From positions 1 through 41,693 of the IMG/VR virus record IMGVR_UViG_3300042558_000620: a stretch of 41,693 bases of DNA; one strand, given 5' to 3'. How positions within the stretch are numbered: the first letter of the stretch is position 1; the number at the start of each line of letters is the position of its first letter. Under the pieces are notes generated by a model, which ran no database searches, was not told the origin of the DNA, and saw nothing but the letters and a program-made list of their open reading frames with translations. This document shows positions 1 to 41,693 of the stretch, piece after piece. The DNA comes from a virus. Both the position numbers and the translations under genes were made by a program.

Positions 1-1
1 A

Positions 2-388
2 TCATTTGACATAGTTCATGCAAAAAATATAACAGAACAACCACAATATAGTGCGTATACTTGGAATAATGTTGTGACAGTAAATAAAAATATGGTTTCT
101 ATACCGTATAGTACAGTTGTGAATAGTGGAAGTAATAGTTCATTAAATAATCACGAATGTCCTACGGGAGTTAGTGTTCAGTCATTAGATTTATATACTT
201 GGAATGATATTACAATGATTCAAGGGGATACAATAAGTGGAACTATAAGTAATCCAACACCAACATTAAATTTACCAATTGGGGCAAAATGTGTGGGAGT
301 GTCAACCTCATCGTCAATATATTTAAATGATGTAAAAATAATTAATAGTCCTTGTAGTACGGTAACAGTTGTATTACCGGTAGGTTAA
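2..388 (+). CDS. Structural protein, C-terminal part (5' end outside window)
   Basis: The reading frame is open from base 2, so the gene starts left of the window. A GTG at 74 is an internal valine codon, not a start. The visible 128 residues are rich in Ser, Thr, Asn and Val, with few charged residues and no catalytic motif, and end in VVLPVG. Such composition is typical of beta-rich phage tail or fibre domains. It lies 28 bases upstream of a large structural gene on the same strand, separated by a TATTTATA box. Family not recognised; the structural role is inferred from composition and neighbours. Confidence 0.6.
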   Translation, partial: SFDIVHAKNITEQPQYSAYTWNNVVTVNKNMVSIPYSTVVNSGSNSSLNNHECPTGVSVQSLDLYTWNDITMIQGDTISGTISNPTPTLNLPIGAKCVGVSTSSSIYLNDVKIINSPCSTVTVVLPVG

Positions 389-402
389 AATAAAAAATAT
401 AG

Positions 403-410
403 TATTTATA
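403..410 (+). promoter_or_regulatory. TATTTATA box 6 bases before the structural gene at 417
   Basis: An exact TATTTATA ends six bases before the ATG. The same box recurs before many structural and virion-like genes on both strands of the window. It differs from the host-type TAnnTTTG box. It is inferred to be a phage late promoter -10 element or a translation-start element. Confidence 0.5.
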
Positions 411-416
411 TAACAA

Positions 417-2858
417 ATGGCATACATAATCAAAAATACCTCTGGTTTAGTAAACACAAGAGTCACGGATACAGGTAGACAAAAAATATCTGAAGGTAAT
501 TTTAACATCGCGTATTTCCAAGTGGGGGATAGTGAAGTATCGTATAATGCATTATCATCAACATATAATCAACCATATAGTATGGTATTGGAGCCACCAT
601 TTAATAGTCAAAATAGTGCTGGGTCACCACAATCTAATAGACAAAATGTTAAGTATCCTTATTATGTTGATGGGACGGCAGGTAACACATTTGGTATTCC
701 TTATATGGATTCGGTTGTTGAACCTGTATTTAATAGAGCACCGTTAAGAGGATTTTTTTCGGGAAATACTACCGCAACAACGATTAGTTGGAGTGCGTTA
801 ACGAATAATAATTATGTTGTCAGCTCAAACTATGTTGTTAATATGTGTTCTTTAAGTGGGACAAATCAAGTTGAGTTAATATATTCGGGATCTAATTTAA
901 TTAATGAATCAATCCCTTCGGTTGGTGATTTTATCACAATTTATTATGATGGTAAGTGGGATGTAAATAATACTTGTTATAATTTACCAACACCAACCCC
1001 ATCGGCATCCGTTGGTATGACACAAACACCGACCCCAACACCATCGGTTACCCCAAATATAACGGGTTGTACCCCAACTCCGACACCAACACCAACAAAA
1101 ACACCTTGTTTGACACCATCATCATCATCTGTGTGTCCATTACCACCAATGGCGGATTGTTATATGTCAATCAATAGTTGTTATCCTATGATGACATATA
1201 GAATTGTTGCATATTGTAATAATGTGATTACGGTGGATAGAAATTTACCTGACTTTTCATCATTCTCGGGTTCTTGTTATTCAAGAACATTAATATACCC
1301 GTCAAATATGACATCATTATATGATAGTATAACACCGGCACCTCATTGGAATACTGATGTTATTAATTTTGAAACTGTTTGTGATATTGATGAGTTTGAT
1401 GTTAAAATATGGAATATGAATATTCCTTGGAGTGAAAGCCCGGCAGGATTATACCCTTCAGTGTATGAAGGATATGAATATTTTGGATCCATTGATTATC
1501 TTGGAACAAAAGAATATTTTGGATATGCGTCAAGTTTGGGACAAAAAGATACAAGTTCAGTTAATTACTATAATTCATTTGATGAGAAGATAGTAGTTCA
1601 ACCTGACGAACAAAAAGCGATTGCAATTATACATTATACAAATCAAACGATTGATTTCTTCTATGGTGAGAAATTTGCGTTAGAACCTTATGATTCGGCA
1701 AATCCTGAAGATACAACAGGACAAGCGAGAAACTTTAAACTACATTTACCTTGGTTGATGTGGCACAAAAATCCTGAATGTTGTTCGGGAGAAACATTTT
1801 GGGTTGATCCTGAAGGATTTGAGGATAAAAACTTATTTGATGTTCAATACATACAATCAAATAAAAATTCGGGAATGAATCAACCTGGTATTAGATATTA
1901 TCACCTTTGGGATACACACGCAAATGCCGATGGATACCCAAGTAGAATAGGTAAAGTATTCCCTGATAGTAAAATAGTGATTATTGATGATGAGGAGATA
2001 ATTGCGGCAATGTCATATAAAGCAAACAGAAACTGGACTTTACCGGCACCTCAAGTATCATTGGTAACACCAAATACCTGTGGAACACCAACATCAACAG
2101 TTGATGGGATATTGACAGGAAATACTGAAACTATGTATGTCACTTATAGATTGACAAATCAAACAGGTTTCACAAATTCATTACACTGTAATTACTATTC
2201 AAAAATTGTTGGTAATAACAATGATTGTAACCCGGACACTTCTAAAAATGTTGCATTAAGATTTGGTGCCGAGTTTGGATGTATGGTTCAACCGGTATAT
2301 AGTGCGGGAACACCTTGTATTACCGCTTGTAATTATTTACCTCAAGGATATTTCGGAACCAATTTTGAAATTTTATGTCAAAAAGTTACAACAGGAAATA
2401 AACCTGACTCAACTCAATGGAGAATAATTGATTATACCGATGTCATCAGTGCGTCAACAATCAATGGATATTTAACTCAAGATGGACTTACAGGAACCAC
2501 ATTTGTGATTACTCCTGAATTGTATAATGCCGCACCATATTATGATTTAAATGACTACATATCCTTAACAACATTGGGGACGACAGGACAAACTTTAAAT
2601 TTTGGGGATGAATTTTATTTTTATGGTGGTTTGGAAACTGATATCCAAGCAACAATATATGAAATGAAATATAAAATTAATTTGAGTAATGCTGAATTTT
2701 TAAACACATCAAATCCCACTTGGACACAAGGGACTAAATCATATATAACTGAAATTGCGTTATTGGACAAAAATAAAGATATTGTGGTTATGTCCAAACT
2801 ACAATCACCCGTGTTAAGACAAGGAATTCAACAGTTTGTGGTTAAGTTAGATTTCTAA
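417..2858 (+). CDS. Large tail/fibre-type structural protein with Pro-Thr linker
   Basis: An 813-residue protein. The N-terminus (AYIIKNTSGLVNTRVTDTGR) has the look of phage baseplate or tail-sheath-adjacent proteins, with an early statement of GRQKISEG. Residues of roughly 186-235 form a Pro-Thr linker built of TPTPTPS-like units and containing a few cysteines. The rest is a long Cys-, Tyr- and Asn-rich region without catalytic motifs. The final part (about 740-813) returns to a beta-rich pattern ending in VVKLDF. No signal peptide is visible. It follows another structural gene and carries a TATTTATA box. I infer a virion surface or tail protein; the exact part is not identifiable by eye. 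Confidence 0.65.
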   Translation: MAYIIKNTSGLVNTRVTDTGRQKISEGNFNIAYFQVGDSEVSYNALSSTYNQPYSMVLEPPFNSQNSAGSPQSNRQNVKYPYYVDGTAGNTFGIPYMDSVVEPVFNRAPLRGFFSGNTTATTISWSALTNNNYVVSSNYVVNMCSLSGTNQVELIYSGSNLINESIPSVGDFITIYYDGKWDVNNTCYNLPTPTPSASVGMTQTPTPTPSVTPNITGCTPTPTPTPTKTPCLTPSSSSVCPLPPMADCYMSINSCYPMMTYRIVAYCNNVITVDRNLPDFSSFSGSCYSRTLIYPSNMTSLYDSITPAPHWNTDVINFETVCDIDEFDVKIWNMNIPWSESPAGLYPSVYEGYEYFGSIDYLGTKEYFGYASSLGQKDTSSVNYYNSFDEKIVVQPDEQKAIAIIHYTNQTIDFFYGEKFALEPYDSANPEDTTGQARNFKLHLPWLMWHKNPECCSGETFWVDPEGFEDKNLFDVQYIQSNKNSGMNQPGIRYYHLWDTHANADGYPSRIGKVFPDSKIVIIDDEEIIAAMSYKANRNWTLPAPQVSLVTPNTCGTPTSTVDGILTGNTETMYVTYRLTNQTGFTNSLHCNYYSKIVGNNNDCNPDTSKNVALRFGAEFGCMVQPVYSAGTPCITACNYLPQGYFGTNFEILCQKVTTGNKPDSTQWRIIDYTDVISASTINGYLTQDGLTGTTFVITPELYNAAPYYDLNDYISLTTLGTTGQTLNFGDEFYFYGGLETDIQATIYEMKYKINLSNAEFLNTSNPTWTQGTKSYITEIALLDKNKDIVVMSKLQSPVLRQGIQQFVVKLDF

Positions 2859-2909
2859 AACTTTAATTTTACGCATTCATTATTATATTGTTAATAAATA
2901 ACTATTTTT

Positions 2910-3518
2910 ATGGCTAGACCTATTAAAAATTCACCAAAAATTCTTGGACTTGATGTCTCAACAAGAACAATAGGGTGGGCACTATTTGATATTAAAAATC
3001 AAGAATTATTAGAATTAACTCACATATCACCAAGACCAAAAACTAAAGATTATGGTGATAATAAAATATTGGAGTTATTACTTAAATCTGAAATCTTCAG
3101 AACAAAATTATTGGAATACAAAAATTTAGGTATTGTTAATGTAATAATTGAAGAACCATTAATGAACTCAAATAATGCATATACGATTCAAACCCTATTA
3201 AGGTTTAACACTTTAATATGTAAAGAAATATATGATGTGTTAGGGATAGTTCCCGAATTTATATCAACATATAACTCAAGAAAGTTTGCGTTCCCTGAAT
3301 TAGTTCAACCTAACGATAAAGGTAAGCATGTTTTATTTGGGGGACTACCAAAAGACATTGATAAGAAACAAATTATTTGGGATTTAGTTGCAAAAAAAGA
3401 ACCTCAAATCCAATGGTTATATACTAAAAACAACACACTCAAGAAAGAAAACTTTGATCAGACAGATGCATATACTTGTGTCTTGGGATATATGAATTCA
3501 AAAGATATTTGGAAATAA
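2910..3518 (+). CDS. RuvC-like Holliday junction resolvase (RNase H fold)
   Basis: A 202-residue protein with the acidic pattern of RuvC-family nucleases: GLDVSTRTIGWA near the start (Asp15), VIIEEP in the middle (Glu81/Glu82), and NFDQTDAY near the end (Asp183, Asp186). These family members cut branched DNA at Holliday junctions using metal ions. In large phages such enzymes resolve recombination intermediates before packaging, a role played in T4 by the unrelated endonuclease VII. It lies downstream of structural genes and ends just before a strong terminator. The start is the only ATG ahead of the first motif, and a TATTTTTA variant box abuts it. The family call is firm; the exact substrate is inferred. 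Confidence 0.82.
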   Translation: MARPIKNSPKILGLDVSTRTIGWALFDIKNQELLELTHISPRPKTKDYGDNKILELLLKSEIFRTKLLEYKNLGIVNVIIEEPLMNSNNAYTIQTLLRFNTLICKEIYDVLGIVPEFISTYNSRKFAFPELVQPNDKGKHVLFGGLPKDIDKKQIIWDLVAKKEPQIQWLYTKNNTLKKENFDQTDAYTCVLGYMNSKDIWK

Positions 3519-3570
3519 GTATATAAAAAACATAGATAAATCCAATTATCGTTTAAATAAGAGATAATTC

Positions 3571-3600
3571 AAAATATCGGTTAATCAACCGATATTTTTT
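3571..3600. terminator. Bidirectional intrinsic terminator
   Basis: A perfect 12-base stem (3571-3582 with 3587-3598) closes a 4-base loop. It has T-runs on the plus side and, because the stem begins with AAAA, a T-run on the minus side too. It sits between the resolvase gene and the convergent minus-strand structural gene and can stop transcription from both. Confidence 0.88.
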
Positions 3601-3623
3601 TGCATTATAATTTAGGGATTATA

Positions 3624-4739
3624 TTACCCTACCGGTGTTGATGATGACGGAGTTGGTGTAATTGTAGGTGTTACCGACGGTGTTGGGGTTAGAGTAACGC
3701 AAGGACAATCAACAAAAACAATATTTATATTGTTACCAACAGGGACTTTATACGATTTAACCGTAATTGTTGATCCCCCATTTATTGTAATTACTTCGGT
3801 TTGATTAGTGGAACAACTTTTAATATTAAATGTGTTTGAACTAAATAATAAATTCGTTACCTGATATTCACAACAAACACTCGGTGTTGATGATGGTGTT
3901 ATTGTTGGTGTTGGTGTTGGAGTTGGAGTTGGTGAGGAACTAACGGGAGGAGTACAAACAAGACATCCACCTTCAGAAACTAAACCAATTTCGGAGTTTA
4001 ATACGATAGTTGCAACACCAATAGTATTATCTACAGTTCCAATATATTCAACACATATATCAATTTCATTGACAGTTGCTTCATACACCATACCAATTAC
4101 AGGTGTAGAACCCATCGGATCTAACACAACATTAGTTGTTGAATACACAAATCCATTTAAACAATCCTTAAATTGTTTACTATTTGGACATTGAATATAA
4201 TCGTCTAATGTGTTAAATGTAACCGTTCCATTAACATTACAAGGTCTTGTAATTTCGGGGGACTGTGTTGGAGTTACCGTTGGTGTTGGCGTCGGTGTTG
4301 GACTATAAGTAACTCCCGAAACATCAATACCAACTCCCCCACAAGGATTAGTTGATGATGGTGTTATTGTTGGAGTTACCGTTGGAGTTGGTGTTGGTGT
4401 TGGTGTTTGAGTAACAACAACCTCACAATCAAAAATTGCATCAAAATCTATTGAACAAGCTGCGGTAGGTGATGGAGTTGGTGAAGGACAAATACCTGGA
4501 CCAAAAATTTCATCACACAAATCAGGACAAGAACTCACGCAAGGAGATTTCCCAAATAATAAACAAGTTGGATCACCTAAAGTAGTTGCCAAACACCATT
4601 GAGTTTGACCTGTGGAATAGTATATAGTGTGACTACCCCCAACAAAATAATCATAACCCGAATATGATCCACCATAAGTATAGGTACCATCATAGATGGT
4701 TCCACCACTAACACAATAATTTACTGAACAACCTCCCAT
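3624..4739 (-). CDS. Structural protein with five Pro-Thr linkers and Cys-rich segments
   Basis: A 371-residue protein in which short Cys-containing segments alternate with Pro-Thr linkers (TPTPTPTVTPTITPSS-type). Linkers occur near residues 85-92, 108-130, 148-164, 268-287 and 348-370. The N-terminal 80 residues are Gly/Tyr-rich and contain the only dense aromatic patch. The pattern suggests beads on stiff stalks, as in phage fibres or decoration proteins. It is read after the 73-residue gene at 4963 with a 2-base gap, so the two form a unit. The same linker type occurs in the plus-strand protein at 417. Family not recognised; a virion role is inferred. Confidence 0.6.
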   Translation of the reverse strand: MGGCSVNYCVSGGTIYDGTYTYGGSYSGYDYFVGGSHTIYYSTGQTQWCLATTLGDPTCLLFGKSPCVSSCPDLCDEIFGPGICPSPTPSPTAACSIDFDAIFDCEVVVTQTPTPTPTPTVTPTITPSSTNPCGGVGIDVSGVTYSPTPTPTPTVTPTQSPEITRPCNVNGTVTFNTLDDYIQCPNSKQFKDCLNGFVYSTTNVVLDPMGSTPVIGMVYEATVNEIDICVEYIGTVDNTIGVATIVLNSEIGLVSEGGCLVCTPPVSSSPTPTPTPTPTITPSSTPSVCCEYQVTNLLFSSNTFNIKSCSTNQTEVITINGGSTITVKSYKVPVGNNINIVFVDCPCVTLTPTPSVTPTITPTPSSSTPVG

Positions 4740-4741
4740 AT

Positions 4742-4963
4742 TTAAACTGTTACGGTGTCAGTTACGACACAATCATTATCATCCACAACTTTGACTATAA
4801 AATTAGTCAAAGATGAGTAAACAGGTGGAATCTCAAAGGTGTATGGTAATTCACCACTCGTTATTGTTGACACATAAATACAAGAAGTGTATCCTGTATC
4901 ACATACATAAACATCAAATGGTGTTGTTCCTGAAATATTATTTATTGTTATATCCGTTGGCAT
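4742..4963 (-). CDS. Small beta-rich structural protein
   Basis: A 73-residue protein with two Cys near the middle, a final acidic DDNDC segment and alternating hydrophobic residues typical of a single Ig-like or beta-sandwich domain. No catalytic motif. It is the first gene of the minus-strand pair and is preceded by a TATTTATA box, as expected for a late structural gene. Function beyond that is unknown. Confidence 0.6.
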   Translation of the reverse strand: MPTDITINNISGTTPFDVYVCDTGYTSCIYVSTITSGELPYTFEIPPVYSSLTNFIVKVVDDNDCVVTDTVTV

Positions 4964-4979
4964 TTACTATTATTATCTT

Positions 4980-4987
4980 TATAAATA
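4980..4987 (-). promoter_or_regulatory. TATTTATA box upstream of the minus-strand structural pair
   Basis: Read on the minus strand this is an exact TATTTATA, 16 bases before the ATG at 4963. The longer gap leaves room for a short leader. Confidence 0.5.
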
Positions 4988-5075
4988 TAAAGGAATAGGA
5001 AAACTTGTGAAGTTTGATTATTATTATTATATTGGATTTTTTTTAATAAAAATATTACTTTTACAAAAAATAAGA

Positions 5076-5083
5076 TATTTATA
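5076..5083 (+). promoter_or_regulatory. TATTTATA box 3 bases before the RHH gene
   Basis: An exact box ending three bases before the ATG at 5087. It is one of two clear cases where the box precedes something other than a structural or virion-like gene; the other is the variant before the GIY-YIG gene. Confidence 0.4.
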
Positions 5084-5086
5084 TAT

Positions 5087-5242
5087 ATGGGAAGAAATAA
5101 AATAAAAATTGAAGAAAAAAAAATTAGAGTATCAATAACTATTGATCCTGAAATTAATAAGATGGTAAAGGATAAACACATTAACTTATCTTCGTTGACT
5201 AATAAATTATTAAAAAAATATTTTAATAATGAAAATTTGTAG
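5087..5242 (+). CDS. Ribbon-helix-helix small DNA-binding protein
   Basis: A 51-residue protein. A basic start is followed by RVSITIDPEI (the beta ribbon), then KMVKDKHINLSSLTNKLLKK (two helices with the turn at INLSS). This layout matches the CopG/Arc/MetJ ribbon-helix-helix fold, whose dimers bind operators through the ribbon. Its stop lies 14 bases inside the next gene, an HNH nuclease, so the two are probably co-translated. It may repress its own transcription unit; that is inference. Confidence 0.7.
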   Translation: MGRNKIKIEEKKIRVSITIDPEINKMVKDKHINLSSLTNKLLKKYFNNENL

Positions 5243-5918
5243 TTTGTGTAATATTAGAAAAGATTATTCGGAATTTCATAAACATAAAACCGGTAAAGAT
5301 GGGTATACTAGTGGATGTAAAGAATGTCGTAAGATAAAATCAAAAAAAGATTACGACAAACTTAAACAAAATGATAAAGTAGTAATAACCGAGAAAACCT
5401 GTGCTTCTTGTTTGATACAAAAAGATGTTAACTCATTTCATAAACAAATCGGAACTAAAGATGGGTTTAGATCAATCTGTAAAGAATGTCGTAAAGATAA
5501 GTTTAAGAGTGATTATCAGAATTTACCAGAGTTTTCAAAAAAACATAAACAAAGAACTAAAAAATACCGTATTGAGAATAAAGAAAAATATAATAATTAC
5601 TTCAAAGAGAGATATAAAAAAATGCCCCATGTATATGCTTGGAGAAGTATGTTAAAGTCGGTATTACGTAGATTCGGAACTAAAAAGGAACAAAAAACAA
5701 TTGAAATGTTAGGTTATTCTGCGGAGGATTTAAAAAAACATATTGAATCTTTATTTTTGGAGGGTATGTCTTGGGAAAATTGGGGGAAATGGGAAATTGA
5801 TCACATCAAACCAGTAAGTAGTTTTGATAAAACTACTGACACTAAAATTGTTAATGATTTAAATAATTTACAACCATTATGGAAGTCTGATAATATAAAA
5901 AAAGGGACTAAATTTTGA
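5229..5918 (+). CDS. HNH endonuclease with two zinc-finger repeats
   Basis: A 229-residue protein. Two tandem copies of a C-x2-C ... F-H-K ... DG ... C-x2-C-R-K unit lie at about residues 4-36 and 58-90, followed by a basic helix and a C-terminal HNH core containing WEIDHIKPVSSF (His of IDHI) and the later NLQPL-W segment. Such phage HNH enzymes nick or cut DNA and often behave as free-standing homing endonucleases. The gene overlaps the upstream RHH gene by 14 bases. The two fingers are near duplicates of each other. Nuclease family is clear; whether it is mobile or a packaging nuclease cannot be told. Confidence 0.85.
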   Translation: MKICSLCNIRKDYSEFHKHKTGKDGYTSGCKECRKIKSKKDYDKLKQNDKVVITEKTCASCLIQKDVNSFHKQIGTKDGFRSICKECRKDKFKSDYQNLPEFSKKHKQRTKKYRIENKEKYNNYFKERYKKMPHVYAWRSMLKSVLRRFGTKKEQKTIEMLGYSAEDLKKHIESLFLEGMSWENWGKWEIDHIKPVSSFDKTTDTKIVNDLNNLQPLWKSDNIKKGTKF

Positions 5919-5949
5919 TATGTTATTTTTTTTTTAGTATTTTTATTTT

Positions 5950-6849
5950 ATGGATGAATTTGATAATGTAGTTGAATTAATTAGTGAATTTTTAGGTGAC
6001 CCAAAAAAAATTTACGAAAACAAATCTCAAGTTTCGTGGGATTGTCCAATATGTGATGACGATAAAAATAAAGGTAATTTAGAAGTTAATGTTGAAAAAT
6101 CAGTGTTCCATTGTTGGAGTTGTGGAGATAGTGAGGGAACTCACGGGTCTTTAGGTAAATTATTTGACAAATTTGGGAATAAAAAATTAAAGAAATTATA
6201 TAATATCCTCAAACCTGAAACAGTCCAAGTGAGGGAAAAGAAATCACCAAAAGCCCAACTCCCAAAGGAATATAAATTATTTAAGGATGTGAATCCAAGA
6301 TATCCTGTTAGACAACAAGCAATAAATTACCTATATAATCGGGGAATTTCCGATTATATGATTGAAAAATATCAAATTGGTTTTTGTGATAGTGGAAGTC
6401 ACTCCGGTAGAATAATTATTCCCTCCTATGATTTAAAAGGTGAACTTAATTATTATATAGGTAGAAGTTGGGATCCATATACAAAGGCGAAATACCGAAA
6501 CCCCGAAGCCGAAAAAGAAAAAATAATTTTTTGGGAAAGTTTAATTGATTGGGATAAAGACATCTACCTTGTTGAGGGGGCATTTGACGGAGTATTCTTG
6601 GAGAACTCAATTCCGATGTTGGGTAAACATATGTCAGAACTATTGTTTGAAACAATATACAATAAATCTAAAGGTGACATAATTATTTGTTTGGACGAAG
6701 ATGCGTGGACAAATGCGGTAAAACTTTATCACGAATTAAATGGTGGTATGTTATGGGGTAGAATAAAAATTGTCAAACTACCTAAAGATAAGGATGTTTG
6801 TGATTTAAAAGGTGAAATAAACGATTATTATATTGAAATAAGAGATTGA
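5950..6849 (+). CDS. DnaG-type DNA primase
   Basis: A 299-residue protein. The N-terminal zinc ribbon has CPIC (Cys32, Cys35) and CWSC (Cys55, Cys58). A linker leads to a TOPRIM domain with LVEGAFDG (Glu209, Asp213) and the acidic LDEDA (249-252). The RNA-polymerase-like core between them contains YLYNRGIS, as in DnaG. The protein is shorter than bacterial DnaG (about 600 residues) and lacks the C-terminal helicase-binding domain, as is normal for phage primases. It makes RNA primers at the phage fork. Its stop overlaps the next gene's start, indicating co-translation with a recombination nuclease. Confidence 0.85.
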   Translation: MDEFDNVVELISEFLGDPKKIYENKSQVSWDCPICDDDKNKGNLEVNVEKSVFHCWSCGDSEGTHGSLGKLFDKFGNKKLKKLYNILKPETVQVREKKSPKAQLPKEYKLFKDVNPRYPVRQQAINYLYNRGISDYMIEKYQIGFCDSGSHSGRIIIPSYDLKGELNYYIGRSWDPYTKAKYRNPEAEKEKIIFWESLIDWDKDIYLVEGAFDGVFLENSIPMLGKHMSELLFETIYNKSKGDIIICLDEDAWTNAVKLYHELNGGMLWGRIKIVKLPKDKDVCDLKGEINDYYIEIRD

Positions 6850-7706
6850 TGAATTTAAAAGAAATTGCAAGTGAGATTAGAGAAATTGTTGCAAACAAAC
6901 AAAAAGAATTACAACTAACTTTTGAGGAAGATAGTCACACATACACGATGATTGATTTATCGGGTAATTTAAAAAGTGATTGGCCGTCAGTATCAAAAGT
7001 GATGAAGTTATTTTATGATGAATTTGATTCGGATGGAATTGCGGAAAAGAAGGCTAAAGGTGATCCCGAAGAAAAGGCTAGATTATTGAAAGAATGGGGA
7101 GATGCGGGGACTTACTCCACCAATATGGGATCAAGAGTCCACTTTTTTCTTGAACAGAAATCATTAGAGATGTTTGGTATTGAAAAGGAAGTTAGACAAC
7201 CAATCTTTGATTGTGATTTTACACAAATATTGAAGGGTGACTCAATGATTCATGCCGGTACCGACTTTTTGGAATTGATGAAAGAAAGAGGTGCGGTATT
7301 ATTGGATACTGAAATGGTGTTGGGATGTAATGAGATTGGTTATGTGGGACAACCCGATAAATTTTGGTTAATAATGAATAGAGAGGGAACCGAATTTGGG
7401 TTAATCATAACAGACTGGAAAACTAACAAGAAAAAGAATTTTGAGGATAATTTTTTCACAACAAAAATGAAACCCCCATTCCAAAAATTAAGTAATAATG
7501 CTCTCGGACACTACTTCACACAATTACCATTTTACGCAAAATTGATATTAAAAATGTTGAAAGGATCAAAATATGAGAATGTTAAATTATATGGGGGAAT
7601 TATTGTGCATTTAAGTGATGATGGTAAATTTGAAGAGTTTAGAGTCCCAAAAGAGGTTAATGAAACAATATTGAATATGAATATGAAACAATACTTGAAA
7701 AAATAA
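6849..7706 (+). CDS. RecB/Cas4-like PD-(D/E)XK exonuclease
   Basis: A 285-residue protein with the ordered motifs of the RecB/Cas4/AddB nuclease group: GSRVHFFLE (His98), GYVGQPD (Asp170), ITDWKT (Asp189, Lys191) and QLPFY (Gln225 to Tyr229). The Cys residues for a Cas4 iron-sulphur cluster are not present in the usual pattern. The preferred start is the ATG at 6849 because it overlaps the primase stop as TGATG; an in-frame TTG lies three bases earlier. It probably processes DNA ends during phage recombination or repair, with SbcCD encoded just downstream. Confidence 0.75.
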   Translation: MNLKEIASEIREIVANKQKELQLTFEEDSHTYTMIDLSGNLKSDWPSVSKVMKLFYDEFDSDGIAEKKAKGDPEEKARLLKEWGDAGTYSTNMGSRVHFFLEQKSLEMFGIEKEVRQPIFDCDFTQILKGDSMIHAGTDFLELMKERGAVLLDTEMVLGCNEIGYVGQPDKFWLIMNREGTEFGLIITDWKTNKKKNFEDNFFTTKMKPPFQKLSNNALGHYFTQLPFYAKLILKMLKGSKYENVKLYGGIIVHLSDDGKFEEFRVPKEVNETILNMNMKQYLKK

Positions 7707-7728
7707 CAAAGATTAGTTATAATTGGAT

Positions 7729-7821
7729 ATGGAAACAACTATTGAAATGGTATGGGTGTATACCACAACTTGGGATAATGTTATCCCAAACGGATTAAAA
7801 ATAAATTATATAATTAAATAA
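7729..7821 (+). CDS. Possible 30-residue small protein
   Basis: A short open frame (METTIEMVWVYTTTWDNVIP...) fills the otherwise empty gap between the nuclease and zinc-ribbon genes, with 3 bases to the next ATG. The tight spacing on both sides is like that of true genes here. No domain can be recognised and the length is too small for certainty. Confidence 0.4.
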   Translation: METTIEMVWVYTTTWDNVIPNGLKINYIIK

Positions 7822-7824
7822 AAA

Positions 7825-8037
7825 ATGGACGATATTTTAAAACCAAAGATTGACCTTAAAAAACAACCAACGATTGAATGTGAGAAATGTATGTCAAAAT
7901 ACTTCAAGGAAGTTGTGTTGATTAAAAAAGTTCCTAAATTAATGACAGGTAGTTCGGAAGACACTTTGGTGCCCTTTCCAACTTATAAGTGCGATGAATG
8001 TGGGCACGTAAACATTGATTTCCAATTATTCGATTAA
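7825..8037 (+). CDS. Small zinc-ribbon protein
   Basis: A 70-residue protein with C-E-K-C near residue 20 and C-D-E-C-G near residue 55, forming a typical four-cysteine zinc ribbon with a basic segment between. No other domain. It lies in the replication and recombination group, one base ahead of the next gene. Likely a nucleic-acid or protein adaptor; specific role unknown. Confidence 0.65.
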   Translation: MDDILKPKIDLKKQPTIECEKCMSKYFKEVVLIKKVPKLMTGSSEDTLVPFPTYKCDECGHVNIDFQLFD

Positions 8038-8038
8038 A

Positions 8039-8236
8039 ATGAACTATAGAGAATTTTACATTTGGTTAGAGGGATATTTGGAAGGTAAATTGGAGAATAA
8101 AGTGATACCAATCTCACCTATTGTTGAAAAAATGAACCAAGTTATTAGTGATGAACAAAAGTGGATTAATGACTTTAAAAAGTATCGGAACACTAGTAAT
8201 CAACCCTCAATAGAAATTAAACCCCCATCCGAATAA
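8039..8236 (+). CDS. Small acidic protein of unknown function
   Basis: A 65-residue protein beginning MNYREFYIWLEGYLEGKLE, a helical, acidic, aromatic start. The ATG at 8039 is chosen because it directly follows the previous stop; an in-frame ATG at 8015 would create a 23-base overlap. The last codons (IKPPSE) lie inside the terminator hairpin. Not recognised. Confidence 0.6.
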   Translation: MNYREFYIWLEGYLEGKLENKVIPISPIVEKMNQVISDEQKWINDFKKYRNTSNQPSIEIKPPSE

Positions 8237-8250
8237 GGTGGGGTTTTTTG
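8217..8250 (+). terminator. Intrinsic terminator overlapping a stop codon
   Basis: An AAACCCC arm pairs with GGGGTTT across a loop holding the TAA of the 65-residue gene, followed by a run of T. The 3' end of the coding sequence thus doubles as the terminator stem. It closes the primase group. Confidence 0.7.
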
Positions 8251-8277
8251 TTTGACAAAACCAATAAAATATCTTAT
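8247..8277 (+). promoter_or_regulatory. Bacteroidota-type promoter for sbcD
   Basis: TTTG at 8247-8250, a 19-base spacer, then TATCTTAT at 8270-8277 (consensus TAnnTTTG). It begins within the T-run of the preceding terminator, giving a compact terminator-promoter junction. The start codon is 9 bases after the box. Confidence 0.6.
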
Positions 8278-8286
8278 ATTTTATAT

Positions 8287-9066
8287 ATGGTTAAAAAAAT
8301 TATACATTTCTCTGATTTACATATCAGATTATTTAAAGATCACGATTTATACCGATCAATACTTGAAACCGCAATTGGACAATGGAGAGAACTTGAACCT
8401 GATAGAATTGTGTTTACGGGAGATTTGGTTCACTCCAAAAATCAAATGACACCGGAGTTAATTGAAATGGTTTCTTGGATTCTAACAGAGTGTTCTTATG
8501 TTGCACCAACTATCATCATACCAGGTAATCACGACTTTCTTGTAAATAATGTTGAAAGATTGGACGCACTTTCCCCAATTATTAATTCATTAAATAGTAA
8601 ACACATTTCCTATTACAAAGATAGAGGTGTTTATGAAGATGATAATATTAGTTGGTGCGTGTATTCTCAATATCAAGGAAATATACCACCTGACTTGAAT
8701 GTTGCAACGGGTATAAAAGTTGGATTGTTTCACGGACCAATACAAGGTATGAAAACGGATCTTGGATTTGATTTTGGTGAGGAGGCATATGACATTGATA
8801 AGTTTAATGGACTTGATGTTGTATTATGTGGAGACATTCACAAAAGACAAGAATTTAAGTTCAAAACAGGTAAAGGTTATATGATAGGTAGCCCAATACA
8901 ACAAAACATCGGAGAAAGTATTGGAAGACACGGATATGGGGTATATAATGTAGAAACAAAAGAATATACATACACCGACTTATTCAACCCCAAACCATTT
9001 TTGAAGTTTGAGATTAAATCATTTGAAGATATTGAAAATGGAACCGAACTACTCAAAAATATTTAA
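8287..9066 (+). CDS. sbcD: SbcD/Mre11-type nuclease subunit (T4 gp47-like)
   Basis: A 259-residue calcineurin-like phosphoesterase with all metal motifs: FSDLHIR (Asp10, His12), FTGDLVH, PGNHDF, FHGP and CGDIHKRQ. The protein pairs with the SbcC/Rad50 ATPase, encoded four genes downstream, to process DNA ends and hairpins; the T4 equivalents are gp47 and gp46. The ATG at 8287 starts directly before the first beta strand; an upstream in-frame frame extension contributes only the promoter region. It has its own host-type promoter. The C-terminal capping domain is short. Confidence 0.9.
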   Translation: MVKKIIHFSDLHIRLFKDHDLYRSILETAIGQWRELEPDRIVFTGDLVHSKNQMTPELIEMVSWILTECSYVAPTIIIPGNHDFLVNNVERLDALSPIINSLNSKHISYYKDRGVYEDDNISWCVYSQYQGNIPPDLNVATGIKVGLFHGPIQGMKTDLGFDFGEEAYDIDKFNGLDVVLCGDIHKRQEFKFKTGKGYMIGSPIQQNIGESIGRHGYGVYNVETKEYTYTDLFNPKPFLKFEIKSFEDIENGTELLKNI

Positions 9067-9715
9067 CAAAAAAACCATACAGTCGGTATTATCGTTTTGT
9101 GAATTAAACAAAATTGACGACACCGATAAATTTTTTAAAAAATGTTTTCAATCAGGATTTAATATTGAAAAGTATGGACTCTTGGGAAATTCACTTAATG
9201 ATGAGGAAAAACACTTAAAAACAGACGGGATTGAGGAAAAACACACGGAAATTGAGGTAATAGTTGAAAAACGAGTGGAAGTTCCCGTTGAAGTTATTAA
9301 GGAAGTGGAAAAGATAGTTGAGGTAATTAAGGAAGTTCCCGTTGAAAAAAAAGTGTATATTACGGACGATTCTCAAATGGAAAAACTAACCCAAGAAATT
9401 GAGCGTTTACAAAAACTCAAAGAAATTCACGACTTGGATCAAGAAAACTCACATAAAGAATTATTTGAGTTAATTAAAAAAGTCAAGGAACTTGAAAAAG
9501 AATTAGACAAGAGTCCAATTGAAATTATTAAGGAAGTTGATAATAATGAAAAGTTAAAAATGATGGGAGAAACTTTACAGAAATTAAGAAAAGAACTATC
9601 ATTGAAAGACAAAAAAATAGAAGAGCTGGAAGGCATAAATAAACAATTAGAAAGTATTAAGGTCAGTCAAGGGGCTGTTTATCTTAAAGGTTCTAATATA
9701 ACACAAAAATTATGA
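9038..9715 (+). CDS. Coiled-coil protein with Val-Glu repeat
   Basis: A 225-residue protein. After an N-terminal helical domain, residues of about 75-110 carry a low-complexity repeat of VEVPVEVIKEVEK-type units, then a long heptad coiled coil to about residue 215. The ATG at 9038 gives a 29-base overlap with sbcD and is preferred over the in-frame TTG at 9008. Lying between sbcD and sbcC, it may be a partner of that complex, but no family is recognised. Confidence 0.6.
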   Translation: MEPNYSKIFNKKTIQSVLSFCELNKIDDTDKFFKKCFQSGFNIEKYGLLGNSLNDEEKHLKTDGIEEKHTEIEVIVEKRVEVPVEVIKEVEKIVEVIKEVPVEKKVYITDDSQMEKLTQEIERLQKLKEIHDLDQENSHKELFELIKKVKELEKELDKSPIEIIKEVDNNEKLKMMGETLQKLRKELSLKDKKIEELEGINKQLESIKVSQGAVYLKGSNITQKL

Positions 9716-10116
9716 GTATATTAATTTGGTTATTATCGGCATATGGTATGTCAAACATATTGGTTTATGGATCAATATTTCAGGGATTAAGAAATTGGTT
9801 CCGAAGAGTTGGGGATAGTGGTATTCCCGTATTAAGTCAGTTATTTGGATTTATATCTGATTTGGTTTCCTGCATGATGTGTACCAGCACTTGGGTGGGA
9901 TTTTTTATGTCATTTGTTGCCTATTCTCCTTGGCATGAAATGTTGGGAATTAATCAATACGTATCAATATTCTTTGACGGTTTATTAGCGTCAGGAGCAG
10001 TATGGGGAATAAATGCTATTGTGGAATGGTTTGAAGAAAACAGATTATCAAATCAAAAAATTGAGACAACATATATCGTGGAAGATGAAAATGGACCACA
10101 AATTTTAAACGACTAA
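9712..10116 (+). CDS. Integral membrane protein, DUF1360-like
   Basis: A 134-residue protein with an N-terminal hydrophobic segment, a middle segment containing SCMMCTSTWVG, and a third hydrophobic stretch around residues 80-105, ending in an acidic cytoplasmic tail. The C-x2-C before a Trp-Val-Gly in a membrane segment resembles DUF1360 proteins of phages and Bacillus. It starts by an ATGA overlap with the coiled-coil gene. Function unknown; the resemblance is by eye only. Confidence 0.5.
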   Translation: MSILIWLLSAYGMSNILVYGSIFQGLRNWFRRVGDSGIPVLSQLFGFISDLVSCMMCTSTWVGFFMSFVAYSPWHEMLGINQYVSIFFDGLLASGAVWGINAIVEWFEENRLSNQKIETTYIVEDENGPQILND

Positions 10117-10126
10117 TAAAATAAAA

Positions 10127-10402
10127 ATGGGAAAAAGAGAGAAAGAACATCGTAAAAAAGTTGCAAAACGCAATCAAAGAATTGCTGACGAGAAGACAAA
10201 AATGCAAAAAGTATTTAATAAACTTCTTAAAGAACAAATGGACAAATTCAAAGAATCTGAAGGTTTAGAGGTTCAAGTGGGAGATAGCCCTATTGAATTT
10301 AATATTGTTGACACTAACGACATTGAAAACGTAACTGATGTTGAAACTATTGATGAAGTAAACACAGTTGAAGAATCTATTACATCTGAAGACGAACAAT
10401 AA
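10127..10402 (+). CDS. Small charged protein, unknown
   Basis: A 91-residue protein with a strongly basic helical N-terminal half (GKREKEHRKKVAKRNQR) and a strongly acidic C-terminal tail (TSEDEQ). This bipolar charge suggests binding to nucleic acid or to another protein. It sits three bases before sbcC. No family recognised. Confidence 0.6.
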   Translation: MGKREKEHRKKVAKRNQRIADEKTKMQKVFNKLLKEQMDKFKESEGLEVQVGDSPIEFNIVDTNDIENVTDVETIDEVNTVEESITSEDEQ

Positions 10403-10405
10403 TAA

Positions 10406-12781
10406 ATGGATCTATTTAATCCACCAAAAAAATTTAATTACAATATTATGATAAAAGATTTAGAGTTTTCTAACTTTGAAAACCCATCTATTCAGGTAGT
10501 TTGGGAAGACATTTCGGACAATTTCACTCAAGATAAAATCAAGAGTGTTAAACATTACTTTCAAAAGAAGTATAATTCCACCAATGTAAATGTTATTACG
10601 AAAGTTAAAAACATTCAGGAAGATACGATGCAAAGTGTTGATGTGTCCGTAAATATTATGGATACAAATTATCAATCTGATTTGTTGAAACAATTCCTTA
10701 AATCTAAAGGGTATGAAAACCGTGTTGATGAGGTAATGTCAATCAATAGAATGGTTGAGAATAAAATGTCCGAATCGGAAGAAGAAACCTCATCATTTAA
10801 GAAATGGTATATTAAAAACATTGAGTTCTCTAATTTCTTATCATATGGTGAAAACCAGCGTATTGATTTTGATAAATGTAATGGAATTACGGTGGTTGAA
10901 TCTAATCCACCTAACTTTGGTGGTAAGACGGTATTGTCGGTGGATCTATTGATGTTCCTATTCTTTAATGAAACCACAAAAACATCAAAAGCGGAAGAAA
11001 TCTTCAACAGATTTACAACCAAAGATAAAGTATCCATTAAAGGTGAGATTATCATTGATGGTGAGGAATATGTTATTGTTAGGAATATTGAAAGAAAGAT
11101 GTCCAAAAAAGGTGAATGGAATGTAAAAACTGAATTGGACTTTTTCAAAAAACTTGCCGATGGAAGTTTACAAAATTTTACTGGTGAACAAAGACGAGAA
11201 ACTGAACAGTTTATTAAAACATCAATAGGTTCTAAAGAGGATTTCTTAATGACAATCCTAACTACTGCAACAAATCTTGAGGATCTTTTAGAGTCAAAAC
11301 CAACCGCAAGAGGACAAGTTCTTTCAAGGTTTATGGGGTTGGAGTTTTTAAAGAAAAAAGAAGAATCTGCAAAACAAATTTATTCTGACTTCTCCAAATC
11401 AATGTTATCAAATGTTTATAACACCGAACAATTAAAAAGTGATAATGAAACATATGAAACTAGTATTGGAACATTAAAAACCGGTATTGAAACATTAAAA
11501 GAAGAACTTAATCAAATTGATGTAAACTTAACGAAGGGTAAGGATTATCGTGATGATATGTTAAAAAAGAAACATACCAATATTGATAATGATATTGCTC
11601 AAACAAATCCAGATAAAGTTAGTGAGGAAATAAAATCATTTGAACGTCAAAAAAATGACGTGATTGGAAAGTTAAATGAATTACAGGTGGTTGAACCATC
11701 TTCATTTTATTACGAAGATAAACACGACAAGGTTAAGGAAGAATATAACGAATCGTTTAAACAAAAAGTTGAGGTAGAATCCAAAATTAAGTCAATTGAA
11801 GAATTGAAAAGTTCTGTGGACGGTGGAATCAAATGTGAACACTGCGGAATTGATTTAATGATGGCATCTATTACCCAATCTAAAATTGCCGAACTTGATG
11901 GTTATATCAAGCATAAAGACGAAATTTTGGGGTTAATGCAAGTTTTAACAGGCAAAGAACAAGCCTTCACTCAACTTAAAAAAGAGTTTGACGAGTATGA
12001 AAAAAACAAACTAATCAAAGAAAAATATGATTTGAGTATTGAGGGATTTGATTTAAAAATTGAAAACCTTAAACAAAAATTGGTTAAATATTCTGAACTT
12101 CAGGATAAAATCAAAGAAAACGAAAAGATTGAAACATTGTTATTGAAAGCCGGTATTAGAATTGAAGAACTTGAAAGAGATAAAACATTAAAAAATACAT
12201 CAATCAATAATAACACTTATCAGATAACATCTTTAGAAGAAAAGATTAAGAATAATTTAAGTATGATTATCAAAATTCAGGAAGAATCTGAAAAAGAGAA
12301 ATTGTATAAAATATATTTGGAAGCTTTTGGTAAAAATGGGATTTCTAAAATCATAATGAAAACTATGATGCCATTGATAAACTCGGAACTTCAACGACTA
12401 ATGGAGGACAGTTCATACTTTAAACTTGAGGTTAGAATTAGCGATAAAAATGAAGTTGAATTTATGATGATTGATAATGGTACCGGTGTGGAGAAACTAA
12501 TGGTTTCAGGTTCGGGATATGAAAAGACAATTGCATCATTGGCATTGAGATCTGTATTGAGTAAGATTTGTTCATTACCAAAACCAAACATAATCGTGTT
12601 TGATGAGGTTTTCGGGAAGATTTCAAACGATAATTTGGAAATGGTTTCAGAGTTCTTTGTTAAAATTAAAGAATACTTTGAGAAGATATTTGTCATCACA
12701 CACAATCCAATGGTTAATCAATGGGCAGATACTGTTGTTAAAATTAGAAAAGAAGATAATATTTCGCAAGTGTATCAATAA
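10406..12781 (+). CDS. sbcC: SbcC/Rad50-type ATPase (T4 gp46-like) with extra N-terminal domain
   Basis: A 791-residue SMC-like ATPase. The usual start of the ATPase head (IKNIEFSNFLSYGEN) lies at about residue 136. It is preceded by an additional domain of some 130 residues containing WEDISDNFTQDKIK. The Walker A is unusual: PPNFGGKT at 168-175, with Pro in place of the first Gly. A long coiled coil carries a zinc hook, CEHC, around residue 475. The signature is VSGSGYEKT and the Walker B is NIIVFDEVFG. It forms the ATPase subunit with SbcD. Its own gene follows a small charged protein in the same direction. Family certain; the N-terminal domain is of unknown role. Confidence 0.9.
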   Translation: MDLFNPPKKFNYNIMIKDLEFSNFENPSIQVVWEDISDNFTQDKIKSVKHYFQKKYNSTNVNVITKVKNIQEDTMQSVDVSVNIMDTNYQSDLLKQFLKSKGYENRVDEVMSINRMVENKMSESEEETSSFKKWYIKNIEFSNFLSYGENQRIDFDKCNGITVVESNPPNFGGKTVLSVDLLMFLFFNETTKTSKAEEIFNRFTTKDKVSIKGEIIIDGEEYVIVRNIERKMSKKGEWNVKTELDFFKKLADGSLQNFTGEQRRETEQFIKTSIGSKEDFLMTILTTATNLEDLLESKPTARGQVLSRFMGLEFLKKKEESAKQIYSDFSKSMLSNVYNTEQLKSDNETYETSIGTLKTGIETLKEELNQIDVNLTKGKDYRDDMLKKKHTNIDNDIAQTNPDKVSEEIKSFERQKNDVIGKLNELQVVEPSSFYYEDKHDKVKEEYNESFKQKVEVESKIKSIEELKSSVDGGIKCEHCGIDLMMASITQSKIAELDGYIKHKDEILGLMQVLTGKEQAFTQLKKEFDEYEKNKLIKEKYDLSIEGFDLKIENLKQKLVKYSELQDKIKENEKIETLLLKAGIRIEELERDKTLKNTSINNNTYQITSLEEKIKNNLSMIIKIQEESEKEKLYKIYLEAFGKNGISKIIMKTMMPLINSELQRLMEDSSYFKLEVRISDKNEVEFMMIDNGTGVEKLMVSGSGYEKTIASLALRSVLSKICSLPKPNIIVFDEVFGKISNDNLEMVSEFFVKIKEYFEKIFVITHNPMVNQWADTVVKIRKEDNISQVYQ

Positions 12782-12782
12782 A

Positions 12783-12817
12783 CTTGGTGATTATGTGGGT
12801 TTTTATTCTTACATTTG
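12783..12817 (+). promoter_or_regulatory. Probable host-type promoter for the RM-like pair
   Basis: TACATTTG at 12810-12817 fits TAnnTTTG. The -33 part is weak: CTTG at 12783 leaves a 23-base spacer. The next ATG is 18 bases downstream. Confidence 0.45.
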
Positions 12818-12834
12818 TATAAATTACAAATTTT

Positions 12835-13371
12835 ATGCAATTACGAGCAAAAACAGGAATTGATTTTGAGGAAGAATGTGAGGTTGATGGTTGGATTAGG
12901 AAAACAAAATCACCTAAAATAATTTGGTTAGGGGAAGGAAGGGATAATATTACAAAACTTAAAAATTGTAATTTTAACCCCTCCTTATTTGTTTTATCGG
13001 AAAAATCGGATTTATCTAAATATGACTTATATAATCCCACCACTAAAAAATATCGGGAGATTAAAAAATATAGGAAATCTCACTTTAATTCTTGGACATT
13101 ATATTCAGAACCATACTTTAAAATAGCGAGTAAATCGGCATTAACTAAAATAAAAAAAACAACATACAATAAATTTGTTCAGGATTTTTGGGATTATAAT
13201 CAAAATACGGGTTTGTTTGATAAAATACTAAAAGGTATTAATGATTTGAGTGAGGGTATTGTATGTATTGATGGGTTTATTCCCAATGACGAATTTAACT
13301 TCAGAACCGTAATTAATAAAAACGCTTGGAAAGGTTATTACAGAATAAATATTGAATTTAAATTAAAATAA
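12835..13371 (+). CDS. Possible PD-(D/E)XK restriction-type endonuclease
   Basis: A 178-residue protein. An N-terminal helix TGIDFEEECE is like the first helix of many restriction enzymes. A later pair, Asp64 in KYDLYN and Glu75-Ile-Lys77 in YREIKKY, has the spacing of a PD-(D/E)XK active site at the end of beta strands. It has its own host-type promoter and its stop directly touches the ATG of a DNA methyltransferase, the classic layout of a type II restriction-modification pair. No homologue is known to me by sequence. It could instead be an unrelated phage protein, so the nuclease call is inference from motif plus context. Confidence 0.45.
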   Translation: MQLRAKTGIDFEEECEVDGWIRKTKSPKIIWLGEGRDNITKLKNCNFNPSLFVLSEKSDLSKYDLYNPTTKKYREIKKYRKSHFNSWTLYSEPYFKIASKSALTKIKKTTYNKFVQDFWDYNQNTGLFDKILKGINDLSEGIVCIDGFIPNDEFNFRTVINKNAWKGYYRINIEFKLK

Positions 13372-14283
13372 ATGAACGAAATAATTTTAGGTAATGCTAT
13401 AGAAACATTACAAAGATATGAGGATAACACATTTGACTTGACGGTGACATCACCCCCCTATGATAATATGAGAACCTATAATGGTAAGATTAAGGATGAG
13501 GTTGTTTTTGAGGACGGATTTAGTTTCCCATTTGTGGAAATGGCTCGTGAATTGTATAGAGTAACCAAAAAAGGTGGTGTTGTTATTTGGGTTGTAAATG
13601 ATCAAGTAAAAAATGGTGGTGAGACAGGAAGTTCATTCAAACAAGCTCTTAAGTTTATGGAGATTGGATTCACCCTTTATGACACTATGATTTATCATAA
13701 GAATGGTGCTCCATTTCCTGAAACGGGAAGATATTCTCAAGTATTTGAGTATATGTTTGTATTCTCAAAGGGGAAACCAAAAACGGTTAATCTATTAAAG
13801 GATAAACCAAACAGATGGGCGGGGCATAGTAACTTTGGTGATCCGTCAAAAAGAGAAAAAGATGGAAACCTCAAAAAGGTTGATAGATTTGTCGTTTCCG
13901 AATTTGGAACCAGATATAATGTGTGGTATATCAATAACGGAAAAGGATTCTCATCCAAAGACGATATCGCTTTCCAACATCCCGCAATATTCCCCGAATC
14001 ATTAGCTGAAGATCATATTTTGTCTTGGAGTAATGAAGGTGATTTGGTGTTGGATCCTATGTGCGGAAGTGGAACCACATTAAAAATGGCGAAACTTAAT
14101 AATAGAAACTATGTTGGAATTGATTTGAATCAAGAATATGTTGATTTATCCGTTAGAAGGGTTGAGAACTTAATACCTTATAATGAGGAAACACCAAACC
14201 CAAAAGTTAAGTTTCTTTTATCTAAAGAGGATGCTTTATTGAAACGAAAAAATAATAAAGAATCTAAAAAATTGTCAGTTTAA
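13372..14283 (+). CDS. Beta-class N4/N6 site-specific DNA methyltransferase
   Basis: A 303-residue protein. The catalytic motif TSPPY is at 26-30 and the SAM-binding motif DPMCGSGTT comes late (around 222), followed by VGIDLN. This motif order defines the beta class, which methylates the amino group of adenine or cytosine. The gap between them holds the target-recognition region. It begins on the base after the stop of the putative nuclease. The sequence recognised cannot be read from the protein. In large phages such enzymes commonly protect phage DNA from host restriction. Confidence 0.85.
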   Translation: MNEIILGNAIETLQRYEDNTFDLTVTSPPYDNMRTYNGKIKDEVVFEDGFSFPFVEMARELYRVTKKGGVVIWVVNDQVKNGGETGSSFKQALKFMEIGFTLYDTMIYHKNGAPFPETGRYSQVFEYMFVFSKGKPKTVNLLKDKPNRWAGHSNFGDPSKREKDGNLKKVDRFVVSEFGTRYNVWYINNGKGFSSKDDIAFQHPAIFPESLAEDHILSWSNEGDLVLDPMCGSGTTLKMAKLNNRNYVGIDLNQEYVDLSVRRVENLIPYNEETPNPKVKFLLSKEDALLKRKNNKESKKLSV

Positions 14284-14301
14284 GAATTATTTATATCTTT
14301 G
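14271..14301 (+). promoter_or_regulatory. Bacteroidota-type promoter for the sigma-factor group
   Basis: ATTG at 14271-14274, 19-base spacer, and a perfect TATCTTTG at 14294-14301. The first gene starts 13 bases after the box. The -33 element overlaps the end of the methyltransferase gene. Confidence 0.75.
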
Positions 14302-14314
14302 TAAAAAAAATAAT

Positions 14315-14839
14315 ATGAAGTATCTAATGTTTGTATACGGTGAAATTGAAACTATATCTAGTGAAGAGTTAACCAATAGAATCGGTAAAGAAATACAACC
14401 TATTGTAATTTCCGATCAAGTAAAATTTGTTTATGGTGATGGGAATGCAATTTTTCATTTTGAATCTGATTTGATGCACGACGAAATGTCAATTTATGTT
14501 GGTATGGTATTTGAAGAGTTTGAAGATATTATGTTTACCCTTATTCCCTTCGGTGGAATTATGACAACAAATATGGGTAAGGACAGAGAAAAACACCTTT
14601 TATCTATCAATAACGAAGATAAGGTTGATAATAACTTTATATTTGAATCACAGAAACCTAATCCATATTTAGATATGTTAATTGATATGGTTAAATTAAA
14701 TAATCCATCAATCACTGACAAACAAAAAGAAGATGTATGTAATATGTCTTTGGATGAACTTCTTGATAAAATCAATGATGAAGGAATGGATTCTCTCACG
14801 AGTGTGGAGAAACTAAAATTGGAAGAATACTCAAAATAA
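14315..14839 (+). CDS. Unknown protein with Bacteroidota-style C-terminal helical motif
   Basis: A 174-residue protein. The first 110 residues form a mixed alpha/beta domain with no known motif. The last 30 (DELLDKINDEGMDSLTSVEK) resemble a short C-terminal motif of the type ILDKI..KG..SLT..E seen in many Bacteroidota proteins. It has a host-type promoter and is followed after 5 bases by the sigma factor. The shared motif suggests acquisition from, or adaptation to, a Bacteroidota host. Confidence 0.6.
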   Translation: MKYLMFVYGEIETISSEELTNRIGKEIQPIVISDQVKFVYGDGNAIFHFESDLMHDEMSIYVGMVFEEFEDIMFTLIPFGGIMTTNMGKDREKHLLSINNEDKVDNNFIFESQKPNPYLDMLIDMVKLNNPSITDKQKEDVCNMSLDELLDKINDEGMDSLTSVEKLKLEEYSK

Positions 14840-14844
14840 AATAT

Positions 14845-15645
14845 ATGAAGGAAAAAGGAACAGGAATGCCTATTAATCAGGACGAAATCTCTCACTATTT
14901 AAAAGATATTAGGAAGATTAAAGTTATGACACCTGAAAGGGAAAAAGAATTGTCAAAACTTATGATGTCAGATACTTTAACTGATAACCAACGAAGACAG
15001 GTTGAGCAAGAATTATTGGTAGGTAATTTGCGATTTGTCATTACTGTTGCAAAACAATATCAAAATCAAGGATTGGACTTTCCTGACTTGGTTGCCGAAG
15101 GTAATTTGGGATTATTGAAGGCAATTAAAAACTTTGATTGGAGTAAAAACTTGAGGTTTATTTCATATGCGGTTTGGTGGGTTAAACAATCAATCATCCA
15201 ATCATTGAATGATAACGCAAGAACAATCAGGTTACCGGTAAATGTGGTTCAAGATCTTCACAGGGCGAAAAAAGAAATTGAGAGTAATGGGGGTAAATTA
15301 TCCGATAAATTCTCATCATTACCATCAATGATTGATTTGGATATGAATATTAACGATGAAGGTGATACATTCATAGATATGATTCCAAATATGGACGCTG
15401 ACGCTCCTGATGCGGCGTTTAACACTGCGGACATTCTTAAAGAAAAATTAATAAATACTCTTAATGTCTTGGACGAAAGAGAACGAGTAATTATTGAAGA
15501 TTATTTTGGACTATCCGGTACACCAAGAACTTTAGAGGATATTGGTTCGGATTTTGGTTTGACGAAAGAGAGAGTTAGACAAATTAAGGAACGGGCCCTT
15601 AGACGATTGAGAAATGAAAGTTCGGAGTTATTTGATTACTTATAA
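14845..15645 (+). CDS. Primary-type (RpoD-like) sigma-70 factor
   Basis: A 266-residue sigma factor. Region 1.2 is near residues 15-35. Region 2 is very well kept: NLRFVITVAKQYQNQGLDFPD then RFISYAVWWVKQSI, followed by IRLP. Region 4 ends with a helix-turn-helix, TLEDIGSDFGLTKERVRQIK. Region 3 is shortened compared with host RpoD, which is about 20-50 residues longer in Bacteroidota. Region 2.4 residues match Bacteroidota RpoD, so it may recognise host-like or altered promoters. It is a candidate for switching transcription to the TATTTATA class; that link is inferred. It sits in a group read from a host-type promoter. Confidence 0.9.
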   Translation: MKEKGTGMPINQDEISHYLKDIRKIKVMTPEREKELSKLMMSDTLTDNQRRQVEQELLVGNLRFVITVAKQYQNQGLDFPDLVAEGNLGLLKAIKNFDWSKNLRFISYAVWWVKQSIIQSLNDNARTIRLPVNVVQDLHRAKKEIESNGGKLSDKFSSLPSMIDLDMNINDEGDTFIDMIPNMDADAPDAAFNTADILKEKLINTLNVLDERERVIIEDYFGLSGTPRTLEDIGSDFGLTKERVRQIKERALRRLRNESSELFDYL

Positions 15646-15654
15646 AAAATAAAA

Positions 15655-15900
15655 ATGGGAACACTTATCATTATTACATTATTAATTTTACATGCTTTAT
15701 TTTGTAGAAATTTAACCAAGAAAGCATATAAAAATGGTTTTAAAGGAATATCATATGACGTATGGATTAGTTGGTTTATACCTATTGTGGGAACTACTTG
15801 GTCGATATTAGATTATGTGTTTTCTACTAATGGGAAAACAAATGATAAAATCAATAAAAAAAATCGGTTTTATAATTGGTTTACTGGTAAAAATTGGTAA
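15655..15900 (+). CDS. Small two-segment membrane protein
   Basis: An 81-residue protein with a hydrophobic N-terminal segment (residues 3-18) and a second around 38-55 (WISWFIPIVGTTW), then a basic tail. No signal-peptide cleavage site is obvious. Unknown function; it follows the sigma factor after 9 bases. Confidence 0.6.
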   Translation: MGTLIIITLLILHALFCRNLTKKAYKNGFKGISYDVWISWFIPIVGTTWSILDYVFSTNGKTNDKINKKNRFYNWFTGKNW

Positions 15901-15920
15901 TTTTACAAAAAAATAAAAAT

Positions 15921-16346
15921 ATGGGAAGTGTAATAGATTATATTGAGTGTCCAAATTGTAAACAAGAATCGTTTAGCGATTTCTATTACAATACAGGTGA
16001 AGAATATCTAAATTGTAATAATTGTGGATATCATAGATCGGCATTTTATAAAAGAGATGAAAAAGGTAAATTTCTTACCAACGATGGGACTGAAAATTAT
16101 ACCTTTGATAATTTAATTTGGGAAACCAATGAGTTAAAAAATCCATATGGTGCATATAGATTGAAAGTATATCAGTCACCGGCAACTCAATGTGGTTCAT
16201 TAGAGAATGAAGAACAATACAATGAATTTAAAAACACCATTGAAGGTGATGTTGAAATTGAACATTGTTCAGTATCAAGGTTTATTGATGGTGAAATTAA
16301 AGTTGAAACATTGATTGATAACGGACCTAAAGATGATTTTATTTAA
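15921..16346 (+). CDS. Zinc-ribbon protein of unknown function
   Basis: A 141-residue protein. The N-terminal zinc ribbon has CPNC and CNNCG about 25 residues apart. The rest is an acidic mixed domain with two further cysteines (CGS and HCS). The ATG at 15921 is preferred to the in-frame TTG at 15894, which overlaps the previous gene. It is the last gene before the small RNA. Not recognised. Confidence 0.6.
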   Translation: MGSVIDYIECPNCKQESFSDFYYNTGEEYLNCNNCGYHRSAFYKRDEKGKFLTNDGTENYTFDNLIWETNELKNPYGAYRLKVYQSPATQCGSLENEEQYNEFKNTIEGDVEIEHCSVSRFIDGEIKVETLIDNGPKDDFI

Positions 16347-16352
16347 ATAAAA

Positions 16353-16384
16353 TTTGGCAGTTTACAATAAACTTCATATATTTG
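16353..16384 (+). promoter_or_regulatory. Bacteroidota-type promoter for the small RNA
   Basis: TTTG at 16353-16356, a 20-base spacer, and a perfect TATATTTG at 16377-16384. Both elements match the consensus exactly. No coding sequence follows on the plus strand before a strong terminator, so the product is expected to be an RNA starting near 16391. Confidence 0.8.
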
Positions 16385-16390
16385 TAAAAG

Positions 16391-16527
16391 AAACGAAAAG
16401 GGTTGAACCGAGATTACCCTAACAACTCGGCGGAATGAGACACGACGTTCTCAAGGTGAAACTCCTCAATCTTATCCTTGCGATAAGATGAAACTACACT
16501 CCCCTCTTGGTACCAAGGGGGGTTTTA
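16391..16527 (+). ncRNA. Unassigned structured small RNA
   Basis: A region without an open frame lies between a consensus promoter and a strong terminator. Predicted folds are: an H-type pseudoknot (AGGGT 16399-16403 with ACCCT 16416-16420, its loop CCGAG 16408-16412 with CTCGG 16426-16430); a 5-base hairpin 16436-16440/16449-16453; an 8-base hairpin ATCTTATC 16469-16476 with 16482-16489 around a 5-base loop; and the terminator. A GTGAAAC/ATGAAAC element occurs twice, at 16457 and 16488. I do not match it to tRNA, tmRNA, 6S or a common riboswitch. The next gene is on the other strand, so it is not a leader. Ends are approximate. Confidence 0.72.
16501..16527 (+). terminator. Intrinsic terminator of the small RNA
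   Basis: A near-perfect stem (16501-16510 with 16513-16522, one G-U pair) with the palindrome CTTGGTACCAAG at its tip, then TTTTATTTTT. The minus strand has no T-run after the hairpin, so it serves the plus strand only. Confidence 0.85.
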
Positions 16528-16530
16528 TTT

Positions 16531-16950
16531 TTACACCCAAATTACAAGTTGATTTCTACCCGTTCTAAAAGGATTGTTTTTTGATTCTCTAAATACGGTG
16601 AATACCTCTAATACCCAATTTGTTCCCGATATATGAACAGGATTTAAAGGGATTGCCAATTCCCACTTTTCTGACTTAACCACGAATGGTTCCCCATCCA
16701 CAATTTCACCATAAACTATTTTTTCAGCAATTTCAGTTTTGGCAAGCATTACAACCTCCCTAATTTCTCTACTTTCAATCGGTCTTTGATTATACCCAAC
16801 ATCATTTAATTCAGGTCTTGTTTTTCTATCATAAGAATGTTTTTTACGATCAATTTCTAAATTAAAGGTAACCTCAATAGAAGTAGATATCTGTGCAATT
16901 GTTTTTTCTTGTAATAAAATTTTACGAATTGATTCTTTAAGTAATGACAT
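16531..16950 (-). CDS. Putative virion-associated protein with targeting-like N-terminus
   Basis: A 139-residue protein beginning MSLLKESIRKILLQEK, a short amphipathic helix with a Leu-Gln-Glu at 13-15. The rest is a mixed domain ending VIWV without known motif. The ATG at 16950 is chosen because a TATTTATA box lies 5 bases upstream; the in-frame ATG at 16956 overlaps that box. Function unknown. The N-terminus suggests internal-virion targeting, by analogy. Confidence 0.6.
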   Translation of the reverse strand: MSLLKESIRKILLQEKTIAQISTSIEVTFNLEIDRKKHSYDRKTRPELNDVGYNQRPIESREIREVVMLAKTEIAEKIVYGEIVDGEPFVVKSEKWELAIPLNPVHISGTNWVLEVFTVFRESKNNPFRTGRNQLVIWV

Positions 16951-16955
16951 AATCA

Positions 16956-16963
16956 TATAAATA
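16956..16963 (-). promoter_or_regulatory. TATTTATA box for the minus-strand gene at 16950
   Basis: Exact box on the minus strand, 5 bases from the preferred ATG. It lies back to back with the plus-strand box at 16975, forming a divergent promoter pair. Confidence 0.5.
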
Positions 16964-16974
16964 CTTTATAATGG

Positions 16975-16982
16975 TATTTATA
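16975..16982 (+). promoter_or_regulatory. TATTTATA box for the membrane/coiled-coil gene at 17000
   Basis: Exact box, part of the 14-base palindrome GTATTTATAAATAC (16974-16987). The symmetry means it could act in both directions. The gap to the ATG is 17 bases. Confidence 0.5.
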
Positions 16983-16999
16983 AATACAGAACAATTATT

Positions 17000-18193
17000 A
17001 TGAAAGAAAAATTTTTACCTTGGTTTTTATTATTTTGTGCCTTAGGGTTATCTGGAACGGCAGCGTATTATTCGGTTGTCGGATTATCAATCGTATTTGT
17101 TGGGGTTGCATTACCTGTAATTATTATGGGATCATTCCTTGAAATATCTAAAATTGCAATCGCCACCTATCTACACGATAAATGGAAAGAGACATACGGA
17201 GTATTAAAAATATATCTGACAATTGCATTAGTTACCCTATCTATTATTACCTCACTTGGGATTTACGGTTTATTAAGCACAGGATTCCAAGGGAATATTG
17301 CAAAACTTGAAATAAACGAGAAACAAGTTAAGAACATTGAGGTTAAAAAGAAACGATTTGAGGAAGTTAAGGATGAGTTAAGTGAAGAGAAAACAACTTT
17401 AGATGGGGACATCACCAAATTAAGAGATGGATTGTCCAACAACACCACAACACAATCTGTGGATAGAAAAACGGGGCAAGTAGTCACTAAAGCGAATAAT
17501 GCCAACAGAAAGTCGTTTGAAACACAATTATCACAAGCACAAGTTAGAAGGGATACCATTGCAAAAAGAATTGATTCAATGAATGATAGTATCACAAAAC
17601 TTGATGTTGATATTTTGAATATGGAATCAGAAGAAATTTCAGGTAGTGAATTGGGTGCGTTAAAATATGTTAGCGAACTTTTAAATTGGGATATTAAGAA
17701 AACTGCCAACCTTTTTATATTAATATTAATCTTTGTTTTTGATCCATTAGCAATCACATTAGTTATTGCAACCAATCAAGCATTTAAAGGTTTACGAAAA
17801 AAACCTGACACCACAAAAGAATTATTGGAGGATATTGTTGAGGAGTTGACAACCGAACAAACACCAATCAAACACAGACCAAATACCGAACAAGTAAAAA
17901 AAATATGGGAAAAGGTTAAAAGATTGAGAGAAGAAGGTAAACTTCCCACACCAACACCTGAAGATTTGAAAGATGAACCAACCGCATTGGCGTTTACACC
18001 ATATGAAACTAAAGAAGATAGTTTTGCGAATTACGAAACATCTGAAGAAATATCTGATGAGGTAATGAAAGATGATCCAATACCGTCATTTGATGAAGTC
18101 ACAAATGAGGAATTATTTGACACAACTGACGATTATGAACTATATGATAGGGGAGTGAAAAATAAAAAAAGGTTAGTGTATAAGAAAGAATGA
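17000..18193 (+). CDS. Four-segment membrane protein with coiled coil
   Basis: A 397-residue protein. Three hydrophobic segments lie at about 5-23, 26-50 and 70-92, then a long charged coiled coil (100-215), a fourth segment at about 236-262 ending FDPLAITLVIATNQ, and an acidic tail. The GLSGTAAYYSVVGLS start and the FDPLA motif in the last segment are features I associate with a conserved family of large marine-type phages, without known function. The coiled coil lies between membrane segments, so both ends face the cytoplasm. It overlaps the amidase gene by 4 bases (ATGA), linking it with lysis. Confidence 0.6.
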   Translation: MKEKFLPWFLLFCALGLSGTAAYYSVVGLSIVFVGVALPVIIMGSFLEISKIAIATYLHDKWKETYGVLKIYLTIALVTLSIITSLGIYGLLSTGFQGNIAKLEINEKQVKNIEVKKKRFEEVKDELSEEKTTLDGDITKLRDGLSNNTTTQSVDRKTGQVVTKANNANRKSFETQLSQAQVRRDTIAKRIDSMNDSITKLDVDILNMESEEISGSELGALKYVSELLNWDIKKTANLFILILIFVFDPLAITLVIATNQAFKGLRKKPDTTKELLEDIVEELTTEQTPIKHRPNTEQVKKIWEKVKRLREEGKLPTPTPEDLKDEPTALAFTPYETKEDSFANYETSEEISDEVMKDDPIPSFDEVTNEELFDTTDDYELYDRGVKNKKRLVYKKE

Positions 18194-18786
18194 TTGATAT
18201 TGTAAAATACGGGGAATTTAAACCGACAGGTAAACAGAAAAAGAAAAAACAAATAATTTTAACACACTCCTCAAGGGAAATTAAAAATTATTTGATGTCT
18301 TTAAAGCATCGTTATAACGGTAAATACGACAAAATTCCAAACTATGTAATAAATAGAGAGGGTAAAATTTTGAAACTATTAAACGATAATGAACACACTA
18401 ATTATTTCTCCGATGTCAATATAAATAGGAATTCTATAATAATATGTTTAGAGAATTTAGGGTGGATGGAAAAAGAACCATTAAAAAATTCACACATTAA
18501 TTGGATTGGTAATATTTATAAAGAGAAGATATATGAAAAAAAGTGGAGAGATTACTTTTTTTGGCAACCATATACTGAAATTCAAATAGAAAACACTGTT
18601 GAATTATGTAAAAAACTAACCAAAGAACTCTCCATAAATAAAGAATGTATTGGACATAATACTAAAATAAATGGTGTTGAAAGATATGAAGGTATTGTGA
18701 CTAAAAGTAATTTTGATATTGAATTTACAGATGTTAGTCCGGCTTTTAATTTTGAACAATTTATAAATAAAATTGAAAATGAATAA
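18190..18786 (+). CDS. N-acetylmuramoyl-L-alanine amidase-like endolysin (Amidase_2)
   Basis: A 198-residue protein with the Amidase_2/PGRP plan. IILTHSSR gives the first zinc His (His26), PNYVINREGKIL the conserved strand with Tyr52, IIICLENLG the central strand, PYTEIQIENTVELCKKL the long helix, IGHNTKI the second zinc His (His156), and FTDVSPAFN an acidic third ligand (Asp181). The enzyme would cut the amide bond between MurNAc and L-alanine. No signal peptide is present, so release would need a holin, possibly a membrane protein nearby. Sequence divergence is high, so I place it from motif order. Confidence 0.68.
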   Translation: MIDIVKYGEFKPTGKQKKKKQIILTHSSREIKNYLMSLKHRYNGKYDKIPNYVINREGKILKLLNDNEHTNYFSDVNINRNSIIICLENLGWMEKEPLKNSHINWIGNIYKEKIYEKKWRDYFFWQPYTEIQIENTVELCKKLTKELSINKECIGHNTKINGVERYEGIVTKSNFDIEFTDVSPAFNFEQFINKIENE

Positions 18787-19393
18787 TTACGAGGAGTTAA
18801 AACAATTATTGGAATCATCAAGAAGATTACTTGGAGGTAATTTATTAAATGAAGAATCTAATAGAATTAGAAAAAGTTATGGTATGATTACCGAACAATC
18901 CAATCCTACTACTGATATCACAAAAAAAATTAATCCATTAGAAGATTCGGAAGAAGAGATTGATTATGAAACTGCGGAGGATGACAACGAGGAAAAAGAA
19001 AGTAAACCTGAAAAGAAAAAGGCTTACCGAATATCTGGAGGAATTTTAGTTCTTCACGGAACCGATAGTACAGACATTCAATTAACGACTGATGATAAAA
19101 TTGCATTCCAAGAAAGTATGGATGAGTTCGTAACTGAAGTTGCGGAAATCGTGGATTTTAATAAACTTAATGTTTACGAAAACAATGTTGAATGGTCAGG
19201 TAAAATCACAGAATTGGATCTTGAATTTTTCTTCTCAATTGGGGAATCTAAAGGAGTATATATAAACGGGACTATGATTAAGTTAGATGACGATTTCCTT
19301 GAATTTATCAATAAATTGCAAACATATTACGAGAAATTTAAATCTAAATGGTCTAAAGTAATTGCATCAAAAAAGAAAACACCTGAAAAATGA
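18779..19393 (+). CDS. Virion-like protein with targeting-type N-terminus
   Basis: A 204-residue protein. It begins MNNYEELKQLLESSRRLL, followed by two Leu/Ile-x-Glu sites (LNE at 23-25 and ITE near 39). An acidic linker (residues about 50-80) leads to a compact C-terminal domain. The ATG at 18779 overlaps the amidase stop by 8 bases. It separates the amidase from the spanin-like genes. Family not recognised; role inferred from the N-terminus. Confidence 0.6.
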   Translation: MNNYEELKQLLESSRRLLGGNLLNEESNRIRKSYGMITEQSNPTTDITKKINPLEDSEEEIDYETAEDDNEEKESKPEKKKAYRISGGILVLHGTDSTDIQLTTDDKIAFQESMDEFVTEVAEIVDFNKLNVYENNVEWSGKITELDLEFFFSIGESKGVYINGTMIKLDDDFLEFINKLQTYYEKFKSKWSKVIASKKKTPEK

Positions 19394-19743
19394 AACAATT
19401 TTTAAAAACAAATTTTAAGGATATTCTAATTGTCGGAATAGGATTATTCGTAATTTATTTGGCGGTTTATTTGTTCACACCAAAACCCCAAATGCCCGAA
19501 TTAGATAAGTATAAATTAGAACAATTAAATAAAGATATTGATTTAATTTTAAAAAACCAACAACAACTTGATAAAACAATTGAGGGATATAAAAGTGAAT
19601 TAACCAAAATTGACTCAACAATTGCTCAAGTTAGAAATCAAAAAACAATAATACGAGAATATTATAAAGATAAGGGAGAGGAAATTTCAAAAATGGATGT
19701 ATCCCAACTTGATAGTTTATTCCATAAAAGATATAAATATTAA
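19390..19743 (+). CDS. Spanin-like protein: N-terminal anchor plus coiled coil
   Basis: A 117-residue protein with a short basic start, one transmembrane segment (about 12-30) and a coiled coil of 75 residues ending SQLDSLFHKRY. This is the shape of an inner-membrane spanin (Rz type), which spans the periplasm and fuses membranes in the last step of lysis. It starts by a 4-base ATGA overlap and stops 2 bases before the next gene. Spanins share no sequence, so the call rests on topology and position after the amidase. Confidence 0.5.
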   Translation: MKQFLKTNFKDILIVGIGLFVIYLAVYLFTPKPQMPELDKYKLEQLNKDIDLILKNQQQLDKTIEGYKSELTKIDSTIAQVRNQKTIIREYYKDKGEEISKMDVSQLDSLFHKRYKY

Positions 19744-19745
19744 AA

Positions 19746-20156
19746 ATGAAAAAGTTATTAGTGATATTATTATTAACCTTAATTCCGTCAATAATCTTTA
19801 GTCAGGTTAAACAGGATACAACACAAATTTGTCTTCCTTATGGTGTGGCTAAACAAATTGCCTTGGATTTAAATAAATTGGATCAATTAACTGAAGTTCA
19901 TAAATTGACTGAAACCGAATTAAAACAAACTCAAAATAAAGTTACTATTCAGGACAGTATTATTGCAACTATGAAATTAAAAGAAGATAATTACAAGTTA
20001 CAAATTAAAAAAGAACAAGAGAAATTTACGATAGTTGAAAACCAAAATGAAGGTTTGAGAAAGGACATTAAAAAATTAAAAACCAAGAATACAATTATTG
20101 AAATCGTAGGAGGTGCAATAATTGGGGGATTAACTTATATAATCATTTTTAAGTAA
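19746..20156 (+). CDS. Exported coiled-coil protein, spanin-like
   Basis: A 136-residue protein. A signal peptide ends near FSQ (residue 20), then ICLPYGVAKQIALDLNKLDQL, a long coiled coil (about 50-112) and a C-terminal hydrophobic segment (about 114-134, GGAIIGGLTYIIIF). The CLP..VAKQI..DL pattern recurs, to my memory, in small proteins of Bacteroidota phages placed next to lysis genes. The second of a pair with the 19390 gene, 2 bases apart. Probably spans the periplasm; the lysis role is inferred. Confidence 0.55.
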   Translation: MKKLLVILLLTLIPSIIFSQVKQDTTQICLPYGVAKQIALDLNKLDQLTEVHKLTETELKQTQNKVTIQDSIIATMKLKEDNYKLQIKKEQEKFTIVENQNEGLRKDIKKLKTKNTIIEIVGGAIIGGLTYIIIFK

Positions 20157-20401
20157 TGGCATTATCGCAAACAGATAAACGAGAAATTGAAACATTGATT
20201 AAAAAAGAAATTAAAGATTTCTTGGGATCAACAACTATAAAACAGTTTGAGGACAAACTATTGGACAGAATCTCTAAAGAGATGAAACGAGGTAAAATAG
20301 AAAAAGATGTTAAAGAACTAATAATAAAATCATTCAGAGAATTCTATACGATAATGTATCAACAAAGAAGTTTCTGGGAATCTAAATTCAGAAGTGCGTA
20401 A
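20156..20401 (+). CDS. Small helical phage protein, unknown
   Basis: An 81-residue protein, MALSQTDKREIETLIKKEIKD..., almost fully helical, ending YQQRSFWESKFRSA. It shares one base with the upstream stop and one with the downstream start, so translation is coupled. The pattern with the RSFWE end seems common in large phages, but no function is known to me. Confidence 0.6.
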   Translation: MALSQTDKREIETLIKKEIKDFLGSTTIKQFEDKLLDRISKEMKRGKIEKDVKELIIKSFREFYTIMYQQRSFWESKFRSA

Positions 20402-21201
20402 TGGAAAATTTAACCGACTTATTTAAAAAACAATTCAACCAAGAAGCAACTAGTTTGGGGGTGACAGGTATTGATCAGGCAAATGCGAGGAAAGAGTTTA
20501 CCGAGAATAAAAAGTCGAAAGAAGATGATATTAGGGACAAATCAACTGATTATCTTAAAGATGATTATACATTATCTGATGTTATGAAATTAGTTAAGAA
20601 TAAAAAAATGAATAACAATAAAATCAAATCTGAAATAAGAAAAATATTGAAGAATCCTGATGAGTTAATTGATTTTTTAAAATCTCTAATTAAACAAGAT
20701 AAAACTGAAACTAAAGAGGCGACAGGTTCAGGTGGTGGTGTTGGAGCATATGAAGGACCATTATTTGGTGATATGAAAGAAGAGGACGAGATTGAAGAAA
20801 AATGGTCTAAAAAATATAAAGACAGTATTGATTGTAATAATCCAAAAGGGTTTAGTCAAAAAGCACATTGTCAAGGAAAAGTTAAGAAAGTGGAAACTAA
20901 AGAAGCGACAGGGTCTTCTTCTTCGGGTTCTTACGAAGGGACTAGTATTTGGGCAAAAACCAATAGTAAGAAAAATTGGAAACCATCAAGAAAAACACAA
21001 TTACCGGGAGGAAAATTCGTTCAGGTTAAAAAAAAATGTAAAACATTTCCCTATTGTAATCAGGGGGATATTAAAGCCCTTAAAATATTTGAAAACGAAA
21101 CTCTTAAGGATATTATTGGGAAAGTGAGTAACACCTATAACTTACACGAGGATCATATAAAAGATATTATTTTGTATGAATTAAGAAAAACAGGTAAATA
21201 A
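20401..21201 (+). CDS. Modular virion-type protein with EATGS and PKGFSQKAHC motifs
   Basis: A 266-residue protein. Its linker module (TKEATGS ... YEG) appears twice, at about 104-121 and 166-180. Between them lies DCNNPKGFSQKAHCQG (about 141-156), a Cys/His motif I know from phage structural proteins and which may bind zinc. A second Cys pair (KKCKTFPYC) lies near residue 215. The C-terminal 40 residues are helical. It starts in the last base of the previous stop. A structural role is inferred from motifs; no fold is assigned. Confidence 0.55.
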   Translation: MENLTDLFKKQFNQEATSLGVTGIDQANARKEFTENKKSKEDDIRDKSTDYLKDDYTLSDVMKLVKNKKMNNNKIKSEIRKILKNPDELIDFLKSLIKQDKTETKEATGSGGGVGAYEGPLFGDMKEEDEIEEKWSKKYKDSIDCNNPKGFSQKAHCQGKVKKVETKEATGSSSSGSYEGTSIWAKTNSKKNWKPSRKTQLPGGKFVQVKKKCKTFPYCNQGDIKALKIFENETLKDIIGKVSNTYNLHEDHIKDIILYELRKTGK

Positions 21202-21204
21202 CGA

Positions 21205-21212
21205 TATTTATT
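21205..21212 (+). promoter_or_regulatory. TATTTATT box before the gene at 21228
   Basis: A one-base variant of the recurring box, 15 bases before the ATG, just after the previous stop. Confidence 0.4.
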
Positions 21213-21227
21213 ATAAAAAACAAAACT

Positions 21228-22409
21228 ATGAAAAGTAACACTTATTACGATAATTTATTTAGAAAGGTCTTAACCGAAACATTAGAAGGTAAGGCGGATG
21301 AAATAATGGAAAAATTAAAATTCAACCCTCCTGGATCATCATTTGACTATGTCCAAGAAGGAGAAACTTGTGAGCAGTGTGGTTCAGAAATGAATGAGGG
21401 TGATTGTATGGAATGTGGATATTCTAAAGGTGAAGTTATGGAAAAACTACACGGAAAACAACGCAATTTAGATAAAAACAAAAACAATAGATTAGATTCC
21501 GAAGATTTTAAAATGTTAAGAGGTAAAAAAGAGAGAAAAGAAGGGAAATACTCAATGGAAGAAGACGAAATGGAAGAAGGTAATGCGTTTTCAGGAGCTC
21601 TTGCCGATGCTAAAAAAGATGGTAAATCAAGTTTCTCTGTTGACGGTAAAAAATATCCTGTTAAAGAAAGTAAAAAACAAAATGTTGACAATACTTTATA
21701 TAAATTAGAATACATTAATGAAACTGCTTTATTCACCGAAGATGAAATAATTGATATTATTGAAGGTATTATAAAAGAAGAAAGTAAAACAAAAGATACA
21801 ATCAAAAAAGGAAAAACACCGGCAGGATATGTTGCATATGAAAAATCACATAAAGGTTCGGGTAAAGAAGAAGAAGATTATATCAAGAGCGTTGAGAAAA
21901 AAATGAAAGATTATCTTAAAGATGGTTCTAAAGGTGACTACGAGATGAATCCTAAAAATTTCCCAATGGGTAATGGTGAAATTGAAAAAATGGAAAAAAT
22001 GGCATATGTCCCATCAAATGCGGTTCAAGATTATGTTGATAACTTTACCGCCGCTGGGTTAGAAAACCTTGACTATGATGAAATTCAACCAAACGAAGAT
22101 TGGGTTACTGATAACATTGAAGGTTCCTCAAAAACGGGAAATAACCCTGAATGGGCTAACGCAGTTGAAACACCAACAAACAAAAAACGAAATACAATTA
22201 GAAAAGATAATTTACTTGCTAAATTAAAAAGAAAGGCATATAATAAATCTGCTCAACCTGTTGTTAATGATAAATCAGGAAGTGAAACAGATAAAGCAAG
22301 TAAAATAATGATGAAACTTGAATCAACTGAAGATAAGAAAACTAAAAAACTTAATGAGGAATTTGGTAGAATGAAATCGTTGATGGGATACGAGGATAGA
22401 ACTCAATAA
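21228..22409 (+). CDS. Modular virion-type protein with zinc ribbon and EF-hand-like loop
   Basis: A 393-residue protein. The N-terminus MKSNTYYDNLFRKVLTETLE carries LTE at 15-17, like other targeting-type starts here. Then come a zinc ribbon (CEQCG ... CMECG, about 48-65), an EF-hand-like loop DKNKNNRLDSED, an NAFSGAL segment with FSVDGKKYPV, and a basic/acidic body. It ends EEFGRMKSLMGY, a module also familiar in large-phage proteins. These pieces look like interchangeable modules. The structural role is inferred. Confidence 0.6.
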   Translation: MKSNTYYDNLFRKVLTETLEGKADEIMEKLKFNPPGSSFDYVQEGETCEQCGSEMNEGDCMECGYSKGEVMEKLHGKQRNLDKNKNNRLDSEDFKMLRGKKERKEGKYSMEEDEMEEGNAFSGALADAKKDGKSSFSVDGKKYPVKESKKQNVDNTLYKLEYINETALFTEDEIIDIIEGIIKEESKTKDTIKKGKTPAGYVAYEKSHKGSGKEEEDYIKSVEKKMKDYLKDGSKGDYEMNPKNFPMGNGEIEKMEKMAYVPSNAVQDYVDNFTAAGLENLDYDEIQPNEDWVTDNIEGSSKTGNNPEWANAVETPTNKKRNTIRKDNLLAKLKRKAYNKSAQPVVNDKSGSETDKASKIMMKLESTEDKKTKKLNEEFGRMKSLMGYEDRTQ

Positions 22410-22435
22410 TTTACATAAAAAATATCTTTATTATT

Positions 22436-22471
22436 ATTCTCCATAGATACTTGTCTATGGAGAATTTTTTT
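22436..22471 (+). terminator. Hairpin plus T-run covering a start codon
   Basis: A perfect 11-base stem (22436-22446 with 22455-22465) around an 8-base loop, followed by seven T. The ATG of the next gene (22457) lies in the right arm. It can terminate the virion-type gene at 22409, or hide the start codon in RNA made from TATCTTTA at 22423. Confidence 0.7.
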
Positions 22472-22921
22472 AATTATATAGCGAAACCAATGGAGCCAGA
22501 TGATGTGGACATATGGTTTAGAGTTAATAATATAATACCCGAAAAGATGGATTTATATTACGACTTTAGTTTCTCCTTATATTATTTGGTTTTAGACACA
22601 TATTTGGGGGACGATAAACACGGTGAAACTCAAATTGTTTTATCCGAGGAGGATAACCTTAAACATTTTGAGTGGTGTTGGAATAAAACCATTGAAAACT
22701 TTCAAAAAGAAGAGATATCTTTTAATAAGAAAGGTGATCATTATGATTATTTCTTATCATTCTTCACCGACATATTCTATAATCAAAAAGAAAGTAAAAT
22801 AAAAAGTTCCATAGGAACATTCTTCAACGACTTATTTGACAGGAAAAAACCTTTCACAAAATCTGATCTTGATATGATATCAAGTATATATAAATCATTA
22901 GATAAAAATATGTCAGTATAA
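22457..22921 (+). CDS. Unknown conserved-type phage protein
   Basis: A 154-residue acidic, aromatic-rich protein (NNIIPEKMDLYYDFSFSL, HFEWCWNKTIENF, KPFTKSDLDM). The start at 22457 is favoured because FFNYIAKPM reads as a folded N-terminus, although that ATG is inside a terminator hairpin; an ATG at 22496 is the alternative. No domain recognised. Confidence 0.6.
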   Translation: MENFFNYIAKPMEPDDVDIWFRVNNIIPEKMDLYYDFSFSLYYLVLDTYLGDDKHGETQIVLSEEDNLKHFEWCWNKTIENFQKEEISFNKKGDHYDYFLSFFTDIFYNQKESKIKSSIGTFFNDLFDRKKPFTKSDLDMISSIYKSLDKNMSV

Positions 22922-22986
22922 TATTGACATTATGATTAAATAATTTAGATTTAGGTTAATAAAAATAAACTTTTTTAATTAATAAA

Positions 22987-23160
22987 ATGGAAACATTAGA
23001 AAAAATTAAAGCACTTACTGAAGAACTTAGTGTGGATGTAACTAAATTTGAAACAGGAAATAAAAGTGCTGGAACGAGAGCGAGAAAAACTTCTCAAGAA
23101 TTAAAAGCTTTGCTTCAACAACTACGAGGTGAAATATTAGAAGCAAAAAAAACTGCGTAA
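22987..23160 (+). CDS. Histone H1-like (Hc1-type) DNA-binding protein
   Basis: A 57-residue protein. The core KFETGNKSAGTRARKTSQEL with a following LRGEI..AKK matches the Bacteroidota Hc1/histone-H1-like family, where a GNK.AGTR.RK signature precedes a helix. Members bind and condense DNA. Phage-borne copies could compact phage DNA or compete with host nucleoid proteins. Lysine and arginine cluster in the middle and end. It ends one base before the next gene. Family call is by remembered signature, strong for so short a protein. Confidence 0.75.
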   Translation: METLEKIKALTEELSVDVTKFETGNKSAGTRARKTSQELKALLQQLRGEILEAKKTA

Positions 23161-23161
23161 T

Positions 23162-23353
23162 ATGACAAGTTTAAACACCATATATCTTTTTGTATTTGTG
23201 TTTTCACTAATTTCAGTTTTTGGAATTGTTTTTAGATTTATTGTTTCCCTACTACAATCCGAACCTAAAAAGTTTGAGATGAGTGGTAGGGGAACCATTT
23301 TTTTCAGTTTATTTTTATCTTACATCATAACATATTTAATACAATTAAATTAA
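23162..23353 (+). CDS. Small two-segment membrane protein
   Basis: A 63-residue protein with two hydrophobic segments (about 7-30 and 44-61) joined by a short charged loop, a shape shared with small holins. It lies far from the amidase (about 4.4 kb downstream), so a holin role is only a possibility. Directly abuts the next ATG. Confidence 0.55.
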   Translation: MTSLNTIYLFVFVFSLISVFGIVFRFIVSLLQSEPKKFEMSGRGTIFFSLFLSYIITYLIQLN

Positions 23354-23800
23354 ATGGGATTATTTGACGAATTCAACATATTATTTCCTTACTTACAATC
23401 AGTTAGGAAAATTAAAAACTACCTATCTTTTGACATAGAATTTCCTGAAAGTTGGAAATTACCTAAAAAATATGTTAATGAGAAATCAGTAATGGAAAAT
23501 GAAAAAACCACACAAGGTTATAGATTTTTCTCATTTGTTGCGGAGTTTAATGAGACATCAACTAATGAGTTGATTGATAGTATTAAAAATGTTATCTCTT
23601 ATAACAAAGAAAGGGAGGATAAAGATAAATTGTTCCAACACAAGGTAAATGAGTTGAAAGCAATCTTTGAAAAACAAAATTTAAACAGTTTGCAAGCGTT
23701 AACCTTTGACATAAATGAACCTAAAATTGAATTAGAGGATGATGAAGAAACCGCTGAACCAACTGGAAGGGATGCAGGATTGGTTGAAGAACGAGATTAA
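23354..23800 (+). CDS. Unknown phage protein
   Basis: A 148-residue protein. FDIEFPESWKLPKKY and GYRFFSFVAEFN form an N-terminal mixed domain. A helical middle and an acidic tail follow. The last 29 bases overlap the next gene. I recognise the pattern as common in large-phage neighbourhoods, without a function. Confidence 0.6.
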   Translation: MGLFDEFNILFPYLQSVRKIKNYLSFDIEFPESWKLPKKYVNEKSVMENEKTTQGYRFFSFVAEFNETSTNELIDSIKNVISYNKEREDKDKLFQHKVNELKAIFEKQNLNSLQALTFDINEPKIELEDDEETAEPTGRDAGLVEERD

Positions 23801-23945
23801 AAAAGATCAAAAAGAACTTGAACTTGACAAGTTAAAATTTTTAAACGAGATAAAAAATTTTAAGAAGGATGACATAATCCCCAATAAAAAAGATGAAGTT
23901 AAATTAACACTATGGCAGAAACTGAAGAAAATGTTATTGGGATAA
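23772..23945 (+). CDS. Small helical protein ending in a basic amphipathic tail
   Basis: A 57-residue protein, MQDWLKNEIKKDQKELELDK... with a C-terminal LTLWQKLKKMLLG. The ATG at 23772 is preferred to the ATGs at 23739/23742 because WLKNEI starts a clear helix. The basic, Trp-containing tail could bind a membrane or a replication partner. Role unknown. Confidence 0.6.
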   Translation: MQDWLKNEIKKDQKELELDKLKFLNEIKNFKKDDIIPNKKDEVKLTLWQKLKKMLLG

Positions 23946-24229
23946 TGGAGAAACTAGCGTTAATTTCTGACGCTACATTATCTATGTTCCCCGAAGGAAA
24001 ATCCGCAATGCTTTTTGAATTAAATGAAGAAGATTTTAAAAAAGTGTTGGGACATTTTAGAAAAATTGACCAAGGACATAAAAAATTTAAAATTGATATG
24101 TCGGGTGTTGAGATGGTTTTTATTTTGGAGGGACATCAATATGAAGATCCAAAACCAAGTGAAAAACCTGTAAAAAAACATTTCATCAAAAGATTATTCC
24201 CTTTTATAGGTGGTAAATCTTCTATATAA
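23945..24229 (+). CDS. Small unknown protein
   Basis: A 94-residue protein starting MEKLALISDATLSMFPEGK. The TAATG overlap with the previous stop supports the 23945 start over the in-frame ATG at 23912. Its 3' end overlaps the convergent minus-strand gene by 36 bases. The C-terminal tail is basic (KKHFIKRLF). Not recognised. Confidence 0.6.
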   Translation: MEKLALISDATLSMFPEGKSAMLFELNEEDFKKVLGHFRKIDQGHKKFKIDMSGVEMVFILEGHQYEDPKPSEKPVKKHFIKRLFPFIGGKSSI

Positions 24230-24832
24230 GATTGATTTAGGTATACCGTTACTATTCAATAAATCGTAAAGATATTTCTTTTGATGTTGTGAAGAATCTT
24301 TAACTATAATCGTATCTATTCTACCCCCATCCATCATATAATTAGAAATACCATCAACAAATCTATCACAATCATCCTCACTCTTTAATGAGAATAAATT
24401 TATATCACTATCTCGTTGAACAACTATCTTATTATTTATTTTTGATAATAATTTAACACCAACTTTGGGTAGATATTTCCTTAAAAATTCCGGTATACTA
24501 ATTCGTTTTGAGTTCTTAATATCAAACAACATTTCCTCTTTATTATACGAGTTAATTTCAAGGATCATAAAATCAGGATCCTCCATCTCAATCTTTATCG
24601 TTCTGCCAAATTCATCTCTAACAAAGTAAGGATTTGAGTCAACCATTCTTGAAACTAAAGCAATTTCATATTTACATTGTTTTCCGTTTTCAGTTTCAAC
24701 ACCAAAAAACACTTTTTTGTTCTCATCAATTAAATCTTTATAAAACTTTGTTGCCCTGGCTTTAGTTTTAAATTTCTTTATAATTCTTTTTTTTACCTTA
24801 TTTTTGAATAATACAATTGTAAAATTGTCCAT
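24194..24832 (-). CDS. Unknown phage protein, minus strand
   Basis: A 212-residue protein. The first 40 residues (FTIVLFKNKVKKRIIKKFKTKARATKFY) are basic and beta-alpha in pattern, and the C-terminus is also basic (LYRRFTTYKRE). I recall this kind of N-terminus in conserved phage proteins of unknown role. It converges on, and overlaps, the gene ending at 24229. The plus-strand promoter of dnaJ lies partly within its 5' end. Confidence 0.6.
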   Translation of the reverse strand: MDNFTIVLFKNKVKKRIIKKFKTKARATKFYKDLIDENKKVFFGVETENGKQCKYEIALVSRMVDSNPYFVRDEFGRTIKIEMEDPDFMILEINSYNKEEMLFDIKNSKRISIPEFLRKYLPKVGVKLLSKINNKIVVQRDSDINLFSLKSEDDCDRFVDGISNYMMDGGRIDTIIVKDSSQHQKKYLYDLLNSNGIPKSILYRRFTTYKRE

Positions 24833-24847
24833 TTTTTAATATCTTTG
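24816..24847 (+). promoter_or_regulatory. Bacteroidota-type promoter for dnaJ
   Basis: ATTG at 24816-24819, 20-base spacer, and a perfect TATCTTTG at 24840-24847, 29 bases before the ATG. The -33 part overlaps the 5' end of the opposite-strand gene, so the two promoters may interfere. Confidence 0.75.
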
Positions 24848-24876
24848 TAATTAAATATAACCAAAATACAGTATAA

Positions 24877-25794
24877 ATGAATAATCAAAATTATTACGAC
24901 ATATTAGGGGTTCCTGAAACCGCAACTCAAGATGAGATTAAAAAAGTGTATCGTAAATTGGCAAAAGAGAATCACCCCGATGTTGGTGGTGATGAAGAAC
25001 TGTTTAAAAAAATTAGCGAGGCGTATGATACGATCGGTGATGAAAACAAACGAAAAGAATATGATGTAAGAAAAAATAATCCATTTGGAGGACACGAGGA
25101 AGCTCTCCGAAATATGTTCAATCAGACATTTGGTAGTAGACAACAAAATAGAGTTCACGATTTAGTTATTGATACCGAATTAAATGTTACCGAATCGTAT
25201 TTGGGGGCAAAAAAAGAATTCACATATAAGAGAAAACTAAAATGTGATCCTTGTAATGGTGAGGGTGGTGATAAAAGAGTTTGTCCAACTTGTAATGGAC
25301 AAGGTTTTATTATTAGACAAATGGGTTCAGGAATGTTCATACAGATGATCCAAGCCGCTTGTAACACTTGTTCAGGGCAAGGACAGGTTATCACAAATCC
25401 TTGTCATATTTGTAACGGTGCGGGGACTAAAGACGAAATGAAAACCGTGGAGGTTCAATTACCTGTAGGTATTGATGAAGGACAATTCATACGACTACAA
25501 GGTATTGGTGATTTTAGAAATGGAGTTTACGGTAATTTAGTGGTTAGAATAAAGTTGGTTTCAGATAATAATTTTGAGAAATACGGACCACATTTGGTGT
25601 ATAACGTATATTTTACATTGGATGATTTGAAAAACAGTGATTTTGAAATCCCACACCCTGACGGAACTATGAGATTAAAATTTCCAAAGGTATTTGATAC
25701 AACAAAACCCTTAAGAGTTAAATCAAAAGGGTTTAAAGGTGAGATGGTAGGTGATTTGTTGGTTAACCAACACGTAAGATTTGAGAGGGATTAA
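24877..25794 (+). CDS. dnaJ: DnaJ-family co-chaperone
   Basis: A 305-residue protein with the full class I plan: J domain at 5-65 with HPD at 33-35, a short FGG segment, four CxxCxGxG zinc motifs (CDPCNGEG, CPTCNGQG, CNTCSGQG, CHICNGAG), and a C-terminal substrate-binding domain. It is shorter than bacterial DnaJ (about 375 residues) because the Gly/Phe linker and the dimerisation end are reduced. It would stimulate host DnaK ATPase and direct it to phage proteins. It has its own host-type promoter, suggesting early or middle expression. Confidence 0.92.
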   Translation: MNNQNYYDILGVPETATQDEIKKVYRKLAKENHPDVGGDEELFKKISEAYDTIGDENKRKEYDVRKNNPFGGHEEALRNMFNQTFGSRQQNRVHDLVIDTELNVTESYLGAKKEFTYKRKLKCDPCNGEGGDKRVCPTCNGQGFIIRQMGSGMFIQMIQAACNTCSGQGQVITNPCHICNGAGTKDEMKTVEVQLPVGIDEGQFIRLQGIGDFRNGVYGNLVVRIKLVSDNNFEKYGPHLVYNVYFTLDDLKNSDFEIPHPDGTMRLKFPKVFDTTKPLRVKSKGFKGEMVGDLLVNQHVRFERD

Positions 25795-25967
25795 AATAAA
25801 GAAATAATGTCTTTAACTATATGGTAAGTTCCGTAAATACCTGAACCAAACATATATAATGAGAATATTAGTAATCCCCATTGAGTTTTACTCATACCTT
25901 TTTTACATTGTTTACATCCCTTAACTTGAGTTGCTTCACCTTTTGGTTGTTCTAATTCTTGTTCCAT
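25791..25967 (-). CDS. Small membrane protein with CxxC motif
   Basis: A 58-residue protein reading MEQELEQPKGEATQ, then GCKQCKKG, then one transmembrane segment (WGLLIFSLYMFGSGIYG). Its stop overlaps the dnaJ stop tail to tail by 4 bases. The Cys pair near the membrane could bind metal or form a disulphide. It is the only gene in an otherwise empty 280-base interval. Not recognised. Confidence 0.65.
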   Translation of the reverse strand: MEQELEQPKGEATQVKGCKQCKKGMSKTQWGLLIFSLYMFGSGIYGTYHIVKDIISLF

Positions 25968-26026
25968 AATTTAAATGATATTGTCTTTTTTTATTTAGTA
26001 AAACATTTTTAAAAAAAAAACTTTTA

Positions 26027-26058
26027 ATTGACAGATAAAGATAAATACCCTATCTTTA
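26027..26058 (+). promoter_or_regulatory. Bacteroidota-type promoter for the Dam-like gene
   Basis: ATTG at 26027-26030, 20-base spacer, and TATCTTTA at 26051-26058 (last base differs from TAnnTTTG). The ATG is 16 bases further on. Confidence 0.65.
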
Positions 26059-26074
26059 AACAAAGAAAAATAAT

Positions 26075-26926
26075 ATGTGTGTATCCTATGTAGGGGGTAA
26101 ATCTAAAATTGCCCCACAGTTAATAATTCCAAATATACCAAAAGATATTGAAATGTATATTGAGGTTTTTGGAGGTCAATTTTGGACATTCTTTAAAATG
26201 AATTTGGAGGATTACCCAAATCTTAAAACGGTTGTCTATAATGATTTCAACCCACTAAATTATAATATGTACCAGTGTATTCAAGATCATAAAAGATTGT
26301 TAGAAGAATGTGAAAAATTTATAGTTCAGGAAAAAGATGTATTCCCAACCAATCCAATTTGTCGGGAACAATTTAACAGGTTTCAAGCTGAAATATTTGA
26401 TGAGAATTTCAAGGTAAAACCTTATGATTATGAAGTTGCCGCCAAATACATTTATGTTTTAACCCAAGTTTTTTCAGGTGCAAACCCATCAAAATCAAAA
26501 TTTATTGATTTGAAAGGTAAATATCATTCTAAATTCACTTCATTTAAAAATAAGTTAAAAAAACCGGAATGGCAAAAAATGTTTGAAAGAATTGATTTAG
26601 TTGAGAATATGGACTTTCAAGAAGTAATTGAAAAATATGATTCGCCGAACACATATTTTTATGTTGATCCACCTTATTATGTCGTAGGTGAAGGGAGTTA
26701 CTATTCTAATCACGATTTTGGAAGACAGGATCACGAAAGGTTGGCAAATGTATTAAATGGGGTTCAGGGTAAATTTAGTTTATCTTATTATGACTTTGAA
26801 CAATTACATTTTTTCTTCCCCGACAACATATACAGGTGGGAAAGAAAGGAGTTTGCAAAGGCTGCGGCAGCAAAAAAAGGAACAAAACAAAATATGGGTG
26901 AGGAACTTCTCATAATGAATTATTAA
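26075..26926 (+). CDS. Dam-like (D12 class) adenine-N6 DNA methyltransferase
   Basis: A 283-residue protein. Motif X/I is SYVGGKSKIAPQL followed by YIEVFGGQ, and the catalytic motif DPPYY lies near residue 214, in the alpha-class order. The family makes N6-methyladenine; the GATC target of true Dam is not proven here. Phage Dam-like enzymes protect phage DNA or mark it. No matching nuclease gene is adjacent. Confidence 0.85.
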   Translation: MCVSYVGGKSKIAPQLIIPNIPKDIEMYIEVFGGQFWTFFKMNLEDYPNLKTVVYNDFNPLNYNMYQCIQDHKRLLEECEKFIVQEKDVFPTNPICREQFNRFQAEIFDENFKVKPYDYEVAAKYIYVLTQVFSGANPSKSKFIDLKGKYHSKFTSFKNKLKKPEWQKMFERIDLVENMDFQEVIEKYDSPNTYFYVDPPYYVVGEGSYYSNHDFGRQDHERLANVLNGVQGKFSLSYYDFEQLHFFFPDNIYRWERKEFAKAAAAKKGTKQNMGEELLIMNY

Positions 26927-26954
26927 TTAATTCGTCCATTTTTAATTATTGTAA

Positions 26955-26962
26955 TATTTATA
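26955..26962 (+). promoter_or_regulatory. TATTTATA box before the WCT/LRR gene
   Basis: Exact box 13 bases before the ATG at 26976, in a 49-base gap. Confidence 0.5.
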
Positions 26963-26975
26963 GTAAAAACAACAA

Positions 26976-28823
26976 ATGAAATTAGTAAAAATTTTATCAT
27001 CAGTAATTGCGGAGAATGTTGATCCTAAATTTAGATTAACAGAAATATCAAATAAATTAATGAATCAACTTGTCGTTAAGTTTACGGAAGAAACTGAAGA
27101 TTCGGAGGACGACATCAAAAGTTACATTAATGACTTTGACAAATATAAAAACGGATTACCATCCGACAAACGAGACATTACAAAATATTCATACGAACAA
27201 CTTAAATCTTTGATTCAATCTAAAAGATCAAAGAAAGAAGAAGGGGATATTTTTAAGACATATATGAAAGGACCTGGTAAAGGTTCTGATCAAAGACAAG
27301 TTAAGTCAATGATTAAAAAATTCTTGGAGATAAGAAATTATTTACCTGAACCAAATAGAGATATTATGAAATATCCTTATTTAAGATTGGTTGAGTTAAT
27401 CCAAAATAAATTTGGTGGAATTATAACTAAAGCGGCTTTTGAAAAATATAAAAGAGAAAGAACTGATTTAACAAATGAACAAATCCTTTCATATATTGAA
27501 AGATATGTTGATTTATATGATAGATTGGAACCTAATACTCCACCAATTATGTTAATGTCATTTGATGATTTAGAAGCATCATTGGATCACTTACCTGATG
27601 GTGACGATGTTCCACAAAAGAAAGGTGACGACTTTAAAGATATTGAAAACATTTACGACAAAGATAATTTATACATCTTCAAACCAAATGGTAAAGAACA
27701 ATGTATTAGATTAGCACACGGAAGACCTTGGTGTACATCAAGAGTTGGTGGTGGTAACTTATACTACAACTATCGTTTGGAGAACAACCTAACACTTTAT
27801 TATGTTATTGATAAAGACAAATCATTTGACGATTTAAACTTTGCGGTGGTTATCTTGGTTGATGAATACGGAAGAAAAAGAATTGCCGATGGTAAAAATA
27901 TGGCGGGAGGATTCTCGGGACATAAAACTGAAAGTTGGGATGTAATATCTTCAAAAGTTCCTAAATTGGCGGACAAAGAATATTTATTCACCGCTGATCC
28001 ACTTACTGATAGAGAAAAAAGTTTATTAAGAAAGTATAAGAACATTAGTATTGTAGAGGATGCGGTTAAAGAACTTGGTTCAGTTGAAGATGCTGAATTT
28101 TGGTTGGAAATTGCGAGTCCAAACTTAACTAACAAACCTAGAGTTTATATTAACTTACCAGCAGAACTTAAAAAGAAATATATTTCTTTGGGTATGGACT
28201 TGACAGGTGATATGATTACAAATTCTGAACCTGATGTTGTTAAATATTATTTGGCAAGAAAGATTGATTCTTTAAGAACTAAATCTTTGTCAAATCTAAC
28301 AACCGCAGATATTGCATTAATCAATATGCCGACAATGAAAAACCTTAAAGAAGAATTGAAGGTTAAATATGCGGGACAATTAGCGACGGAGGGAGATAAT
28401 ATTGTTAAGATTACTTATCCAAATGACGCATCGTCAAAATACATTGCATTATTTGGATTTGATGAATTGTTTGAAAACTTACCTGAAACAATCACATACT
28501 TAACAATTGCTAATAAATCAAATGACACACTTGATTTGGATATACCGCCAAGTATTGGTAAATTTAGAGATGTTATTGCGTTAGTTCTTGAAAACTGCGT
28601 AAGAACACTACCTGAAGAGTTGGGACAAATGGAAGGATTAACATTCCTAACATTACAGAACAATAAAAATCTTCAAAGTTTACCTGAATCTTTGGCTGAT
28701 TTGGAATTTTTGGATCTTATTGCATTATCAGGTTCTAATCCAAATACGGAAATACCTGAAAGATTATCGGCAATGATGGTTGAAGAAGGTGAAGGTTTTT
28801 ACTATATTTCAAGAGATGTCTAA
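26976..28823 (+). CDS. Large virion-like protein with WCT segment and leucine-rich repeats
   Basis: A 615-residue protein. N-terminus MKLVKILSSVIAENVD with Ile-Ala-Glu at 11-13. Then two similar helical segments, at about 45-75 and 108-138 (Y-N/L-P-D/E...R-D-I-K/M-Y-S/P-Y), an apparent internal duplication. A central domain (225-330) holds AHGRPWCTSRVGGGNLYYNY and LYYVIDKD, related in pattern to phage domains with a WCT motif. The last 150 residues are leucine-rich repeats. No catalytic residue set is known to me. The N-terminus and the TATTTATA box point to the virion. Confidence 0.6.
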   Translation: MKLVKILSSVIAENVDPKFRLTEISNKLMNQLVVKFTEETEDSEDDIKSYINDFDKYKNGLPSDKRDITKYSYEQLKSLIQSKRSKKEEGDIFKTYMKGPGKGSDQRQVKSMIKKFLEIRNYLPEPNRDIMKYPYLRLVELIQNKFGGIITKAAFEKYKRERTDLTNEQILSYIERYVDLYDRLEPNTPPIMLMSFDDLEASLDHLPDGDDVPQKKGDDFKDIENIYDKDNLYIFKPNGKEQCIRLAHGRPWCTSRVGGGNLYYNYRLENNLTLYYVIDKDKSFDDLNFAVVILVDEYGRKRIADGKNMAGGFSGHKTESWDVISSKVPKLADKEYLFTADPLTDREKSLLRKYKNISIVEDAVKELGSVEDAEFWLEIASPNLTNKPRVYINLPAELKKKYISLGMDLTGDMITNSEPDVVKYYLARKIDSLRTKSLSNLTTADIALINMPTMKNLKEELKVKYAGQLATEGDNIVKITYPNDASSKYIALFGFDELFENLPETITYLTIANKSNDTLDLDIPPSIGKFRDVIALVLENCVRTLPEELGQMEGLTFLTLQNNKNLQSLPESLADLEFLDLIALSGSNPNTEIPERLSAMMVEEGEGFYYISRDV

Positions 28824-28838
28824 TTAAAATCTGAATAT

Positions 28839-29135
28839 ATGAGTAATGTTGATATTGAAATTTATGTATCACAATTAATTAATTTCTTTGAGAGTAATCC
28901 AAACGATTTAATTGATTTGGTTGGTAACATTCAGAAAGAAGAGTTTTATCTGAAATTAAGACAAAAGTGTGAGGAGAACCACAAAAAAGGTGAGGACATT
29001 GTTTTAACTAAAAATCAAATCATTGATATTGTTGTGGAACTTAAAATACCGGATATATCGGAAAATTTAAATCCCGAACAAGTTGTGGAGGGTTTTATTC
29101 AGAAAACAAAATTTGGTGATATTATTTTGAATTAA
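28839..29135 (+). CDS. Small unknown acidic protein
   Basis: A 98-residue helical, acidic protein (VSQLINFFESNPNDLIDLVG, KKGEDIVLTKNQIIDIV). It follows the LRR gene after 15 bases and precedes the promoter of the DUF932 gene. No domain recognised. Confidence 0.6.
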   Translation: MSNVDIEIYVSQLINFFESNPNDLIDLVGNIQKEEFYLKLRQKCEENHKKGEDIVLTKNQIIDIVVELKIPDISENLNPEQVVEGFIQKTKFGDIILN

Positions 29136-29147
29136 TTTCATTTCATA

Positions 29148-29178
29148 TTTGGTTATTAAAGATTAATTACTATCTTTG
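29148..29178 (+). promoter_or_regulatory. Bacteroidota-type promoter for the DUF932 gene
   Basis: TTTG at 29148-29151, a 19-base spacer, and TATCTTTG at 29171-29178. Both elements are perfect. The ATG is 23 bases downstream. Confidence 0.8.
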
Positions 29179-29201
29179 TGATGTAATTAAAAACAGACAT
29201 T

Positions 29202-29957
29202 ATGATTTATACACCAGAACTTATCAAATCCGTAGCACCTTCAGTGTTCGCTACCTCGGCATCTAACAAATTATCAGACAAATATGTTTTTGTCCCAACT
29301 GACCAAGTAATTGAATATTTTGATCGTGAAGGATGGGAAATTTCTGATGTTAGCCAAACGGGTAGAGGTATTCACGCAACTCACCAACTTAAATTCCGTC
29401 ACGGACAACTTCCTGCGGTTGGAGACACATTGGTTGAGGCGATTGTTAGAAACTCACACAATGGTATGTCAACCTTTTCGGTAAGTGCGGGATTACACAG
29501 ATTATGTTGCTCCAATGGATTGACGGTTCCGACATCAGTAGCGGAAAAATTCAATGTTAGACACAGTGGTTTTGAACTTGACGATGTGAAACGATTGATG
29601 GACGGATTCTCAAAAAAATTACCGATAATCCAAGGATCTGTTGGACGAATGATGGAGAGAGAACTTACAATTGACGAACAAATTCAGTATGTTCAGAAAG
29701 CGTCAAAAATCCGATGGGCAGAGGGTTCAATCCCAAGTGATAACCAACTTGTTGACATCCTTACACCAAATCGTGTGGAAGACAATAAGAATGACTTGTG
29801 GACAACATTCAATGTGGTTCAGGAGAAGTTTGTAAGAGGGGGATTTGACTACCGAACTAAAACAGGAAGAAAGTCAAAATTACGAAATCTTAAAAGTATC
29901 TTGACGGTGAACAACATCAACACAAAACTTTGGGAACTTGCTGAAGAAATGATTTAA
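29202..29957 (+). CDS. DUF932-family phage/plasmid protein
   Basis: A 251-residue protein with the DUF932 pattern: FVPTDQVIEYFDREGWEI, GIHATHQLKFR, the central RNSHNGMSTFSVSAGLHRLCCSNGL (given here only as its key parts RNSHNG and RLCCSNG), and a helical C-terminal half. DUF932 proteins are frequent on phages and plasmids; their function is still unclear. It is monocistronic, from promoter to terminator. Confidence 0.8.
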   Translation: MIYTPELIKSVAPSVFATSASNKLSDKYVFVPTDQVIEYFDREGWEISDVSQTGRGIHATHQLKFRHGQLPAVGDTLVEAIVRNSHNGMSTFSVSAGLHRLCCSNGLTVPTSVAEKFNVRHSGFELDDVKRLMDGFSKKLPIIQGSVGRMMERELTIDEQIQYVQKASKIRWAEGSIPSDNQLVDILTPNRVEDNKNDLWTTFNVVQEKFVRGGFDYRTKTGRKSKLRNLKSILTVNNINTKLWELAEEMI

Positions 29958-29964
29958 AAATAAC

Positions 29965-29990
29965 GGAGGGTTAATCACCCTCCTTTTTTT
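29965..29990 (+). terminator. Intrinsic terminator after the DUF932 gene
   Basis: GGAGGGT (29965-29971) pairs with ACCCTCC (29977-29983) around a 5-base loop, followed by seven T. Confidence 0.85.
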
Positions 29991-29997
29991 GGTGATT

Positions 29998-30312
29998 ATG
30001 AATAAACAGAAACTCGCATTAAAATGGTTGAACAAGGAATTTGGTAACTTAACTCCGGTAGTTAAGGATTACGTAACGCACTATATTGATAAAAATAGAT
30101 TTCCAGTATTTTACAAATACCACGATGAAGAATATGGGGGAAATATTTACTTTGATTATAGTAGAATATGGTCACTTTTGGGGTCAATTTTTGGTATGGA
30201 AATTTCGGAAATTAGAAATTTATTAAAGATATGGTTGGAAGAAACTTATAATATGGGGGAAGTCACACCTAGATTTTCTTTAAGTAAAATTCACTTCCGT
30301 AATTTAAAATGA
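29998..30312 (+). CDS. Triplicated family, copy 1
   Basis: A 104-residue protein, MNKQKLALKWLNKEFGNLTPVVKDYVTH... with R-I-W-S-L-L in the middle and WLEETYN near the end. It is the most divergent of three adjacent paralogues, for example in lacking the QKNGWVY segment. I recall the family from large phages but know no function. The ATG at 29998 is chosen by alignment to the other copies. Confidence 0.65.
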   Translation: MNKQKLALKWLNKEFGNLTPVVKDYVTHYIDKNRFPVFYKYHDEEYGGNIYFDYSRIWSLLGSIFGMEISEIRNLLKIWLEETYNMGEVTPRFSLSKIHFRNLK

Positions 30313-30313
30313 T

Positions 30314-30616
30314 ATGAATAAACAAAAAATTATATTAAAATGGTTAAATAAGGAGTTTGGTAATTTAACTTCGGTGGTTAAAGGTGATGTAACATATTAT
30401 GTTGATAAAGATAGATTACCTTTATTTTTTTATTACCAAAATCAAAAAAATGGGTGGGTTTACATCAATTACAATAGAATTTGGTCATTTTTGGTATCCG
30501 TTTTTAGTATGGACATATTGGAAATCCGTGAGTTATTAGAGGCATGGTTGGAGGATACATATAATTTGAGGGGATACACACCCGGGTCTCGTCCCTCTCA
30601 TTTCATCAACATTTAA
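30314..30616 (+). CDS. Triplicated family, copy 2
   Basis: A 100-residue protein (MNKQKIILKWLNKEFGNLTS..., QKNGWVYINYNRIWS, WLEDTYNLRGYTP). One base separates it from copy 1. The first 80 residues are very close to copy 3. The tail differs from both others. Function unknown. Confidence 0.65.
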   Translation: MNKQKIILKWLNKEFGNLTSVVKGDVTYYVDKDRLPLFFYYQNQKNGWVYINYNRIWSFLVSVFSMDILEIRELLEAWLEDTYNLRGYTPGSRPSHFINI

Positions 30617-30622
30617 AATGGT

Positions 30623-30943
30623 ATGAATAAACAAAAAATTATATTAAAATGGTTAAATAAGGAATATGGGAATCTTACTAAAGTGGTTAGAGGTGATAGA
30701 ACATTTTATATTAATAAAGATAGATTACCTTTGTTTTATTATTACCAGGATCAAAAAAATGGGTGGGTTTACGTTAATTATGTTAGAATTTGGTCACTTT
30801 TGGAATCCGTTTTTAGTATGAAGGATTTGGAAATTAAGGGGTTATTAGTGGTATGGTTGGAGGATACCTATACTTTGAGGGGTGTCACACCTAGTAAGCG
30901 ACTAGGGGGCGGAGGACATGGTTGGAGGATACCTATAATTTAA
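30623..30943 (+). CDS. Triplicated family, copy 3, with out-of-frame tail
   Basis: A 106-residue protein like copy 2 up to LEDTYTLRGVTP. The last residues (GGGGHGWRIPII) come from a second occurrence of the WLEDTY-coding bases, at 30917-30938, read in another frame. The end is therefore a recombination scar and not a conserved domain. The remaining protein may still fold. Confidence 0.62.
   Translation: MNKQKIILKWLNKEYGNLTKVVRGDRTFYINKDRLPLFYYYQDQKNGWVYVNYVRIWSLLESVFSMKDLEIKGLLVVWLEDTYTLRGVTPSKRLGGGGHGWRIPII
30918..30938 (+). repeat. Direct-repeat remnant of a lost paralogue end
   Basis: ATGGTTGGAGGATACCTATA occurs twice, near 30852 and near 30918. The second copy is followed by the AATTTAAAATG-type junction seen between the paralogues. 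It is best explained as what is left of a deleted fourth copy. Confidence 0.65.
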
Positions 30944-30949
30944 AATGAT

Positions 30950-31288
30950 ATGGAAAACGAAATAAAATATTTTAAAAAAATTGATGACTTTATTAGTTCC
31001 TTATTGGGGAAAACAAATAAGGTTTATAGTGTTATTGAGTGTATGGATCATATACCAATCACACCCGAACTTTTATTAACTAAACGATTTACAATTGAGT
31101 ATCTTGATAGTAAATCTTATGGAGGCGCTTTAATCCACACTGAAGGTATTTTTAGAAATAATGCTGGGATATATTTATACCTATCTAAAATGGAGATTGA
31201 AACTACTTATAAAATAAAAGTAATATACGACATAACACAACTTGATGAGGTGGTGTTATTCATAAAAAATTTAACAAGATTGAAATAA
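30950..31288 (+). CDS. Unknown small protein
   Basis: A 112-residue mixed alpha/beta protein (FTIEYLDSKSYGGALIHTEG, YKIKVIYDI). It follows copy 3 and precedes thioredoxin by one base. No motif recognised. Confidence 0.6.
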   Translation: MENEIKYFKKIDDFISSLLGKTNKVYSVIECMDHIPITPELLLTKRFTIEYLDSKSYGGALIHTEGIFRNNAGIYLYLSKMEIETTYKIKVIYDITQLDEVVLFIKNLTRLK

Positions 31289-31289
31289 T

Positions 31290-31604
31290 ATGGAAATTAC
31301 AGGTAAAGAATTAGAGAAAAAAATTAAAAATGGGGAGAAGGTTATCGTTGAGCTATATGGCGTTTGGTGTTCGCCCTGTAAGATGATGAAACCGATATTT
31401 GAAAAAGTTGCAACGGAAAACACAACGGATGTTCAAATGTATACAATGGATGTTGATCAAAACAGAGATGTTGCGGTGAAATTAGGAGTTAGAAGTGTTC
31501 CCACTATTAAAGTAATTAATGGAGGTGATGTGGTAACCACTAAAGTTGGAGTTCTTAAGGAAGATGAAATAAAAGGGTTAGTTCAAGAATTAATTAATGG
31601 ATAA
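31290..31604 (+). CDS. Thioredoxin
   Basis: A 104-residue thioredoxin with WCSPC at 26-30 and the cis-proline region RSVPTI near 70. It probably donates electrons to a ribonucleotide reductase encoded outside the window, as in T4. The active-site dipeptide Ser-Pro differs from Gly-Pro of E. coli thioredoxin. It overlaps the glutaredoxin gene by 8 bases. Confidence 0.9.
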   Translation: MEITGKELEKKIKNGEKVIVELYGVWCSPCKMMKPIFEKVATENTTDVQMYTMDVDQNRDVAVKLGVRSVPTIKVINGGDVVTTKVGVLKEDEIKGLVQELING

Positions 31605-31881
31605 GGTAGTAGTTGTTTTCACAATGCAAGGATGTCCCTATTGTGTTGATATGAAAGATATGTTAGTTAAAGAGGGGATTGATTTTGTTGATCGTGATAT
31701 TGACGAATACGAGGAAGAATATAATATGTTTGTTGAGATTACAGAGAATGAATTTGTACCGGCATTTATGTTAATTGAGAATCCCGAAACAGAACCAATC
31801 AGTGAGTTATATGCTCCTGACAGAGATTATCAAGACATTGAAGATGGTGTTAAGATAATTAAAGAATGGATTGAGAAATAA
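31597..31881 (+). CDS. Glutaredoxin-like protein
   Basis: A 94-residue protein with CPYC at 13-16, the classic glutaredoxin site, and FVPAFML as the cis-proline region (TVP in typical members). The insert EDEYEEEYN-like is acidic. It would work with thioredoxin in thiol-disulphide exchange for nucleotide reduction. The gene ends in a terminator. Confidence 0.82.
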   Translation: MDKVVVVFTMQGCPYCVDMKDMLVKEGIDFVDRDIDEYEEEYNMFVEITENEFVPAFMLIENPETEPISELYAPDRDYQDIEDGVKIIKEWIEK

Positions 31882-31884
31882 AAC

Positions 31885-31917
31885 AAAACCCCACCTTTTT
31901 AGGATGGGGTTTTTTGT
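31885..31917. terminator. Bidirectional terminator after glutaredoxin
   Basis: AAAACCCCA (31885-31893) pairs with TGGGGTTTT (31905-31913), plus a CC/GG pair with a bulged A. T-runs follow on both strands. It separates the convergent glutaredoxin and 31917 genes. Confidence 0.8.
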
Positions 31918-32612
31918 TAGAAAAGAATTATATGTTCCAATAAATCTTGTTTAAGGTATGGTTTGTCTCTATTAGGATTCAGGATATCATCAATTAGATT
32001 ATAGTCCGATAAACGCTCTCTAAATGATTCCATATCAAAATCAAACACATCAAGAATAAGTGACTTGATTGATTTCTTATCAATTTTTGAGTCAGAGACA
32101 ATTTTGATTTTTAAATCCTCGTCCTCTTCTTCATTTGTGAAATAAAACGAAACCTCATCCACACCCAATAAATTAAACATATGGTTCATTATGTAGTGTG
32201 AATAGTAAGTATTTATTCTACCACAATCTAAACTATAACCGTAAGGAAATTCTGATGAAATAGATATCTCCGAAATGTCAGGATCAGGTTCCTCAACGAA
32301 TGTATTCTTATTTACAATAACCCAACCTTTATGAATTGGTTTAATATCCTCGTTGTATCTGATAACATCAATTGTATTAAGATCCGACATCTCCAATTCC
32401 TTCAGGACATCACCGAAAGATTCCTTAAATTCATTTTTAATTTCGTTTATGTCTAAATACTCATTTGATGTTGTTAAACCATTAACAATCATAAACGCAC
32501 CACAATCTGTGACTTGGATTATTGATTTTTCTGTTCTTTTGATTTTTGAAAGGATGAAGTCGGCAAATAAATTTGTAATTCCCCTTCTTGAGTTTTTATT
32601 AATTAATCTCAT
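31917..32612 (-). CDS. Unknown phage protein
   Basis: A 231-residue protein starting MRLINKNSRRGITNLFADF, with VTDCGAFMIVNGLTTS and a C-terminal acidic region. The first part looks like a folded N-terminus without targeting motif. I recall relatives in large phages with no known function. A TATTTATA box on the minus strand lies 42 bases upstream (32655-32662). Confidence 0.6.
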   Translation of the reverse strand: MRLINKNSRRGITNLFADFILSKIKRTEKSIIQVTDCGAFMIVNGLTTSNEYLDINEIKNEFKESFGDVLKELEMSDLNTIDVIRYNEDIKPIHKGWVIVNKNTFVEEPDPDISEISISSEFPYGYSLDCGRINTYYSHYIMNHMFNLLGVDEVSFYFTNEEEDEDLKIKIVSDSKIDKKSIKSLILDVFDFDMESFRERLSDYNLIDDILNPNRDKPYLKQDLLEHIILF

Positions 32613-32667
32613 ATCTATTATATTTTTATAATGTGTATGAAATTAAAATAACAATATAAATAGTTTG

Positions 32668-33684
32668 TTAATATAGGTAATCAGGAAACCCGTCGTTGAT
32701 ATAATCGTCAACTTTACTACTATCTGGATAATCAGGAACTCTAATTCTTAAAAACTCACCATCATTATCCATATAATGTTTCATCATTTCGGTATAACTA
32801 CTGTAGTAAAATAGAGTATCTGTATATCCTTTAAATGCTTCTAAAAAATTTGTAACATCTGCATTCAGATTACGAATTTTAATATAAGGGATATGAAGGG
32901 TTCTATTGTTTTCCAAATCTTTTGTTTGCCATTCGTGTTTACCATCAAAATAGGTTGATAACTCATCAAATACTTCGGAATAAACCTCATCGTTATATGC
33001 GTTATTATAAGAGTTGTCACCTAAATTTTTCAATTGATATTTTAAATCGTTTAATCCACCCTCAAATAGTTTATTCATTGCGTCAGGATCATTAATAACT
33101 GACATCACATTTGATTCGGTTATGATAAACATACCATCATCGTCCGACATATCATTAAAAAGAACGGTATTATATTCCTCAATGGAAAGTTCTTCATTAC
33201 CCATTATCTCAATAATTCGTTCTGCCAGTAAAGTTTTATTTTTATCGGTTAATACATTTACAATTTCGTCATAAACATCATATATGGTATCACTATGAGG
33301 TTCCCACCAATCTTCACCTAATACCGATTTAACAACTTCTCTATCATTATATTCTCTACTCCAACTATCATCTTTAAAAAACTCTGATAATTCCTCTAAA
33401 TCTGCTAATTTTAAATAATAACCATCGGCACGAACTTCAACATCCGTTAAAATATCCTTTACAATTGTATTAAGGTATGATGGATCGTTATTTAGGATAA
33501 ATAACATTATTTCATTTATCAATTCTTCGTTGTGACGACTAATGTTGTCTAAATCAATTGTGGATAATAAACCAGCTCGTTTTACTGACGATAAAAATAA
33601 CATAATGTTATCGCTAAAAATGTTTGAAATATCGTCCCAATCACCTTCGTTAAGTTTTTCAACTAAATCTTTTATTCTTGACAT
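32668..33684 (-). CDS. Virion-like protein with targeting-type N-terminus
   Basis: A 338-residue acidic protein. MSRIKDLVEKLNEGDW has Leu-Asn-Glu at 11-13 as a possible cleavage site. The remainder is helical and acidic with no recognised domain (WSREYNDREVV, FDELSTYFDGKHEWQ). A TATTTATA box lies 3 bases before the ATG. The virion role is inferred from these two features. Confidence 0.6.
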   Translation of the reverse strand: MSRIKDLVEKLNEGDWDDISNIFSDNIMLFLSSVKRAGLLSTIDLDNISRHNEELINEIMLFILNNDPSYLNTIVKDILTDVEVRADGYYLKLADLEELSEFFKDDSWSREYNDREVVKSVLGEDWWEPHSDTIYDVYDEIVNVLTDKNKTLLAERIIEIMGNEELSIEEYNTVLFNDMSDDDGMFIITESNVMSVINDPDAMNKLFEGGLNDLKYQLKNLGDNSYNNAYNDEVYSEVFDELSTYFDGKHEWQTKDLENNRTLHIPYIKIRNLNADVTNFLEAFKGYTDTLFYYSSYTEMMKHYMDNDGEFLRIRVPDYPDSSKVDDYINDGFPDYLY

Positions 33685-33687
33685 ATC

Positions 33688-33695
33688 TATAAATA
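33688..33695 (-). promoter_or_regulatory. TATTTATA box for the gene at 33684
   Basis: Exact minus-strand box, gap of 3 bases to the ATG. Confidence 0.5.
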
Positions 33696-33750
33696 TAAAA
33701 AAAGGTAGAAACTTTCGTAACCACCCTAATAATTCTTCGGTAGAAATTGA

Positions 33751-33900
33751 TTATTTTTTGTTATAATACTTCTCAACGATTTTTTTAACTGACTCTTGAA
33801 CGGTAGCATTTTTTACTTGCTGCGGTTGTCCTTGACCCGGTGATTGTTGAGTAGATTGAGATCCACCATTGTTCTTATTTTTGCATCCACATCCTGACAT
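33751..33900 (-). CDS. Small Cys- and Gln-rich protein
   Basis: A 49-residue protein. MSGCGCKNKNNGG is followed by a Gln-rich linker and a C-terminal helix ATVQESVKKIVEKYYNKK. The N-terminal GCGCK can bind metal. The same small-protein shape with a KxVEKYY end seems to recur in large phages. It sits between the GIY-YIG gene and the virion-like gene at 33684 and runs with them on the minus strand. Confidence 0.6.
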   Translation of the reverse strand: MSGCGCKNKNNGGSQSTQQSPGQGQPQQVKNATVQESVKKIVEKYYNKK

Positions 33901-33916
33901 AATTGATTTTTTTAGT

Positions 33917-34504
33917 TTAGTTTATTATTTTAAAGTTATGTTTATAACAAGTTTTTCTTATAGCACCATGACTACCATTGTTTACTTTTACACCTCTTAA
34001 TGAGTTAGATATTGACATTCTAACATTTCTTGGTTTACCATTTGCAAACCCATTAGATATTAAATAATTAGCACCTTCCACAAGAGTATCAAATATAAAT
34101 ACCTCATTAGTTAAAATATTGGTTAATGAGTATTTAGTAAAGTTATTATTTTTTTTTAAGTTGTATTTTGATAGAGAAATTTTAACTTCATCGTTATATG
34201 TATTTCTTCTGAATTCATTTACTAACGATAAATTATACCCTAATGTTAAATCATTTGATTTATATTTATTAATATAAAAATTTTCTTTATCTATTAGTTC
34301 TGAATAATCACACTCCTCAAGAATTTCAAAGGTAAAAGAGTCAATACCGTGCTTATTGAAAGACTTTTGAAGATACTTGTTATCGTGAGAACCCCTTAAC
34401 AACATCCAAAAGTGTCTGTTTTGCCTACTTTTTAAATTAATAGAACTTCCAACATAACATTTGTTATTATTTGTGTTCAATATTCTATATATACCACATC
34501 CCAT
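33917..34504 (-). CDS. GIY-YIG endonuclease (homing type)
   Basis: A 195-residue protein. GIYRI (4-8) and YVGS (17-20) define the GIY-YIG pair, with Arg30 and Glu74 (IDKENFYI) as the other catalytic residues. The C-terminal part (ANYLISNGFANGKPRN, GVKVNNG) looks like a small DNA-binding repeat of the NUMOD/IENR type. Free-standing relatives in T4 (Seg) are mobile. No intron or interrupted gene is visible beside it. Confidence 0.85.
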   Translation of the reverse strand: MGCGIYRILNTNNNKCYVGSSINLKSRQNRHFWMLLRGSHDNKYLQKSFNKHGIDSFTFEILEECDYSELIDKENFYINKYKSNDLTLGYNLSLVNEFRRNTYNDEVKISLSKYNLKKNNNFTKYSLTNILTNEVFIFDTLVEGANYLISNGFANGKPRNVRMSISNSLRGVKVNNGSHGAIRKTCYKHNFKIIN

Positions 34505-34507
34505 AAT

Positions 34508-34515
34508 AATAAATA
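34508..34515 (-). promoter_or_regulatory. TATTTATT box for the GIY-YIG gene
   Basis: One-base variant of the box, 3 bases from the ATG at 34504. It lies 45 bases from the plus-strand box at 34560, so the interval is divergent. Confidence 0.35.
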
Positions 34516-34559
34516 TCTTATGAATGTGTAATATGTAAATAATTTTGGAACTTCAATTA

Positions 34560-34567
34560 TATTTATA
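34560..34567 (+). promoter_or_regulatory. TATTTATA box for the gene at 34572
   Basis: Exact box followed by 4 bases (TGAT) and the ATG. This spacing supports the 34572 start over the in-frame TTG at 34545. Confidence 0.55.
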
Positions 34568-34571
34568 TGAT

Positions 34572-36092
34572 ATGAAAAAAGTAATTAAACTTACCGAATC
34601 AGATTTAATCAAAATAATTAAATCCAAACTTAACGAAGAAGAATCTGAAACAATTGAAATTCCGGCATCTGAATACAAACAATTATTATCCGTAACAGGT
34701 TATAATGGTGCGATTTTAGAAAAAACCAGAAGATTTAGAGGTAAAAAAATTGTAGTTAAAGGTAATTTAGATATTGTTGGATTACCTGTTAAAAATTTAG
34801 GGACAATATATATTGATGGAGGTTTAAATGCTCACGGATCATCACTTGAAACTTTAAAAGGTGTTACGATTAAAGGATATTCGTCATATTGGTCAACACC
34901 TTTGGACAATGCCGAGAAAGCAAGACAGAGAAGAATGGAAGAATTGGAAGCCGATGAAAGAAGACAAAATGGTGAATGGGATATTGATAATCCAAACATT
35001 GATGAGATAGGGTTAAAGGCGAATGCTGCGTTTGACTACTTGGTTCAAAATGGTGAGATTGCGGCAATGGATGAAGAAGAAAAACAAGAATTAAAGGACA
35101 AACAAGAAGAATTAGATAGTTTAGAACAACAACAACAGGATTACGATACATCAAATGATGATTGGCAAGAAGTTTGGGATGAACTACAAGGTAGAATTGA
35201 TGAATTACAAGAAGAAATTGATGATTTAACAATTAAAAATAATGATGTATATGGGTTAATACCTGAAAAATACGGACACTATGATATGACATCCTTTAAG
35301 ACAACATATGATGATATTTCCGAATATAAAATTGCGGTTGGGACAACATCTGAAGCGGACGAATCATTGAAAGATTGGGTAAAAGGTTTGTTGGATGATG
35401 CGGGATATAGAGGATTCAACACATCTACCGTTGAAAACTATATTGATGGAGACGAGGTTGCCGATTATTTAACGGACGATATGAGAGAACAGATATATGA
35501 CGATCCCGAAAGTTATGATATTGGTAGAGAATTAAGTAAAAGTCAAGAAGAAGAAATTTGGGTTCTTAAAATGGAAAAGTGGGTATACGAGAATGAAGGT
35601 ATAAGATTCCCAATCAAATATCCAACGAGAGAAGATAATGGTAAAATATTTGATTTTATGGACGAAGATGAAGAATACGAATTCCAATTAAGATATGAAG
35701 GAGATGAATGGGTATTGTATAAAGACGGAGTCGTTACTCAACCAGGTAAGATATATGATGATGAAGACACTGAAGATCATCAAGATGATCGTGATAGTAG
35801 AATTGTAGATATTGAATATGAAATACAGGAAATTGAAGAAAATCCTGATGGTGATTTAAATGAAGATGATATTGAAAATGCGGTTGACGATAGAAGACGT
35901 GAAATATTGAGAGATCCGATGAGGTGGATTGCTGATTATGGTTTAACTATGGATAATTTCATAGATGAAGGACAATTTATTGAAGATATGGCGAATAACG
36001 AGGATTATGGGACTTTAAGTAGTTATGATGGTTCATATGATAGTATTACCGTTGGTGGAACAGATTATATTGTTATGACTTATGAAAAATAA
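34572..36092 (+). CDS. Large acidic virion-like protein with targeting-type N-terminus
   Basis: A 506-residue protein. MKKVIKLTESDLIKIIKSKLNEEES has Leu-Asn-Glu at 20-22, the clearest example of the targeting-type start (parts: KLTESDLIKII, KLNEE). Residues 60-110 form a short beta-solenoid like the LRR proteins (KGNLDIVGLPVKNLG). The middle is an acidic coiled coil (160-225); the rest is an acidic mixed domain. I recall LTESDL-type starts in many large-phage proteins. No enzymatic motif. Confidence 0.62.
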   Translation: MKKVIKLTESDLIKIIKSKLNEEESETIEIPASEYKQLLSVTGYNGAILEKTRRFRGKKIVVKGNLDIVGLPVKNLGTIYIDGGLNAHGSSLETLKGVTIKGYSSYWSTPLDNAEKARQRRMEELEADERRQNGEWDIDNPNIDEIGLKANAAFDYLVQNGEIAAMDEEEKQELKDKQEELDSLEQQQQDYDTSNDDWQEVWDELQGRIDELQEEIDDLTIKNNDVYGLIPEKYGHYDMTSFKTTYDDISEYKIAVGTTSEADESLKDWVKGLLDDAGYRGFNTSTVENYIDGDEVADYLTDDMREQIYDDPESYDIGRELSKSQEEEIWVLKMEKWVYENEGIRFPIKYPTREDNGKIFDFMDEDEEYEFQLRYEGDEWVLYKDGVVTQPGKIYDDEDTEDHQDDRDSRIVDIEYEIQEIEENPDGDLNEDDIENAVDDRRREILRDPMRWIADYGLTMDNFIDEGQFIEDMANNEDYGTLSSYDGSYDSITVGGTDYIVMTYEK

Positions 36093-36123
36093 TTTACTGA
36101 TAACAAAACCTTTATTATATTTG
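36093..36123 (+). promoter_or_regulatory. Bacteroidota-type promoter for the gene at 36129
   Basis: TATATTTG at 36116-36123 is a perfect -7 box. TTTA at 36093-36096 with a 19-base spacer is a partial -33. The ATG begins 5 bases after the box. Confidence 0.6.
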
Positions 36124-36128
36124 TTTAA

Positions 36129-36920
36129 ATGGCAAAAAGAAAAAAAAACAAAGGTATTGAATTTGTAATGGAAACCGATTGGTTATTTGAAAAACCAATT
36201 GATCAGGAACATAAAGAATATAAGTTATTGAGTTACTTCCAAAAAATGGGTGAAAAACTTGATAATATGGAATTATATCCCGGGTTTATTGAAATATCAC
36301 TTCATTTGGCAAGTATCCAAACCCTAATTAAAGACAAAAAATTAATCTATACTGATAAGAAGTTTGACACTATTGATGATGAACTTCTTGTTAAAGATTT
36401 GAAGATTAAACAAATTCCTGAAATGAATCAGGAAGAATCCCAAGAATTTAATAGTATCTTGAAATTCTCCGCACCAAGAATGATGGAGTATTTCAACATT
36501 GCAAAATCTGTATGGGCTGTTGTGTTTGACACAATTGAGGTTAAAATTAAGAAAAACAAAAAAAATCTATTAACAAATAAAGGTTATTTTTTCTATTACG
36601 AAAAGAAAACAAATAATCTATATGTTTGGGAATACAATGTAACTCCGGCATCAAGAGGATCAATGGAGAAAAAAACCCTCGTTAATTTAATTTATTCGGA
36701 ACCAAAAGGTAAGTTGACAATACCAAAAATAATTAATACACTTTCTCAATGGAGTGATGAAGCGGAAAGATCAACATTACCCGTATTTGAAATGAAGTGT
36801 AGTGATATTTTTCCAATCAATGAAACATTACTACCCTTATTTAAAAGAAAACTTATTTCCTATGTTAATCAAGAAATACATGAAAAAGAAAAAAAAATGT
36901 TACGAATTGAAATTAAATAA
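36129..36920 (+). CDS. Unknown phage protein
   Basis: A 263-residue protein with a basic start (MAKRKKNKG) and mixed domains (KGYFFYYEKKTNNLYVWEYN, LINTLSQW-like helices). No signal, membrane segment or catalytic motif. It begins a close-packed run of four genes up to the methyltransferase fusion and has a host-type promoter, so it is not in the TATTTATA class. Confidence 0.6.
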   Translation: MAKRKKNKGIEFVMETDWLFEKPIDQEHKEYKLLSYFQKMGEKLDNMELYPGFIEISLHLASIQTLIKDKKLIYTDKKFDTIDDELLVKDLKIKQIPEMNQEESQEFNSILKFSAPRMMEYFNIAKSVWAVVFDTIEVKIKKNKKNLLTNKGYFFYYEKKTNNLYVWEYNVTPASRGSMEKKTLVNLIYSEPKGKLTIPKIINTLSQWSDEAERSTLPVFEMKCSDIFPINETLLPLFKRKLISYVNQEIHEKEKKMLRIEIK

Positions 36921-36922
36921 AA

Positions 36923-37063
36923 ATGGATAACTTAAAAATTTTGGAACAATTAGTTAAGGAAAACCCAAACGATATTGAATTGGGAAAAAAGGTTAGAGAA
37001 ATGTATTACAACCTAAAAGATAATAAAGATGGGATTCAACAAGAGAATACTCAAAAAGGATAA
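36923..37063 (+). CDS. Small helical protein (46 residues)
   Basis: MDNLKILEQLVKENPNDIELGKKVREMYYNL then a Gln/Asn-rich tail. It starts 2 bases after the previous stop and overlaps the next gene by 35 bases in another frame. Unknown function; accepted because of spacing and codon use. Confidence 0.6.
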   Translation: MDNLKILEQLVKENPNDIELGKKVREMYYNLKDNKDGIQQENTQKG

Positions 37064-37211
37064 CATCATCAAAAATCTCAATAACTTATCAAGTTATTTA
37101 TCGGCAGAGGCAATCTTCACAAGTGATGACTTCTCAACGGAGGTTTTCAAAATGTTCTGTGAAGGAAAAACGGAGGATGAAATCATAAAATATATAAACA
37201 AAAACAAATGA
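37029..37211 (+). CDS. Small helical protein (60 residues)
   Basis: MGFNKRILKKDNIIKNLNNL... ending CEGKTEDEIIKYINKNK. Two overlaps: 35 bases with the previous gene and 4 (ATGA) with the next. I recall MGFNKR-type small proteins beside tail genes of large phages. Function unknown. Confidence 0.6.
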   Translation: MGFNKRILKKDNIIKNLNNLSSYLSAEAIFTSDDFSTEVFKMFCEGKTEDEIIKYINKNK

Positions 37212-37591
37212 CACAATTAGCAGAACGGTTCCCATTGATTGAACCATTAAGATGTAATCGTTGGATTATTAAATTGGATGGTATGGATATTGAGCCATTC
37301 TTATTTAGGAAATATAAAATGTATAATGAAGGTGAAGAAATCATATTCCTAACTGAATTTTATGAAACAGTCCAACAATCATACAACCCAAAGGATTTAT
37401 TAAATATCGTTGGTGTTACAATTGAATATTTGGATCCTACAGGAGTGGTTATTCAAACACTTAAATTTGATGTTAAAGGGTTAAACTTTGAGATTAAACA
37501 ATCTTACGGAAAAGATAAACTTCAAATAGTGAAACTTCGGTTTGTGGTGAATAAAGATACAATGAATCTAGGATATCAAGACAAGAAATAA
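37208..37591 (+). CDS. Possible tail-tube-like structural protein
   Basis: A 127-residue beta-rich protein (FPLIEPLRCNRWIIKLDG, FLTEFYETVQQSYNPKDLLN, VTIEYLDPTG). The layout of an N-terminal PLR-NRW strand and a YLDPTG turn resembles small tail-tube/tube-initiator proteins in T4-like phages. It starts by an ATGA overlap. The resemblance is in pattern only. Confidence 0.45.
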   Translation: MTQLAERFPLIEPLRCNRWIIKLDGMDIEPFLFRKYKMYNEGEEIIFLTEFYETVQQSYNPKDLLNIVGVTIEYLDPTGVVIQTLKFDVKGLNFEIKQSYGKDKLQIVKLRFVVNKDTMNLGYQDKK

Positions 37592-37592
37592 T

Positions 37593-38459
37593 ATGGACTT
37601 ACTAAAAGGAATGATTTTAGGTGGTGGTGAAGGAAACATTAGTTGGTATCCTGAAAGAATGCACACACTACAAGATTTGATATCTCAAACAAAACCAAAA
37701 AATATTATTGAGATAGGGTTTAATGAAGGACATTCAGCAATGATAATCTGTAATACATTAACCAAATTAATTCAGGAGGATAGTTCGTATAATAAAAATC
37801 CAATTAGATTTTTTATTTTTGATAGTTGCAAATATGGTTGCACAACAACGAACTTTGAGATTATGAAAAACCATTTTGCGAATTGGAATATTCATTTACA
37901 TTTATTTCCCGGCGATTCAGGAGATACTCTCCCAAGAGTTTTGGATACCGCAAATATAAAATTTGATTTTATTGAAATTGATGGATGTCATTTGGAGGAT
38001 TGCGTTAGGGAAGATATTAATAATGTTGTCCATTTTGTTAATGATGATGGTATAATTTATTTGGACGATTATAAATCTACGAAGGATCCAACGGAAGGTG
38101 TTGATAAAGTAATTGATTCATTTGACTGGAAAGGATTTAATACCTATTATATTGATGGGGTGTTTTGGGCTCACAAAAAGGAAGTTGAGGTGATTATGGA
38201 AAAAGATGACGATTTGGTATATAAAAATATGCCACCAATTAAAAAAGAACAAGTGAATCACCCAGAACATTATGGGGGAGGAAATAATGTTTATGAAACC
38301 ATAAAGGTGATTGACGCTTGGGAATTGGGATTCTCGCTTGGTAATACAATAAAATACATTTCAAGGGCAGGCAAGAAGAATAAAGATAAAGAATTGGAAG
38401 ATTTAAAGAAGGCAAAATTTTATTTAGATCATCACATTAAAACATTGGAGAATAAATAA
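37593..38459 (+). CDS. Fusion: SAM methyltransferase domain plus DUF3310
   Basis: A 288-residue protein. Residues 1-195 form a class I SAM-dependent methyltransferase of the Methyltransf_24 type (IIEIGFNEGHSA at 38-49, FDFIEIDGCH at 124-133, GIIYLDDY). Residues 220-288 form a DUF3310 domain (NHPEHY at 222-227, GNTIKYISRAGKK at 250-262, LKKAKFYLDHHI). In T7, DUF3310 is the domain of gene 1.7, a nucleotide kinase. The two are normally separate proteins. A Met at 202 could allow the DUF3310 part to be made alone. Substrate of the methyltransferase unknown. Confidence 0.8.
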   Translation: MDLLKGMILGGGEGNISWYPERMHTLQDLISQTKPKNIIEIGFNEGHSAMIICNTLTKLIQEDSSYNKNPIRFFIFDSCKYGCTTTNFEIMKNHFANWNIHLHLFPGDSGDTLPRVLDTANIKFDFIEIDGCHLEDCVREDINNVVHFVNDDGIIYLDDYKSTKDPTEGVDKVIDSFDWKGFNTYYIDGVFWAHKKEVEVIMEKDDDLVYKNMPPIKKEQVNHPEHYGGGNNVYETIKVIDAWELGFSLGNTIKYISRAGKKNKDKELEDLKKAKFYLDHHIKTLENK

Positions 38460-38461
38460 AG

Positions 38462-38665
38462 ATGAAATTAACTGAAGAACAAAAAAACCGCATTCTCAAT
38501 TTATATGAGGGTTTAAAAAGTGATGAAAAAACGCTTGGAGAAACATACGAAATAATTGTTGATTTTTGTGTTGACGAATACATCGTTGACTTATCGGATG
38601 ATGAGAACGGAGATATGTATGAATCGTTTTCAAATGAGGTGTGGGATTTATTAGAGAGTTTGTAA
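38462..38665 (+). CDS. Small acidic protein with MKLTEEQKNRILNLYE start
   Basis: A 67-residue protein. Its first half resembles the targeting-type starts elsewhere (Leu-Tyr-Glu at 14-16). The second half is very acidic (DLSDDENGDMYES). It follows the fusion gene after 2 bases. Possibly an internal virion peptide; unknown. Confidence 0.55.
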   Translation: MKLTEEQKNRILNLYEGLKSDEKTLGETYEIIVDFCVDEYIVDLSDDENGDMYESFSNEVWDLLESL

Positions 38666-38677
38666 TAGAGAAAAATA

Positions 38678-39526
38678 ATGATAGAGACAGGGAAAATAAT
38701 AAATGGGGATTGTATTGAGGTGATGAAAACATTACCTGAAGGATCGGTGGATTTGATGATATCATCGCCTCCCTATAACGTAGGGATTAATTATGATACA
38801 CACATAGATACTTTAGATATGGATGTGTATTGGGATTGGACTAAAGAATGGTTAACACAAGCTTACCGATTACTTAAAGATGATGGTAGGGTTTCTATTA
38901 ATATCCCTTACGAAACTAATGTTCGTGAACGAGGGGGTAGAGTGTTTTTTGTTTCAGAATTTTATCAGATAATGAAACAGGTTGGATTTAAATTTTTTGG
39001 AATTGTGGATTTAGAGGAACAATCACCACATAGAAGTAAGACAACTGCGTGGGGTAGTTATATGTCTTGTAGCGGACCATATATCTATAATCCAAAGGAA
39101 TGTGTAATACTTGCATATAAAAAACACCACATTAAAAAGGTTAAAGGAGAACCACAATGGAAAGGGACACCTACTGAAATTGAACAGGAGGATGGAACCA
39201 TAAAAAAGAAAGTTGTATATGAAGAGACAGATAAGAAAGAGTTTATGGAACTTGTTTTTGGTCAGTGGAATTACTTTGCAGATACTAAATCACTCACCAA
39301 GGCGACGTTTTCACTTGACATTCCCTCAAAGGCAATCAAAATACTATCCTACAAAAACGATGTAGTTCTTGATCCGTTTGCCGGTAGTGGAACAACATTA
39401 GTTGCTGCGGAAATACTCGGAAGAAGATGGTTAGGTATTGAGTTATCACCAAACTATACTGAAATTGCAAAGACAAGGGTTGAATATTTTAAAACTCTTG
39501 AACAGATAAAAGAAGATCAACTTTAA
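38678..39526 (+). CDS. Beta-class N4/N6 DNA methyltransferase
   Basis: A 282-residue protein with SSPPYN near residue 30 and DPFAGSGTTLVAAE near 236, the same order as in the methyltransferase at 13372 but with different target region. RWLGIELS follows motif I. Third DNA methyltransferase gene of the window; no neighbouring nuclease gene. It ends in a terminator whose loop holds the stop codon. Confidence 0.87.
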   Translation: MIETGKIINGDCIEVMKTLPEGSVDLMISSPPYNVGINYDTHIDTLDMDVYWDWTKEWLTQAYRLLKDDGRVSINIPYETNVRERGGRVFFVSEFYQIMKQVGFKFFGIVDLEEQSPHRSKTTAWGSYMSCSGPYIYNPKECVILAYKKHHIKKVKGEPQWKGTPTEIEQEDGTIKKKVVYEETDKKEFMELVFGQWNYFADTKSLTKATFSLDIPSKAIKILSYKNDVVLDPFAGSGTTLVAAEILGRRWLGIELSPNYTEIAKTRVEYFKTLEQIKEDQL

Positions 39527-39540
39527 TAGTTGGTTTTTTT
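39516..39540 (+). terminator. Intrinsic terminator after the methyltransferase
   Basis: ATCAACT (39516-39522) pairs with AGTTGGT (39528-39534), one G-U pair, loop TTAAT containing part of the stop, then seven T. Confidence 0.8.
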
Positions 39541-39551
39541 GTTTTATATGG

Positions 39552-39559
39552 TATTTATA
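39552..39559 (+). promoter_or_regulatory. TATTTATA box for LRR gene 1
   Basis: Exact box, 4 bases (GTAT) from the ATG at 39564. Confidence 0.55.
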
Positions 39560-39563
39560 GTAT

Positions 39564-40295
39564 ATGAAAATTATCATCACGGAAAACCAATTTGAAAAAC
39601 TAAAAAATTCCGAAGAACCAAAAGTTCTTCATATTCTATCATTTGAAATTTTTGGAAATGATTGGGACAAGTTACAAAAATATTTGGATAGAAAAGGAAA
39701 TCCATTATACTCAATTGGAGGTGATTTAGATTTATATGGATATAAAATTGAATCATTGGGAAATTTAACATCGGTTGAAGGTGATTTAGATTTACAAGAT
39801 ACACCAATTCAATCATTGGGAAATCTAACATCGGTAGGAGGTAATTTATATTTACGACATACTCCAATTGAATCATTGGGGAATCTAAAATCGGTTGAGG
39901 GTTCTTTAGATTTACAAAATACTCCAATCAAATCATTGGGGAATTTAACATCGGTTGGTAGTTATTTAGATTTACGAAATACTCCAATTGAATCATTGGG
40001 AAATCTAACATCGGTTGGGGGTGATTTATATTTATATGAATCTTCAATTAAATCATTGGGAAATTTAACATCGGTTGGAGGTATTTTATATTTAGAAAAT
40101 ACTCCAATTCAATCATTGGGAAATTTAACATCAGTTGAAGGTGATTTAAATTTACAAAATACTCCAATTGAATCATTGGGAAATCTAAAATCAGTTGGGG
40201 GTGATTTATATTTAGAAGATACACCAATATCAAATAAACATTCCGAACAAGAAATTAAACAGATGGTTAATATTGAAGGTGATATATATTTATAG
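39564..40295 (+). CDS. Leucine-rich-repeat protein 1
   Basis: A 243-residue protein. The N-terminal 52 residues (MKIIITENQFEKLKNSEEP...) are nearly the same in all three tandem copies and include Ile-Thr-Glu at 5-7. Then 8 full units of 20 residues, of the form GDLxLxxTPIxSLGNLTSVG, make a solenoid, and a fixed cap (SNKHSEQEIKQMVNIEGDIYL) follows. The fold presents a variable face at positions such as the TPI/SSI triplet. Likely a binding protein in or on the virion; partner unknown. Confidence 0.75.
   Translation: MKIIITENQFEKLKNSEEPKVLHILSFEIFGNDWDKLQKYLDRKGNPLYSIGGDLDLYGYKIESLGNLTSVEGDLDLQDTPIQSLGNLTSVGGNLYLRHTPIESLGNLKSVEGSLDLQNTPIKSLGNLTSVGSYLDLRNTPIESLGNLTSVGGDLYLYESSIKSLGNLTSVGGILYLENTPIQSLGNLTSVEGDLNLQNTPIESLGNLKSVGGDLYLEDTPISNKHSEQEIKQMVNIEGDIYL
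39721..40230 (+). repeat. 60-base tandem repeat array, LRR gene 1
   Basis: Eight full units and a partial one with a strict 60-base period and no indels. Key conserved core: AATCATTGGGAAATCTAACA followed by TCGGTTG. Units differ mostly in the 12-15 bases for the variable triplet. Confidence 0.9.
40287..40294 (+). promoter_or_regulatory. TATTTATA box for LRR gene 2, inside the end of gene 1
   Basis: The box is formed by the last codons (DIYL, stop) of gene 1, 4 bases from the ATG at 40299. Box, gap and ATG are the same as before gene 1. Confidence 0.55.
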
Positions 40296-40298
40296 TAT

Positions 40299-40970
40299 AT
40301 GAAAATTATCATCACGGAAAACCAATTTGAAAAACTAAAAAATTCCGAAGAACCAAAAGTTCTCCATATTCTATCATTTGAAATTTTTGGAAATGATTGG
40401 GACAGGATGCAAAGATATTTAGACAGAAAAGGAAATCCATTATATTCAGTTGGAGGTGATTTAGATTTAGAAGATATTTCAATTCAATCATTGGGAAATC
40501 TAACATCGGTTGAAGGTTATTTATATTTACGAAATACTCAAATTGAATCATTGGGAAATTTAACATCAGTTGGTGGTTATTTAGATTTACAAAATACACC
40601 AATTGAATCATTGGGAAATCTAACATCGGTTGGAGGTGATTTATATTTATACAAATCTAAAATTCAATCATTAGGTAATATAACATCGGTTGGGGGTTAT
40701 TTAAATTTAGGAAATACTCCAATTAAATCATTGGGAAATCTAACATCGGTTGAAGGTGATTTAGATTTACAAAATACACCAATTGAATCATTGGGAAATT
40801 TAACATTAGTTGAAGGTGATTTAAATTTACAAAATACACCAATTGAATCATTGGGAAATCTAACATCGGTTGGGGGTGATTTAGATTTAGAAGATACACC
40901 AATATCAAATAAACATACCAGTCAAGAAATAATACAAATGGTTAATATTGGTGGTGACATATATTTATAG
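40299..40970 (+). CDS. Leucine-rich-repeat protein 2
   Basis: A 223-residue paralogue with 7 full 20-residue units, one fewer than the neighbours, which explains its length. Differences from copy 1 are mainly at the variable triplets and in a few head residues (RMQRYLD for KLQKYLD). Cap ends NIGGDIYL. Confidence 0.75.
   Translation: MKIIITENQFEKLKNSEEPKVLHILSFEIFGNDWDRMQRYLDRKGNPLYSVGGDLDLEDISIQSLGNLTSVEGYLYLRNTQIESLGNLTSVGGYLDLQNTPIESLGNLTSVGGDLYLYKSKIQSLGNITSVGGYLNLGNTPIKSLGNLTSVEGDLDLQNTPIESLGNLTLVEGDLNLQNTPIESLGNLTSVGGDLDLEDTPISNKHTSQEIIQMVNIGGDIYL
40456..40905 (+). repeat. 60-base tandem repeat array, LRR gene 2
   Basis: Seven full units and a partial one, same core and period as array 1. 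Confidence 0.9.
40962..40969 (+). promoter_or_regulatory. TATTTATA box for LRR gene 3, inside the end of gene 2
   Basis: Formed by the codons of the DIYL end of gene 2, 4 bases from the ATG at 40974. Confidence 0.55.
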
Positions 40971-40973
40971 GAT

Positions 40974-41693
40974 ATGAAAATAATTATCACGGAAAACCAA
41001 TTTGAAAAATTAAAAAATTCCGAAGAACCAAAAGTTCTTCATATTCTATCATTTGAAATTTTTGGAAATGATTGGGACAAGTTACAAAAATATTTGGATA
41101 GAAAAGGAAATCCATTATACTCAATTGGAGGTGATTTAGATTTACGAAATACTCCAATTCAATCATTAGGTAATATAACATCGGTTGGGGGGAATTTAAA
41201 TTTATACAAATCATCAATTGAATCATTGGGAAATCTAACATCGGTTGGGGGTAATTTAAATTTACAAAATACTTCAATTCAATCATTGGGTAATCTAACA
41301 TCGGTTGGGGGTTCTTTAGATTTAGAATATACCTCAATTGAATTGTTGGGAAATCTAAAATCAGTTGGGGGTAATTTATATTTACGAAATACTCCAATTC
41401 AATCATTAGGTAATATAACATCGGTTGGGGGTTATTTATATTTAGAAAATATTCCAATTCAATCATTGGGAAATTTAACATCGGTTGGGGGTTCTTTAGA
41501 TTTACGAAACACTCCAATTGAATCATTGGGAAATCTAACATCGGTTGGAGGTTATTTAGATTTACGACATACTCCAATTGAATCATTGGGAAATCTAACA
41601 TCAGTTGGGGGTAGGTTATATTTACGAAATACTCCAATGTCAAATAAACATTCCGAACAAGAAATTAAACAGATGGTTAATATTGAAGGTGAT
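40974..41693 (+). CDS. Leucine-rich-repeat protein 3 (3' end outside window)
   Basis: The frame is open from the ATG at 40974 to the window edge, 240 codons, with no stop in view. It encodes the same head as copy 1 and 8 full units, then a partial unit and the cap, and is cut just before the DIYL end. Further copies may follow beyond the window. Confidence 0.72.
   Translation, partial: MKIIITENQFEKLKNSEEPKVLHILSFEIFGNDWDKLQKYLDRKGNPLYSIGGDLDLRNTPIQSLGNITSVGGNLNLYKSSIESLGNLTSVGGNLNLQNTSIQSLGNLTSVGGSLDLEYTSIELLGNLKSVGGNLYLRNTPIQSLGNITSVGGYLYLENIPIQSLGNLTSVGGSLDLRNTPIESLGNLTSVGGYLDLRHTPIESLGNLTSVGGRLYLRNTPMSNKHSEQEIKQMVNIEGD
41131..41640 (+). repeat. 60-base tandem repeat array, LRR gene 3
   Basis: Eight full units and a partial one. 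Several units have the AATCATTAGGTAATATAACA core variant, shared with one unit of array 2 at about 40665, which suggests exchange between arrays. Confidence 0.9.

Follow-up and report, generated by a model that had tools for sequence, protein, structure and literature searches.

The octamer TATTTATA as a probable late promoter, similar to the gp55 type, in bS21 huge Bacteroidota phages

The octamer TATTTATA, which recurs shortly before start codons in a viral DNA stretch of 41,693 nucleotides (IMG/VR record IMGVR_UViG_3300042558_000620; hereafter the window), is probably a late promoter of the bS21 huge Bacteroidota phages, and of the gp55-like type. A preliminary description of this DNA had listed 11 exact gene-proximal sites, eight of them 3-6 nt from the ATG, and one-base variants before 21228 and 34504. 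All 11 are present, the coordinates agree with the gaps, and both variants occur as TATTTATT, 15 and 3 nt before their starts. The features of the window are as follows.

403..410, plus: putative late box TATTTATA, 6 nt before ATG 417
417..2858, plus: gene behind the 403 box, 813 aa, virion-like according to the preliminary description; no PHROG match
4980..4987, minus: putative late box TATTTATA, 16 nt before ATG 4963(-)
5076..5083, plus: putative late box TATTTATA, predicted leaderless, 3 nt before ATG 5087
14294..14301, plus: host-type promoter element TATCTTTG before 14315, overlapped by an incidental TATTTATA (14288-14295)
14845..15645, plus: RpoD-like phage sigma of 266 aa; starts 5 nt past the end of the 14315 gene
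16956..16963, minus: putative late box TATTTATA, predicted leaderless, 5 nt before ATG 16950(-); product starts MSLLKESIRKILLQE
16975..16982, plus: putative late box TATTTATA, half of the palindrome TATTTATAAATA (16975-16986), 17 nt before ATG 17000
16979..16986, minus: reverse half of the palindrome TATTTATAAATA, which might serve the 16950(-) gene as a second promoter
21205..21212, plus: one-base variant TATTTATT, then ATAAAAAAC, 15 nt before ATG 21228
24840..24847, plus: host-type TATCTTTG, contrast class, before the DnaJ-like gene 24877 (label drawn from the gene's own sequence, not from a family search)
26955..26962, plus: putative late box TATTTATA, 13 nt before ATG 26976; an AAA follows it at +4 to +6
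26976..28823, plus: gene behind the 26955 box, 615 aa
29171..29178, plus: host-type TATCTTTG, contrast class, before the 29202 gene, whose product resembles an annotated DUF932 phage protein
33688..33695, minus: putative late box TATTTATA, predicted leaderless, 3 nt before ATG 33684(-)
34508..34515, minus: one-base variant TATTTATT, 3 nt before ATG 34504(-)
34560..34567, plus: putative late box TATTTATA, predicted leaderless, 4 nt before ATG 34572
39552..39559, plus: putative late box TATTTATA, predicted leaderless, 4 nt before ATG 39564
40287..40294, plus: putative late box TATTTATA, 4 nt before ATG 40299 (paralogue of 39564)
40962..40969, plus: putative late box TATTTATA, 4 nt before ATG 40974 (paralogue of 39564)

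The window contains 25 exact TATTTATA sites versus 9.55 expected from 100 dinucleotide shuffles (largest value, 20). The box lies within 30 nt upstream of 12 of 62 starts, a set that includes the erroneous non-ATG positions 8290 and 9035, whereas 2000 shuffles of the concatenated upstream regions gave a mean of 0.84 and a maximum of 5; no other upstream 8-mer in the same set is as strongly enriched. Because 39564, 40299 and 40974 form a tandem series of paralogues whose first residues are nearly the same, each behind its own copy of the box, the window holds about nine independent cases. The twelfth gene-proximal site (14288-14295, before 14315) was judged incidental and left out of the count, as it overlaps a host-type TATCTTTG and the gene's three best-hit relatives lack the box. 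Among the best-hit relatives of the other genes, the box is present in all three for 17000 (gaps 16-17), in all three for 26976, in all four for 21228, in 3 of 5 for 33684(-) and in 2 of 5 for 34572; for 417, the gap is 6 in G001 and G004 and 4 in G002 and G003, and G006 has no box.

The whole-genome count proposed in the preliminary description was strongly positive, as six relatives (187-322 kb) have 31-44 genes each with TATTTATA within 30 nt upstream. In the first three genomes these are 39/293, 36/223 and 38/272 called genes, with 1.27, 0.78 and 1.23 expected, and in a second set of three, added afterwards, 44/295, 39/256 and 31/187. The composite R-TATTTAT-W-N2-4-AAA falls near starts in 38/52, 32/42, 36/47, 33/50, 43/51 and 32/41 cases (G001, G002, G004, G003, G006 and G008, respectively); for the reversed control the figures are 4/19, 4/13, 2/17, 9/19, 7/26 and 4/10. 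Among orthologue pairs below 60% identity, the box is in both members of 200, in one member of 156 and in neither of 605; it is thus often retained between such distant genes. The claimed association with structural and virion-like genes also held, the box being found in 36 of 45 checks of head and tail genes versus 1 of 41 of replication and control genes, and these genes can with good confidence be expected to be expressed late. The portal gene has the box in 3 of 6 genomes; for TerL it is absent in G003 and present as a variant alone in G006; for the bS21 gene, reported by others as late, 1 of 5 genomes shows an exact box and another shows a variant. About 70-80% of the called genes have no box.

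The distances from the box to the ATG are bimodal, either 3-6 or 11-17 nt: gaps of 3-6, 7-10 and 11-17 nt number 59, 9 and 103 in the first set and 62, 13 and 85 in the second. Gaps of 0-2 nt are absent across the six genomes under the box definition used, and a looser box pattern yields a single gap of 2 (a DUF932 gene in G008). Furthermore, an AAA located 4-6 nt past the box is near-fixed at any distance from the ATG and is visible at gaps 12 to 16 separately. A occurs at +4/+5/+6 with frequencies of 0.86/0.89/0.93 in 114 leadered genes of the first set and 0.81/0.91/0.94 in 101 of the second; the rule is blurrier in a survey of short loci. In the short-gap class the A of the ATG itself takes this place and, for this reason, the A 4-6 nt past the box is quite probably the transcription start. 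Lastly, 296 promoters have an AT content of 0.87-0.95 at -29..-26 and 0.82-0.87 at -22..-19, in patches 14-17 nt before the box, and among them TTG at -33 is not in excess (0.125 versus 0.04-0.19 elsewhere). These three features, the bimodal gaps, the box-phased AAA and the AT patches, point to a promoter rather than to a translation signal, and a promoter is what the box very likely is. The earlier proposal of a -10-like late promoter with near-leaderless mRNAs therefore stands as regards the promoter, while its second part would apply to the 121 genes with gaps of 3-6 nt and not to the 194 with gaps of 11-18 nt (six genomes pooled).

In the mechanism that we propose, TATTTATA, with the consensus R-TATTTAT-W, would act as the -7/-10 element of late promoters. 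The host RNA polymerase core, carrying a phage late sigma (most likely the gp55-like one encoded outside the window), would bind it around positions -12 to -5 with no need for a -33/-35 element and, assisted by stretches rich in AT at about -28 and -20, would initiate on an A 4-6 nt downstream. In one layout the A of the ATG would itself be the first nucleotide, giving a leaderless mRNA; in the other, the start would lie at the AAA run, giving a leader of about 8-11 nt, sometimes of about 30 nt (tail sheath). Many late mRNAs are predicted from the spacing to be leaderless and would be translated as such. It is a speculative and rather doubtful extension that late mRNAs come in two discrete kinds, strictly leaderless or with an AAA leader of about 8-11 nt, that leaders of 1-5 nt are avoided because neither initiation route takes them, and that phage-encoded bS21, entering the ribosomes late, favors both 5' ends; under this extension, slippage on the initiating AAA run might also lengthen the leader by additional A residues.

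The gp55-like sigma, P0001, is matched weakly by phrog_234 in all 8 genomes examined; this family also matches in 7 of 14 control genomes. By hhalign, its family scored 69.6% (E 4.2e-5) versus nine gp55 proteins, and ten column-shuffled controls reached at most 0.7%; gp55 and host RpoD profiles match each other poorly too (3.7%). The P0001 model matches T4 gp55 (7d7c_F) with Z 10.2 and 3.1 A over 102 residues, tied with sigma-E entries, and the 50 matches listed are all sigma or RNAP-holoenzyme entries. Most members (24/33) match the Pfam family Sigma70_r2 (best E 0.011), with member 1 below the cut-off. As queries, the T4 gp55 protein matched 1 of 5 genomes (E 0.0045) and phrog_12791 matched 1 of 5, at another place than the T4 gp55 match. 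From these profile and model comparisons, sigma domain 2 of P0001 appears related to gp55. The gp55 family lacks sigma domain 4 and has a C-terminal sliding-clamp-binding motif, and T4-type late promoters require gp55, gp33 and the sliding clamp gp45. P0001 carries about 90 further helical residues beyond domain 2, with weak matches: the best VIA match, to residues 130-201 of sigma-H (3mzy), has Z 5.6 and 3.5 A over 72, under the trust level, the best Foldseek E is 1.7, and hhalign to RpoD profiles gives 0.8-1.9%. TATTTATA was not found in the 50 kb examined of two distant phages that weakly match the gp55-like protein (22-27%). On balance, we favor the gp55-like sigma as the reader of the box.

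A possible though unlikely alternative is that the late promoter is read instead by the RpoD-like sigma at 14845. This protein, related to the host primary sigma but compact, co-occurs with the gp55-like one; the preliminary description had suggested it as a dedicated late sigma. Its relatives occur in 364 viral stretches (80 kept), the box has T-12, A-11, T-8 and T-6 in common with the host -7 element, and the protein departs from Bacteroidota sigma-A loci at several residues just past the shared FISYAVWW..Q..I.Q core. However, it keeps most sigma-A residues in the stretch that we take as region 2.3-2.4, suggesting a TAnnTTTG-like specificity, while the box has ATA or ATT at the place of the host element's TTG and does not fit TAnnTTTG. 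It also aligns with primary sigmas as far as their C-terminal end, yet the box promoters have no -33 element, and a gp55-like sigma was found in every genome tested. Because the gene starts 5 nt behind that of 14315, it probably belongs to the 14315 operon, which is preceded by a host-type promoter; this would suit an early-made regulator and counts against a dedicated late sigma. Since some genes, including this operon, have TAnnTTTG promoters, a cascade is suggested in which the host sigma would serve the phage sigma, and the phage sigma the late genes. Strict host-type promoters are in modest excess over a reversed control (16 versus 10 in the window; 92 versus 51, 94 versus 45 and 75 versus 66 in the genomes) and precede few genes (3/42 in the window; 15/293, 8/223 and 7/272 in the genomes).

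Also raised earlier was the possibility that the box acts in translation, in hosts without Shine-Dalgarno pairing; it would then be an AU-rich signal for ribosome binding. The closeness of the box to start codons would agree with it, as would the tuning of Bacteroidota translation by adenines upstream of the AUG, described in PMC6847099. This reading is very improbable, because the AAA is phased better to the box than to the ATG, a contrast that is weaker in the second set, where A at -11 from the ATG reaches 0.89 (0.77 in the first). The split of the distances into two separate classes and the AT patches upstream also argue against it, as does the preference of the box for the first genes of transcription units in three genomes (42/66, 40/55 and 44/64 versus 102/226, 90/166 and 85/207 for other genes; p 0.011, 0.018 and 1.7e-4), a preference not seen in the window alone (5/10 box genes versus 18/31 others, p 0.72). 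An artefact of AT-rich intergenic DNA, which genomes of 30-34% GC and other enriched AT-rich upstream words such as AAATAAAA might suggest, is virtually untenable, being contradicted by the shuffles of the same upstream bases, by the second genome set, by the spacing and orthologue conservation, and by 56 anagrams, among which the shifted form of the box itself, ATATTTAT, alone beats TATTTATA, in three genomes.

The late promoter proposed here resembles that of T4 (TATAAATA, sigma gp55) in its AT-only box of 8 bp, roughly one helical turn ahead of the presumed start, the AT-rich DNA just downstream, the absence of a -35 element, the virion genes served, presumably late, the gp55-related sigma domain 2 and the S77 prohead protease (PF03420 in 4/5 genomes). 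The likeness by reverse complement, pointed out earlier, lost ground: the TATTTATA orientation, with its phased AAA, is strongly enriched and does not fit the T4 coding-strand consensus, and TATAAATA precedes genes less often, chiefly at gaps 7-10, which we read as palindromic TATTTATAAATA sites. Moreover, around the 44 T4 starts listed, the 11 nearby TATAAATA sites stand 14-28 nt upstream, unlike the 3-6 or 11-17 nt found here, and the listed T4 leaders are mostly purine-rich and Shine-Dalgarno-like. According to PMC6847099, the Flavobacterium sigma-A promoter TAnnTTTG has a similar layout, with the element spanning -12 to -5, zones rich in AT around -18 and -28, and element-to-start spacings of 4 or 5 nt taken as probable promoters; the phage box lacks the TTTG. 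Jumbo phage AR9 likewise has a short late consensus ahead of many genes, but this is AACA-(6N)-TA/G and is attributed to a phage multisubunit polymerase in PMC5312081.

The placement of the box implies that messages should start at the start codon or about 10 bases before it, which is unusual for Bacteroidota: Flavobacterium host leaders average 33 nt (PMC6847099) and 5.5% of F. psychrophilum mRNAs are leaderless (PMC9723704). Many leaderless mRNAs are thus predicted in this phylum, in which such messages were rare according to two Flavobacterium studies. The box offers a base-resolution start-site prediction that covers hundreds of late genes of a widespread, abundant and uncultured lake phage group, and a promoter class tied to a candidate sigma. 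The avoided leader lengths constitute a natural test of Bacteroidota initiation without Shine-Dalgarno pairing, on ribosomes possibly containing phage bS21, and the two-domain gp55-like protein bears on why T4 splits its late sigma functions.

The bS21 huge phages (PMC9723584), whose predicted hosts are Bacteroidota, resemble the genomes analyzed here in genome size, GC and head-gene neighborhood. bS21 (PF01165) is found in 5 of 5 relatives tested, and in G001 its gene (135021-135179, minus) adjoins the prohead protease at 135771. Late RNA was reported for the structural genes of those phages, and the units described there, the protease with its downstream gene and the MCP with its upstream gene, fit the boxes; the words 'promoter' and 'sigma' occur nowhere in the main text (PMC9723584). 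Besides the 11 listed sites, the one before 14315 and the palindrome's reverse half, the window has 12 further TATTTATA sites: one (32655-32662, minus) lies 42 nt ahead of the 32612(-) gene, and the others fall within called genes or ORFs, with a repeated coding motif beyond 40000 accounting for four.

The octamer TATTTATA, referred to here as the box, occurs at 25 sites in the window, a virus record of 41,693 bases, both strands counted, compared with 9.55 expected. The preliminary description had placed it directly before virion-like genes as a candidate late-promoter element; every site that it listed is present with the gap given; as a description it is correct, and the cases that count as independent number about nine. 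The enrichment check proposed there was run, and TATTTATA proved to be the top enriched upstream 8-mer, found in 12 of 62 upstream regions versus 0.84 in shuffled sequences. Three of these 12 boxes belong to tandem paralogues, and the gene behind another, at 14288, has no box in its three best-hit relatives. The features of the window discussed below are as follows.

417-2858 and 3624-4739 (minus): stretches of Thr-Pro repeats, near each other on opposite strands
14288: box overlapping a host-type promoter, TATCTTTG
14845-15645 (plus): RpoD-like sigma factor, 266 aa
16950-17000: palindrome TATTTATAAATA between divergent genes, with a box on each strand
39564-41693: three paralogues in tandem; all have their own box, start with nearly the same N-terminus (MKIIITENQFEKLKNSEEP...) and continue into repeats

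In the tandem paralogues, the box appears to have been duplicated together with the N-terminus, as a single module. The palindrome is possibly a two-way promoter; overlapping opposite-strand sites 4 nt apart also recur in relatives.

The RpoD-like sigma and a 615-aa box gene led to many related viral contigs, some of 270-322 kb. A T4-type prohead protease is encoded by four of five relatives and bS21 by all of a slightly different five, while one genome, G001, encodes a portal protein, a large terminase and a tail sheath. These relatives match the bS21-encoding huge phages of lakes, for which the excerpted text of PMC9723584 gives predicted Bacteroidota hosts. PHROG and Pfam scans left many large genes without any name. 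The gene at G001 138300 is assumed to encode the major capsid protein (MCP) from its position and from similar N-termini; several gene names are based on position.

Genes were called with a simple codon score, taking ATG as the start and 40 aa as the minimum length (all starts are predictions), in G001, G002 and G004, and later in a second set, G003, G006 and G008. The 30 nt before the start contain an exact box in 39/293, 36/223 and 38/272 genes of the first set and in 44/295, 39/256 and 31/187 of the second, and no identical 30-nt upstream region is common to any two of the six genomes or the window. Read backwards, the octamer occurs genome-wide at about the same frequency as the box, so raw box counts were dropped as evidence and only where a box lies relative to starts was taken as informative. 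In orthologue pairs less than 60% identical, which are not independent of one another, presence or absence of the box is concordant: both members carry it in 200 cases, one in 156 and neither in 605. A survey of 160 short loci, from which repeated 30-nt upstreams had been removed, counted one orthologous place many times and is not relied on.

The distances from box to ATG, determined with an extended set (TATTTATA, or TATTTATT after A or G), fall into two groups: 59 genes at 3-6 nt, 9 at 7-10 and 103 at 11-17 in the first set, and 62, 13 and 85, respectively, in the second. With the same set and the scan carried into genes, no gap of 0-2 was found in the six genomes, and a looser pattern gave a single gap of 2; in six cases at -1 the start codon seems to have been called one ATG too early, as at window 16956. 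In the 114 first-set genes with long gaps (11-21), A occupies positions +4/+5/+6 after the box at frequencies of 0.86/0.89/0.93, a phasing visible separately at gaps 12 to 16, with A at +4 lower at gap 11 (0.7 of 7 genes) and a weaker AAA at gap 17 (4 genes); when these 114 genes are instead aligned at the ATG, the peak is 0.77. The second set (101 genes) gives 0.81/0.91/0.94 after the box; alignment at the ATG leaves a smaller contrast here, with A at 0.89 at -11 and at 0.70-0.77 at -7 to -10 and at -12. In short-gap genes, the A of the ATG occupies the same place after the box as the AAA. Read most simply, this A, 4-6 nt after the box, would be the transcription start: a transcript beginning at the A of the AUG would be leaderless, and one beginning at the AAA run would carry a leader of about 8-11 nt. 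On this sequence pattern, roughly one in three box genes (121/364) is predicted to be leaderless.

With +1 set at the fifth base after the box, the box spans -12 to -5, the DNA at -29 to -26 and at -22 to -19 is AT-rich, and no -33 element appears in the box promoters so aligned. PMC6847099 places the -7 element of F. johnsoniae at -12 to -5, 4 or 5 nt from the start in accepted promoters, and gives -18 and -28 as the centres of AT-rich zones. T4 late promoters, as described in a portion of PMC2988020, have an 8-bp box one turn before the start and no -35 element; in 50 kb of T4, with 72 nt as the limit, 11 TATAAATA sites were found near 44 listed starts, at distances of 14-28 nt. The new box differs from that of T4 in sequence, and it puts the start codon at or near the 5' end. 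Leaderless late mRNAs, if produced as predicted, would be unusual for such hosts, since only 5.5% of F. psychrophilum mRNAs are leaderless according to the section of PMC9723704 consulted. Among other phages, with 50 kb examined in each, the box precedes 3/71 genes of Flavobacterium phage immuto and none in PAU (0/47), Mel-JY01 (0/34) or LR756508 (0/47), and the titles and abstract openings searched contain no description of it.

As to the sigma factor that would read the box, the T4 gp55 family model gave one weak match in each of eight genomes (E 1.5e-4 to 5.3e-3) and also matched in 7/14 control genomes; the T4 gp55 protein alone matched in 1/5 genomes, and a second late-sigma family in 1/5, at another place. 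The G001 match to the family model, P0001, is a protein of 248 aa encoded outside the window; it is highly conserved (found in 198 viral stretches, of which the best 80 were kept and 33 aligned). Its profile matches nine gp55 proteins with a probability of 69.6% (E 4.2e-5), ten shuffled controls reaching at most 0.7%. It scores 0.6% against host RpoD and 0.3% against the RpoD-like phage sigma, weak contrasts given that the gp55 profile itself reaches only 3.7% and 2.4%. The P0001 model (mean pLDDT 73.7) matches sigma-E (Z 10.6 and 10.4) and T4 gp55 (Z 10.2, 102 residues at 3.1 A). The tool treats these as tied and cautions that a Z under about 13 may be chance in helical bundles; all 50 matches listed are sigma or RNAP-holoenzyme entries. 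Foldseek alone gave no E below 0.001 with this model, and against PDB sequences gp55 came third of three (E 0.42). On the strength of domain 2, P0001 is regarded as a gp55-like sigma, and we infer that it reads the box. A sigma 4 fold for its C-terminal part is suggestive only: modelled alone (pLDDT 85.9), its best match, sigma-H residues 130-201, has a Z of 5.6, too low to trust.

The RpoD-like sigma, which had been proposed as the reader, is a possible rival, though not the obvious one: it is a compact primary-type sigma whose core, FISYAVWW.KQSI.QSL, is close to the FISYAVWWIRQ.I.Q found in 79/80 fetched loci, mostly Bacteroidota by title. Its operon begins at a host-type promoter (Flavobacterium sigma-A TAnnTTTG), a pattern only modestly above the reversed control genome-wide. 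That the box is instead a translation signal is disfavoured, as AAA phased to the box, AT-rich patches and the spacing features are not expected of one.

Considered as a promoter element, the box divides gene classes: it precedes head- and tail-type genes in 36/45 checks and replication or control genes in 1/41. The latter figure is 1/49 less eight box-less checks, which concerned the gene at window 9038, an unnamed one adjacent to SbcC, and four methylase matches only 25-29% identical.

Box upstream of gene classes (TATTTAT[A/C/T], gaps up to 52 nt; each gene counted per genome with its best hit among that genome's own calls, so that absence may also mean a gene missed by the caller)
Prohead protease: 6/6
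Neighbour of bS21: 6/6
Gene preceding MCP-like gene: 4/4
Head-tail adaptor: 5/5
Tail sheath: 5/5 (gaps 31-36)
TerL: 4/6
Portal: 3/6
MCP-like: 2/6
Small gene preceding portal: 1/1
Primase: 0/5
Exonuclease: 0/5
SbcC: 0/6
Methylase: 0/2
DnaJ: 0/7
RpoD-like sigma: 0/5
gp55-like sigma: 0/6
DUF932-like gene: 1/5 (loose variant, gap 2)

Many box-gene products, among them those of 21228, 26976, 34572, 39564 and 16950 (minus), start with a short charged helix, which we take to resemble the capsid-targeting sequences of T4; an S77 protease is found in the relatives. With patterns picked by eye on G001 and the window (ITES..., KESIRKIL...), such N-termini occur in 66/298 box genes versus 89/935 others, G001 and the window left out. 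Slightly wider patterns find them equally often in the short- and long-gap classes (36/121 and 52/194) and also in 131/1162 box-less genes; they therefore do not explain the box and were rejected as its cause.

The RNA data in the excerpt of PMC9723584 indicate no single operon, with the protease and its downstream gene, and the MCP and its upstream gene, maybe cotranscribed, and the box-bearing units fit these data. The same excerpt reports bS21 as late; despite this timing, G006 is the one genome of five with an exact box upstream of the gene, and G002 has a variant (G001 copy at 135021-135179); TATATATC-like sites lie upstream of it in G001 and G004. Upstream of the tail sheath gene, in G001 (210639-210682) and four relatives, the box lies 31-36 nt before the ATG, which would leave a conserved longer leader.
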